DNA of 64,000 bases, taken from contig JAIWNE010000002.1 of the NCBI GenBank assembly GCA_025331445.1, forward strand, positions 682,001-746,000. The letters run 5' to 3'. Below, one piece after another: positions 1 to 64,000 of the stretch. Below the pieces are notes generated by a model, which did no database searches, had not been told where the DNA came from, and worked only from the letters and a program-made list of their open reading frames with translations. Each line of letters begins with the position of its first letter. The stretch's first letter is position 1. The position numbers and the translations under genes are program-made. Origin of the DNA: Blakeslea trispora. Lineage: Eukaryota; Mucoromycota; Mucoromycetes; Mucorales; Choanephoraceae.

Positions 1-59
1 ATCAAGTTTCGAGAAACAAATGTGTATAAAATAAAGAATTATTTTTAATATCATTATTG

Positions 60-1095
60 CTATTTACGCATTCTACGCTTAAATTTGGCTACTGCTTGAT
101 CATCTGTAGCCATTAGTTTAGCATCAGGTCTAGGCTTGAATGGCTTTCGTATCCGCTTTTCAAAATTAGCTGGCACATAGGGCATTTGATCTAACATACA
201 AAACATAAGCTCATCATTCATTTCTCTTTTTCTTTTTTTTTTTAACCTTTCTCTATCTCCTGCTGTTGTTCTTCTTCAGTATCATCTATCAATTTTCGCT
301 TGGCTCTCTCTGTCTCTTCAATGTTCTTTAATCGAGTACTGCACAAAAAAAGAAAAAGTCAATAAAACACAACAACACTATTGTTATCATGGCTTTACTC
401 TATACCCAAATCCACTTCGGGAATGGCTGTCAACATCTGAGTCGATACTTGAACATTGCCTTCAGATTCTGCTTTCTTATCTGCCTTTAGTCTATCGGGG
501 ATCTGATAGAGTTCTTCATAGATGTCAACCAAGCCACGATCTGTTGGATCTTCCTCTTCTTCTTCACGTGGATCTTGACCGCCTCTTCTCTTCTTCATCT
601 GCTCTTCAATGTATTCCATCCTTTGCTTTGTTTAGTTTGGCTTCATTGTACGCTTATAAACTTACATGTGTTTATCGACATCCAGCATGTTGGTTGCTGT
701 TGCGAATGCATCCAACTTGAGTTTCTTTGCTTTATTGCCTGCTTCATCGTCGTCTAGTTTAGCTCGATAGGCGTCTGAATCAACAAGACCACCAGTCTTT
801 AGGTTCCAACCACCTTCCTCTGGCTTCTTCTTCTTCTTCTTCTTTTCGACACCTTTTAATAGTTTCTCTGTGTCTACACCCATCGGCTTACGTCTTATTT
901 TACGTAATTCACTCAACTCATCAATAGTGGCACTGAAAACCCCAAAAAGAGAAGAAGCCGTTTAGCACTATTTCTCTATAAAGACTGAGTGTTTTACCTG
1001 ATCTGTTCCAATTCTTGTGGATTTGTGGTGGTTGATTCTTCATCTGAATCTGATCTTTTCTTTCGATAATTCTTTTGTTTTTTAATAACAGGCAT
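60..1095 (-). CDS. tls1: Tls1/C9orf78-family spliceosome-associated protein
   Basis: Four exons on the minus strand (about 1095-998, 932-666, 620-399, 338-60) give a protein starting MPVIKKQKNYRKKRSDSDEE, very like the start of human C9orf78 (hepatocellular carcinoma antigen 59). The middle carries KTGGLVD and the third exon the family signature MLTAIPEVDLGI, matching SGIPEVDLGID of the human protein. The end is basic (MRK-stop). In fission yeast Tls1 acts in splicing and telomere/heterochromatin maintenance; a nuclear role is inferred from the family. The last exon needs a one-base frame change at an 11-base A/T run near 231-241 to stay open, which could be a homopolymer error or a small unrecognised intron. 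The start is fixed by the N-terminal match. It is transcribed away from the neighbouring BAR gene, with about 350 bp between the starts, so the two may share a promoter region. Confidence 0.85.
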
Positions 1096-1441
1096 GATTT
1101 TAATGAAAAAAAAAAAAAAAAAAATTTCTTTCTTTTTTTTGTTGTTGTCATTGTCCCTCTTTGTTTCCTTGCTTTTTTTTTTCTAGGCCTTTTATAACTA
1201 TGGCAACAACAAGAGAGTCTATTCAATGGTGACAAGGTTGCCAAGTAACATTGATTGGTTGCTATGACTTCGGATGAACTTTATCCGAACACTCTGAATT
1301 TCATGCTTGGATGGCAACCTTCCTTTACTTGGTTTTGATTGGTCAATAGTCAACCATGACGGCATTTCACTCCTCATTCTATTTTTTTTTTCATTTCATT
1401 CTTTTTATTTCTACTATTAACTATTATTACTATTAAACACT

Positions 1442-2487
1442 ATGGCTTTTCTGTAAGTTGTCTATCAATGACTACTTGAAACTATACTCATCACACCTGT
1501 TAGGAATGGCATCAAAAAGAATCTCAACAGAGCAGGCACCACAGTAAGATAATGTATGTTATGCTGACCTAATGGGTTCTAAACCTTTCATTTTTCAGAT
1601 TAAGCAAAGAACAGGTGGCACTGACAAGACATTAGATAATGAATTTGATGAAGAATTGGAACGCTTTAAATCGTAAGAAACCAAAAAAAGAAAAGAAAAC
1701 AGAGAGTAATTCATAGTGAATGTTTCTATATAATAGGCTTGAAAAGAAATCCAATAAAATGGCTAAGCATGCTAAAGAATACATTGATTCCACGAGAGGT
1801 AAAAAGAGAAAGTAAATATAGAATCTGTCAAGATAGACCAACATTTGCTTTATAGCCATGATTGCATCACAGATTCGTCTGGTTCAGATTATGGAAAAAC
1901 TCTATGGTGAGAATGCAGCCTCCAATGCAGCCTTTATGGAATACAAGCGAGCCATTGAAGCTTTAGAGCATGATACCAAAGAGAACTTGGTAAGCTATAA
2001 TAAAGCATAGAAGATTCCATGGATATTCACTACCTTATAGGATCCTGCTTATCAAAAGGCTGTGTTGGAACCTTTGGCACGCTTTGTCTCTTACTTTCCA
2101 GAAATAAATGAAGCGATTAAGCGCCGCAATAAGAAACTATTGGATTATGATGCTCAACGATCCAAGGTCCGAAAGTTGATCGATAAACCCAGCGAGGATC
2201 CTCAGCGACTACCTAGAGCAGAACAAGAAGCCAATCTAGCCCGAGAACTGTATGAGAACCTGAATTCGATCTTGATTAACGATCTTCCCAAGGTGGTTGA
2301 TTTGCGTGTGCCTTATCTTGACCCTGTCTTTGAAGCCCTTGTCAAGTCTCAGTTAGTCTTTTCTCAGACTGGGTATGAGAAGCTGGAAGGCATGCGAAGT
2401 TATGTGCCTCCTGATCATGATAATGACAGAAGAGTAGATGATGTCTTGCAACAAATGCGGGAATTAACCATTTGTGGTAATTTCTAA
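1442..2487 (+). CDS. hob3: N-BAR domain protein, Hob3/Rvs161 type
   Basis: Six exons (1442-1452, 1504-1543, 1599-1672, 1737-1798, 1856-1989, 2041-2487) join in frame into 255 residues, the usual length for Rvs161/Hob3, which have no SH3 domain. The N-terminus (MAFLNGIKKNLNRAG) fits the amphipathic helix MSWxGFKKAxNRAG of the family. Downstream come the BAR coiled-coil helices, with KVRKLIDKP, LPRAEQE and RVPYLDPVFEALVK closely matching yeast Rvs161. The protein is expected to bind and curve membranes at actin patches and endocytic sites, usually as a heterodimer with an Rvs167-like partner. The first exon is only 11 nt, supported by phase and by clean GT/AG borders. About 100 bp after the stop the sequence passes into a repeat leader and then a transposon, so the 3' UTR is short or includes repeat DNA. 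Confidence 0.93.
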
Positions 2488-2585
2488 AACCATAATAAAA
2501 TGAGGGGGGGCTTATTTTGAATTCCCTTATTGAATCATTGTAGTACCAAAAAAAAGGAGTAGAGTAGGAGAGAGAGAGTGTGTGT

Positions 2586-2675
2586 GTTGGATTTTGCTTT
2601 CGTTTTGCGGATTTTGATTTTTTTTTTTTGCAAATATTTTTTTTTTCAGTTTGCGTACTTTCTTTCATCCCTTAA
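2586..2675 (+). repeat. 5' leader fragment of the D...ExK gene family
   Basis: This stretch matches the reverse complement of about 43786-43885: it shares tgttggattttgctttcg, a central T-rich tract and gcgtactttctttcatccct. In the other copies the last motif stands directly upstream of the family's start codon. Here it is cut at the point where the ATG should follow, because a piggyBac-like element starts at 2676. It is therefore the promoter/5' UTR of a family copy whose body probably lies beyond the transposon, at 5290-6334. Confidence 0.7.
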
Positions 2676-5257
2676 TGGGTGGACGTAACTCCGAAAAGCC
2701 ACTTTCGGCTTCACTTTGAAAAAGCATAACTCGTATCATAATAAAGTTACAAGTCTGAGACTTTGTAGATCAAAACCTTCACATATCAATTGCATTGTGT
2801 ACGATTTTCAGCTTTGTACGAGATGTTTTGTTGTGCCAGCTCTGATCATTCAATTTCGCTTGTAGGACGTAAATTCTAGAAGCCGAAAGTGGCTTCATTT
2901 TTGTCAACCTATAAGTTAAACATAAAGTTATCAAAAATGCGTCAAAATATCACAAATGAAAGAGATTTATTCAAAGATTTTGCTGATACCGTTCAATCGT
3001 TTTTTCTTCGATATGAACGGCACAGCAGACAAAGCACAAAGACAAATTTTCATCGCATTTGCAGCGGAAAGAAGTCCGACACTTGCACTTCTTGCAAAGT
3101 CTGCGTCTCTTTTCACCTATTGACACAGGGTGGTGAGGTACATTCTGACCCCCCTGGAACCATTGAACGAGTTAAATTAGGCTGGCTGTGGTTTCCAGAG
3201 GGTCCCTCTTCACCCTGTGTCAAGTGTGACAGGAGCGAGACGCAAAGTTTCCACCGAAACTCACCATGCTTCATCCCCTTTCCTTTCTCAGCAAAGGTAA
3301 TGTATGCCGAAAAGGCATTTGCCTCGGCAACACCAAGAAAGAAAGCCAAGCAACGAACCATTGACCGGCCACTCTTCATCGCATCATGGAAAGAGGCCAT
3401 GTAATCTCTCCGGTTGTTGGCATTGTCAACGGCCCCTATTTAAATTTTTAGAATTTTATCATCAAACAATCACTTTTTTATATACCTTTGTTTGCTGAGT
3501 ATTCATCAAACACAAGTGGTCTGTTGCATGACTTCACCTGGCCGTCTTTCATTCTTCGTGTGATTTGGCTGCCATCCTTGGTGAGACCACAGCTGGCGAC
3601 CAAGGCCCTGGGCTTGATATCTTTGTAGGCGCATACAAAGATATCACCTTGTCTAGCCCTTTTGCTGACCTTGGCACCAAAGTCATCACCAAGAGCAGCA
3701 ACCAAATCATCCCGGGGCATCCCACGAGGCCAGTACATTCTCTTCTTGACCTGCATTATTGAGTACAGGCCTTCATCCAGTAGCCTTCTTGCCATAGCTG
3801 GCGAACCAAAGAGAGAATCACCAACTATGGTTCTACCTGAATAGAACCAAGGCTCGGTAAGGCGCAAGACCGTCGCTATTGTCTTCAGAGTACCTTGTGA
3901 CTCAAATCGTCTGACGGTCTTGTCGCCAACGGGATCCAATCTTAGAATACAGAAAGTCTCGCAATCGGCCAAGGTTTTGTACTCTTGAACGATTGAGTGG
4001 GGCTTTCTTGGAATCTTCACCACGTTAGGCATGCCTTTACCGAGCCACTGGTTCATGCTTTCATCTACGCACAAGTATTTTCCTGGCACCATTGCTTGGA
4101 CTAAATTGTCGTTGTATGCAGCGATGAATCGACGAAGCTGATACAACGAATCCTCTTTTTGGCTACAACAATCATATTAAGTACTTTTGCAATTAAACAA
4201 AACATTTGACTTACTTTGCAATGTTAGGAATCTCAAACGTAAACATAGAGGTCAAACTTCTGAATCTCTCAATGGTCATAAAATCAGCAAAGGTAAAGTT
4301 AAAACCAAACGGACTTTGACTCTTCCCCCAAAACAATTCCAAATCGGCATTTGAGAACATTGTCATGATCAGACACATCGTGACCCAAAGCAAGAATTCG
4401 TTCCAGTTTAGCTCCGCCCAACCTGGATAAGCGCTTCTTGCATTGATGTTGATCTTGTCGATCACATCAAGAAAGTGCTCTTGGGGCAAGAAGCGCAAAA
4501 AGTAATCGGCGGGCGAAGCTACTCGGCTGTTCTCCATGTTCATCTTGCTCTTTCCGACGAATGAGGTACCACTTGTTGCTCTTGCGTCAAAGACAACTTC
4601 CTGGTCAACCCATTCACTGTCGACGTTGACAGTTTCGTTATAAGAGACTTCTTCTTCGCTCGATGATGAGCTGCTTCCTGAAGAAGCCCCATCAGTTGCG
4701 GCAGCAGCATCGGTGGTCACAGCAGCTTGTCTGCTGGATTCAGCAGCAACCTGAGCTTCAACAGGTGCCTTTTCAACAAACCTGGTGGAGATACATGCTG
4801 CACTCAACTGAATTTGGCGGCCATTGAGTGCATTAAACTCAATGCCGTAAAAAACCTTGTTACCTTCTTCAACACGGTTACAAATGGTTCCAAAAAGACG
4901 AGAACCTGGTTGTCTGAAATCGTGAGTTGCTTCTAACAATCTGGCAACTTCAGTTCCTACTAAGTAGCGACCATTGACGGATACTCTTTGGTTTAAAGCG
5001 AGGTTTTGATTGCGAGACATTGCGGGTTTTTAATAAAATTTAATGGAAATAGAAAATGAAATTGAAGAAAAAAGTAAAGAATAGACGAAAACTTTTGTTA
5101 GAAAAAGGTCATCCAAATTCAATTCTAACATCATCCTACGATTTTTCATATCTGAAAGTGATATGTGTCAACTTATTAAATTCTTCATGCAACTTTTTAT
5201 TATGTAAAATATGCGGGTGAAAATGAAGCCACTTTCGGCTTCATTTACGTCCACCCA
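2676..5257 (-). mobile_element. piggyBac-like DNA transposon, copy 1
   Basis: A 2582-bp element bounded by the terminal inverted repeat TGGGTGGACGTAA. Flanking 4-mers are TTAA (2672-2675) and ATAA (5258-5261), an imperfect duplication. Its protein-coding content is the same as that of the copy at 16155-18736, which lies in the opposite orientation and has exactly the same length. Both ends hold an 18-base hairpin motif (GAAGCCGAAAGTGGCTTC or its complement) at about 2694-2712, 2878-2896 and 5225-5243, perhaps a transposase binding site. The left flank is the leader of the nuclease-like gene family, so this copy landed at that gene's start. Confidence 0.9.
2971..5020 (-). CDS. piggyBac-like transposase (copy 1)
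   Basis: Three exons on the minus strand: 5020-4212, then about 4160-3480, then about 3430-2971. The first exon (MSRNQNLALNQRVSVNGR...) holds a Ser/Ala-rich acidic linker and the start of the DDE_Tnp_1_7 domain (WAELNWNEFLLWVTM). Exon 2 has the first catalytic Asp in CVDESMNQWLGKGMP and the second in IVGDSLFGSP, the layout seen in piggyBac transposases. The C-terminus is a cysteine-rich zinc domain (LCKKCKCRTSFRCKCDEN...), typical of the family. Reaching it requires a one-base shift at a run of six G near 3155; with five G the frame would be open. The same shift is in the other copy, so it is inherited and not a private decay event. The reading frame is otherwise open and the copy looks young. 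Confidence 0.85.
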
Positions 5258-5289
5258 ATAAATTACAACATTAATATCAATGAGAATAG

Positions 5290-6334
5290 GATTCAACTGA
5301 AAAAGGTGTGAAAGAGGCACAAATATTGATTGCTGAGAAGAAGGTCAGCCTTTTGAGAGAAAACAAGGAGCTTTCTTTGGAGTACAACCTTGTCTCGGCT
5401 GCTGAATTCATGTAAGTATTGCTTGTTGTACCTGCCAGGCTTATTGACTAAATGCACGAATGGTTGCCTTCTACAAAAGCTTGAGTAATATTGAAGATTG
5501 GGAAAGTTCTGAGACAACTGAAGCCCAGGTAGTGTCCAATATCAGCGTGATTCTTAAAAACATCTTCAAAAACACAAAGCTCAAGGTTGTCATGTAAGTA
5601 TTGTTTCTCTCATTTCCTTCAAAAACTGAACCTTTCCTGTTTTATCTCGTTTTAGTGGAGATATCAGTGCTGAATGCACCAAAGAAATAAGAAAGAGTCA
5701 TAAAGCAAGTTTTTCTGGGGGCCGTTCTTCTTCTGCCTACACTGGCAACACACCAAGCAGCGAGAGCAGCAAGAACATCCGTGGAAGGAAGGTAGACTTG
5801 GCTGTCAGAGGTGAAGGAGGCGTTGAATTGGCTCTTTGTGAGTTTGAGGCTGGCCGTGATGCCACAACGCTCAAGAAGCAGGAGGGCAAGAACCTGCGCT
5901 ACAACCAGTGTGTCCTCAAAGCTCTGAAAGAGTATGGCTTGAATAGAAGAATCATAGCATTCAACTGGGGAGGTAAAGCATAGTATAAAAGTGATTCCTG
6001 TTAGTGCAGAGTCTAAACTTTTTTTTTTGCTTTTCTGTTAAAGGAAATTGTGGCGAGATGTTCTCTCTCGAGGAGGTTGAAGGAGTGTTCTTGGCAACAA
6101 GCATCAACAAGCAGCTTATGCTGCCCGTTGACCCCCGCTTGTTGAACCAAGCATTTGTTGATACGATGATCACCTTTTGTGCCTGGAGAGTAAGTCTTTT
6201 TTTTTATGCTTTTATATATGCTTGCTAATTCATTTATCAACTTTTAGAGGCACTTGGTTGCTTTGAATGAAGAGGCATTTATTGCCAAAAGTATGAGAGA
6301 AGTTGAGGGCAGTAGGAAGAGAAAACGCTTGTAA
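5290..6334 (+). pseudogene. D...E-x-E (PD-(D/E)XK-like) family gene, 5' end lost
   Basis: Five exons join in frame: about 5290-5411, 5480-5593, 5656-5972, 6044-6189, 6248-6334. The product has a helical N-terminal part (QILIAEKKVSLLRENKEL), then GRKVDLAVRGEGGVELALC followed by EFEAG: an Asp and an E-x-E spaced as in PD-(D/E)XK nucleases, with an acidic third position where Lys is usual. It ends in a basic tail (GSRKRKRL). Architecture and motif match the gene copies at 12.7, 20.6 and 41-43 kb, so it is a divergent member of the same family. No start codon is visible: directly upstream lies the right end of the piggyBac element, with the family leader on the element's far side. I infer that the transposon severed this gene from its promoter. 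The biochemical function is not established; the nuclease fold is inferred from the motif alone. Confidence 0.6.
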
Positions 6335-7560
6335 CCTGTTTCTCCCCCCAAGTGAGAGGCAAATAAAAGGCAATTTGATGCTCTCTTTAAAAGATTACTG
6401 TTTGTCATGATCTGCTTGTCCATAAAAACACACACACACATACACAGACCAGGCTAAGCAATAAATATCAACCTTTAGTTTGAATAATACTTTGAGCACC
6501 ACATATTCTCTAAATAAGCGAATATGTTTGCTAGTTTACAACAAAATAACTTGTAACCCTTTCCTCTTTTACATTACTCTCAACAATCTCGAAATCGCTT
6601 CTACTTCCTTATGATGCCAACAGTGTTAGCATGGTATATATATACTACAGCCAAATCCACTCAATCAAGATTTAAAGCTTTCCAAAGTTTTTGTCCTTTT
6701 TTTTTAGCGTCTATATATGCTTGGTTTCTGGTATTTTTGAGTCAAAACAAATGGCACAGTTTATTTTGGACTATTTTCCAGGATCCCCTTCAATCAGAAT
6801 TATTTCCATTCTTCAGTATTGACATTATATGGAATGGTTTTTGTGATAAAGTACATGCTGAATGTTGATGAGATTTTGTCCTTGCTCGCTTCATAATAGA
6901 AAGGGGGGGTTTCAGCAAGGTAGTTCCTTTTTCTCTCTTTTTTGACTTTATCTTTGAGCCAATGCTTTGAAAGATACTCCAGATTGTATCTCCTTCTGGC
7001 TTCTATCCACCTGCATCTAGCCTTAGTACCACACAGGACATAGTCAGATCGACGGGTTATACAAATGACGTTGTGTACTTCCTGAATCCCTCTTAAGGCC
7101 TATGAGTTCTGTTTAAGCATTTGTCGCGACATTCCCTTAATTCATCGAAATTGGCAGTTACCACAAAGCATGCTCTTTGTCTCTGTTCGGTAGGTTTCTA
7201 TTTACTTGTGCTAACTTGGGTTATCAATTGCAAGGCGGCTTTTCTCTCAAGACGCTGATATAATTAGCTTATCCTTCAAACGTGCCTGATAATCAACGAC
7301 ATACCTTCATAAAAAAAATGATAATACAGTCAAAGAATTGCACAAACAATATTGAATGAGCTTGGACATCAAAACTAATATGAGCAAAACAATTGCTAGT
7401 GCCTTTCGTTTATTACATGCAAAGAGATACATGTGTTTATTATACAGATATACAGGCATCCTGTAGTTTTCTCTTCAGAGGTGATCATTCTTTCAACAAC
7501 ATTTCGAATAACGGAAGAAGCTACTGCCCTGCTATGACTTTGTTACTTGAATGGTTGACT
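6335..7560. other. No gene recognised
   Basis: A stretch of about 1.2 kb with only short ORFs, a CA microsatellite at 6428-6446 and no motif I can assign. Confidence 0.5.
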
Positions 7561-7563
7561 AAG

Positions 7564-7843
7564 CTACAATCTTTTATCATGTTCATACTTTGATCGAATA
7601 AGAGCCATGTGTTCTTTACGAGCCCAATCATAGAGGATATCCGTAAGTGAATCAAGATGATGGAATTTCATATTAGCAGTGACAGGCAGACGAATTCCAC
7701 CCTCAATAAACGTATAATCACTATCTGACTCGACTGGCTTGGTTTTTTTTGTTGCTTATAACTGCAAATTTGGTTCTCAAAACAGCAGGATAAGGCTCCA
7801 TAAAATCATCATCGTCAGCAAAGATATCTTGAAGTTTTTTCAT
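7564..7843 (-). pseudogene. Small acidic protein gene with one frame break
   Basis: Reading the minus strand from the ATG at 7843, the frame runs MKKLQDIFADDDDFMEPYPA... and, after one frame change at an A8 run near 7742-7749, continues through YTFIEGGIRLPVTANMKF and DILYDWARKEHMALIRSKYE to a TAG at 7564. The span is 280 nt; 279 nt would give an uninterrupted protein of 92 residues. The composition of both halves looks coding. I do not recognise the family. The break sits in a homopolymer, so it may be an assembly error and the gene intact, or it may be a real pseudogene. No introns are needed. An A/T-rich tract lies upstream of the start. Confidence 0.4.
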
Positions 7844-9366
7844 TTTAAATAACTGTAAAAAGAAAAAAAACATGTGATAACTGATAGGATCAGTAAATTA
7901 GAGGGCGTTGAGAAGTAAACAAACTAAGAGATGCCATGCTATTTCATGCCGACATTCACTCTCCTGTATTTTTTAATTGTGACAGCCAAACTCCTCTCTA
8001 ATTTACAGTGATACTTGTCCAACAAGTCAGATAAGCTTAAAAGATGGCATTCGAGAAAAGAAGAAGAAGAGTGAAGAATGAACAAGTATTGCTGTCATCT
8101 AAACAAAATAATAACAAGCAGTTTCATTTGTACTCATCTGGGTTGAAAAGGCTATATCTAATTCCACAGAAGCTATCAAGCATAGCTTCCTAGCACTGGA
8201 AACTGAGATGAAGCCGTTCGTTCCTTTAATGGTAGGCAGTAGAGACCGTTAAATGCAAAGTACCAGTAATTGGTGCTATGTAAGTTATATTCTGTAACTT
8301 CATTAGCTTGGGTTTGCATGTATGTTTTCTTTTGCTCTTTTTCTGAGGAATATGTGAAATCCAAAAAAAAAAGTAAATCAATGATTGAGACAATCAAATT
8401 CTGTTCTTTGTGTCAGGATTGAGTCTTAAGAAAGTCTTTAACTTCAATGCCATATAAAACTTGTTTAGAGCATGCTTGACAGCCAAATGAAGACAATGAG
8501 ACAGAATTCTGATATTTTTGGAGCCAAACAAAATACACTTTAAAATCAGAAATACAAGCATATTGGAAAGTTCATATTAATAACAATAATAACCAGAAGT
8601 AAATACCACATAACAGCCTCTCTAATAGGGTTATACAGCATTTCTATAAATCGTTGCTTATAGTGCAGAATGTCAATATAAAGGGAACACTAGTATACAA
8701 CAATGGTATCTCAACCCTGTAAATCAAACACAGCTAATCCTCACAATCAGACAAGTAAATCCTTGATGCTTCCAATTCCAAAAGTACAGCATATGTCTTT
8801 CTCTCAAGAGAAAAACCATCTTGACAGCTATCTCAGAGCCCAAAAATAAAAAAGAACAAGAAAACAAAGTTACACAGTGTTTGGATCCAGATCTTTACTA
8901 AAGACAAACAATACATCTCTAGTTGAATAGAATAGCTATTTCTCTTTCTTTAACCTGATGAGGTTTCAGTCAAAAGCACCTTTTTTTCTTGCTCCGCGTA
9001 AACCGGTGTTGGCTATGTGTCACTGCAATTGTATAGGAGATTTATATACAAAGTAGTTGTCTGCATAATAAAGAAATTCCTTTCATGTTGTTCATTCCTT
9101 TCGTTCTCTATTGCATCAGCTACACAAAGAAAGAAGGAGAAGAAAAGAAGACGATACATCTTGATTACTGCGTTGTGCCGTCACCACAGAAAAGGGCCAA
9201 TGAAGTGCCATAAATGTTTACTGTACAAAAAGCCCCATTTTATTACCATGTATTTTGATTTTCTCTTTTATTGCTGCTTTCTTTTACACACTTATACGCA
9301 CTTATACGCACTTATACACACTTATACCCACTTATACACACTTATACACAGATCCAATACTTTACA
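7844..9366. other. Gene-free AT-rich stretch
   Basis: About 1.5 kb without a convincing coding region. It holds the 17-base motif agtgatacttgtccaac at 8007-8023, found identically at 30754-30770, and the 10-bp tandem repeat at 9281-9350 just before the next gene. Confidence 0.45.
9281..9350. repeat. 10-bp minisatellite, about 7 units
   Basis: Seven head-to-tail units close to cttatacgca / cttatacaca, ending 17 bp before the start codon of the PP4R3-like gene, so within its probable promoter or 5' UTR. Length changes here could affect expression; that effect is inference. Confidence 0.85.
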
Positions 9367-11445
9367 ATGAGATCAGAACGTAAACCCAACTTTCGAACTA
9401 AAGTCTACCAATCCGGTTCTGGGTCTGAATGGGAAGACCAAGGCATAGGACATTGTGTTTATGAACAGGTAAATATAGCTTCATTTCTTTCTGTATTGCT
9501 TCTATTAAACGCGTTTTTAAGGGAGTCAATGGTGATCCAGATATGCTTGTTGTAAAATCAGAAACCGAAGAAAGGATTATTTTATATTCAAATGTATTTA
9601 CAAGCAAATTATTTCATCAGATACGCCGTAAGCAACACCTTACCACAAGCCTTATTTTTTCTTTTTTACTTAATTCTAAACTTTTTATTCTGATTTTTAT
9701 TAGACACGGAGATTGTTTGGACAGCAGAAGACGGAACAGAAATGGTTTTAAGCTTTCAAGATACCTATAGTTGTAATATAATATGGTAAGCTATTAAAAG
9801 GCCTCATAACAATAAATGAATAAAAGACTATTTCTTTTTCTTTAACCATCATTACTAGGCAATCTATTCAAGAAGGCCGCGAAAAATTTAAAGGTAGTTC
9901 AAATAATAAAGACCCAAAGGGACTCATTTTCTGTTATAATACGTATTCTAACACTTGTTATTCAGATAACAAAATCAAACAAGCAACCCCTCAATCAAGC
10001 AACGTAAGCATGCCTAGCCAAACACAGGGTACAAGTGCATCTTCAGAATTACCTGATCTCCAATTATACACATTAAAACAAATTACAAAAAGAATCATGA
10101 GTAATCTTGTCATTGGACGAATGAACATGATTAATCGTGTACATTCCAATGTAAGTAAAAAAAAAAAAAAAAAACCCCAAAAGAATAAGACCGAATAGCA
10201 CACCATCATTCTAATTTAAAACTGCCTATTATAGGACTATATCAACAAATTGGTTGTATTGTTTCAATCGATCGACCCCAAAGATCCTAGCTATCAAATG
10301 GATGTGCAAAATATGTTTGATTTCTTGCTTGCTTTGTGTAAGTGGTTTAATGTACACATTCATTGCTATTTTGACTAACAAAACTCGATCCTTAGTGGCC
10401 TTGAAGGAGAGACGAATTATCGAAAAACTCATACATAATAGCAACATATATACTGTCATTCAAATACTTGAATGTAAGTCACTCACTTTTTAAATAACCA
10501 AAACAACAGAAAAAGAATGATTAACCACTCTATAGTCGACACAGCATCCTCGCTGTTAAAAGTTAACCATCGAAGACAGTTGAGAAGAGCAGAAAAGGCA
10601 AAGAAATTAGTCGAATTTAGAAGCGAAGAGGTTGAGGACCAGATAAGAAAAGCAATTCGATTAAGCTACATCAATAGTATGCTACAACAGTTCAACTGCT
10701 GGGGAGAAACCCCTCACAAATTAAAAGAAGTCATGAGTTTGCTGGACGAAATGTATCACTCGAGCTGCAACAAGATCGTAAAATACATACAAGATGCTGA
10801 TTACTTTTTACATCAGTTGTTCATGTTGCCGAAAGAAGATCCAAAGAAGCAAGAGGATGTCATGAAGTATGTCATCGAGCTATACATCATGTCACAGAAT
10901 ATGCTGCCTTCTGAGAAAGACATGTTGATTAAGAAGATGGCAAATTTCGACTTGCTTGACATTCTGGTCGTCGGCCTCAATAGTGGTGCCCCACATATCT
11001 CGAAGAATGCTGCTGTCATGATCGATAAGTTTAAGAAAATAAAAAAGAAGCAGAAAAGGAAGCAGAAAAAAAGAAAGCAGCGAAAAAGAAAGCAGAAGAA
11101 AGAGAAGCAGAAGAAAGAGAAGCAGAAAAAAGAGAAGCAGAAAAAAGAGAAGCAGAAAAAAGAGAAGCAGAAGAAAAAGTAGAAGAAAAAGAGGTTGAAG
11201 AAGTAGAAGCTGTACAAGCAGAAATTGCAGAAGTAGAAGTAGCAGGATCAAGACGAAAGAGGTCAAGTTCAGAAGCTGAAGTTGAAGACAGTGATAGACC
11301 TCACAAAGACATTAGACTTGACGAAGATAAGCCAGAAATGCCGAGCCAGCTAACGGCCTCGTCTTCGCAGAAGAGGTCCAGCCATGATGCTGGACTCGAA
11401 GACGATGGCAGGTCCCAGAAAGGTGCCAGGCTTGGTCGAAAATAA
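9367..11445 (+). CDS. Short PP4R3/SMEK (Psy2)-like protein
   Basis: Exons starting at the ATG at 9367 encode an EVH1/PH-like N-terminus: FRTKVYQSGSGSEWEDQGIG corresponds to [20 protein letters not shown] of human SMEK, and EIVWTAEDGTEMVLSFQDT to IVWSEAENYDLALSFQE. An ARM-like SMEK region follows (KLVVLFQSIDPKDPSYQMD, then QIRKAIRLSYINSMLQQFNC). PP4R3 is the regulatory subunit that directs protein phosphatase 4 in the DNA-damage response and other nuclear tasks. An intron at about 10474-10562 restores the frame between ILE and NHRRQL. Near 11040 the frame must shift in an A-rich run: one frame ends at 11182 in a Lys/Gln repeat, while the shifted frame gives an AEKREAEK coiled coil, then GSRRKRSSSEAEVEDSD and a basic end, stopping at 11445. 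I prefer the latter, since PP4R3 proteins end in acidic/basic nuclear-signal tails. At roughly 450 residues it is much shorter than true PP4R3 (about 800), so it is probably a paralogue lacking much of the ARM region. Confidence 0.65.
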
Positions 11446-12742
11446 AAAAAAAAAAAAGGCGTAAAAAAAGAACGAATAGGTTAGGTTGGTGTTTGTTCCC
11501 GAAGGAGTCTGGAGCTTGTATGTTAGTCTGTCTAATGGTTGTTTATACGGTGTTGGTGCTTTTCTGAAGCTAAGTGATTGTTGTATTATTGACATGTCTT
11601 TTGCATAGCCTTAAATTGCTTATGGTCATTGCAGTAGTAGCTGTCATTTCTGTTTTCTTTTGCTGTTCCCTTTTTAGCTTACCTAAATAATCGATATCCA
11701 TTAATGTGCAAGTAGCTATCCTAAAGATGGCATATGGCTCAGTAATGTAATTACTAATTACTATAGGCTTAGGTATGAAAGGCATGTATGACTTTACAAA
11801 TAGATACATACAAATATATATATATATATGGTAGTAGATTAATTGACACTAGACACTTTGCTACATACTTCCTCATCAAAGTCAGCTAAGGTTGATCTTG
11901 ATATGGGTTTAAATAAAAAACTAGCAAAGTCAATTTTCGAGACTTGATCTGTTTCGTATTTACAAAGTATTCATTATTTGCATCTATCTCTATTCCATAC
12001 CCTCTTCACATTCTTATCTTTTACCACAATTCAAGCAAACGGTGAAAGTGTAATTTCTCTCTATGAATTTACCAGGACAAGCATGTTGTCCAGAGCCCTT
12101 TACAAATTCTCTTTTCTGCTAATGGGTGTATCTACTTGGTATATAATTGAAGCAGAATTTACTCTTAGCATACTTTGTAGCTGAGGAGTCAGTTGTAAAG
12201 GCGTTGTTATATCTGTTTTTTGATACTGTTGAGATGAATTGATAGGCATTCTAGATGCAAAAGACACATTTTTTCATTGAGAAAGGAAAAGCAAGGATAG
12301 CAGGATTTGTATGAAGCACTTTTAGCTCTTATTTCAGTCATTGTAGCATCGATAATATTACAATATATATTGTGATTCTTTTGTGCAGCCTCACCACCTT
12401 ATTAGTCCTCTTTTTTATAAGTCTTTTCTTGTTTTCCTTATCTTTATGTGCTCTCTACATTTTTATTTCCTTGTTCTTTTCTTTGCCAAGTCTCTGACTA
12501 GCTATCAGTTGTTAGCTAAATTTGTTATGATTTTGCAATTTGCACTCTTCAACCACAGCATAAACGCTTGCAGTTAAAAGGTATGGTCATAGTAATTGCA
12601 AGTTTACCTTTGATACTCTACTTGAAAGAATTTGGTTCTTTTTTATGTTTATCACTTCTGTGGCTATCAATGTCATTATTGCTTTTTATACTATGTATTT
12701 CTGAAAGTGTATGTATAAAGGAAAAAGAGTAAGTATGTTTAT
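11446..12742. other. No gene recognised
   Basis: AT-rich DNA with an (AT) run at 11815-11828 and several short ORFs of no recognisable family. A minus-strand ORF at 11570-11809 is open for 79 residues but has no motif I can name. Confidence 0.45.
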
Positions 12743-14820
12743 TTATTTTTTTTTAAATGTCGGATGATAATTCCAATAGGATTTGACACCTTTTTCTTCT
12801 TCTTTCAGCCGAAGCCAAAACTCCTAAAATAATCATATTTCTATTAGCATTATGTTCTTGAGGCTCAATTATCAATGCAAATAAAGTACCTTCAACTCAT
12901 AAATCGCAAGTAGCGAATTCAACAACTTGTCTCCCTGGAGATCTTGTCTGTTACCTGGTAACTCCAAGTTTCCAACCAAGGTGACTACATGGGCACCTTT
13001 CAATGGTTGCATGGAATATAAATATCCATGCAAGCCATTGAAGTCCATGTCTAGCATATAGTCACCAGGGAAGCCTTTCTTACTCAATTGGTTGAGTATG
13101 CATTTATTGATGCGCACACTCTTGCTCTCTTGACCAATCAACAAGCTGCTTCTTTTGCTGCTACTGAAGGAAAGCTCATTATTGAGCATTGCTTCTTTGG
13201 TTGAGAAGCATTCAGTCTCCCCGCTAAGCAGAACTAGTTATTATGTGGATAGAAGATGTTATTGCTAAAAAATTCTTACGGGTGAACTTCAATGCTTGTA
13301 TCGTTCAGAATATGCAACAAAATGCTGTCAACCAGAGAAACATAATTGAATTCGGCTTTTCTTTTCAGCATGCTTTCTAGGCTTGTAAACCTTTGAAGAT
13401 GATCAGTATCCCATCTTTCGGCCAAAAAAAAATGAAAAAAGAACTCACAGGTAATGAAATACAAGCCGAATTTGATTGCCCAGACTGGTTTCATTTTCGC
13501 CATATTCAATCTTGAAGTCTGGTCTTGGCTTTTTTGCTTCCTACAAACAGAGTTAGTATGTTTTTTCTGTCTTTACTATAATAAAAAAAACATTACCTCT
13601 TGAAGCTCTGCAACAGTTGCTTTAATTAAATCAGCCTTGCTTCCAGGCAAGCAACGCTCAAACTTCAGAGCAACTAGCTCCTCATACAAATTCATTGGCA
13701 AGAATGCTTTCATGATATCTCTGTAATCTTCAGAGCAAACATTTGCCACTCTGGACAAGCTCAACCTATTTGGGTTAGTAAACTGGCAAGCAAGCCTTGG
13801 ATTAAGACATGTCAACTTACTTCAAGGTAGCAATTTCAATTGCATTCAACTCTGAGTATCTTTTCAACAAAAGAAAAGACACCCTGTCCAACCAATTTGC
13901 CAAGCTTTGATCATCTTCACCAAGTATCAGACCAACTTCTTCTTCGAATTGTCTTCTTCTCTCAAGCAATCCTTCAACATTCTCCATCTATTAAGATTGA
14001 GTTAGCAAAGGCTTATCCAAGGTATAAGGTTTTGAAAACAAAACAAAAATTATGCCACTTTTAGATCAGTATATGGCTACAATTCAAAGTTACCTCACAA
14101 AAGCACCAGCTCATCAACTTGGAGCGGACTGCGCTTTCTCTTCGATCTAAAGAAGCCTGCTTTCTTGACTTTTTATTTTTATTTTTTGCAACGTTAGATA
14201 GAGTTCATTCATTATCTGACATTTACCTTTTGGAAAAGAGCATCCCAATCACAAGCATTATCATCGCAGTAGGTGTTGATCGCTCTTGCTAGTTCTGGCT
14301 TTAACAAGAGAAGAGCTCTTTTGTACCGTCTTACCCATGCTGATCTCAAATGTATTGGGCTTTTATGATTATTTGTCGTAACAATCACTGACTCATGTTT
14401 GACTACGAACTCACTGAGAGTAAATTCAGTAGGCCTTGAGAGAAATTTTTCTAATTCTATGAAGAATTGACAGGTTAAGCGATTGAATAGAAGGAAACTT
14501 TTCAAGCAATGCATCCCTTGCTTGCCAAAGTACTGCTTCAGGCTTCTTGTCAAAGTAATTGCAAAGAAAGTCTGTATGACACGGCTCAAGCTTCTTTGGT
14601 GGAGTACTCTGCTTTTTTTGGCCAGGAAGACGCTTTTCATTGTCCTCTTGCTTCTTTTTTTTTTCATCAGGCTCGCCGCTTCCCAGTAGTACCACTCGAG
14701 ATTTACTGTCTCGACAATGTTGCCAACCTGATGCTCTATCTCTATAAAATCATATCTTGGAATCTCGTCCATGACGTTGAAATAGTGTATGTATTCGTCT
14801 GGAATATCAATCGTAGTCAT
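12743..14820 (-). pseudogene. D...ExK family gene, copy 1, motif region deleted
   Basis: A minus-strand gene of at least eight exons, nearly the same as the copies at 20609-22535 and 40960-42935 from its middle to its 3' end. It keeps the 5' part lost in those copies: ATG at 14820, MTTIDIPDEYIHYFNVMDE, then a Lys/Glu-rich section and LCNYFDKKPEAVLWQARDAL, which lies in a different frame from the first segment. Downstream parts include IELEKFLSRPTEFTLSEF, RSAWVRRYKRALLLLKPEL and DTDHLQRFTSLESMLKRKA. In the exon that should hold GRKIDLL...LEFKRA, 47 residues (141 bp) are missing in frame between two AGC-repeat serine tracts, removing the whole putative active site. The 3' exon also leaves the family sequence after WLRLKEEE. 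It is a non-functional or rearranged copy. The RNA could still be spliced, but no catalytic protein is expected. Confidence 0.6.
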
Positions 14821-14882
14821 TTTCAAGGGATGAAAGAAAGTACGCAAAATAAAAAACACTAGAGATGTATTTAAAAAGTTTC

Positions 14883-15134
14883 TGTTATAGAACGGTCCTA
14901 ATCTCTTGATTATCTTATATTTAAATATCCCTTTAACCTCCACAAGAGGTGTTCACCCAATGTATTACGAATCTCCTAATTAGGAATCCTCAACTATTAT
15001 CCCTGTAGCAATTAGACGTGTATTATAAATCCTTCTTCTCTCTCTGAAGTTTTAATAAAGCTACTAACAGTCTCAAAAAGTACTCAATAGTCTTTATTAC
15101 ACATCATCTATCAAAGTATACACGTTACATAACA
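14883..15134. mobile_element. Solo LTR (252 bp) with 5-bp target duplication
   Basis: The sequence starts TGTTATAGAACGG and ends CACGTTACATAACA, so it has TG...CA ends inside a short TGTTAT/ATAACA inverted repeat. It is flanked on both sides by GTTTC (14878-14882 and 15135-15139), a 5-bp target-site duplication usual for LTR retrotransposons. Inside are a TATA-like tattataaa and, about 30 bp later, aataaag, consistent with promoter and poly(A) signals. No internal retrotransposon sequence follows, so this is the scar of LTR-LTR recombination. The same site in the mirror arm is uninterrupted and shows the pre-insertion sequence. Confidence 0.9.
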
Positions 15135-15372
15135 GTTTCACCCTGAAATTTATCTGTGATTGACAACCATTCTGCATGAATTAGACTTGCATGAAACAGG
15201 ATGTCATAGTATGCTTGGGAAGAAAAAAAGAGCTTTCTAATTATGATATCTTGTTTCATGCAAGTCTAATTCATGCAGAATGGTTGTCAATCACAGATAA
15301 ATTTCAGGGTGAAACTTTTTAAATACATCTCTAGTGTTTTTTATTTTGCGTACTTTCTTTCATCCCTTGAAA

Positions 15373-15725
15373 ATGACTACGATTGATATTCCAGACGAAT
15401 ACATACACTATTTCAACGTCATGGACGAGATTCCAAGATATGATTTTATAGAGATAGAGCATCAGGTTGGCAACATTGTCGAGACAGTAAATCTCGAGTG
15501 GTACTACTGGGAAGCGGCGAGCCTGATGAAAAAAAAAAGAAGCAAGAGGACAATGAAAAGCGTCTTCCTGGCCAAAAAAAGCAGAGTACTCCACCAAAGA
15601 AGCTTGAGCCGTGTCATACAGACTTTCTTTGCAATTACTTTGACAAGAAGCCTGAAGCAGTACTTTGGCAAGCAAGGGATGCATTGCTTGAAAAGTTTCC
15701 TTCTATTCAATCGCTTAACCTGTCA
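15373..15725 (+). pseudogene. D...ExK family gene, 5' fragment in mirror arm
   Basis: A mirror copy of the 5' portion of the gene at 12743-14820, same sequence from the ATG (MTTIDIPDEYIHYFNVMDE) through KKPEAVLWQARDALLEKFPS, then breaking off at cctgtca into unrelated DNA. Only the N-terminal region is present, so it cannot make a complete protein. It does retain the leader and start codon. Confidence 0.8.
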
Positions 15726-16154
15726 AGTCTTCTAGACATCTTCTCCGTCATGCTGTTGAAGACCAATAAACCACAATGATATAAAATCAGAGAATTAATC
15801 AGACTAAAGATAATGTTTTATTTACTTCAAAATTGATGTGCTATTTATACTTTTCATAAAGATGATATTTCAACTGAGATTGTAAAACTTTTCTAGAGGC
15901 TTGTAGATGATTATGATAATAACAACGAATCGGATGAGAGATGAATGATGACAGTCTTGTAAAGAAGAATTACTAAAATAGAATGATTGGCCATCTGTAC
16001 CTTAAACCCAGTAACTGGTAAATAATTGGTAAGATGTCAGTCCTGACCTTGAATGAAGGTTTATCCGAATTGAATGTCAAATGAAACAAGCTGAAGTCGA
16101 ATTAGAGAATAGTTGTGGATTCATAAGTGGTTAAATCATTGATCCGTACTATAT
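15726..16154. other. Short spacer without a gene
   Basis: About 430 bp between the palindrome and piggyBac copy 2. I see no ORF or repeat of note. The last four bases (ATAT) are the target duplication of the transposon. Confidence 0.5.
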
Positions 16155-18736
16155 TGGGTGGACGTAAATGAAGCCGAAAGTGGCTTCATTTTCACCCGCA
16201 TATTTTACATAATAAAAAGTTGCATGAAGAATTTAATAAGTTGACACATATCACTTTCAGATATGAAAAATCGTAGGATGATGTTAGAATTGAATTTGGA
16301 TGACCTTTTTCTAACAAAAGTTTTCGTCTATTCTTTACTTTTTTCTTCAATTTCATTTTCTATTTCCATTAAATTTTATTAAAAACCCGCAATGTCTCGC
16401 AATCAAAACCTCGCTTTAAACCAAAGAGTATCCGTCAATGGTCGCTACTTAGTAGGAACTGAAGTTGCCAGATTGTTAGAAGCAACTCACGATTTCAGAC
16501 AACCAGGTTCTCGTCTTTTTGGAACCATTTGTAACCGTGTTGAAGAAGGTAACAAGGTTTTTTACGGCATTGAGTTTAATGCACTCAATGGCCGCCAAAT
16601 TCAGTTGAGTGCAGCATGTATCTCCACCAGGTTTGTTGAAAAGGCACCTGTTGAAGCTCAGGTTGCTGCTGAATCCAGCAGACAAGCTGCTGTGACCACC
16701 GATGCTGCTGCCGCAACTGATGGGGCTTCTTCAGGAAGCAGCTCATCATCGAGCGAAGAAGAAGTCTCTTATAACGAAACTGTCAACGTCGACAGTGAAT
16801 GGGTTGACCAGGAAGTTGTCTTTGACGCAAGAGCAACAAGTGGTACCTCATTCGTCGGAAAGAGCAAGATGAACATGGAGAACAGCCGAGTAGCTTCGCC
16901 CGCCGATTACTTTTTGCGCTTCTTGCCCCAAGAGCACTTTCTTGATGTGATCGACAAGATCAACATCAATGCAAGAAGCGCTTATCCAGGTTGGGCGGAG
17001 CTAAACTGGAACGAATTCTTGCTTTGGGTCACGATGTGTCTGATCATGACAATGTTCTCAAATGCCGATTTGGAATTGTTTTGGGGGAAGAGTCAAAGTC
17101 CGTTTGGTTTTAACTTTACCTTTGCTGATTTTATGACCATTGAGAGATTCAGAAGTTTGACCTCTATGTTTACGTTTGAGATTCCTAACATTGCAAAGTA
17201 AGTCAAATGTTTTGTTTAATTGCAAAAGTACTTAATATGATTGTTGTAGCCAAAAAGAGGATTCGTTGTATCAGCTTCGTCGATTCATCGCTGCATACAA
17301 CGACAATTTAGTCCAAGCAATGGTGCCAGGAAAATACTTGTGCGTAGATGAAAGCATGAACCAGTGGCTCGGTAAAGGCATGCCTAACGTGGTGAAGATT
17401 CCAAGAAAGCCCCACTCAATCGTTCAAGAGTACAAAACCTTGGCCGATTGCGAGACTTTCTGTATTCTAAGATTGGATCCCGTTGGCGACAAGACCGTCA
17501 GACGATTTGAGTCACAAGGTACTCTGAAGACAATAGCGACGGTCTTGCGCCTTACCGAGCCTTGGTTCTATTCAGGTAGAACCATAGTTGGTGATTCTCT
17601 CTTTGGTTCGCCAGCTATGGCAAGAAGGCTACTGGATGAAGGCCTGTACTCAATAATGCAGGTCAAGAAGAGAATGTACTGGCCTCGTGGGATGCCCCGG
17701 GATGATTTGGTTGCTGCTCTTGGTGATGACTTTGGTGCCAAGGTCAGCAAAAGGGCTAGACAAGGTGATATCTTTGTATGCGCCTACAAAGATATCAAGC
17801 CCAGGGCCTTGGTCGCCAGCTGTGGTCTCACCAAGGATGGCAGCCAAATCACACGAAGAATGAAAGACGGCCAGGTGAAGTCATGCAACAGACCACTTGT
17901 GTTTGATGAATACTCAGCAAACAAAGGTATATAAAAAAGTGATTGTTTGATGATAAAATTCTAAAAATTTAAATAGGGGCCGTTGACAATGCCAACAACC
18001 GGAGAGATTACATGGCCTCTTTCCATGATGCGATGAAGAGTGGCCGGTCAATGGTTCGTTGCTTGGCTTTCTTTCTTGGTGTTGCCGAGGCAAATGCCTT
18101 TTCGGCATACATTACCTTTGCTGAGAAAGGAAAGGGGATGAAGCATGGTGAGTTTCGGTGGAAACTTTGCGTCTCGCTCCTGTCACACTTGACACAGGGT
18201 GAAGAGGGACCCTCTGGAAACCACAGCCAGCCTAATTTAACTCGTTCAATGGTTCCAGGGGGGTCAGAATGTACCTCACCACCCTGTGTCAATAGGTGAA
18301 AAGAGACGCAGACTTTGCAAGAAGTGCAAGTGTCGGACTTCTTTCCGCTGCAAATGCGATGAAAATTTGTCTTTGTGCTTTGTCTGCTGTGCCGTTCATA
18401 TCGAAGAAAAAACGATTGAACGGTATCAGCAAAATCTTTGAATAAATCTCTTTCATTTGTGATATTTTGACGCATTTTTGATAACTTTATGTTTAACTTA
18501 TAGGTTGACAAAAATGAAGCCACTTTCGGCTTCTAGAATTTACGTCCTACAAGCGAAATTGAATGATCAGAGCTGGCACAACAAAACATCTCGTACAAAG
18601 CTGAAAATCGTACACAATGCAATTGATATGTGAAGGTTTTGATCTACAAAGTCTCAGACTTGTAACTTTATTATGATACGAGTTATGCTTTTTCAAAGTG
18701 AAGCCGAAAGTGGCTTTTCGGAGTTACGTCCACCCA
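16155..18736 (+). mobile_element. piggyBac-like DNA transposon, copy 2
   Basis: 2582 bp, the same length as copy 1, with terminal repeat TGGGTGGACGTAA and a clean 4-bp target duplication ATAT (16151-16154 and 18737-18740). All ORFs of the element are repeated unchanged between the two copies, pointing to very recent transposition. Canonical piggyBac uses TTAA; ATAT here shows a relaxed or different 4-bp target. Confidence 0.93.
16392..18441 (+). CDS. piggyBac-like transposase (copy 2)
   Basis: Plus-strand counterpart of the transposase at 2971-5020. Exon 1 runs 16392 to about 17200, exon 2 about 17252-17932, exon 3 about 17982-18441; introns are about 50 bp with clean GT/AG borders. Asp residues lie in VDESMNQW and GDSLFGSP, and the Cys-rich C-terminal zinc domain ends at the TGA at 18441. 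The frame shift at six G (about 18257-18262) is shared with copy 1. If real, the protein stops after SPPCVNR at 18299 and lacks the zinc domain, which in piggyBac-type enzymes contacts the terminal repeats. If it is an assembly error, the gene is intact. The start was chosen as the first ATG after the subterminal region and matches in both copies. Confidence 0.87.
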
Positions 18737-18742
18737 ATATGA

Positions 18743-19294
18743 ATACAACACTCAGTTCCTTTGTTCTACGATCGTGTCAGATATGATCAATTGGCTGCTT
18801 TCAGAACTCAAGAAGCTACTTATATTGACGAAGAAGGTATTACTTTCAAGGATAGAAATAGGATTGCTCATGAGAAAAGACTAATGTTGAGCTTTTTCTA
18901 AGATGAAGAAATAGATATCATTGGTGATAGCGATGAAGAGATAGATGTTGTAGATGAAGCTGAAGCTGAAGCCAGCACTGTCAACATTCAATCGGAGAAC
19001 CTCATTGCGTTTGATGAAGTTGATGTTGATTTTGTTGGTGGAAGTGATGAAGAAGTTGAAGAAGGTAGAAGAGGAAACGGAGAGAGGAGTGCAGCTTGGG
19101 AACGTGTCAAAACTTTGATGTCGACACTGAGCCATCAAAAAAGAAAAGTGCACAAGGCATCAAGAGCTGCATCCTTTGAAACAGAAGCTGCAGAAGATAT
19201 TGCAAGACACCTAGAGCATATCTTAGAAAAACTAGACGGGGTTATCGCAAGAAACCCCAACCTCTATAGAAATCCTGAAAGACAGTTGCATTAA
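18743..19294 (+). pseudogene. Fragment of unknown acidic-protein gene cut by piggyBac copy 2
   Basis: Immediately right of the transposon the plus strand reads VPLFYDRVRYDQLAAFRTQE...MLSFF-stop, then in the same frame DEEIDIIGDSDEEIDVVDEA, an acidic section, and AWERVKTLMSTLSHQKRKV...NPERQLH with a TAA at 19294. Codon composition looks coding throughout. It is interrupted by one TAA (after MLSFF) and by the transposon at its 5' side. I do not recognise the family. The Glu/Asp-rich middle and basic, helical end could belong to a nuclear or transposon-encoded protein. Probably a relic. Confidence 0.4.
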
Positions 19295-19999
19295 AAAACT
19301 TAAAAATAAAACAAAAAACTTCTTCAGGACAAAAGTAAAATTACAAGTAAAGAAATCAGTAAGCCACCAAAGCCACTGAGGATTTATGCCTATGATTCAA
19401 ATCCCGGCGGGAACATTCAAACAGATTCATTTTCATACCATTGGCATGTCAGGTCCCCCAATGACGTCTCTACTATTTTTGAAACTTAAGATACACACCC
19501 ATTATTTTCAGGTTAGTTTTTTTTTTTAAAAAAAAAGAAACCTGGAATGAGAGCAATCTTTTTCAGTTAAACAATGATGAGATTTTTGTTTCTTGTCTTG
19601 TTCTCTAGCCTTTATGCCCTGCATCTGCTCAGCTTGGTTCGTCCTCCTGAGGTTCGCTTTGAGAACAAGGCTTTCTCAATTACTTGAAGCAGCGTTGCTA
19701 TGCATCCGCTTAACACTTGATCTTTTCTTTCTCTTTCCAAGTAAGGAGCCTTTATGCCCTGCATCTGCTCAGCTTGGTTCGTCCTCCTGAGGTTCGCTCC
19801 CCTTGGAAAACTACTACTTTTTTTTTTTTTTTTACTAACTTGCGTAAAAATGTATTTTTCAAAGATCATTTGTTTTGCTATTAGCATTTAGGGCCTAGTT
19901 TATGCTTCTTGTCCAAAGATGCAGTTAATTCGAGCTTGCATTTGATTAGCCTAGAGAAAGCAGAAAAGGGATGGTATTCTGTATTTGATATTCATTCTC
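19295..19999. other. Gene-free, with a 51-bp direct repeat
   Basis: No coding region. A segment of about 51 bp beginning gcctttatgccctgcatctg occurs at about 19609 and again at about 19749, separated by some 90 bp. Homopolymer T/A runs are common. Confidence 0.6.
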
Positions 20000-20608
20000 T
20001 CTCTCAAGACTCAAATTCTACCTTAGCTAATATGCAAGCTATCTCAGCCAATCCATATGACTGACAGGGCTAATGTCGTTCTATACTCGACTTAAAGCTC
20101 TCCAAGGGAGTTAGTGCTGCAAAATGCAACGTGTATCAATACACTTTTCGAAAGCATCAACAATTATTTGAAGCACAATTGGGTCACATCCAACCAATCC
20201 ACATATAGGCCTAAGCATAACTTTTTCTTCAAATGGTAAAATGAAATAAAACATCATACAAGAAATAAGGCATGAGAAAATAGCTATTCAAAGAAAGCTC
20301 TAAACAAATTCATTAGTAAACCCCATACATTGCATACTTTTCTACTGATTGTACTAGAACTCGTTTGAATAGTAAAACTACTTTTATAACATCCATTAAC
20401 CACTTGTTGTTATTCCTTTGAGTGTTGACACTTGCATTTTATTACGATATTTTCTATCTTGGACTGTCTTTAACAAAAATAATATACAACGTATAGCTCT
20501 TTCAATAAGAAGATCATACACTTCGGATTGTTACCACAACTTTGCAAAAAGACGAGGATCAGTTGTTGTGCAAACTAAAGCAAATGGTAAAACAGGGTAT
20601 ATTATTTA

Positions 20609-22535
20609 TTAGAGCTTGCGAGCAGCAAGCCGTGGTGTAAAAAACACCGATTTGTCAACTACAATGTGTTTTTCGTTATCTTCTTCTTCTTCTTTTTCAT
20701 CATCATCTTCTTCTTCTCCTTCATCATCATCATCTTCTTCTTTCAGCCGAAGCCAAAACTCCTAAAATAATCATATTTCTATTAGCATTATGTTCTTGAG
20801 GCTCAATTATCAATGCAAATAAAGTACCTTCAACTCATAAATCGCAAGTAGCGAATTCAACAACTTGTCTCCCTGGAGATCTTGTCTGTTACCTGGTAAC
20901 TCCAAGTTTCCAACCAAGGTGACTACATGGGCACCTTTCAATGGTTGCATGGAATATAAATATCCATGCAAGCCATTGAAGTCCATGCCTAGCATGTAGT
21001 CACCAGGGAAGCCCTTCTTACTCAATTGGTTGAGTATGCATTTGTTAATGCGCACACTCTTGCTCTCTTGACCAATCGACAAGCTGCTTCTTTTGCTGCT
21101 GCTGCCCTTGCTTGTCTTCTGCTTCTTTTCTTGAAATTCTTGAGCTCGCTTAAACTCCAAGACACCAAGTTCACAACCTTTGCTTTTCACCAGGAGATCA
21201 ATCTTTCGGCCTCCGATTCGGCTGTTGCTGCTGTTGCTGCTGCTGAAGGAAAGCTCATTATTGAGCATTGCTTCTTTGGTTGAGAAGCATTCAGTCTCCC
21301 CGCTAAGCAGAACTAGTTATTATGTGGATAGAAGATGTTATTGCTAAAAAATTCTTACGGGTGAACTTCAATGCTTGTATCGTTCAGAATATGCAACAAA
21401 ATGCTGTCAACCAGAGAAACATAATTGAATTCGGCTTTTCTTTTCAGCATGCTTTCTAGGCTTGTAAACCTTTGAAGATGATCAGTATCCCATCTTTCGG
21501 CCAAAAAAAAATGAAAAAAGAACTCACAGGTAATGAAATACAAGCCGAATTTGATTGCCCAGACTGGTTTCATTTTCGCCATATTCAATCTTGAAGTCTG
21601 GTCTTGGCTTTTTTGCTTCCTACAAACAGAGTTAGTATGTTTTTTCTGTCTTTACTATAATAAAAAAAACATTACCTCTTGAAGCTCTGCAACAGTTGCT
21701 TTAATTAAATCAGCCTTGCTTCCAGGCAAGCAACGCTCAAACTTCAGAGCAACTAGCTCCTCATACAAATTCATTGGCAAGAATGCTTTCATGATATCTC
21801 TGTAATCTTCAGAGCAAACATTTGCCACTCTGGACAAGCTCAACCTATTTGGGTTAGTAAACTGGCAAGCAAGCCTTGGATTAAGACATGTCAACTTACT
21901 TCAAGGTAGCAATTTCAATTGCATTCAACTCTGAGTATCTTTTCAACAAAAGAAAAGACACCCTGTCCAACCAATTTGCCAAGCTTTGATCATCTTCACC
22001 AAGTATCAGACCAACTTCTTCTTCGAATTGTCTTCTTCTCTCAAGCAATCCTTCAACATTCTCCATCTATTAAGATTGAGTTAGCAAAGGCTTATCCAAG
22101 GTATAAGGTTTTGAAAACAAAACAAAAATTATGCCACTTTTAGATCAGTATATGGCTACAATTCAAAGTTACCTCACAAAAGCACCAGCTCATCAACTTG
22201 GAGCGGACTGCGCTTTCTCTTCGATCTAAAGAAGCCTGCTTTCTTGACTTTTTATTTTTATTTTTTGCAACGTTAGATAGAGTTCATTCATTATCTGACA
22301 TTTACCTTTTGGAAAAGAGCATCCCAATCACAAGCATTATCATCGCAGTAGGTGTTGATCGCTCTTGCTAGTTCTGGCTTTAACAAGAGAAGAGCTCTTT
22401 TGTACCGTCTTACCCATGCTGATCTCAAATGTATTGGGCTTTTATGATTATTTGTCGTAACAATCACTGACTCATGTTTGACTACGAACTCACTGAGAGT
22501 AAATTCAGTAGGCCTTGAAAGAAATTTTTCTAATT
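20609..22535 (-). pseudogene. D...ExK family gene, copy 2 (5'-truncated, motif intact)
   Basis: Minus-strand counterpart of the gene at 40960-42935 and the same from the exon starting ELEKFLSRP onward. It keeps the motif exon, in which GRKIDLLVKSKGCELGVLEF is followed by KRA: Asp, then Glu-x-Lys, as in PD-(D/E)XK nucleases. The last exon encodes WLRLKEE followed by an acidic Glu/Asp tract and ends VFFTPRLAARKL with the stop at 20609. Upstream of 22535 the family 5' exons are missing: the sequence passes into about 17 bp of intron-like DNA (a branch-like tactgaat on the minus strand) and then, across the DIRS insertion, into unrelated arm DNA. With no promoter or start it is presumably not expressed as such. 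Confidence 0.6.
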
Positions 22536-22731
22536 CTAAACTGTATTCAGTAAATCCAAATGTTGCCGAAGTGAAGGCAGAAAATGTGGTTAATGCTCTC
22601 AGAGCCACGCTTTATTTTTCATATAAATATAGTAATAAAATTTTAAATCCCTTTCTTCCTTATATCTTGAAAAGCAAGCATAGGGATAAGAATTCAATTT
22701 TTTTTTTTTTTTTTCAGGGTGGGTTAAGTAT

Positions 22732-23892
22732 TCAGAATAAGTTCTTCAAATGATTGAGCCAAGAAGTATGGGTGGGGTTAACCACATTTTCTGCCTTCAC
22801 TTCGGCAACATTTGGATTGTTTGTCGTACCTAAAACAATCTCAGTTGCCTTCGTTCCGGCTTCCAATGTGGTTAGGTTTTCCGTTGAAAAAATTGAATTT
22901 GTAATATTGGCACCCAAGGTAAGTGGTGTAGCTGGTTTATAATAAAATTTTTCAAATGTTTGTGAGTGTAGACTCCAATTCGCATGCTGTTTCACTTCAT
23001 CAATGCTATGACCATTTTCCACTGCTTTAGTACTAGCAGCCGAACGGATTGAGTGAGGTCCGTATTTGGTAGTATCAACACCTGCATCTTTCATCACCTC
23101 TTTCACCCAGTTAGCAACAGTAGTCTCACTAGCCGAGCAAGTCTTGGATGTATCTTCAATATATGCCAGGAATAATTTGTGTGTCTCACCTAGAATAACC
23201 CTGATAGATCTTGTTTGGTCAACAAAAGAAGAAAGACACTGGACAGGGCACACGCTCGAATTTTCAACAACACCGATAGTACATGTCTTGAACTGTGTTT
23301 CTTTTGGCATTCGAAAGTGGATTCTCGCACCCATTAAGGAGTTGTTTTCATCTCGATCTATTCGGATGTCACGGAATCGTATGTTGCCAACATCTGATCT
23401 CGGTCTGGCCATAGTTGCAATGCACAATAAAACGATTGTTTTTCTTTGTAATGTTGCTAACGAGATGGATTGATTGTTTGCCCAATTCATCTTGACAAAG
23501 CGTATCACAATGTCTATGTCCCATGTCTGCAATTTATGGTCCACTGGGATTGCAATCGGCTGGTTTCGTTTAGAACTAAAGAAATCTTGAATCAGTGGAT
23601 GGGATGCAATCGGATCCTTGTCTGGATGGGTGTGTTTGAAGACCGATGCGATAGCTGATCGCAATGTATTGAGATGTTGTGTGCTGAAATGCTTATTGTC
23701 TATCAAAAAGTCAAGTATGTTTTGTATATTGTAATCTTCATAGTCCCGGTTGTGATGTTTACACCAAAGCGCCCATGTTTTCCATCCATTGTCGTAAGTC
23801 TTTCTGGTGGTTACTCTTTGTGCGTCTTCTAAGAACTGGAGTGCCTCTTGTGTAAGGCCTTGGTCCCGTTGGGCTTTCCAGATAAGAGCCAT
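22732..23892 (-). CDS. DIRS tyrosine recombinase
   Basis: The C-terminal part of a long open frame encodes a phage-integrase-fold recombinase that would insert the circular or linear cDNA. Visible catalytic residues are Arg in MARPRSDVGNIRF, His and Arg in GPHSIRSAAS, a further His in HANWS and the nucleophilic Tyr in FEKFYYKP. The N-terminal SAM-like core-binding region is seen in RVTTRKTYDNGWKTWALWC. I placed the start at the Met at 23892, about 386 residues, the usual size; it overlaps the end of the RT ORF by 64 bp as is common in DIRS. The frame stays open upstream through the RT and gag regions, where it is a low-complexity shadow. The ORF ends inside the internal complementary region. 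Confidence 0.88.
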   Translation of the reverse strand: MALIWKAQRDQGLTQEALQFLEDAQRVTTRKTYDNGWKTWALWCKHHNRDYEDYNIQNILDFLIDNKHFSTQHLNTLRSAIASVFKHTHPDKDPIASHPLIQDFFSSKRNQPIAIPVDHKLQTWDIDIVIRFVKMNWANNQSISLATLQRKTIVLLCIATMARPRSDVGNIRFRDIRIDRDENNSLMGARIHFRMPKETQFKTCTIGVVENSSVCPVQCLSSFVDQTRSIRVILGETHKLFLAYIEDTSKTCSASETTVANWVKEVMKDAGVDTTKYGPHSIRSAASTKAVENGHSIDEVKQHANWSLHSQTFEKFYYKPATPLTLGANITNSIFSTENLTTLEAGTKATEIVLGTTNNPNVAEVKAENVVNPTHTSWLNHLKNLF

Positions 23893-25856
23893 GCGGCTAA
23901 GGTGGTCTTCTTGCTTAGTTGGTAAATTAATGGTTTGCTCAGGTGCTTCATCCTCAGCAACATTGGAAACCAAAACTGTGTTGGCCACCAAGGTGTGACG
24001 ATCACCATCCGGTCTATCTGCATTTGTTTTGCCTTCTGCAGTACCAATGGGATCAGTCTCCAAGGAGGGTAAGCATAGAGACCCTTCTTCGGCCATTGTT
24101 GTAAGAAGGCATCCGTTGCTGCTACTTGTGGATCGGGCCGTAGACTCCAGTAGACTGGTAGCTGTGTGTTCTGCCTGCTGGCAAACATGTCGATTGTCAA
24201 TGGACCCCATCTCTTGGTGATCGTCTGGAAGAATTGTCTCGGTATTTCGCTTTCGTACAGAGGTTTCTTGATTCGCGACAGTTGGTCCGCTTCGGTATTG
24301 TCTATTCCCTTGATGTGTTGGTATATTACCTGTAGATTGTGCTTGTTGCAAATCTCTTGGATTTCCACTGCAATGTTTTGTAAGTGAATTGAAGCTGTTC
24401 CTCCCTCTTTGGTGGTGTATTTGATAGAAGTCATGTTGTCGGTTAGAATCTTGATGGTAGAGTTTCTGAATTTTTCTGCATGGAGTTGTATTGCAAACAG
24501 AATCGTTTTCAACTCTCTTACGTTTATAGACAGTGCTTGTTCTTCCTGTGTCCAAAATCCGTGTGTTCGGATTATCAGTGAGTTGACCCCCCAACCTGTT
24601 TCCGAGCTGTCTGTCGTAATGACAATCTCCGGCTTGGTCAATGGAATGCGTTGGATTGGAAGGCCGTTTTTCTTCATCAGGAAGGTTTGCCACCATGTCA
24701 ATTCGCTGACTGCCTGTGTCTCCAGTTTGCAAGGTCCTTCCCAGTTGTGGTGGTTCAATGAAAGGCTTCTCGACAAGCTTCTCTGTAGATGCCGGATATG
24801 AAGGAGTGCTTCCCCCATTGCCGGTATCATTGCTGTAATTTTCCCAAGGAGGGCTGCTATCCATCGGCAAGTTCTGTTGATGGGTTGTACTGCCTGCTGT
24901 AAACGTTTCATCAATTTTCGAATTTTCAACTCTGGCACTCGTATTTGCATCTTGTGTGTATCGAATTCGAAGCCTAGATATTCCTGTGTTTTTGAAGGAG
25001 TTAATAAGCTTTTTCTTTGGTTGATGATGAAGCCAAGTAGTTCCAAATGTTTGATTACCCGTTGGGCTGTTTGTTGAAGATCTTTTGGATCTTGAGACAA
25101 TATACAGATGTCGTCTAAGTAATAGACCAAACGGATTCCTTGTAGTCGAAGCGGTTCTATGGCGTACCGAAGAAGCTTGGAAAATATTCTTGGGGCTGTG
25201 TTTAGACCAAAATTTAAAGCCTTGTATTGATAAATGGTACCTAGGTTTTCGAACACCAGAAAACGTCTTGAAACAGGATGGATCGGAACTACTGTATAGG
25301 CGTCTTGTAAATCCAATTTTACCATAAAATCGTTTGGCTCGATCAAGTCCCTGAGGGCCGGCACGCCTTCCATCTTGAAGTGTTCGACTTGGATGCATTG
25401 ATTGGTTCGTCTGCAATCCAATATGGGTCTTCTTTTGGTTGCTTCCTGTAGGGTGAAGAATCGAGAAAGATGATCTTTTCCCCTTGGATCTGTGCATTTT
25501 TCTATTATTCCAACAGTTAGAAATTTTTCGACGGCTATGTTTATTTCTTTTTGTTCTTCTGGGGGAAGAATTCTTCTTGGTAAATACCACTGTTGTGGCT
25601 TCTTTGCAAATGGGATTTGGTATCCCTCTTGTATCAGCTGCAATGGCCATGGATGTCGAATCATCTTCTCCCAATTGTGAACAAATGCTTTCAGTCGACC
25701 CCCCGGAAGTATGCCGTCTGTCGGTATCGAGTAATTCGTTGTCTGTTGTAGTTGTGGTGATGGTGGTAGTGGTTGTTGAGGTGGCAGTTTGGATGATGGT
25801 GGTGTGGGTGTTGACGATAGGGCTTGGTGTTTCTGCTTCGTCGGGAGTGTTGCCAA
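23829..25856 (-). CDS. DIRS reverse transcriptase / RNase H / Dam-like domain protein
   Basis: 675 residues. After a Pro/Gln-rich N-terminus come the RT blocks: RPILDCRRTNQCI, FMVKLDLQDAYTVVPIHP, FGLNTAPRIFSKLL and the active site VYYLDDICI (YLDD). RNase H follows with VITTDSSETGWG, NVRELKTILFA and ILTDNMTSI, ending in NTEADQLSR. The C-terminal part TIDMFASRQNTQLPVYWSL through VIVTPWWPTQFWFPM corresponds to the methyltransferase-like region found in DIRS elements. No frameshift or stop is present, so the enzyme should be functional. It would reverse-transcribe the element RNA in a cytoplasmic or nuclear particle. Confidence 0.93.
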   Translation of the reverse strand: MATLPTKQKHQALSSTPTPPSSKLPPQQPLPPSPQLQQTTNYSIPTDGILPGGRLKAFVHNWEKMIRHPWPLQLIQEGYQIPFAKKPQQWYLPRRILPPEEQKEINIAVEKFLTVGIIEKCTDPRGKDHLSRFFTLQEATKRRPILDCRRTNQCIQVEHFKMEGVPALRDLIEPNDFMVKLDLQDAYTVVPIHPVSRRFLVFENLGTIYQYKALNFGLNTAPRIFSKLLRYAIEPLRLQGIRLVYYLDDICILSQDPKDLQQTAQRVIKHLELLGFIINQRKSLLTPSKTQEYLGFEFDTHKMQIRVPELKIRKLMKRLQQAVQPINRTCRWIAALLGKITAMIPAMGEALLHIRHLQRSLSRSLSLNHHNWEGPCKLETQAVSELTWWQTFLMKKNGLPIQRIPLTKPEIVITTDSSETGWGVNSLIIRTHGFWTQEEQALSINVRELKTILFAIQLHAEKFRNSTIKILTDNMTSIKYTTKEGGTASIHLQNIAVEIQEICNKHNLQVIYQHIKGIDNTEADQLSRIKKPLYESEIPRQFFQTITKRWGPLTIDMFASRQNTQLPVYWSLRPDPQVAATDAFLQQWPKKGLYAYPPWRLIPLVLQKAKQMQIDRMVIVTPWWPTQFWFPMLLRMKHLSKPLIYQLSKKTTLAAWLLSGKPNGTKALHKRHSSS

Positions 25857-25864
25857 GTGATGCG

Positions 25865-26728
25865 TTATTGTTGTTGTTGTTGTTGATTTGATTGTGTGGG
25901 AATGTTGTTGGAGTTGACTGAGGAGGGGAATCGGTTCCCACGGCCGTTTCCCCTTTGGTGAAAATTTCCTCCAAAGGGTCTGTTATTGAAACGGTTAAAT
26001 CCTCTGCCTCTAAAACCACCTCTGTTATATGCTCTTCCTGGTTGTTGACTATTGTTGGAGTTGTTGTACAGTAATCTTTGTTGAAATCTAGCCTGGGTGA
26101 GGTCGTCAAGGAATTCCTGATCGAATGTGTTGTTAGCTCTGTCGTCGTCATTTGATCTGACCTTGTGTTGCAAACTGACTGGGATGCGTAGGGCCTGTGT
26201 AGCATATTGCTTGGCCTCATTGTCTTGGAATTTAGCCTGTCCGAAACCAAAGATCGCCAGCTTGGCTGCTTGATCAACGGTGCCTTGAAAGATTTCCTTG
26301 TCTTCGGCGTTGGTGAATCCCGCTTTGTCTTGTAGGTAGAGTAATTGTTCGTACAGTTCTGTTGCTGCTCTTGCCTGTACACGGGTGTTTTCGGAACACT
26401 TGTAGATTGACGTAACCACCTGGTGGGTGTCTGTCTTCCACTTCTTGAGTTCAGGAATGAGTTCCTTGTTGATTTGTTGCTGTTTGTTCCAGGTATCATT
26501 TCTGTATCGAGCGACCTGTTTTTTAAAGCGAGTAAACTCCTCTTTAAGTTCATATGTTGGCGTGCCGTCCAAATACTCTGATATGTCCAACGGCAATTCG
26601 CTACCATGCCTTTCTTCATCTCTTCTCGTTCGTTCTTCAACTTGTAATCTTTTGAATAACTCGAGTACTTCGGTTTCTGTAAGATATCGTTGCTCAATCT
26701 CATTGATATCCGTCATAATTTTTTCCAC
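25865..26728 (-). CDS. DIRS gag-like protein
   Basis: 287 residues: MEKIMTDINEIEQRYLTETE, helical charged regions, then an Arg/Gly/Asn-rich nucleic-acid-binding section (RGGFRGRGFNRFNNRP) and a Gln tract at the end. There is no CCHC knuckle, as usual in DIRS gag. It ends 8 bp before the RT ORF begins. The Q-tract is encoded by a TTG-complement microsatellite (about 25865-25890) and may vary in length. The role as structural particle protein is inferred from position and composition. Confidence 0.8.
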   Translation of the reverse strand: MEKIMTDINEIEQRYLTETEVLELFKRLQVEERTRRDEERHGSELPLDISEYLDGTPTYELKEEFTRFKKQVARYRNDTWNKQQQINKELIPELKKWKTDTHQVVTSIYKCSENTRVQARAATELYEQLLYLQDKAGFTNAEDKEIFQGTVDQAAKLAIFGFGQAKFQDNEAKQYATQALRIPVSLQHKVRSNDDDRANNTFDQEFLDDLTQARFQQRLLYNNSNNSQQPGRAYNRGGFRGRGFNRFNNRPFGGNFHQRGNGRGNRFPSSVNSNNIPTQSNQQQQQQ

Positions 26729-26949
26729 GATGCGCGGCTTTGAAAGATATAAGGAAGAAAGGGATTTAAAATTTTATTACTATATTTATATGAAAAATAA
26801 AGCGTGGCTCTGAGAGCATTAACCACATTGGAAGCCGGAACGAAGGCAACTGAGATTGTTTTAGGTACGACAAACAATCATCAAATCGAAACTAATTAAA
26901 ATTACCTTCTTTTCCAATAAAATTCATAACTAAATAATGCAAAAAGAGG

Positions 26950-27062
26950 CAAACAGGAGTATAGTGATCAACAGAAGTATAGTGATAAACAGAAGTATAG
27001 TGATAAACAGAAGTATAGTGATAAACAGAAGTATAGTGATAACAGAAGTATAGTAACAAACA
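26950..27062. repeat. 18-bp minisatellite in left arm
   Basis: Six to seven head-to-tail units near gtatagtgataaacagaa, mirrored at about 40760-40870 in the right arm. No coding role is seen; ORFs through it only reflect the repeat. Confidence 0.85.
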
Positions 27063-28569
27063 GAAATAAAGAGGTGAACAGAGAGAAAAAGGTGGACCTG
27101 ACATGCCTGGGGAAACTCCAGTCTCAAATATTGATTTGTTTGGATGATATTGACCAATCAGATGAATATCTAAGACCGATCTTATAAAACCAAACTCGGC
27201 TTTGCTAGATTTTGAGTTTTCTGAAGGTTAATTTTTGGTACACGAACAAAGTACACGGACTAATTCCGAAAGCGTTTCATCTTGGGCAATGTGAAGGAAA
27301 GTATAGACTTCCGTAAATATCTGGAGGCCTTGTTCATTTGCGGATTGCGAGAATGAGCATCGTACCAGCACCTTTGTATTTGAACATCTCTTGCTATCAT
27401 CGCCTTCTTTGCATGATCTTTTGTTTTCCTTCTTTTTGTCTCTCCCACCTAAGTCAGGCCATGTAACACATTCATGCTTACTTATATAATCATTATATGT
27501 TTGATGTTTGTGCTACACAGAGAGCTGTTATGATCTGCCAACTTTGTTTTTGTTGACGTTTCAAAAACTCTGTGTGCTGTAAGTAATGGAAAAAATGTAG
27601 AGAGAGAGAAAGCGACGTAATTTTCTTGCTCCTAAAATTCTTTCTCCAATTTATTTGAAGCAAAATATTGTCTTGAATGAAGCTGGATAGATTCTTGTTT
27701 AGAGCAAGATAGAATATTGCATCCCTCCTTTTTTTTAGCTTTTTTCTTCGCAGTAACCAGTCATTTTGCATGAATCAAGAAATAAAAAGGAGTAGCGAAT
27801 AATGGCGTATGGCATGTGATGCATAGGATACTTCTAGGCTCATATTTTTTGTTGATATTTTCGTAATGGGAAATATGTAGTTATCATCTATCCTTCATCA
27901 CAGACATTTATATTGCTTGTTGTAAGACACTATCCCTTATTCCCCCTTTTTTTATTTATTGGCTACCTATGAGATGACTGGTTGCTATAGAAGAGAATAT
28001 AAAAAAAAGAAATACTTGTGATGATCTGACCTAATAAAAGTTCTTATATCAACCTTTAAAAAACATCTTCAAACATCTCTAACATCGGACTAGGAATAAA
28101 GAAATTCATCCCTGAATGAATTCCATAAAAAGATTTTTATCTGATATTGAAATTATCAATCTTACAAATATAAACGTTTAACATAGGGACCGCCATAAAA
28201 AAATTCTATCGGACCGCCAGTCGCACAACGTATTTCCATATTTGGATAATATTATGCGCCGATAAAAATGTACTTTCAAATAAAGTATTAATGGTTGTAC
28301 TAAATGACTAGTATGGATCAGAGAGCTTTAAGATACTATGGCGGTAGTACGCAATGAACAAAAATGGTAGTGTCGGTAGTACATACAAAACAAAAGAAGT
28401 AGTGATGGTAGTACATACAATACAAAAGAAGTAGTGGCGGTAGTACACAGTTTTGAACATGTAGATAAAGGGTGACCATTTCTCGAAGTTTTTTTTTTGT
28501 CAAAATTTCTTTTACAACACATTTCCTATTCTATTTGAAGCAAACAAACAACCCTAAAACTTTAGCAAA

Positions 28570-29025
28570 ATGAACCAAAATCTTTATTCGGTACCTTCTC
28601 CTCTTCCAGCTATTCCTAGAAAAGCTGACAAAAGTACCATCAGAACCTTGTTCATTGAATATGCTACAAAAAACAACTTTACATTGACAACCCATCGATC
28701 AGAAAAGAACAGATTAGTTTTGATTTGCAAGAAGGGTGAATCATATCGCAACACTAGAGGAACCGATCCAATTGATAAGCAGAGAATCAGATTAAGCTGT
28801 AAAATTGATTGTCCTTACAAATTGACATTTTACCAGAAAAAGAATGAGGGATTTGAACTTGTACAATCAAAGGATGAAAATGCATACAAGCACAACCATT
28901 TGCTCGATGAAGCCAATTTGTTGAGCTCTGCAGAAGGTCGCAAAAACAATTTGACTTCTGCAGATGCAGAAAAGCTTTCCATTGGTATTGATCAGAATGC
29001 AACTTCAAGTAACATTCAACTTTAA
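28570..29025 (+). CDS. MULE transposase N-terminal exon, FAR1/WRKY-GCM-like zinc domain
   Basis: A 151-residue ORF beginning MNQNLYSVPSPLPAIPRKAD. It carries LVLICKKGESYRN, then RIRLSCKIDCPYKLTFYQKK and AYKHNHLLDEANL: Cys, Cys-x3-Cys and His-x-His, the zinc pattern of the FAR1 / WRKY-GCM1 DNA-binding fold that precedes the catalytic core in many MULE transposases. It starts shortly after the left TIR and on the same strand as the catalytic part at 31689, so both are probably pieces of one transposase. The 2.6 kb between them is too long for a normal intron in this genome and holds no coding signal I recognise; it is probably a later insertion or a degraded section. Confidence 0.7.
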   Translation: MNQNLYSVPSPLPAIPRKADKSTIRTLFIEYATKNNFTLTTHRSEKNRLVLICKKGESYRNTRGTDPIDKQRIRLSCKIDCPYKLTFYQKKNEGFELVQSKDENAYKHNHLLDEANLLSSAEGRKNNLTSADAEKLSIGIDQNATSSNIQL

Positions 29026-31660
29026 CAGGCTTGTAACAGTCATTAGCTTGGAGAAGCTGGGGGTGATGTTGGAAAAACGCACTATGTAGATCTATAACTC
29101 AAATTGCTTACGAACGATAGTGAGGGATGCCAAGAGATGATATCAAGGGCCGTTTCTCAATTGTCACTCCCTTTTTATGGGAGTGTCTTGTCAAGACCTA
29201 TGGCTTGGTTGGTAACACCTCTAGTTCAGGTAACCAAGTAGAGTGCTTTATGAAGCAGCTTTGATTCCTAACAGGTTGCTTCTTTTTTTTAGAGGATGTA
29301 ACTGGTCCAGAATATTGTGGATTGATAGACTCTATCAGGGATTGGAGATTGAACTAGACATACCATCATTCTCTTGCTTTGTTTTATTTTTAAAAGGAAA
29401 ATTGTGAATACAGTCTTGCAGACTATAACCTGCAAGTTTCAAATTCTATAGAAAACTACAACTCTTGTTTTTGTTTTTTTGCAAGTAAAAAATTGAACTG
29501 ATTCATCACATTATCCTTATATCGAATAACTACTAAATTATCGTTTTGGCAAAGTATTTTCAAGTACCAACTGACGCTTTTTGAACTACTCAGCATTGCA
29601 TAAAACAGCTAATAATGTTTTTTTTTCTTGCATATCTTTGCTTTCAAGTGCTGAGAATACATACACAAGACTTTCAAAATCAAGAAAGAACAGAAAAAAA
29701 ATCAATCTGTTGACTCCGTTTATTTGGGTGACATAGCAAAAAGCATGATTTCTGTTATTGAACATTGCCTTATTTCTTCTTTCAGTCTACAAATCTCAAG
29801 ATTTTTGGCAAAGAATCTAAATACTTAAATCAGCAAACACAACTTGCTGCTTGAGTCGAGTTTTGTCTACTTGATTTCAAACATGCAATTAGGCATAGTA
29901 GATGTATGTGTTGAATTTGGCTGATATTTATATGCCAATGTCTTTAATGAAAAAAAAAAGCAACGTATTCCCTTTTTTTTCTCCCTTTAGACTATAATAA
30001 TTTTCATTTTCATTAAGTATACACACCAACCGAAGTCAGTGCCAAAACCTCCCAAATTGTGGAGGAAAAGAAGGCAATATATAATACGCCGGCTCACATT
30101 GAGTATAGCATGCTGTCCCGTGCAGCGCTACCATACAGCAATGATCATGAGGCGGATCCCTGTTCAAAGGGAGTGCAATAACAATCATCGTCATCCTCCG
30201 GTTAACTTGCATACTTAGCGCTTCACGGGAAGGAAACTAAGTGCGTCGCCAAAGACGATACATAACCATTTTTAAGAGATCAGATGTATGCAGCTGCCCA
30301 ACAATGAACAAACATACTCAAGCGAAATTCCTTCACGACAGTGAAGCCGATCATTAGAAACTTGGCAGAGCTCGACTCGTCAGTCCGCGTTACTATCACA
30401 GCTAGAGAGCTGCCCAGTCCCAAACGTACTATAATCAGAGTTAGGATAAAGAAACAAAAAAACAAGAGAGAAAAGGTCTCTTTTTACATCTTTTTTGACA
30501 AGACCAACTCACATGTTATTTTGACTGCTAAATTTTTCTAGCAGTCCTTGATGGGACTTGCTTTTTTACTTTATTCCCACCAGTTTGTATTTTGCGCTAT
30601 TTTCGCTCTTTTAGCTGATTGGTTTGTAGGAAAAAGTAAGAAGAAGCAAGAAAAGTAAGAAAGAGTAAAGAGCTACAAAGAAAGGATGCAGATTTCCTTG
30701 ACATTTACTTTACTTCAATAAACAAACTCCTTTTCAAAAAAAGCATGGATTATAGTGATACTTGTCCAACCACTTCAAGATGTTGGTCAGTGCGCATAGA
30801 CTCCGCTTCAAGTTCTTTTTCTTTATGCCCAAGAATTTGAAAGGCTCCTAATCTGCTCTCTTATTCTATTATATGAGCATCACAAACTCTTTTGTTTTCA
30901 AAAGTTAGCTGCCGAGAGGTTTAATTTGGTTGAATTTGTTACGCTTGTTTAAGATGGAGGTTGTCACTCCATCAAGGCTAATCTCTTTCTTAGACTTGTT
31001 TTCTTACAGTGAATGGTTAAACAGTCAAAGCTGGCTATACTCTGAAAAGAAAAGAAAAAGAAACAAATATGATCCGTGCTATGACTTAAAGCATTATACA
31101 TAGAAACAAAACTAAAAAGGTCTTTATTTTCTCTTCTAGTTACAGTGTTGGAAAAGAGCCAGTGAGGATCTCGACATCAGTGTCCATAAATGCTGAGATC
31201 ACAAGCGAATGACTTTGCGTATGAGTACTATTGGGAATGCAGTCAAATCGGATGATACTCGAGTGTAGCTAATTAAAAGTTTTATAAAAATAACACAATT
31301 GCTTTGAATAACCAAGATAGTACCACTGATTGTGTTTGACCAGTAAAAGAAGATTTCTCATCAATTACCAGGTAACACCATAAGAGCCTCTCTTATATCC
31401 TTATCTGTGCATAGAGGATGGACCTCTGACTAGGCAATCTAGTTTTCTGAGCTTCTCATAACTTGACTGAAATTTCAAAAGCATTTTATAGAAAGAGGAT
31501 GACTATATAGTACTTATGTGTCAGATTATCTAGCAAATAAACCATATTGATGAGCAAGTAAAAATTTTTGAGCAAAGGTGCCAGATTCAACAACCATTCA
31601 ATAAACAATATAAACGATAGTTGCTATGAAACCAAACTAAAGAGACTTCATAGCTTGTCT
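29026..31660. other. Non-coding interior of the MULE
   Basis: About 2.6 kb without a recognisable gene between transposase parts. It includes a segment richer in G+C at about 30061-30265 with several possible hairpins (for example ccctgttcaaaggg, and ggagg at 30061 against cctcc near 30198) and the motif agtgatacttgtccaac at 30754-30770. Confidence 0.5.
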
Positions 31661-31688
31661 TTCTGAAAAAAAAAAAGCAGCAACTGAC

Positions 31689-34055
31689 TTGATCGAACAA
31701 ATAGAAAGCGAAAACTATAAGGTCAATTACTCTTTCAGTGCTGCTGGCTTTCTCACTGCTGTATTCTTCACCAATGATTACATGGTAGAAAATGTCAGAA
31801 GGTTTAACGAAGTAATCATCATTGATGCTACCTATGGCACAAACAACCTGAAGATGCCATTGATTTGTGCTTATGGTGTTAGCAATGTTGGAGGTTTCAC
31901 CCTAAGAACTTTCCCAATCGCTTTTGCATGGACTTCTGATGAAAAAGAAGAAACATACAAATGGTTTTTAAACAGTTTGCAAAACGTCTTGCAAGGTATT
32001 CCTGATAATACTGTGTTTGCGACTGACAAGTGCAAGGCTCTTTTAAACGCTCTTGACAGAGGTTTCAAAAGAAACAAAAGGTTGTTATGTACTTGACATC
32101 TGCTTAACAACTTGGACGACAACTGCAGCCTTTCTGTTTTTAAGAACAAAAGCGATGTAGAAAATTTTAAAGGTCATGTCAAGAGAGCAATGAAAATGAA
32201 GAACTATGCTGAATTTCATGAGGGCAAGAGGCTAGCAATTGAGATGCTTTGGAACAAGTCTCTTTTCGTGTCAGAAGAAAAAAGATCTCACTTCAAGAAG
32301 TACTTCGAATCAGAATGGCTCCTTTGCCAACAACATTGGGCAGCCTATCATGCATTTAAACTGATGCATTTTGGCTGCACTACTACGCAAAGAGCTGAAA
32401 GTGCTGATGGTGCCTTGAAGCATAAAATGAATGCTGCACAGCTGCTTTCTCTTGCATTCAACAGAATCAAAGAACATGTAGAAAAGCATGAAAGAGCTAT
32501 TGGAGATCTTTTAATCAAAGAACAATCCAAAATAGACCCCTTGATTTTTAACGACAGCAACCTCAAGCACCTCTGCTCTTTGATCACTTACCGAGCACTC
32601 GTTGTGTTGCGAATTGAGCTTCACAGTGAGCCCTCTGTGAATGAGACAAGCAAAAGCTGCACTTGTAGGGCAAAAGTAACTTTCAACCTGCCTTGCTCTC
32701 ACAAGATCGCTGAGATACGAGGAGATAAGAAGAGAATGCTCAACTTGTCCGACATCCCTCGTCGATGGTGGATCAATGAGAATAGCACCAAAGAAGTTGT
32801 AGAAGAAGATCCTGAAAGAAATCAGCCCTTCTGGATGAAATACGTTGTCCAAATTGAGAATGCTTTTCGATCTTGTGGAAACAATCACAAGAAAATAGAA
32901 TCGCTTTCTAATTCAATTGAGACATTGTTAGATGAATTCAACAGTGCCAAAGATGAAGAAACATGGCATCCTGAAATGGATTTGCCTTTAGCAACTGAAG
33001 TTCGAGCTCCAGGTAGAAAGAAAATTGTGAGACATTCTGCACTTCCAAAAGACTTTGCGAACAAAAAGTTTAAGAACAGATACATGAAGTTACAGAAGAA
33101 CAAAGGTAAACTAATTTGTTTATAAAAGCATTAATTTACTGATAATATAATTAAGCATCTGAAGTAGTTGGTGAAGAAATAGAGGAAGTTTATGAAGGAG
33201 ATGAAGAAAACTATGAAGAAGTTGATGAAGAAGATGAATGTGAATTGACTTTCGATTTGACCAGAAAGAAAAGAAAGAGTGATGATGCTACCCATCACAT
33301 GAATATCCCCAAGAAGCGAAGTAAAACTTTTGTAAGACCTAGGCTTCAAGAAGTATATTTCCCCCTTTGACATTCACTCTAGTATTCCTAGAAGTGATGT
33401 CTCTGAGGCATACGATCCTGTCGGTGATGGTCATTGTGGCTTCCGCAGTGCAAGCTTTCTTGTTCATGGAAATGAGGGGCTTTATCCCATTATTAAACAA
33501 GAAATGCTAAAGGCATTAAAGAAAAACCGAGAAGTTTATGAGAAGTCCTTTGGAATAGATGTAAAAGATGCAGAGGACAAAATCACTTGCGGCATAGATC
33601 TGATAACTGAAGAAATGAAGGCAGTGAAAACTAAAAGAACCAACGACAGTGAAATTGATGAAGATGATGCCTCTTTAAATATAAAGCATCCAAAGTCACA
33701 CAGGCAGTCCAAAGTAGCAGGTACAAAATACTGGTTTAACTCTCCAGATTGTGCACAGATTTTAGCTGATGCTGTTTCTGCACCAATCTGTGTTTACCCG
33801 TCTCCTAGCTTTGAAAGCGAATGGAATCCTGCTATGACATTCTTACCATTGGAGCTTCCTATCAAGCAATCAAACAAGCCATCCCCTTTGCATCTACAAA
33901 ATATAGATCAGATACATTGGGGCGCTTTAAGAATGAAGAATGGTCATACTTCCAACCCTGCCGTAAATAGACTCTATTTTGCCATTGATGGCAAGAAGAA
34001 AGATTTCCAAGTTTACTGGAATAAATGGGGACAGTTCCCTAAAGTTAGAAACTAA
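31689..34055 (+). pseudogene. MULE transposase catalytic part, SWIM finger and OTU-like domain (broken)
   Basis: DDE core: first Asp in VIIIDATYGTNN, second in VFATDKCKALLNAL, Glu in TTTQRAESADGALK. SWIM zinc finger: SCTCRAKVTFNLPCSHKIAE (C-x-C...C-x-H). After an acidic stretch comes an OTU-like cysteine-protease domain with VGDGHCGFRSASFL (the D-G-x-C block), APICVYP and a late His in QIHWGALRM. Two lesions are visible: a TGA at 32094-32096 within LLCT-stop-HLLNNLDDNC, where MULEs have a Trp before the His (C-x-W-H), and a frame change near 33368 (tttccccctttgac) between the transposase and the OTU part. As read the protein cannot be made whole. OTU domains cleave ubiquitin-like modifiers; why a transposase carries one is not known to me. 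Confidence 0.75.
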
Positions 34056-34609
34056 GTACGTAGAGTAAAATCAAAATTTAAAGCTCCAACATACTGACTC
34101 ATTGCTTTCTCTTCATTTTTTTACTTGGATAATAACCCATTGAATTCGTTTACTTTATTATGCAATAAATGCTATTATTCACATTTCAAAAGACATGACT
34201 CCTTCACCAGCACAATTATCTACATGTTCAAAACTGTGTACTACCGCCACTACTTCTTTTGTTTTGTATGTACTACCGACACTACCATTTTTGTTCATTG
34301 CGTACTACCGCCATAGTATCTTAAAGCTCTCTGATCCATACTAGTCATTTAGTACAACCATTAATACTTTATTTGAAAGTACATTTTTATCGGCGCATAA
34401 TATTATCCAAATATGGAAATACGTTGTGCGACTGGCGGTCCGATAGAATTTTTTTATGGCGGTCCCTATGTTAAACGTTTATATTTGTAAGATTGATAAT
34501 TTCAATATCAGATAAAAATCTTTTTATGGAATTCATTCAGGGATGAATTTCTTTATTCCTAGTCCGATGTTAGAGATGTTTGAAGATGTTTTTTAAAGGT
34601 TGATATAAC

Positions 34610-35917
34610 ATGGTTTCTCCGCTAAACAATCATTTTGGAAAAACCGGTGGCTTAGACCCACCTCCAACCAGACAACAACAACCTTCTTCGACTAGATCTT
34701 GGTCCCAGGTCGTAGGCAAACACGTCAGACAGTCCCTCATTCCCAACACAATTGGCAACAGTAGTCATGAGACGCAGAATAGCGACAAGATAGTCAAAAC
34801 TAGCATCTGGCGCCCTGGACACGGCAACAACAGCGTATACATTGACATGAGCGGTCGAAAAGAGACAAAAACCGAATTTTACAAACTACTTCTGGAACAA
34901 TATCCTTCCCGTATAGGAGCTCGACCCCAACAACTGGGCAACTTGAAGTTCGCAGAAATCAGCTTCCAGCGGGATGACAACGCAATGGACGCCTTTCTGG
35001 AGAAAGGACTTCTCCTTCAGGACGGTGTTCGAATTTTGCCATGTAGAGCTTTAGCCTCTGATATGAGTGTCGTTAATATTCGCTTATCCAATCTACCTTT
35101 CCTGGTTGAGAAGGAATTGGTAGAGGGATTGAAAGAAAGTTTGAGTCCTTATGGGACTATTCTGGATGTTGGTATGTTAGTTGACCCGGAAACTAAGACA
35201 TACGAGTGTAATGGTTATGCTGTCCTTCATGTTCCTAATGAGGATAATAAAGTAAATAAGTTGACACACAGTATCCCTTGGAAGGGTGGTCAAGATGACC
35301 AGTTTTATGCAGTTTGGAAGCAAATGCCCAAATACTGTAAATACTGTCATAAGGAGGGTCACTCAGTGGCCGATTGTGAAACTAAGAAGAAGAAACAGAT
35401 TTGTTGGAGTTGTGATGAAAATGGCCATATTGCCGCCATTTGTCCTAAACGCAATGCGAGCAAAAAGTTGAAGGTGCAGGCAGTGCCACAGGATAATTTT
35501 GTTTTTGATTTGTCTCAGACCCAAGCTTTCATTGGGTCGAAGCGCCGAAGACATGGAGCCTCATCAGACCATACAGGCCCATTGCCTCCATTAGACTCGA
35601 AGCCTACGGAAACTATCTCCGAAGTCTTTACGACTCAGGTACTCACCAAACCATCTTCACCCAAATCTGAGCATTCGAATAAAGAGATGTCTCACCCTAT
35701 TGCGCTCAGCCAGGCTTCGGTTGAGGTACACAATCGGCAGACAGACTCCAACTTAGCCTCTCGCTCCCAGTCAGTCGAAGAGGTTTTTGATTTTGATATG
35801 GGGGATCTAGAATATCCCGCCGCTGTAACTGATTTTGTCTCGTCCATGCCATCCACTTCTCCCTCTCATCCGTCAGAGGAGAAGCCTTCGTCCTCCCCAT
35901 TAGATATCTATGAGTAG
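34610..35917 (+). CDS. LINE ORF1, RRM-like/gag protein with two CCHC knuckles
   Basis: 435 residues starting one base after the target duplication. A possible RRM-like fold is seen around SVVNIRLSNLPFLVEKELVE to ECNGYAVLHVP. Two zinc knuckles follow: CKYCHKEGHSVADC and CWSCDENGHIAAIC (C-x2-C-x4-H-x4-C). The C-terminal third is Ser/Pro-rich and probably disordered. ORF1 proteins bind the element RNA and form the ribonucleoprotein. It overlaps ORF2 by 8 bp (35910-35917), suggesting termination-reinitiation of translation. No stops or frameshifts. Confidence 0.92.
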   Translation: MVSPLNNHFGKTGGLDPPPTRQQQPSSTRSWSQVVGKHVRQSLIPNTIGNSSHETQNSDKIVKTSIWRPGHGNNSVYIDMSGRKETKTEFYKLLLEQYPSRIGARPQQLGNLKFAEISFQRDDNAMDAFLEKGLLLQDGVRILPCRALASDMSVVNIRLSNLPFLVEKELVEGLKESLSPYGTILDVGMLVDPETKTYECNGYAVLHVPNEDNKVNKLTHSIPWKGGQDDQFYAVWKQMPKYCKYCHKEGHSVADCETKKKKQICWSCDENGHIAAICPKRNASKKLKVQAVPQDNFVFDLSQTQAFIGSKRRRHGASSDHTGPLPPLDSKPTETISEVFTTQVLTKPSSPKSEHSNKEMSHPIALSQASVEVHNRQTDSNLASRSQSVEEVFDFDMGDLEYPAAVTDFVSSMPSTSPSHPSEEKPSSSPLDIYE

Positions 35918-38900
35918 TAGATCCCCTCTCCTACTTCAGTTCGGCTCACTTAACTGTAACAGTTTAGTGAAGTCTAACAATCCCCAAAAACAATCTCGTT
36001 TTATTCGATATTTACGTTCCTTACAATTTGATATTCTCGCCTTTCAGGAGACCCATGCCTCTCCTTCTGTCATTCCTATACTCAATACACAATTCCAAGC
36101 CCACCAATCCTTGTGGACTTCTAACTGTGGTATTGTTTCCTTCTCTCCTTCATTTCAATTTTCCTCCAATCTACTGCCTGATGAGGACCGAGTGATACTC
36201 ACCAAGGTCACTAGTCCACACAACTTATTCCTTCCTTTCTTTGTGTTGGTAGTTTATGCGCCAGCTTCCTCCGGTAGAGCACGAAAAGCTTTCTTTAATC
36301 AGCTATTAGAATCTTTGTCCCTACCTTCAATGGATATTGACCTGGCACGTTTGTTCATTGCGGGAGATTTCAACTACTCTTATTTAAGACCCCACCTTCT
36401 CTCTTCCACCTCCGAAAGATGGGTTTCCTTTCTCGACGAAAGGTTTGTTAATATTCTTCGAGCCTTTGACTTGCACGAATTGCCTACTTTTTGCCGCAAC
36501 GCCTCCACCAGTTCCACAATCGATTATCTTTTTGCTGGCAATGACCTTCACCAGTCCGTTGTTGAGACAGACTTACAAATGATCAACCCTGCCTGGTCTG
36601 ACCACTCACTCTTGACTTTGAAATGCTCATTGGGGATATCTTCTACAGGTCCAGGCCTGTGGAGAGCCCACCCTCGTCTTCTCGACAAGGCTTCCTATCA
36701 GGATTGTCTGCTTCAGCATTTACCATCCTTTCTGAGCGATGCTAGTAACTCTGGCTGTACACCTCAGGGGCAATGGGATATGATTAAAGCTAACATCAAA
36801 CGAATCACCAAACGCTTTTCTCTTCGGCTGGCAACGGAAAGAAAGCATGAGCTCAAGCAATTGATGAAAGAACGGAATAGCTTCTTGCGTTCCAAACCAT
36901 CTATAGAGGTGCGTAACTCTCAACTACCTATCTATGACAAAGCTATTGCCGCTTTACAGGAGGATACGAGCGCTACCTTGGCCTTACGGGCGAATGTTCG
37001 CTGGAGGGAAAAGGGCGAGACATCCATTAAATACCTCAGACACATGGTTCGACATAGGTCCAACACTCAGCAAATGACAGCCCTAAGAACGTCACCGGAT
37101 GAGACAGCCAACAGTGACCTCCACTCCATGCTCCACACATCCCAGCAATTCTATACAGGATTGTATAGTACTGATCCGGTGGAAGAGACGGATTTGGACA
37201 GCTATTTGACAGATCTCACTGATCTCCCACTGTTGCCAGAGGATGCTCGCGTTGCCCTTCTCAATCCTATTACTCTCGACGAAATACTTTCGGCCACTTC
37301 AAAGGTAGTGGGTAAACAGAGCAGTCCAGGGTCTGACGGTCTCGGTTACGCATTTCTTTATCATTTATTTCGATATCCTCCCCTTCAACAGCTAGTTGTT
37401 ACAATCTTTAATGAGGCTCTCCAGTTATGTGCGTTTCCGAACTCTTGGAGTGATATTCGAGTGAGACTGTTACCCAAAAAGGGCGATCTTACTCTCTTAC
37501 GTAACTGGAGACCCATTTCTCTAATCAACTGTGACGCCAAGATTTTCACCCGTATCCTTAACAATCGAATGAAAACAGTGGCTGTGAGTCTGATCAACCC
37601 GTTTCAGACAGGGTTTATGCCCGACCGCTTCATCGGTGCTAATGGTTTACTAGTCAACATCGTCATGGAACATGCTCGCCGCACTTCCAGCGATAATATT
37701 GCCATGCTTTTGGACCAGGAAAAGGCCTATGACCGTGTCCACCCGTCTTACCTACGTAAGGTTCTTGAGAAATTTAACTTTCCCACATCGTTCATTGATT
37801 GTATCCTTCGTCTCTTCTTCTCGAACCGGGTACATATCAACGTGAATGGCTATTTCTCTGATGAGGTTCAACAGTGCCGTGGTCTCCGCCAAGGTGATCC
37901 TCTCTCGCCTTTGCTATTCAATTTCGCTCTTGAGCCACTGCTAAGACATATACTTCAAGACTCGTCTTTTCAAGGTTATGAGTTTGGGGCTTCCACGAGT
38001 ATCGGTTCCGCTCCCTCACCGTCTCCTCTGAAAGTACTTGCTTATGCTGATGATGTATGCGTATTCTTGTCGTCGCCCACTGACTTTGATCTACTTCAGG
38101 GTCATTTGTTGCGGTATAGTAACGTATCCAATGCCAAGGTAAATATGGAGAAAACCGAGGTCATCGCTCTCAGTGGTCGACCATCTCAAAACTGGCGTCG
38201 TTATCTACAATCTCAAGGCATCCATAGTTGGCATGATCGTACTTCCAATCAGCCTCTCCGTTATTTGGGTTTCCCACTGATCAGTTCCCTCTCACAACGG
38301 AAATGGGTTGAAGAACAGCTTTTGACCTCCATCAGGGACTCTTGTGACGCTTATGCCTCTCGTCAGCTCTCCATCCGGGGTCGCGCTACCGTCGTCAATA
38401 ACGTTGTATTGAGCAAATTCTGGTACTGCATGCGAGTGCTGTCTTTACCCCTATACTTCTTCAACAGGGTACGCAGCTTGGTACGTTCTTTTCTAACTCA
38501 AGGTATCAGACCGGGTTTCAAATATGATGTTCTCTGTCTACCAATCTCACAAGGTGGTCTTGGACTTCTGGATCCCATGGTGCAGCATCACCGCCTATAT
38601 GTTCGGTGAATTAAAGAGGCTTTTCACCCCTCGTCCTTTTCGCTTGTCCGTCCTTACCTCTTGGATCATATTGGCCGCTTCTTCACTAAAGGCACCAATT
38701 CTATCCTCTCATGTTTCTATTCAGACTTGAGAGCTCCTAGTTCCTTGGACTTTGGTCACTTCATGCATCAATTTTTCCTTACTTTCGATCTGTACTATGA
38801 TGAGGATGTGCGTCAGGTTGCTTGCAATCTCCCGACCTTTCTTTACCTTCCTCTTACCACTTGCTTCCAAGAGCTATCGGAGGACCATTGGATACTGCAG

Positions 38901-39656
38901 AAACGCCATCGGCCGTTGTTGACTTCTGATTTTTTCTGTATTGACCACACCCGCCATAGCTTTCGACTCCTTGGAGTCTCTGATCATCCTCGCTTTCCTC
39001 GTTTACTGAGCCGTCTGTACAAGGGCTTAAGGGATTGCACTATTCGCATACACCCTCGTTTACGAGAAGCAATTGAACTATTCCTCGAACCTACAGACGA
39101 TTTTAGTACTACAGCCCTTGCAGCCTCTCTGCGTTCATCAATCCACTGGACTGATCACACGTCGAACCTTTTCACTTCCTGCCTGCGTCGCGACCTTCTC
39201 CAAGCGGACCCATCTGGGCTATCTTCTGTTCTTTGGCTACGGTTCTGGTCTTTGCCTCTCGATCCTTCCTGCCGAACCTTCTGGTTTCGAGTGTTACACA
39301 ACAAGTTTCACTGTCAGGCTACCATTGCCCTCTTCCGACCTGACGTGTCCCCTGCTTGTCCCTTCTGTCTCTTGCCTTCTGAATCCCGTTCTCACCTTCT
39401 TTTTGAGTGTCCCACCAAATGGGCCATCTGGCAAATTGTTCTCCGTTCCGCTTTTCCCTTCCTTGACTTCAATCCTGGTCATGTCATTAACGTTCTCTGG
39501 AAGTTTCAAACTTTTGACTATGCTCCACCTGCTCCCCTTTTCACACTTTGCGCTGCCACTGCCAGAGCAATCTGGTGCGCGCACTGGGCGTTTGTCCGTC
39601 AAGCAACTCCCTTTAGAGAATCTACAATCCTAAAACATATTTACCGACTTAAATAG
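35910..39656 (+). pseudogene. LINE ORF2, endonuclease-reverse transcriptase (one TGA)
   Basis: N-terminal APE-type endonuclease: FGSLNCNSLVK, LAFQETHAS, LFIAGDFNYS and SDHSLLTLK. Central RT: PGSDGLGYAFLYHL, RLLPKKGDLTLLRNWRPISL, FQTGFMPDRFIGAN, RGLRQGDPLSPLLFN and the active site LAYADDVCVF. The C-terminal zinc-binding region holds CPFCLLPSESRSHLLFECP. The ORF stops at a TGA at 38607-38609 and continues in the same frame to 39656, so one nonsense codon (LYVR-stop-IKEAFHP, probably once Trp) cuts off the last third, including the zinc region. Everything else is open, so inactivation is recent or the copy is polymorphic. About 1248 codons, a normal ORF2 length. Confidence 0.92.
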
Positions 39657-40759
39657 TTCCCCCTTTCTTTCCAACTTTCTCTTATCCTAGCACACCGCTC
39701 TTAATGACGTGTGACTATTTCCTTTTATTTATTAAATAAATTGTTATACAAAAAAAAAAAAAAGGTTGATATAAGAACTTTTATTAGGTCAGATCATCAC
39801 AAGTATTTCTTTTTTTTATATTCTCTTCTATAGCAACCAGTCATCTCATAGGTAGCCAATAAATAAAAAAAGGGGGAATAAGGGATAGTGTCTTACAACA
39901 AGCAATATAAATGTCTGTGATGAAGGATAGATGATAACTACATATTTCCCATTACGAAAATATCAACAAAAAATATGAGCCTAGAAGTATCCTATGCATC
40001 ACATGCCATACGCCATTATTCGCTACTCCTTTTTATTTCTTGATTCATGCAAAATGACTGGTTACTGCGAAGAAAAAAGCTAAAAAAAAGGAGGGATGCA
40101 ATATTCTATCTTGCTCTAAACAAGAATCTATCCAGCTTCATTCAAGACAATATTTTGCTTCAAATAAATTGGAGAAAGAATTTTAGGAGCAAGAAAATTA
40201 CGTCGCTTTCTCTCTCTCTACATTTTTTCCATTACTTACAGCACACAGAGTTTTTGAAACGTCAACAAAAACAAAGTTGGCAGATCATAACAGCTCTCTG
40301 TGTAGCACAAACATCAAACATATAATGATTATATAAGTAAGCATGAATGTGTTACATGGCCTGACTTAGGTGGGAGAGACAAAAAGAAGGAAAACAAAAG
40401 ATCATGCAAAGAAGGCGATGATAGCAAGAGATGTTCAAATACAAAGGTGCTGGTACGATGCTCATTCTCGCAATCCGCAAATGAACAAGGCCTCCAGATA
40501 TTTACGGAAGTCTATACTTTCCTTCACATTGCCCAAGATGAAACGCTTTCGGAATTAGTCCGTGTACTTTGTTCGTGTACCAAAAATTAACCTTCAGAAA
40601 ACTCAAAATCTAGCAAAGCCGAGTTTGGTTTTATAAGATCGGTCTTAGATATTCATCTGATTGGTCAATATCATCCAAACAAATCAATATTTGAGACTGG
40701 AGTTTCCCCAGGCATGTCAGGTCCACCTTTTTCTCTCTGTTCACCTCTTTATTTCTGTT

Positions 40760-40870
40760 TGTTACTATACTTCTGTTATCACTATACTTCTGTTTATCAC
40801 TATACTTCTGTTTATCACTATACTTCTGTTTATCACTATACTTCTGTTGATCACTATACTCCTGTTTGCC
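40760..40870. repeat. 18-bp minisatellite in right arm
   Basis: Mirror of the minisatellite at 26950-27062, here read as cactatacttctgtttat units. The repeat has stayed in both arms. Confidence 0.85.
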
Positions 40871-40959
40871 TCTTTTTGCATTATTTAGTTATGAATTTTA
40901 TTGGAAAAGAAGGTAATTTTAATTAGTTTCGATTTGATGATTTACTGAATACAGTTTAG

Positions 40960-42935
40960 AATTAGAAAAATTTCTTTCAAGGCCTACTGAATTTACTCTC
41001 AGTGAGTTCGTAGTCAAACATGAGTCAGTGATTGTTACGACAAATAATCATAAAAGCCCAATACATTTGAGATCAGCATGGGTAAGACGGTACAAAAGAG
41101 CTCTTCTCTTGTTAAAGCCAGAACTAGCAAGAGCGATCAACACCTACTGCGATGATAATGCTTGTGATTGGGATGCTCTTTTCCAAAAGGTAAATGTCAG
41201 ATAATGAATGAACTCTATCTAACGTTGCAAAAAATAAAAATAAAAAGTCAAGAAAGCAGGCTTCTTTAGATCGAAGAGAAAGCGCAGTCCGCTCCAAGTT
41301 GATGAGCTGGTGCTTTTGTGAGGTAACTTTGAATTGTAGCCATATACTGATCTAAAAGTGGCATAATTTTTGTTTTGTTTTCAAAACCTTATACCTTGGA
41401 TAAGCCTTTGCTAACTCAATCTTAATAGATGGAGAATGTTGAAGGATTGCTTGAGAGAAGAAGACAATTCGAAGAAGAAGTTGGTCTGATACTTGGTGAA
41501 GATGATCAAAGCTTGGCAAATTGGTTGGACAGGGTGTCTTTTCTTTTGTTGAAAAGATACTCAGAGTTGAATGCAATTGAAATTGCTACCTTGAAGTAAG
41601 TTGACATGTCTTAATCCAAGGCTTGCTTGCCAGTTTACTAACCCAAATAGGTTGAGCTTGTCCAGAGTGGCAAATGTTTGCTCTGAAGATTACAGAGATA
41701 TCATGAAAGCATTCTTGCCAATGAATTTGTATGAGGAGCTAGTTGCTCTGAAGTTTGAGCGTTGCTTGCCTGGAAGCAAGGCTGATTTAATTAAAGCAAC
41801 TGTTGCAGAGCTTCAAGAGGTAATGTTTTTTTTTATTATAGTAAAGACAGAAAAAACATACTAACTCTGTTTGTAGGAAGCAAAAAAGCCAAGACCAGAC
41901 TTCAAGATTGAATATGGCGAAAATGAAACCAGTCTGGGCAATCAAATTCGGCTTGTATTTCATTACCTGTGAGTTCTTTTTTCATTTTTTTTTGGCCGAA
42001 AGATGGGATACTGATCATCTTCAAAGGTTTACAAGCCTAGAAAGCATGCTGAAAAGAAAAGCCGAATTCAATTATGTTTCTCTGGTTGACAGCATTTTGT
42101 TGCATATTCTGAACGATACAAGCATTGAAGTTCACCCGTAAGAATTTTTTAGCAATAACATCTTCTATCCACATAATAACTAGTTCTGCTTAGCGGGGAG
42201 ACTGAATGCTTCTCAACCAAAGAAGCAATGCTCAATAATGAGCTTTCCTTCAGCAGCAGCAACAGCAGCAACAGCCGAATCGGAGGCCGAAAGATTGATC
42301 TCCTGGTGAAAAGCAAAGGTTGTGAACTTGGTGTCTTGGAGTTTAAGCGAGCTCAAGAATTTCAAGAAAAGAAGCAGAAGACAAGCAAGGGCAGCAGCAG
42401 CAAAAGAAGCAGCTTGTCGATTGGTCAAGAGAGCAAGAGTGTGCGCATTAACAAATGCATACTCAACCAATTGAGTAAGAAGGGCTTCCCTGGTGACTAC
42501 ATGCTAGGCATGGACTTCAATGGCTTGCATGGATATTTATATTCCATGCAACCATTGAAAGGTGCCCATGTAGTCACCTTGGTTGGAAACTTGGAGTTAC
42601 CAGGTAACAGAAAAGATCTCCAGGGAAACAAGTTGTTGAATTCGCTACTTGCGATTTATGAGTTGAAGGTACTTTATTTGCATTGATAATTGAGCCTCAA
42701 GAACATAATGCTAATAGAAATATGATTATTTTAGGAGTTTTGGCTTCGGCTGAAAGAAGAAGATGATGATGATGAAGGAGAAGAAGAAGATGATGATGAA
42801 AAAGAAGAAGAAGAAGAAGAAGAAGAAGAAGATGATGATGATGATGAAAAAGAAGAAGAAGAAGATAACGAAAAACACATTGTAGTTGACAAATCGGTGT
42901 TTTTTACACCACGGCTTGCTGCTCGCAAGCTCTAA
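40960..42935 (+). pseudogene. D...ExK family gene, copy 3 (5'-truncated, motif intact)
   Basis: Eight exons can be joined in frame: 40960-41189, 41257-41322, 41429-41595, 41651-41819, 41877-41968, 42003-42137, 42194-42668, 42735-42935. Sections in order: LEKFLSRPTEFTLSEF, a basic helical part (SAWVRRYKRALLLL), MENVEGLLERRRQFEEEVGL, KIEYGENETSLGNQIRLVFH, then the motif exon GRKIDLLVKSKGCELGVLEF with KRA following and a Lys/Ser-rich loop, NKCILNQLSKKGFPGDYML, and an acidic Glu/Asp tract longer than in the left arm, ending TPRLAARKL. Asp and E-x-K are placed as in PD-(D/E)XK nucleases; the fold assignment is inference. The 5' exons are missing as in the left arm. It differs from copy 2 by several substitutions (for example GNRKDLQGNKLL against GNRQDLQGDKLL). 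Confidence 0.62.
42750..42870 (+). repeat. GAA/GAT trinucleotide tract in the family's last exon
   Basis: Coding microsatellite giving an acidic Asp/Glu run. It is clearly longer than the mirrored tract at about 20675-20740 in the left arm, so it has expanded or contracted since the arms separated. Confidence 0.85.
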
Positions 42936-43544
42936 TAAATAATATACCCTGTTTTACCATTTGCTTTAGTTTGCACAACAACTGATCCTCGTCTTTTTGC
43001 AAAGTTGTGGTAACAATCCGAAGTGTATGATCTTCTTATTGAAAGAGCTATACGTTGTATATTATTTTTGTTAAAGACAGTCCAAGATAGAAAATATCGT
43101 AATAAAATGCAAGTGTCAACACTCAAAGGAATAACAACAAGTGGTTAATGGATGTTATAAAAGTAGTTTTACTATTCAAACGAGTTCTAGTACAATCAGT
43201 AGAAAAGTATGCAATGTATGGGGTTTACTAATGAATTTGTTTAGAGCTTTCTTTGAATAGCTATTTTCTCATGCCTTATTTCTTGTATGATGTTTTATTT
43301 CATTTTACCATTTGAAGAAAAAGTTATGCTTAGGCCTATATGTGGATTGGTTGGATGTGACCCAATTGTGCTTCAAATAATTGTTGATGCTTTCGAAAAG
43401 TGTATTGATACACGTTGCATTTTGCAGCACTAACTCCCTTGGAGAGCTTTAAGTCGAGTATAGAATGACATTAGCCCTGTCAGTCATATGGATTGGCTGA
43501 GATAGCTTGCATATTAGCTAAGGTAGAATTTGAGTCTTGAGAGA

Positions 43545-43885
43545 AAATCAAGCTTCTATGGTGGAGCACTCTGCTTTTTTTGGCCAGGAAGACGCTTTTC
43601 ATTGTCCTCTTGCTTCTTTTTTTTTTTTTCATCAGGCTCGCCGCTTCCTAGTAGTGCCACTCGAGATTTACTGTCTCGACAATGTTGACAGCCTGATGCT
43701 TTATCTCCATAAGATTATATCTTGGAATCTCGTCCATGAAGTTGAAACAGTGCATGTACTCGTCTGGAATATCAATCGTAGTCATTTTCAAGGGATGAAA
43801 GAAAGTACGCAAACTGAAAAAAAAAATATATATCCGCAAAATAAAAAGACAAGTCCGCAAAACGAAAGCAAAATCCAACAATGAG
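43545..43885 (-). pseudogene. D...ExK family 5' fragment and leader (copy 4)
   Basis: On the minus strand the leader (tgttggattttgctttcg ... gcgtactttctttcatccct) leads to an ATG at 43785, MTTIDIPDEYMHCFNFMDE..., and the Lys/Glu-rich part, then stops at caagcttct, exactly where the giant inverted repeat begins. Against the copy at 14820 it has several substitutions and a TAG where the others have TGG (LEWHY-stop), so the two reading frames of the 5' part cannot be joined here without splicing. It lies about 90 bp before the Kin1 gene start, divergent from it, so it may lend promoter sequence. Confidence 0.7.
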
Positions 43886-43975
43886 CTAAATTACCTAGTT
43901 TAGCCATTGGTAACATCCTCTTTATTTCCCTTTCTTTTTTCTTTACTTTTCCTTTTCTTTCCTTTTCTTCTTCTA

Positions 43976-46151
43976 ATGACATTATCTTCACCGTTTGAAT
44001 TACCTAAACCACATAATGCACAACATATAGGCAATTATGTGATTCATAAAAAAACCTTGGGCACAGGCAGTATGGGCACTGTCAAACTGGCTGAATCACT
44101 CTCACCTCAAGACCATCAACTAGTAAGAGAGAATACATAGGATAGATCATCATTCGCTAGAGTAACATATTCTATATTAGTATGCAGTCAAAATCATGCC
44201 TAAACTCAATCTAAACCAAACCATCACCTCACCCACCAATGACCCTAAAGATACACCTCAAGAAAGAGAGCAGAGAACAGTTCGAGAAATGGCTATTATG
44301 CACCTCTTACGTCACCCCAACATTTGTCAACTTAAAGAATGGGTAGTGCATGGTGATCAATACTATATGTTTCTAGAATATGTAGAGGGTGGTCCCTTGT
44401 TAGACTATATTATCAGTCATGGTAAATTACGTGAGAAATTAGCCCGTAAATTGAGTCGACAGATTGTTAGTGCTTTAGGTAAGTGAATACCTGATTGTTT
44501 CTATGGGTAATTGACACTATCTCTAGATTATTGTCATAAAAATTCAATTGTACATCGAGGTAAAAGATGGAGTCAAACCACTCTATGCGTTTTATTAATT
44601 AGAAAACAATAGATTTAAAGATTGAGAATATATTGATTACACCACAACAAGAGATCAAAATGATTGATTTCGGCCTCTCCAATATCTATTCACCTTCTCG
44701 GCAATTAGACACCTTTTGTGGTTCATTGTACTTTGCTGCCCCTGAATTACTTCAGGCACGTCATTACACTGGCCCTGAAGTGGATGTATGGAGTCTAGGG
44801 ATTGTAATGTATGTGTTGGTATGTGGTCGAGTCCCCTTTGATGATACCAGCTTGCCGGCCCTTCATCAAAAGATCAAATTAGGTCACGTGGATTATCCTG
44901 ATCATCTAAGTCGAGGTAAAGTAAGTACATGGGGGATTGAAGGGGGGGGGGGATCAAGGTAATGAAATCAATCTCATCTTGTTGATAGACTGTGTCGATT
45001 TACTCTCTAAAATCCTGGTGGTCGATCCTACAAAGCGTGCTACTCTCTCTCAAGTCATGTATCACCCATGGATGAACAAGGGTTATGATGAGCCTGTCTC
45101 TAACCATCTACCTCATCGAACACCATTAAGACAGATTGACCCCTTTGTCGTGAAAGGGATGCAAGGGTTTGGATTGGGTCAACCAGAAGAGATTGAGGCC
45201 AGGCTAAATGCCTTGATTCATTCTGCTGAATATCAACGGGAAGAACTGGTTCCAGCCCAACGATGGCGTCTATCGATCCGTCGATCTCCTCAACCACATG
45301 TCTTTCAGGATCCTTTCATTTCCATCTATTGTCTGGTCAAAGAACGTCAAGAGAGAGATGCAAAAGATCGTCTGTTGAAGAGTGAGGGTTATCAATCGCC
45401 TGTTCAACTCGGTCGATCAGCCAGTACCTCCCTTGCCAAATCCAACACTACCAAACAGGGTCTGATGCGACGCAAGACAGAGCGTGTTCAGCCCAGTCAT
45501 ACACGCCATCTCTTTCAACAGGTCGATTGGGCTTCTCCCGTCTCTCATCCACCCAAGCCAAGTCATCTGTTGGACCGGAGTGAGAGTGCAGCTAAGCGTT
45601 TGGAGGATGAGCTGACATTGAAACAAAAAACCATGAATCTCTTTCGATCGACCTCTTTATCGGATAGACGAAAAAGACCCGAGATAACAGGAGGTGGTAG
45701 AATGATTGAAGAAGGTAAATTTGGATAGACATGGGTTAGTGATCAAACATTCATTCTTATTTGACTAGGTCTGGTAGAAATACCCAAAATGAGTACACAT
45801 CCTAAAAGTCTGTTTAATTTCAATCATCGACACCTATTCAAGTTATCGACTCAGGACATGCTGAAATATACGCATCATGTCTTGTTGATGTTGGGTATAC
45901 GTTATCAACATCAGGCACCCTTCAATTTGCGTTGTGAACTACTGGATGGACCACGCTATCAAGCACATGAAGAGACAGAAGAAGCCATACCAACCCCAGT
46001 CTCATTTACACTCATGATTTATCAAGCACGCTGGGCAGGAGGCAGGTTAGGTCTTAAGCTATTGGAAGCGGAAGAAGAGGGAGATAAATTATACCGACGT
46101 ATCTATCATACCATCCTAAACCAATTGAATCATACCATGAATAAAAAATAA
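43976..46151 (+). CDS. kin1: Kin1/MARK (PAR-1) family Ser/Thr protein kinase
   Basis: Six exons (43976-44122, 44181-44478, 44527-44559, 44613-44915, 44989-45714, 45769-46151). Kinase domain: G-loop [14 protein letters not shown], Lys in [20 protein letters not shown], catalytic HRDLKIEN (built across an intron), DFGLSN, T-loop [16 protein letters not shown] and [13 protein letters not shown]. After a linker rich in basic and Ser residues a C-terminal KA1-like membrane-binding domain is seen ([20 protein letters not shown] ... [12 protein letters not shown]). The whole matches the Kin1/Kin2/MARK class, which controls polarity, exocytosis and the cytoskeleton at the cell cortex. Exon 3 is only 33 nt. 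The N-terminal extension is short compared with budding-yeast Kin1 and the linker is also short, about 630 residues in total. The start is the first ATG and has only an A/T-rich leader upstream. Confidence 0.92.
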
Positions 46152-46229
46152 AAAAAAAAAAAAAAGTTCAAGTAACGCGCCTTTAAAAAACACGCCTTTA
46201 TTGTTTTACTATTTAGAAAAAAAAAAAGT

Positions 46230-48971
46230 GATGACAACCACTGGATCATTACAAAAGGGATTTGAGGACTGTGAGAAATGTCTTTTGGGTGATGACAATT
46301 ACTTTCGTGTCTCAGTCAAGGATAATTCAAACAGTAAGGCCGTCTTGCTTCATGTTCATCATGATGATTGCTTTGAAGCTATTCTATTGAGATTATGTAA
46401 AGAATATCCCATGATTTGGCAAAAGGAAATTATCTATTATTTCTATATTGATATGGGTGGTATTTATCATACAGTGGATGAGCCTAGTTGGTTAAGAGGT
46501 ATTTCTATTATAAAAAAAAAGATGTTATTGTGCTAAGCAACCTTGTAGACAAGGATACGTTGATCGTAACTGAATGTGACGAATTGACTGAATTGCCTAC
46601 CATCAGTTTGAATGCAGTCCATGCCTCTTTACGACCTGAAGTGAAACTAAGAGCGCATCAAGTAGAAGGAGTGAATCAGATGATCTATCTTGAACGATCC
46701 AACCATGGTGGTATTTTAGCTGATGATGTAAGTTGAGTAGGGTTTTAAATGAAAAAAAAGTACTTAATCTTTTTATTAGATGGGATTAGGCAAAGTAAGC
46801 ACAACACATACACACACACATATATATATACACACAGTAATAACCTCCTTTGAAAAAAAAAAAAGACTATTCAAACCTTGACAGTGATCTTGCGACAACA
46901 ACCTTTAACAAACACTTATGCTGGTACATTGGTGATTGTACCCTCTCGAGGTGTAAAGTGTGTGTGCCTATTTCCTCTATATGATATGACTGATCATTCT
47001 AGTAGATTGGAGATCAATGGGCAGAAGAGATTCGAACCAAGACAACCTATGGTAGTTTACCTTATTTCCTCTACCAGGATGCGAATGTGGCCTTGATTGA
47101 TCGTACAGTATGAATGAGTATGATTCGATTTAGAAGAGATTCGTATGACTCATCCTGTTCTCTTCTTTAGAGCCTTGTTTTCGAGTCATCATCTCTACTT
47201 ATGATCGAGTTCGAAATGAATACAAAAAGAGACTATCAGGCATTAAGGATGAATCACCTCTGTTTGATGTAGATTGGCACCGTATTGTGTTGGGTAAGAA
47301 AGAAAGAGATAAGGAAGATGCAGCATAAGATGACTAAGTTGGACCATCTAGATGAATCACATAAAGTCAGAGGGCGTACTATCTTGGCTCAAGCAGTGAC
47401 TGCATTAAAGGGTAAATACAAATGGTGTCTTTCAGGCACACCTTTTCAGGTAATTGAAGCATCAAGGTATCCACAACAGAGTGTTGATCAGTCTATCTTT
47501 TAGAACGATGTCACCGAATTATATCCCATCTTTCAGTTCTTGGGTATCAGTATGGATCAGAGAAGAAAGGCAGACAATGATTATCTGATGGATCTGTTAA
47601 AGAGTCACATGATCCGAAGAACGAAAGCTGTACTTCATAAAGAATTGACCATCTTGCCTCGACAAGAGAATCGAATTACTCTTCAGTTTAGTGCACCTGA
47701 AAGAGCATTGTATGACTATTTAGAGCGTATGTTGTATTATCAATTGAATACCATGAGAAATAATGGAGAACGACATCATCACGTGATCTCTGCTGCTATT
47801 CTCTATTTGAGACTAAAGCAAGGTATAAACAAAGAGAAATAAGAGTTATGGATACTCACCATAGGCGTAGTGTGTGCTCACCATATGATCCTGATTGATA
47901 AATTTCCTGATCTTATCCCCACAGCCAGTTCTGGACGCCCTAGTCTGGTGTTGGAACAGATCCAACAAGATCCAGAGCAAGAAGAAAGAAAGTATTGGGA
48001 AGAAGAGACTGAGTATGAAAAGGCCAAGAATATCATTCAGAGTCATTTTGATCAATGTGGACACCTTCAAGATCCTATTGATCTATCTCAACTTCAGCGA
48101 TTGAAATACATTAAATATTCAACGAAATTCAATTGGTTGATTCGATTTCTAAAGGAATTGATGGTGGCTGATCCAACAGATAAGATCATTGTGGTATCTC
48201 AGGTAAGAAACAAGAAAGGGATTGGTGCATGTAACTTATTCCTCTCTTTCTATAGTTTGTAGATACCATTATCAAGATTGCAGACATGTTATTGCGTAGT
48301 CAAGTACCTTATGAGACATGTAAGACAATCTAATAGAACTGATAAATCACCAAAACTTACAGCCTCTTTAGATCATGGTAATATGAGTCCTTATTCACGT
48401 AGAGTGGCTCTTCAGAGATTCAATCATGACCCCAAGACTCGAGTGATGATCATGTCTCTTAAAGCAGGCGGTGTAGGTCTGAATCTTCAGAGAGCCAATC
48501 ACATGATCATTCTCGATCGTTGGTGGAATCCGGCCACAATGGATCAAGCCATCTCTCGTATTCATCGAATGACACAGATCAAAGAAACCTTTATTCATAC
48601 AGTCGTCATTCAGGATACCATTGAAGAATCACTGATGGACAATATTTTGAGTAAAAAGGCAAGTGTATTTCTATGGACGAGATAACAGTATGACTTACCC
48701 TGATAGCCATCAGAATGACTTGTTCCAGAGAATTGTAGAGCGTGAACATGTTGAAAAGGAAATTACTAGCCATGATACAACTGTGACTATTGAAGAACAA
48801 CAAGAAGAAAAACCAGAAGAAGAAGAAGACAATGGTTTATCCTTCAAGGGCCTTCATGTACCTGATGATCTTGTGAAGCTCATTTCAGGTGTGAATCATT
48901 CTGAGTCTGTGGATGCCATCAGTCATCGTCTTACAGATAAACGAAAACGAAAGAGAACAAAACATCATTAA
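46230..48971 (+). CDS. SNF2-family ATPase, Rad5/Rad16-like
   Basis: Starts MTTTGSLQKGFEDCEKCLLG. Helicase motifs in order: LRAHQVEGVNQMIY and GGILADD (motif Q/I), a tiny exon 46780-46794 encoding MGLGK (Walker A), TIQTLTVIL, LVIVPS (Ia), DWHRIVL + DESHKVRG (motif II, DESH across an intron), WCLSGTPFQ (III), FVDTIIKIADMLLRSQV and, after it, HGNMSPYSRRVALQRFN, MSLKAGGVGLNLQRANHMII (V), LDRWWNPATMDQAISRIHRM (VI). The order and the motif-II context resemble the Rad5/Rad16/Uls1 group of DNA-dependent translocases, but I see no RING finger between the lobes. At least eight introns are needed. The join after ILSKK (48660) to the acidic tail (SHQNDLFQRIVEREHVEKEI ... KRKRKRTKHH) does not splice cleanly, so the C-terminus is uncertain. 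Nuclear repair or chromatin role is inferred from the family. Confidence 0.82.
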
Positions 48972-49092
48972 AAGTCCGCATTTTTTTTTCTTTCTCGAAA
49001 ATACCAAAAAGACGCGTCTATACATTTTTATTATATTTTTTTTTTGTATTTATTTACTTCTTTTTTTTTTCAAATAATAAACAACAATCACT

Positions 49093-49765
49093 ATGCCTCT
49101 TCATCCTACTGTACTTTGGGCTCAAAGAGCTGATGTTCTCTATTTGACTGTTGAAATCTCTGATATCAAAGTAAGTGTATTCTTGGAAACAAAAGACAAA
49201 GTCATTGACAACAGTTGTAGAACCACAAGATCGACTTGACTGAATCCAAGCTTCGATTCACTGGTGTTGGTGAAAAGGAACAAAACGAATATGAAGCTGA
49301 AATTGAGTTTTATAACCAAGTTGATGTTGAAGTAAACTAGAATCACTTTTTTTATTTATTTGTACACACTCATAACGTATTTCTATTTCTTTAGAAATCC
49401 AAGCAACACTTGACAGCTCGTAACTTGACCATGGCCATCTACAAGAAAGAAGAAGCTTGGTGGCCTCAACTTCAAAAGGGTAAGAAACTCAATTTCGTCA
49501 AGACTGATTTCCAAAAGTGGAGAGATGAAGACGACGATGAAGAAGAGGGTCCTGAAGCTGGTGATCCTATGGGTGGTTTGGATTTCCAAAGTTTAATGGC
49601 TCAAGCTGGTGCTGCTGGTGGATTGCCCAACATGGATAATTTGGTATGAATTCAAAATCTATTGTTGTTTTTTTACTATTATTCTCATCTTCTTTATTCT
49701 TTCTGTAGCCTGAAGGTGATGATAGTGATGATGAAGAAGAACAAGAAGAAGCCCAGAAGGCTTAA
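49093..49765 (+). CDS. wos2: p23/Sba1 (Wos2) Hsp90 co-chaperone
   Basis: Four exons (49093-49170, 49221-49331, 49395-49643, 49709-49765) give about 164 residues. The CS domain is complete: MPLHPTVLWAQRADVLYLTV, KIDLTESKLRFTGVGE, YEAEIEFYNQVDVE, and the conserved KKEEAWWPQLQKGKKLNFVK followed by TDFQKWRDEDD. The tail is acidic and Gly/Ala-rich with DPMGGLDFQSLMAQAGAAGG and ends DEEEQEEAQKA, as in fungal p23 proteins. It binds ATP-bound Hsp90 in the cytosol and nucleus and stabilises client complexes. All junctions are canonical GT-AG and the size is normal for the family. Confidence 0.96.
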
Positions 49766-50201
49766 TCATCACTTTAATAAAAAAAAACAACAACTCGAAT
49801 TTCCTCGAAATAATCATGAATTTTTATTTCCAAGAAAGGGGTGATAAAAGGATGGGGGTTTAGTTTCTATTGGATCTTATTCAACGTCATTGAAAATAGG
49901 AATAGTGAAGGGGGGGGGGCTTGATTTTAATTACCTTTCTAAACAAGTGCAAAAGTTACAAGAGTGAGTTGAATTAGATTCAATCTCATTCGTATATGAT
50001 TGGATAGGAGTTTGAAATTTTTATATTTCTTTTTTTTCTTTTTGGTTGTCTTTAAAGGGTCTTGTTTCTTTCTTTTTCTTTTTTTCATTCTCTGTTCTGT
50101 GCGTAATACCCCCCCCCTTTCTTGTATAAAAGAAATACTCTATCTCTCCCATTAGACTTGTCTTTCTATATATATATATACACACACACACACACTTAAG
50201 A

Positions 50202-51406
<1,205 letters not shown>

Positions 51407-51545
51407 AATTTTATTTCAAGAAATACAGTCGCATTTTGATTAAATATCCCAAGAAAACTAGAATGGAGAAGGCTGCCTTATTTGAGCTAATATAAGGATA
51501 GACACATTGAGTGTTAGTGTTGTTATTGATGTTCTTATTTGTTAC

Positions 51546-51850
51546 CTGTGTGGTAGCACTCTGTTTGCCTTTACAATGCTCCTGATCAGAGGGTGAATCA
51601 GAGCAGTCTGGACGAACATGTCCACTTTTACATCTGCGAGTTCTTGTGATAAGCTTATCAGTGCTGAGATGATGGCACCGATAGCTTCATCATGCTTGTG
51701 TTTTCTGTCAATGATAGCTAGATCTTTGATCAAATCCCACTTGTCATAATCATCTCCATCTCCTAAACTGGCTGCGAGGTCAATTACAACCCTTTGAAAT
51801 GTCTGTGTATGCTTGCTTTGGCATGCTGATGCCAGTATAAATTTCTTCAA
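51546..51850 (-). pseudogene. Unassigned coding-like exon
   Basis: An open minus-strand stretch encoding FILASACQSKHTQTFQRVVI, DGDDYDKWDLIKDLAII and IIDRKHKHDEAIGAIISALI, ending CACACAG|gtaac, a good donor site. Composition looks coding but I find no downstream exon or start. It lies next to a decayed Tc1/mariner copy and is probably a repeat or gene relic. No family recognised. Confidence 0.35.
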
Positions 51851-52007
51851 AAGGGGTCAAAACATCACTAAACTCTTCTTGACTCGGGAGAGTTAGAAGA
51901 TGCCTCTTGTCAACGATAACTATTAGACACATGAGTGATTCAAGACGATGTCCGATTGAGCTCTGGTTTTTGTCATTAAAAAACAGAGCTAGTACTTTGT
52001 TATATTA

Positions 52008-52769
52008 CCTTTAGCATCTATAACGGCTTGACAGAGGTCCTTCGTGCTGTCCACCAAGCAAACAAGTAAGTCACTGCTGATCTTACTCCACTATTCCAGC
52101 AGCAATTCCTTCAATTCTGTAGTGTTATGGACAACATGGCGCCTGCTTGCTATGCGTTGCTCAAGAGCCCACCCCAGATGTTCAATGGAAGTTCAATTCT
52201 GAACTTTGGGCAGGCAAGTACTCAAGCCTCTTCATCAAATGACGGCCCTTCCAAAGACACGCAGAAGCTTCTGTATGACACGTAGCCCCATCTTCTTGAA
52301 ACAAGAAGCGTCTGTCCTCCTGTGCTTGGGTTTCCAAGTACCAGGGTTGAAGCTTTGTTGTCCAATCGACATGTTCCTTGGCCCTATTCGAGTCGAAACT
52401 CCTTGTGCTTCTTCTTCAAGGTAGACTTGTGAGATGCGCAGTAAGATTTGAAGCCTAGCTGACGAAAACAGCTGATGACAGTCTTTCTACCGTAACTTTT
52501 AATTTCTCCAGCTCATGTTTGATGCCATCAATGCTAAAGAAAGAATTGTTTATTACAGTTCGATCGAGTGTGTCTCATTGCTCTTTTATTAGCTTTTGGG
52601 GTTGAGCTAGGATGAAACACTAGGCAGAAGTACGCCTTTTTCCACGATGGTGTTTACAGTCGTGTAGGGAGCCCCCATTATGCGTGAAATCTCTCTCAAA
52701 AAATGCTAGCGCGATTCAACCGATACACTCCTCAATAAGCTTTCTCTTCACTCTTGTTGTATTTGCCAT
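52008..52769 (-). pseudogene. Decayed Tc1/mariner transposase
   Basis: In several minus-strand frames the order of a Tc1/mariner transposase can be followed: MANTTRVKRKLIEECI (HTH part), GAPYTTVN-like and KHELEKLKVTV segments, RQLGFKSYCASHKSTLKKKH, LEWAKEHVDW with an in-frame stop, then FLFQEDGATCHTEA (the D of the DDE/D triad in its QDGA context), YLPAQSSELN and IASRRHVVHNTTELKELLLE. Stops and shifts are frequent and the part with the first catalytic Asp seems to be missing. It is an old inactive copy; ends could not be defined. Confidence 0.7.
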
Positions 52770-52859
52770 GGCTGCTTTTGTTTTCAATCATCATCATGCC
52801 ATATATACTTTATCTAAGGCCCAATCAAACCTCAGTTTCCTGTGACTGTATGTGCCATT

Positions 52860-53420
52860 TCAGGCTTAAACTTCAAGAAGATATCCTCTAATAAAAAACG
52901 TCAAGAAAAAGCTCAAGCTGAATGCTGTTGTCGAGCAAAGAATTGAAGAAAAGAATGATTGCGACAAGCTGGAAAACAACAGTATAAATTACATAAAAGA
53001 TCAACGAAATGTACAGTGAGAAGGAGTATCAAAACACTAGAGGAGTGTCCTATATTCTTTTTCTTACAGAATACATGGATGCAGAAATAAAGAAGAAGCG
53101 TCCTCAACCACTGTTGCTGCAGAGAGTCAACCAAAACCATTGGGTTACTTTGGGTCTTTGACGATCCAAAGAAAAAAAAAGCTGCCTTGCCCATTATCAG
53201 ATCATTCATACAAATTTGCAGCTAAGAATCCCAAGAAAGAAGCCAACATCAAGGAAACTGTTTGGAATGACTATTTGGTTTTTGCCAAAAGATTCAGATG
53301 TGTATTGCTAAATCACTCTTGTTCTGTGTTGAATCGAATTTGGTATTTCTATTGTACGACTGTTTCGTTTGCAGTGGATCATTATTTTGTACTTGTGAGA
53401 TGATACACTACTCTTAGCAA
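52860..53420 (+). other. Repeat-like relic without a defined gene
   Basis: Short coding-like pieces (MDAEIKKKRPQPLLLQRVNQ, then in another frame SYKFAAKNPKKEANIKETVW) broken by stops. No family assigned. Probably the remains of a transposable element continuing from the Tc1/mariner region. Confidence 0.35.
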
Positions 53421-53727
53421 TTACTATAAAACCAATCCTTCCATTTTCCTCCATCCTACGTTTTTCTCTCATTTTTATTTTGTATCAATTTCATTACTTC
53501 TTTTATTTCTCATATATTCATTCACTTATTACCAACATTTTGTGGGTAAATAAAATTTATTTTAAAGCTAAGAACCACAGATTTACTCTAAACAAAATCA
53601 AATAGATCTAAAAAAAATATATATGAGACTGTAGCAATAAAAAAAAAAAGGAACAATACAAGCCATTCTAGGGCTGAATTTTTCTCTTATTTTTTTTTTA
53701 TTCTTTTTTTTTTCTTGATATTCTGGC

Positions 53728-55160
53728 ATGTTTCGTTGCTTGTTAAGACAAGTCACTTATACATCAATCAAAAGAACTCAACTAGTTATCCGACCTACCA
53801 TTATTCAACGCAACACAATGATACCCTCTCCTATCGCTTCTTCTTCTTCTTCTTTTTCAACCACAGCTGCCCTTGAACGCAACTTTCTTTCTTCAAAATT
53901 CGAGGGCTACGATCCAAGTAGCTACAAGACACTTGCCTTTTACAAATTCTTTCCTTTCACTAAACCCGAGTTGAACGATCTAAAGCAAAAGCTCTTGACC
54001 GATCTCGGTGAATGGGGTATTGTGGGTCGGATTTACATTTCAACAGAAGGTATCAACGCTCAGATCGCTTGTCCTGAAGCTCGTTTGCCTGAGCTAAGAG
54101 ACTATCATCAACATGTCTTGAAGCCCTTGTTAGGTGGTCATTTGATGGACTTGAATATCGGTACGGAACATGGAAAGCGGTCTTTCCGTGCTTTACATGT
54201 GCGTATCCGTAAACAGGTAAGAGAGAGAGAGAGATAACCCCGAATCTGAGGACTATCAAAACTTACTTGTGAAAATAGTTGATTGTGGATGGATTGGATT
54301 CAACTACCTATGATCTAACCAATGAACCTTCTCACCTTTCACCTGCTGAATGGCATGAGAAATTAACGACATACGAACAAAAGCATGGCAAGAAACCTGT
54401 CTTGATCGATATGCGTAATCATTATGAAAGCAAGATTGGTTACTTTGATGGTGCCATCTGTCCCGATGCCGATACATTTAGAGACAGTGTGACAGCCATG
54501 AACGAGATCTGTAAAGATTTACCACGTGATCAAGAGATCTTTATGTACTGTACAGGTGGTATTCGTTGTACAAAGGCAGGTGCCATTCTTCAGTCTGCCT
54601 CTGGGTTTGACACAGTCCATCTGGTGGAAGGCGGTATTACATCCTATGGTCGTTGGATAGAAGAGCAACCTGAAAAGCAATCCATCTTTAGAGGCAAGAA
54701 CTTTACATTTGATGCTCGTATGGGTGAAAAGATCACAGATGAAGTCTTTGGTAAATGTCAAATCTGTGGTCAACCCAGCAATCGGTATCAAAACTGTGCT
54801 CATTCTTCCTGTAACATCCTGATGCTCTGTTGCTCCAGTTGTGCTGGTCAATTTTTGAATACATGTGCCAGAATGAGTTGTTATGATACCGTCAGTGAAT
54901 TTATCAAGTCTACCAAACAGCACTTTGAACCGGCTGGTCCTGTCATGGTGGATGGTGTGCGTGTGTTTGTGAAGGAAGGTGAAAAGAACATGGATGCTGA
55001 TTCGGATCGAATTGTGATTGGTAAGAAAGGTGTTGGTTGTGATCATGATCATATCAAGCGTACAAGACCTATTGAAGTTCTGGGTGAACCTGGACAAGTT
55101 TTGGCAGATTGGGCAAAGGCAGGGAGAAGTCTTCCTCCAAAAGTGATTAGTCTATCCTAA
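53728..55160 (+). CDS. trhO: TrhO-type tRNA uridine-34 hydroxylase (rhodanese-domain protein)
   Basis: Two exons (53728-54216 and 54279-55160) give 456 residues. The N-terminal 50 residues are basic and Ser/Thr-rich (MFRCLLRQVTYTSIKRTQLV), consistent with a mitochondrial presequence. The TrhO N-domain follows (LAFYKFFPFTKPE, GRIYISTEGINAQIACPE), then a rhodanese domain with LIDMRNHYESKIGYFDGA and the active-site loop YCTGGIRCTKA, then a Cys/His zinc cluster (CQICGQPSNRYQNCAHSSCN ... LCCSSCAGQF). Bacterial TrhO (YceA) makes 5-hydroxyuridine at tRNA position 34; the same reaction in mitochondria is inferred. An unusual point is an extra C-terminal piece with GVGCDHDHIKRTRPIEVLGE. The frame is fully open and the single intron canonical. 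Bases before the start are T-rich. Confidence 0.92.
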
Positions 55161-55290
55161 AATTTTTTTCTTTTTGATAAAAAAAAAAAAGTAGCTGTAT
55201 TTACTTTCAATCACCGCTATTTCACTTTGTTAAATTGTCTCTTTTTCTCTCTCTCTCTCTCTTTTTTTCTCTTATTAACTTTTCACCATC

Positions 55291-56070
55291 ATGAAGTTTC
55301 GAATGAGACAAGGACCTTTAAATTTGACTGGTCTATTGTTTGCAACTATAGGATTTATACTTGTCATACTCTGCCTTGTAGGTAGTCAAACACCTAGTGG
55401 CCGAGGACTTTATTTTGCCAAGGTCACAGATGCTAATCAGACAGACACTTTCACTGCTTATTACGGTTGGCAAGGTTATTGTTTCCAAGAAACTCAAGTC
55501 AGTTGCTATAACGACCGAAGTGTGATGTTGGTTCCTTTTGGTAAAGAAACATAAGCCATTTCTTTTAGAACAAAAAAAAACGAATGATTGCTTTATTTCG
55601 AAATAGATGTTGCCATCGTCAACCAACTCAACTCCACTTATCCTCGATTATTTAGAGACAAGATAGAGCAAGATACCAGCCTAAACCCTGGAGCTTCAGA
55701 AAACCCCCCTCATGATCCAAAGATTTATCCAGCAGCTGTCCTGTGTCTACTCTGTTCATCAGCACTTCTTGTGACTTGCATGATGCGCTTTCTAGTACCA
55801 CACAAGTATCAAGACGAACATTATTCTCGTGGATTTTTAGCTTGGGGAGCATCTGTCTTTGCCTTGCTGTTGCTTATTCTGTCTTGTGTCATGTATCAAA
55901 ATGCAGTAGAGCAATTGAATTTGGCTTACCCTCACTTGGTAGCCAGTGAAGGTCCTGGCATCATTATGATTGGCTGTGCCTTTGCCTCTTTTACCTTGTC
56001 AGCCTTTGTCTTATCAAGAGGTTGCATGTCTATAGATCCTTCTGAACCTGCAGGCTATAGTCCTATTTAA
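55291..56070 (+). CDS. SUR7/PalI-like four-span membrane protein
   Basis: Two exons (55291-55540, 55607-56070), 237 residues. Membrane segment 1 is LTGLLFATIGFILVILCLVG. A first extracellular loop follows with YYGWQGYCFQETQVSCYN, the W-G-x-C...C pattern of claudin-like SUR7/PalI proteins. Segments 2-4 are AAVLCLLCSSALLVTC, LAWGASVFALLLLILSCVM and GIIMIGCAFASFTLSAFVLS. Such proteins lie in the plasma membrane (eisosomes, or PalI in pH sensing). Length and topology fit, but sequence similarity is weak, so Fig1- or Dcv1-type relatives are also possible. Confidence 0.7.
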
Positions 56071-56349
56071 ACTTGTTTTCATTTATATATCCGTTGTTGT
56101 AACACACTTTCTGCATTTCTTCTTCTTTTTTTTTTTATCAACTGTATAGCTTCTTTTTCTTTTTTTATATAGAATAAAACATGATATTTATCTTCTCAAC
56201 TTGATTTTGGTTTATTAAAAAGTGAATGATCTGTGATGGTGGATGTTGATTCTACAGCTTGAATGCGTTGATCTGCTAAAAGTGATCGAAGTAGATTATT
56301 CTATTAAGCGTGTTAGAGAGAAATCACTCTTTTGCCTTTTTTTTTTTTG
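56071..56349. other. Convergent 3' region
   Basis: About 280 bp between convergent genes, with aataaaa at about 56172 as a probable poly(A) signal for the plus-strand gene. Confidence 0.5.
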
Positions 56350-57217
56350 TTAAATTACCTCTACTTCAAGTTCATGTAGTCGTGCCTTGCTTACGGAAAG
56401 CTGTTTGATTTCTTTCCTTAGGTTAGCATTCTCTTGCTCTAGACTGTTGATTTGTTGTTGATAGGCATAAAGATCAGATGAACTCAACAGAGGTGGTAAG
56501 ATTCTCTTGAGTATGGGTGAAGGAGGCGACGGGATTCCATCGGGACATGTCCATGATCGATAGGGCTTAGTTGACAAGACATCTTCTAAGGGAGGGTAAA
56601 GTGGGGATGATGGGGGACAGGCCAAGGTATTGGCTCGCAAGGGTGGTAAAGAGACATGATCAAATGAAGAAGAAGAGGAGATAGAGAGGGGTGATGATGT
56701 CAGTGGCTGAGAAGAAGGGGAAGGCACTGTTTGAGCTGGTTTATTTCCCTTTTTATTGCAGTTGGCAAGATAGATTTTATGCTCCATTTTCTTGGCTGAT
56801 TTATGATTGGATGAGGATCGTCTATTGCTGTGACATGCTGTACCACCTTCCACTCGTAGATGGCGGTTGAGTGCATCAAGTCGAGCGAATGATCGCCGAC
56901 AATTGCCACATACGTAAGGGCGTTCACCTGTATGCAGTTTTTGGTGGCGTTTAAGATCATGCTGTCGTCTAAAATAATGAAGACAAGTTCCACACTATTT
57001 TCAAAGAAATGATGAATGTCTCTCTCTCTCTCTTATAAACAAAAGCACTAATTTTTTCTTTTTCTTTGAATACCTGAAATGGTCTTATTGCTGAATGAGT
57101 AGCTAAATGAGACTTGAGGTTATGGGTTCGACTGAATGTTTGATGACAGTGAGTACATGCATAAGGTCTATCTGGTGTAAGAATAGTGATTGTCTTTTGA
57201 TTGGTTTCTGCAGACAT
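56350..57217 (-). CDS. C2H2 zinc-finger protein with C-terminal leucine-zipper-like helix
   Basis: Two exons (57217-57074, 56994-56350), 262 residues. Three C2H2 fingers: YACTHCHQTFSRTHNLKSHL followed by ATH; CGTCLHYFRRQHDLKRHQKL followed by H, then the linker TGERPY; and VCGNCRRSFARLDALNRHLR followed by an unusual long EGGTACH spacer before the last ligand. The intron falls between fingers 1 and 2. Then come a basic region, a long Ser/Pro-rich, probably disordered part, and a terminal heptad-like helix (DLYAYQQQINSLEQENANLR) that could dimerise. A nuclear DNA-binding regulator is inferred; target unknown. The start is the only ATG upstream of finger 1, with an A-rich leader. Confidence 0.88.
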
Positions 57218-57369
57218 GGTATAAGGTATAAATCAAAGATTTTTTTTAAAAAAAAAACAAAAAAGGGAAAGAAAAGAGAAGAAAGGAGTAAAGTGGATGT
57301 GTGTGTATGTGTGTGTGTGTGTGTTTTATTCACCTGAAAAAGAAAAATGTGTATATTAGGAATCATTCA

Positions 57370-58610
57370 AGTTCAGTTAAGCAGGAAGCTAATACATTTA
57401 AAGAAACGTTGCGTGAATTTGTTTATTTTTATAACAATACTCAATGTAACTGCGGATAGAGCATATCATTTTATCAAGCCAAAAAAAAAAAAGAGGATGG
57501 TTTTGCTGTAACAAAATATCTTGTTTCACTGTAAATAGCTCGAGTTAAATGAGACAGATCAACGCAACACTTGAAAGAGTCCGATACCTAAATCAGGTTC
57601 TTTTTATTCATCTGTTGCTATAGAAAGGGGGGGAAGGAATATTCAGTAACTAAATCCAGACCTTTTTTTTTTTATACGAGAACAAACTGATTTCTAGGAT
57701 GTGGCGTTATCCATGGAAACAAATAAACCAAAAGCCACATTGAACAATGCTTTGTGTCAAGAAAACCAAGACTTTGTGGCACTCTGCAATCATTGGAAAA
57801 CTCAATGTTACTTTCCCAAAAGATCCTTCGCCATGATGTTGTTGATTTCATACCCACATTGTGTTTAGACCACGGTATGATCACAGTCAACGAAGCTGGG
57901 AAAAAATAAAAAAAAAGAGCTCATCTTATGAACAAACCACTTCAATAAATGCACTGTTTGCTTTTGATAAAGAAATCGAATGCATGTATTTTTGAGTTCC
58001 TGTAAAGAAACGTGAAAACTTAATGAACAAAAAAGACATTATTTCAAAGGATGTTGTGCTTCTTTTTTTTTTGGCAGTCATTTCCTTACTACCAAGATAA
58101 AATCCACAATGAACAAAGTGTCAATTGAGTCTATTTGAACTTTTTCTTGTTTTTTTGTATGTTCATTTGTCAATGATATGAGCTCTATAGTAAGTTGAGA
58201 AACTACAAATTCTCTTTCTCTCTCTTCTTTACAAGCCACTGCCAAACATGCTGCAAGAAACAAGATTTTCTTAGATATCGTATCATAACAAAAACAAATT
58301 TCTGCTTCATACGGGTGGGGGAGTTTTCTTTATTAAAGTGACCTACATTTCCCCTTTTCTCTCAAGAAAGAAAGAGACATTAGCCGATTTACCGCTTCTT
58401 CTCTCTCTCAGATATTGTTCCTATTTTCCAAACCATTCAAATGGTAAACATTCGATCTTTTGAGCAGTTCCTTCATCTCACCCCCCCCCTCTCTGACTGA
58501 CAAGTGTGTCACGCCACTTTCTTTTGCACTTGCGCTCTCTTGAATTCCCTTAAAGCTGATTTGTGTCTATGATACATGCACAGTTATGATTTTGAGTATT
58601 TTCTGCTCTT
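57370..58610. other. No gene recognised
   Basis: AT-rich DNA with homopolymer runs. A 72-codon minus ORF at 57672-57890 has no supporting motif. Confidence 0.45.
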
Positions 58611-58616
58611 CTTTAG

Positions 58617-58831
58617 ATATCACAAAGTGCAGCTTTTAACATCTTGAACCAAGGCCATATGATTGAGATTGGCTTAAGAGACAAGGGCCAATGGGCCACC
58701 AAAGAGCTCAATGAGACTAATTCTAAACGTTTCTTGGTGCTTGCATCAATGTTGCAGGTGCTGTCGTCAGCTTGTTCCTTGGTTGACAAGAAGAAACTAT
58801 ATACAGTAGGCTTTGTTGTTAGCGGTAATTA
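58617..58831 (+). pseudogene. Short coding-like fragment, unknown
   Basis: An open run reading SQSAAFNILNQGHMIEIGLR...SSACSLVDKKKLYTVGFVVS to a TAA. It looks coding, but no start, partner exon or family is recognised. Probably a fragment of a repeated gene. Confidence 0.3.
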
Positions 58832-58888
58832 AAGCCCTTTCTCTATGTTATACTTTTGTAGTAGATCAAATAATAATTATTTTGTAAT

Positions 58889-61800
58889 TTATATAGCATC
58901 ACATTTATTAGCTACAAACAACCCAACGCATTCTCGTTGTTGACATTTAAAGCACCTTGATAAAGTACATAGATTTTTATTGTTTCCACCTCCACATGTG
59001 TTTGCCCTGCATCCTTTGCAGGTCCGTTTTCTACTTGTTCTGACTACATTACTGAGTAAGATTGTAGGTGGCACACGAGTGTTTGAACTAGCAGAATGAG
59101 GGAGAATCAACGCATTGCTTGATCGAACAGGATTCTCGGGAACAAAGACAGGGATGGGCATTCTAAATGTAAATGGCATATTTTGTGCTTGTAAAGGAAA
59201 GCGATTAGGTACCATTTGCTGACGAGAAGTATACTGAGGAAGGATTTGCACCTCTTGAAGGCTTGTGTTTAAGCTCACATCAGTAAGGCTAGGACTTGCT
59301 GTACTTTCCGCTTGAGGGAGCACTATTCTAGCCCTAAACTCATTAATGACATTTTCCAATGTAGCATGATGAATTTGGCGAGTTTTTTTTTTTTAGCTGC
59401 CTCCTGATCCTTCCAATGGTTGTAGTACTTTTCAAAAGATTTAGCAGTTTTATAAAAGATTTCTTGACCACCCGCTTGTTGATTCCATCTGAATGCGAAA
59501 CTTTCAAAGTTTGGAATAGCATTGACAGGGCAGCATTGCTCCAAAAGACGAGAGAAGAGAAACATTTCTTGTAGTAAAGTTGAACTCCAGGAGGATCAGA
59601 AGCATGGCCAAGTTCTACAGTCTTAAGTATACTTAAGGCCTGTTTCCAAGCAAGCTTATCGAACAGTGTTCTTGCCGACTTTGAGCATTTTAAAGGACCA
59701 AATGACAAAAACAATGACTTCAAGGAAGGAAGCAGTTCAGAAGGTGAAGGCACTCTTCTTCTAACACGCTTAAAAACCCAACTTCTATCATATTTCATCT
59801 TAACATCCCACGTCATGTCATTTCTTTCTAAAACATCTTCAACTATTTTCTTGTCATCCTCATCCAAAACAAAAAGGCAATCACTAAATCTACAAGTGAA
59901 CTCTTTGTATAAAGTGTGGCGCTTGTAGGGCTTTATCATGTCCATTAGATGAAACATGTCCTTCACTACTCTTGTATACAATTTAGAGATGTTGGGATCT
60001 GCTTCTTGTCTCAGGTTAGAGAACAATCTGTAGCCGTGCTTGAAACTATCTTTGTCCACCATGTCAGGATTTTGATCAAAAATTTTCCCAAAAGCTTCAT
60101 CGATTTCAGACTCGGGAACAGTGTAGCTGCTAGTTGAATGACTATTGACACGGCATTGAGCAGATGCTACTTCAAGTGTTGTGCTAAAGCTGCTAGCTTC
60201 TGTTTCTGCTTCTATCACTAAGTCCTTCATCAAGATATTTAACTCAAAAGGAACGGGGCCAAAAGAATCTAATGATCTTTGATCATTGCTTGAAATGCCT
60301 GTACCTAGGCTTGCAACGAATCCAGGAACATCCAATCTAGTCACTAAAATTTTGACAACATCAGAATTACTTCTTTCACTAACGATTTTGCCACGGGCTA
60401 TTGTTTGCCTAATGCCATGAGGCTTATAGCCAACAAAGGTGCCAGGAAGACAGTTTCTAGATGTTACTCTAGTACTAATCTCTAGTCTGCTTTTCACATG
60501 GCTGTAAATAGCTAGACTTGTCCAGGCATCAATAGCAGCGTATTCGATTTGTTCAGCAGATAAATATGGAAGGCTTCGATTTGACAATCGCTCATCCTTC
60601 TTGATTTTCTTTCCAAGAACTTTATAGGCAATTTCAGCCAAAGACATTTGGCCATTAGGAATGCATTTTCTAGCAGAACAGAATGATCCAAACTCAAGGG
60701 CAACACAACACATGATGCGATAGCTCCTACTGATTCTTCCAAGGTCACCACCAACTTGTCGTCATACTTTTCTTATGCTTGCATCTCTAAGAAATGTCTG
60801 TAAATAGGGGTGCAAGTTCTGGCCAGGATCTATCTATGTGGGCTACAAGCACTTTTTCTTGATGTGCCTATTTGTATGACATCCACTCAGCATCAAATCC
60901 CACCACCTTATCATGGTCAGCACGCGACTCTTCAATTAAATTCTTACAGTATTGATCGATAGAGCCAGAATCGCGAGCAACATAAACAACTTGAATCTCT
61001 CTTGGTAGTTCCAGAAAGCCTTGATCTATGTCAGTTGGCTGAATTTTAGCATTTGACGGAACTTCCACATTGACTTTTGACGATTTGAAAATGCCTTCAA
61101 GAAAATTTATATCAGGTTTGATCAAAATTATTTGACAGGTGCTGATTCCAAGCAACATTGTCGGTGAAGAAAGCGATTGGCATTTCATGACCATACAACG
61201 AATATGCCTCATGCATTTTTTCAAAAGGGTATCGAAGATAGCTCAATGCTTTTGAAGGAACAAGTGATTGCTGCAGCTATCTCTTCGTATTCATTTGTTA
61301 CTGTGTAAAGTGCCGTATATACACTAGTTTCTTCAATCCTGGCCATACGTTTGGGAAACTTAAACCAGTGATCCCCCTTTAAAACTTTTCCGTCCAGAAG
61401 CATCATGTGTTTATCCATTTTATGACGAAGAGTCTCAATGATCGCAGTATACAGAGTACGAATATATGTACTTGTAGGTACGTAGCCGGCATACTGTCCT
61501 TGATTTTCGAAAGTAGAGAATGTTTTAAGCTCTGGTTGGTGAAAAAGTCTTGCAATGCTGTTTCTCTTTCTGAAGGCAGAAAGCAAGTACTGCAGCTCAA
61601 GACGATCATGACGAAGGTGATCCAGCTCAAGCAAATTTTTTCGGAAGCGCTCAGGACCAGCAGAATTTTGAATGCATGGTCTCAGCAAGTCAGCGACGGC
61701 CTTGGACACACCACCTTTATGGGTTAAGACGGAAGGAAATTCCATTTGAAGTTCTAAGGGAAGTTGCTTCACAATAGATCCATCATGGCCGTTAACTGTC

Positions 61801-62292
61801 TTACCACACCGAGGAGAAAGACATCGATATCTCATTGACATGAGATAAAGACAGCTCAAGATAATTATGACAGTTAGGCTTGATACATAAGAGACTTAAA
61901 GTTCTTGCCTAGTCAGATTAACACTTCTTCTGGCATGAGGGTTTTTGTTAAATCCCTTAGTTTCCATCTTTGAGCTACAGAGTGAGCATTTCAATCCTCC
62001 AAGTCTTTCTTCAGTCAACAGATGAGGAATCCACAAAAATATATGAGGCTGATAGAAAAGATTCAGCCTTTTTGTTCTTCTTGAGCATCATTGGCTCAAT
62101 CCAAAAGGTGCCTCTAGCATGTTCAGAAGGGTAATCTTCTCGGGACAATCTACTTTGAGTTTCTTGAAAGTAAGAGATCAAGAAGCTATTTCCAGGAAGG
62201 CTGTCAGAAACAAACTCTTCCTCGTGATCGAATCGATCATCTTGTTGGAGATCGTCTTCATCATTTTCCTGATCGCTCACAGAATCAGACAT
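58889..62292 (-). pseudogene. Zinc-domain / 3'-5' exonuclease fusion gene (decayed)
   Basis: Minus strand from an acidic start (MSDSVSDQENDEDDLQQDD, 62292). Next come ARGTFWIEPM, then in another frame FLWIPHLLTEERLGGLKCSL and YRCLSPRCGKTVNGHDGSIV with QLPLELQMEFPSVLTHKGGV, a treble-clef-like zinc module seen in fungal proteins of this layout (DUF6729-like by recollection). A DnaQ/RNase D-type exonuclease follows: DKVVGFDAEWMSYK (first acidic motif) and LPYLSAEQIEYAAIDAWTSL (last motif, YAAIDA). The C-terminus has a Cys-rich knuckle (TCKGCRANTCGGGNNKNLC). The gene is broken: a frame change near 62045, a stop after WMSYK (about 60868), missing sequence between 60713 and 60868, and a TGA in RKV-stop-RQVGG. 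One intron seems to use a GC donor (about 61908). Probably a transposon-associated gene; its function is not known to me. Confidence 0.6.
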
Positions 62293-62639
62293 CGCAATTA
62301 CTTCAGGAACGTTACAGGTATTCTATAATGCACAAGATAATATTAGGAATTATAACGATAAATCTTGTTGTTTCATACATGTCATATTGGCTCTTCTGTC
62401 AATAAGTCTGATGATGTTCCTGTTGAAGCTGGTTGAGCATTGTTACTGATACGAGCAGAGTTGAAAGCAGTCAATAAAGTAGGATGTTTGGACATAAAGC
62501 CTCTCGTAGCTGAAAAGCGCCTTGCGAAGCTCACGTTGTTTTGTTTCTTAAATATTCTTTTGGTGTCTTTTGTTAAAACTGAAGAAAGTAAAATGATCAA
62601 GATACTACATATTCTCTCTTTACTCAGGTAAACCAAAAT

Positions 62640-63150
62640 TTAGCAAAACGGAGAGTGCACTTGAAAGACAGGCCCTATATATCGATATAATTGGATCATA
62701 TAATCCAATCAGATCAATAACTAGGGCTGAAGTTTACTCAGGCCTACCAGGTTCACCAAATGCTTTAAGAGGAGAATAAAAGTTCAAGATGGAGTTTACA
62801 TGCACTAACCAGCATTTCGATGGTTGGACAAGTGCCATTATAGCCAACGCGTTTATTTTAAAAAGGAGTTCGTAAGTCAGAGAAATTAAAGACAAAGAAG
62901 TCTATTGTACTTCTTTGCTTTCTTAACTCCCTTTTTCTTGCTCTCTCTCTCTCTTTTCTTCCCACTTTTGCTTGCAATGTATACAAGGGTAGGAGAGGAG
63001 TTTAAGGTGTGGGAAAGCAAGAAAAAGCCAGTCCCAAAGGATCGGCAGAAAAAATTTCAGCAGTCCAAACCAACATGTGATTGAGTGCTGTCAAAAAGAT
63101 ATAAAAAGGCTTCGTTTTTCGCCTCTTTTTCTTCTTTTTTTTCTTTATCC
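62640..63150. other. No gene; TATA-like site at its right end
   Basis: Includes ttggacaagtgccattatag (62824-62843), a near match to the inverted form of the motif at 8007 and 30754. tataaaaagg at 63100-63109 lies about 45-55 bp before the tandem repeat below. Confidence 0.4.
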
Positions 63151-63154
63151 ATTT

Positions 63155-63302
63155 AAGATGAACGGGATGGTCGTTCTCTATAGGCAAGTGTCATGACACC
63201 TCTGCTGAGTTTGTTGGGCTAAGGGGACAAGATGAACGGGATGTGCGTTCTCTATAGGCATGTTAATAATACCTCTGCTGAATCTGTTGGGGTTAGGGGA
63301 GA
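63155..63302 (+). repeat. Two 74-bp tandem units, possibly a non-coding RNA
   Basis: Units begin aagatgaacgggatg at 63155 and 63229. Both contain gttctctataggca, acctctgctgag/aatct, and ttgggg/ctaagggga. They are clearly related but differ at about a dozen positions, so it is not a very young duplication. Each has gatga and, about 45 nt later, ctga, which faintly resembles C and D boxes of snoRNAs. A hairpin gggcacttggtgccc follows at about 63306-63320. No protein is encoded. Confidence 0.5.
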
Positions 63303-63329
63303 AGGGGGCACTTGGTGCCCTTTTCTAGA

Positions 63330-64000
63330 TTGATAACATTTATAATTAATAAAAAAGAAAAAAGTTAATTTGATTATGAAAACTATATTGTGCATAAGCC
63401 TTATTTTGTGTTATGTTTACTTGTTTGTCTTTTTATTGTTTCAATGGTTCGTGTGTAATATGTTTATAAGATTTATCAAAATCTTAGTATGAGTAAACTA
63501 AGCTGTAGACAATAACTGTATTTTGTTGCAGTCTTCTGTATAAATACTCAAATGATCAAGATGTCATCCATATTGGAATTTCATCCTTTGATAGCTGCTT
63601 TTGATATTACAATAAAAAGCTACATTGTAGCTGTAAAGCCTTTCTTTATTACAAGAAAGAAAAAGGTTTCTATCACTCTTTGCAAATAAAGCTGTACGGA
63701 TGTATGCGTGAACGACAGGATTTGTATAAATTGGGTCCTCATTTGTGTGTGTGTGTGCGTTAATATCATTACCTTTAAGTATTTCGTATCTAGCTTTATC
63801 TATCCGACCAACCAACCAATCAACCAATCAATCAAATTAGCCCATATTCATGTTCATTTCTGGATAGTTTTGTGCATAAAGTTTACAACAACACTGATAG
63901 CTACAGTCTAGTTTGTTTACTCTCTCATGTTTAGCAAATGGGCTATCCTGCTCTATTCCAATCAATGCGAGTCAAGAGTGACACAAAATGGAAGGAAAAA
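63330..64000. other. No gene recognised
   Basis: AT-rich, with a GT microsatellite near 63744-63757 and an (A)ACC/CAAT tract at 63805-63835. Nothing else supportable. Confidence 0.45.

Follow-up and report, generated by a model that had tools for sequence, protein, structure and literature searches.

A giant near-perfect palindrome around a MULE in Blakeslea trispora looks like a fold-back inverted duplication and has six palindromic counterparts in the genome

Fold-back inverted duplications are an already known type of event. In the human cases, inverted Alus of ~296 bp lie at the spacer edges (Hermetz et al. 2014, PMC3907307). As far as extracts of that paper and of the yeast inverted-repeat work (PMC10164571) describe them, such duplications share with the loci reported here inverted arms around an unduplicated, single-copy loop, inverted homology at the loop edge (in our material at the window and at locus C272) and one outer end on new sequence. 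What sets Blakeslea trispora apart from the events in those extracts is a fungal assembly with seven verified loci, arms of 1–5 kb, a transposon in six of the loops (two on weak evidence), and PD-(D/E)xK-like genes at all seven, the last partly a consequence of the search design. No published account of recurrent fold-back duplication at nuclease-like genes in a fungus was found.

Gene-bearing palindromes are also described, in the portions of the literature used here, from the mammalian Y chromosome and Folsomia candida (both PMC5490193) and from Adineta vaga (PMC5916493). These likewise hold mirrored gene copies, several per genome, whereas those of B. trispora are mostly transposon-centred and lie on nuclease-like genes; their arms are almost identical, unlike the Folsomia palindromes with their wide Ks range (PMC5490193). 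Among transposons, extracts on Mutator/Foldback Tm1 (PMC3169594) and Galileo (PMC4168063) show the closest forms: Tm1 is a Mutator-type element like the one in the window, and both have long inverted repeats. Their repeats are part of the element and accompany it from locus to locus (PMC3169594, PMC4168063), which the window arms do not, and Tm1 makes 9-bp target duplications (PMC3169594), whereas by eye neither a target duplication nor other direct repeats were seen at the outer ends of the window arms (20000/43544). Finally, in Pack-TIR capture by gap filling or template switching, as outlined in part of PMC8277862, a template switch at a TIR transposon also duplicates other sequence; there the captured DNA joins the element, whereas in the window the duplicated DNA forms mirror arms beyond the TIRs on either side.

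The window is the whole stretch of 64,000 nt of B. trispora DNA that we analysed (GCA_025331445.1, contig JAIWNE010000002.1, positions 682,001–746,000, forward strand). Within it, a gene-bearing stretch appears to have been duplicated in reverse across a MULE, giving a giant near-perfect palindrome (Table 1). Judged from its sequence, the locus resembles an inverted duplication in the genome, its loop formed by the MULE and the MULE TIRs lying at the turn, rather than a new mobile element.

Table 1. Features of the palindrome and its surroundings (window coordinates).
Feature	Position	Strand	Remarks
Third, partial arm copy	12795–14459	-	same orientation as left arm; 97.6–99.7%
Second small palindrome	14456–15736	.	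arms 14456–14859 and 15334–15736 around a MITE
Left arm, outer part	20000–22561	.	holds most of the - strand gene copy; 3 substitutions and 48-bp indel vs right arm
Retroelement-like insertion, left arm only	22562–26875	-	no right-arm counterpart; ORF 22732–26703
Left arm, inner part	26876–28174	.	26876–28057 is a 100% mirror of 40942–39761
MULE, palindrome loop (spacer)	28175–34477	+	ends set by comparison with other copies; PF10551 at 31689–32096
MULE left TIR	28175–28468	+	2 differences/241 bp vs right TIR
2.54-kb segment breaking transposase frame	29021–31561	.	missing from copies L015 and L016
MULE right TIR	34216–34477	-	self-BLAST and TIR comparison
Right arm, innermost part	34478–34608	.	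mirrors 131 bp left of 28175, all identical
LINE, right arm only	34609–39760	+	target duplication ~11–14 bp (GGTTGATATAA core)
Right arm, rest	39761–43544	.	self-BLAST
Arm gene, right copy	40891–42936	+	several exons; exon model by hand, homologues P0001, P0002
Transposon fragment abutting right arm's outer end	43548–43821	-	93% to 14586–14856

Without the inserted retroelement and LINE, the arms (20000–28174 and 34478–43544) measure ~3.9 kb. An earlier note on this DNA had described them as mirror images once the insertions are removed, with lengths agreeing within about 20 bp. Self-BLAST of the window and alignment of the arms to each other confirmed the mirror: 20000–22561 pairs with 43544–40932 (97.9% including the indel), 26876–28057 with its counterpart at 100%, 28044–28415 with 34608–34237 (99.5%) and 28422–28468 with 34262–34216. 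The arms differ by three substitutions, all within the 2562 bp of the outer part and none in 1182 bp of the inner part, an identity far beyond chance. The agreement in length did not hold, the right arm being longer by 48 bp of CTT/CAT-type microsatellite. As the note had also claimed, the mirror continues unbroken through the MULE ends: it is seamless from the first base outside the TIRs, with 131/131 flanking bases identical and no trace of a different flank. The MULE interior (28469–34215) is unmirrored and forms a single-copy spacer. In the left inner arm, ~27217–28014 is a degenerate dispersed repeat with dispersed matches of 68–90%.

Each arm has its own insertion. The right-arm LINE, already named as such, carries endonuclease, RT and zf-RVT domains. 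The left-arm insertion, which the note had called a DIRS, was found as an insertion; its identity as DIRS is backed by a Phage_integrase match in the ORF that is weak and below the cut-off (E 7.7e-4). It probably lies in the first intron of the arm gene, whose mirror copy spans ~20609–26927 on the - strand according to the translations. The two intron-containing gene copies proposed for the arms are drawn from translations and a hand-made exon model, and their nuclease label derives from a PD-(D/E)xK-like motif recognised by eye (GGRKIDLLV...ELGVLEFK). Searches of Pfam (over the scanned pieces), PADLOC and PDB sequences gave no name for the arm genes.

The MULE's own TIRs are 260–290 bp long and provide the inverted homology at the loop edge. 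Comparison with other copies showed that the element runs 11 bp past the GGGACC that had been taken for its termini and finishes in C-GTTTAACATAGGGACC at 28175 and 34477. MULE-type target duplications measure 8–11 bp. None accompanies the true ends, where the longest direct match is 5 bp, so the reported absence of a duplication extends to these positions. Of the four modules ascribed to the MULE, the DDE domain is firm (PF10551, E 1.9e-15); the SWIM and zinc/AFT-like DNA-binding matches fall under the Pfam cut-offs, and the OTU-like motif was seen by eye, with no Pfam match. In copy L015 the reading frame is open across the site of the 2.54-kb segment.

The earlier note had left two readings: a MULE with kilobase TIRs and a cargo gene, or a fold-back structure with a MULE in its middle. 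Other copies of the MULE sit in unrelated DNA with unmirrored flanks. Where both TIRs could be recognised, at five further loci (L016 with one broken TIR end, L025 with a slightly altered TIR), inverted similarity covers 167–262 bp and is TIR sequence throughout. No locus but the window one carries a DNA copy of the arm's gene half. Because the mirror is TIR-confined at these five loci and the gene half is unique to this one, we take the arms as an inverted duplication and discarded giant MULE TIRs. The note had held that copies in unrelated DNA with a normal 8–11 bp duplication would speak against its proposal; the unrelated DNA was found, but no clear duplication at four other two-ended copies, and this refutation did not come about. 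Three of the four show none, and L025 has an A-rich 9-bp direct match with one mismatch, which 1.8% of shuffles reach.

That gene-bearing palindromes recur, and that another loop (C57) also holds a MULE (PF10551, E 3.1e-18), would fit capture of the gene by kilobase TIRs of a MULE or fold-back transposon. Set against this, the type of transposon varies between loops, no outer-end direct repeats were seen by eye at the window, C113 or C35, and the window MULE and arms have no DNA match in C35 and, for the MULE and inner arm, a single 34-bp match (82%) in C57. We consider a kilobase-TIR element very unlikely.

The anatomy, in which the MULE forms the loop and its TIRs lie at the turn, is what fold-back (template-switch) repair should give, and we think it likely, from the sequence, that the palindrome arose in this way. 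On this view a MULE first lay beside a gene-bearing segment. A strand passing outward through the MULE would break or stall and fold back, one TIR would anneal to the other, and synthesis would copy the flanking segment in reverse for ~3.9 kb until the end joined up at another place, beside the transposon fragment. The product would run from the gene through TIR, MULE and second TIR to a reversed gene, and the MULE interior, its loop, would stay unduplicated; in the simplest view, retroelement and LINE entered afterwards, one per arm. The break and the folding back are inferred, as is any gene conversion that may have homogenised the arms; no pre-duplication allele of the window locus was found.

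Fold-back duplication is also supported by six more verified palindromes of like general anatomy in the 37-Mb genome (C272, C242, C113, C232, C35 and C57), found by searching with the window arm gene and a gene from another palindrome (C272). Their arms of 1.2–5 kb (lower bounds for C232 and C57, where they reach the edge of the retrieved sequence) are 99.7–100% identical outside insertions, and their loops measure 0.2–3.6 kb. Transposon sequence lies in the loop of five of the six, or 6/7 with the window, two of these on weak evidence. The loops of C242 and C113 hold transposon pieces and that of C232 includes gene sequence (by eye). No transposon TIR was recognised by eye at the loop edges of C242, C113, C35 and C232; TIR annealing is therefore not a general trigger, and we dropped the idea that every palindrome is driven by transposon TIRs.

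These loci bear on whether the MULE instead inserted precisely at the midpoint of an older palindrome that had no spacer. The mirror is base-exact on both sides of the MULE, a MITE with TA-type ends, whose insertion would be traceless, forms the centre of two other palindromes, and the four other two-ended copies suggest that the MULE may leave no duplication. Yet the dyad would have to be struck to the base, a duplication of MULE type would disrupt the mirror and none is present, and other loops hold gene sequence (C232) or pieces lacking recognisable edge TIRs (C242, C113). Centre insertion has, in our estimate, a small chance of being right. Aberrant transposition using the ends of sister MULE copies could also produce an inverted duplication with both TIRs at the turn, but the transposase frame is interrupted in the window copy (another copy could act in trans) and like-shaped palindromes have no recognised TIRs there; we hold it to be extremely unlikely.

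All structures are known from the assembly, and over the seven loci together the arms differ by 6 substitutions in 18,771 aligned bp, as joined haplotypes, hairpins or amplification chimeras might; palindromes reported in one bdelloid assembly were not found in a close relative, according to a passage of PMC5916493. An artefact nevertheless seems improbable. The window arms bear different insertions, of which the LINE has a target duplication; the sequences beyond the outer ends are not the same on the two sides at the five loci with both ends seen (window, C272, C242, C113, C35); loops of 0.2–6.3 kb are unmirrored (the MITE itself being palindromic); and the loci lie at least 16 kb from the ends of contigs of 139–875 kb. 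The assembly has no other match of >60 bp to the window MULE TIR above 97% identity, and so no candidate owner of a lost flank. Equal-score inverted pairs were absent among 150 kinase matches, on which ground haplotype duplication was rejected.

Such pairs occurred at 8 loci among 60 matches of two nuclease-like genes and as 6 pairs among 150 DDE_3 matches; the bias is relative, and a restriction to nuclease-like genes was abandoned. Outside the verified set are C210 (an equal-score pair 14 kb apart) and C220 (a pair 15 kb apart, scores 54.3 and 51.8). A PD-(D/E)xK-like catalytic motif was seen by eye at the six palindrome loci read (window, C272, C242, C113, C35, C232), and DDE_3 transposons are placed tail-to-tail with several of the nuclease-like genes; the searches started from genes already inside palindromes, so the presence of such genes at all seven loci is partly a search effect. 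Conceivably these genes promote their own duplication, through a break by the nuclease or DDE_3, fold-back doubling and gene conversion between arms that preserves the copies; palindrome formation would then be a propagation mode of selfish genes. It loses weight from sequence searches, in which the genes of the window and of C272, both PD-(D/E)xK-like by motif only, do not retrieve each other, and we regard it as quite unlikely. The C272-type family had no PDB sequence match.

At C272, three unpaired copies (C37, C272:128–133 kb and C218) continue beyond one outer end only, as if one arm were parental and the other a truncated copy. A mirror of ~29 bp persists past the MITE in C37, and 4–5 bases of the MITE end persist in the other C272 copy; these unpaired relatives may be palindromes after loss of one arm, and the remnant in C37 suggests that the C272 palindrome is aged, a hint confined to that locus. 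Mirrored flanks above shuffles were found at 2 of 26 MITE copies drawn from the best-scoring matches, not at random (L040 on C272 and its paralogue L058 on C37), and we gave up the notion that palindromes follow the MITE in general.

The window thus offers a base-resolution view of a plausible natural fold-back repair product with transposon TIRs at the turn, in a small genome with at least seven gene-bearing palindromes, reached via a MULE, a MITE and two groups of nuclease-like genes. Palindrome origin and upkeep become testable in a fungus, and fold-back duplication may be a route to long inverted repeats around transposons and to inverted gene pairs.

Elsewhere in the window, 2673–5266 and 16146–18739, considered as a second giant palindrome, turned out to be an ordinary pair: a dispersed 2.6-kb repeat, present twice in opposite orientation, that has further near-full copies on other contigs. 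The MITE of the small palindrome comprises 14860–14882 and 15131–15333, with a solo LTR within it. Relatives of the fragment beside the right arm occur on C279 and C257, each followed within 0.5 kb by a DDE_3-type transposase match on the same strand.

We confirmed by self-comparison of the window, which corresponds to positions 682001–746000 of contig C112 (874,853 bp) in a searched genome of 37.2 Mb and 285 contigs, that the large mirror structure described in an earlier note is real. With the retroelement and the LINE left out, the part of the left arm that lies outside the MULE (3861 bases) differs from the right arm by 3 substitutions, a 48-bp microsatellite difference and one or a few single-base gaps. 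The retroelement occupies the left arm only and the LINE, with a target duplication of ~11–14 bp on either side, the right arm only, so both most simply inserted after the palindrome had formed. Lengthy matches to the gene half of the arm (20000–22550) are confined to this locus, namely both arms and one partial copy; the remaining matches elsewhere are short and fall mostly on a repetitive stretch at query 670–744. A degenerate dispersed repeat lies in the inner half of the left arm. The third arm copy shows, at 13050–13163, 7 differences from the left arm in 114 bp next to a deletion of ~140 bp; with the left arm as reference, six of these are G-to-A or C-to-T changes. The last of the seven falls in the overlap at the deletion edge.

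Alignment with copies elsewhere showed that the MULE TIR starts C-GTTTAACATAGGGACC, which fixes the extent of the element. Outside its ends the mirror holds at 131 of 131 bases, reaching the LINE, and no remnant of another flank was found across those bases. The comparison with other MULEs covered copies with two recognisable TIRs, fetched copies without a second TIR being left out; at the five such loci (L010, L015, L016, L024 and L025, with one TIR end broken in L016 and one TIR slightly altered in L025) inverted similarity extends over 167–262 bp (98–100%) and is TIR sequence throughout. The earlier note had proposed either a MULE whose kilobase-long TIRs carry a cargo gene or a fold-back structure centred on the MULE: since the mirror at the other five loci is TIR sequence only, the first reading loses ground and the fold-back fits better. 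The window MULE is interrupted inside its transposase by a 2.54-kb segment, absent from L015 and L016. Several long MULE copies share this segment, and the L015 frame is open across its position.

Further palindromes were found by two routes. A small palindrome surrounds a MITE within the window, and mirrored flanks were present at 2 of 26 fetched copies of this MITE, one of them on contig C272, where each arm carries a 483-codon open frame with a PD-(D/E)xK-like motif. Hits from protein searches of the genome with this C272 frame (39) and with the longest open piece of the window gene, 42228–42686 (21), were then paired when on opposite strands, of equal score (within 2%) and no more than 25 kb apart. 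Eight loci were obtained, six besides the two query loci; equal score is a proxy for a palindrome, and five of the six independent loci, all except C210, were fetched and self-aligned. Together, the arms of the seven verified loci hold 6 substitutions in 18,771 aligned bp. Those of C57 reach the fetched ends, with 0 substitutions in 5036 bp and 8 one-base gaps. At six loci the genes, among them the two C272 frames, are directed outward from the loop; those of C57 face it. Transposon sequence occurs in six of the seven loops, two of these on weak or by-eye evidence, and clear transposon TIRs stand at the loop edge in the window and C272 only (C57 lies outside this count).

Palindromes, candidate palindromes and other features (numbers without a contig are window positions; L-handles are fetched stretches)
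Feature	Location	Arms or length	Arm identity	Loop or content
Window palindrome	20000–28174, 34478–43544			MULE, 28175–34477
C272 palindrome	L068 (C272:29500–38500) 2166–6736	2178 bp	0 differences	215-bp MITE
C242 palindrome		1585 bp	99.75%	0.6 kb; HTH matches of transposase type, weak and none reaching the cut-off
C113 palindrome		1901 bp	99.95%	1.0 kb; Tc1-type transposase, HTH_Tnp_Tc3_2 E 1.1e-11
C232 palindrome		at least 1244 bp	99.92%	2.4 kb without a recognised transposon; apparently includes the 5' part of a gene copy, as judged by eye
C35 palindrome		2971 bp	99.93%	1.1 kb; OTU-like remnant by eye, without Pfam match
C57 palindrome	L077+L076+L078, C57:117000–130700	at least 5044 bp	99.84%	3.6 kb; MULE transposase frame, PF10551 E 3.1e-18
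MITE palindrome	14456–15736	0.4 kb		MITE, Tc1/mariner-like as judged by eye
Solo LTR nested in that MITE	14883–15130			TG..CA, 5-bp target duplication GTTTC (by eye)
Partial arm copy	12795–14459			
Degenerate dispersed repeat	~27217–28014			
Segment interrupting MULE	29021–31561	2.54 kb		
Dispersed repeat, two copies	2673–5266, 16146–18739	2.6 kb	99.9%	
Candidate (may be palindrome), arm-type gene pair	C210:39087–54185			
Candidates (may be palindromes), DDE_3 pairs	C216:63069–68674, C168:322197–330027, C270:70511–87172, C215:235716–247402, C49:55952–66477			

In control searches, kinase hits gave 0 opposite-strand pairs among 150 (122 of 422 candidates scored; several hits are exons of a single gene) and DDE_3 hits gave 6 among 150 (those listed out of 167, with 150 of 592 candidates scored), every candidate having been scored in the gene searches (56 and 32). 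Same-strand pairs of equal score numbered 0 for kinase, 3 for DDE_3 and 1 for the gene searches.

The window gene has several exons; in a hand-made exon model its right copy would begin near 40891 and the left-arm retroelement would lie in the first intron. Its longest open piece has few relatives (2 proteins in a protein search), no Pfam match and a PD-(D/E)xK-type motif read by eye. The nearest named homologues are from Choanephora cucurbitarum for the window gene and Gilbertella persicaria for the C272 gene, both Mucorales. Neither query found the other's gene among its genome hits, so the arm genes form at least two groups; C35 was matched by the window piece (E 0.003), and C232 (E 1e-5) and C57 (E 1e-4) by the C272 frame. 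These groups, two or more, would be joined solely by the motif read by eye. Against two of its three paralogues (10 and 52 changes) the C272 gene has dN/dS of ~0.25 and ~0.52, a weak indication that it may be under constraint.

Counting the DDE_3 matches listed on the contigs concerned, one lies within 1 kb of 4 of the 57 merged arm-gene hits (C242, C113, C8 and C79), always on the 3' side and tail-to-tail. A later search placed another at 526 bp on C267, also tail-to-tail; on C226, C270 and C215 the distance is 1.6–6.3 kb in other arrangements, and the right window arm directly adjoins a fragment of a related transposon. Arm-type genes may travel with this transposon type as passengers or act as its partners; no element ends that would establish such a link were found.

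The anatomy matches that of the fold-back inverted duplications described in human patients, with an unduplicated loop, inverted homology at the loop edges (clear here in the window and C272) and one outer end fused to new sequence, and the cases described include inverted Alus of ~296 bp (PMC3907307). In a yeast study, once single-stranded DNA contained them, inverted repeats 30 kb apart showed the same instability as closely spaced ones (PMC10164571). Unpaired copies of the C272 arm, 97–99% identical, extend beyond one outer boundary only, as expected if one arm is the original. The copy on contig C37 keeps ~29 bp of mirror past its MITE and a second C272 copy keeps a few bases of the MITE end, so arms may also have been lost. 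If C37 inherited a palindrome, the two arms at C272, which show 0 differences over 2178 bp, would have been homogenised, because C37 differs from them by ~1.6%.

Such near-zero arm divergence could also reflect an assembly artefact, and the palindromes of one rotifer assembly reportedly failed to turn up in a close relative (PMC5916493); this possibility is countered by insertions specific to single arms, outer flanks that differ wherever both were seen, unmirrored loops and positions internal to contigs. Our searches of open-access papers listed no earlier account of a Mucorales genome with gene-bearing palindromes, and none of palindromes that carry PD-(D/E)xK-like genes. A fold-back would be a type of event already known; what surprises is that such events cluster on nuclease-like genes, a pattern that needs a whole-genome count. 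The dispersed 2.6-kb repeat is present in the window as two copies in opposite orientation.
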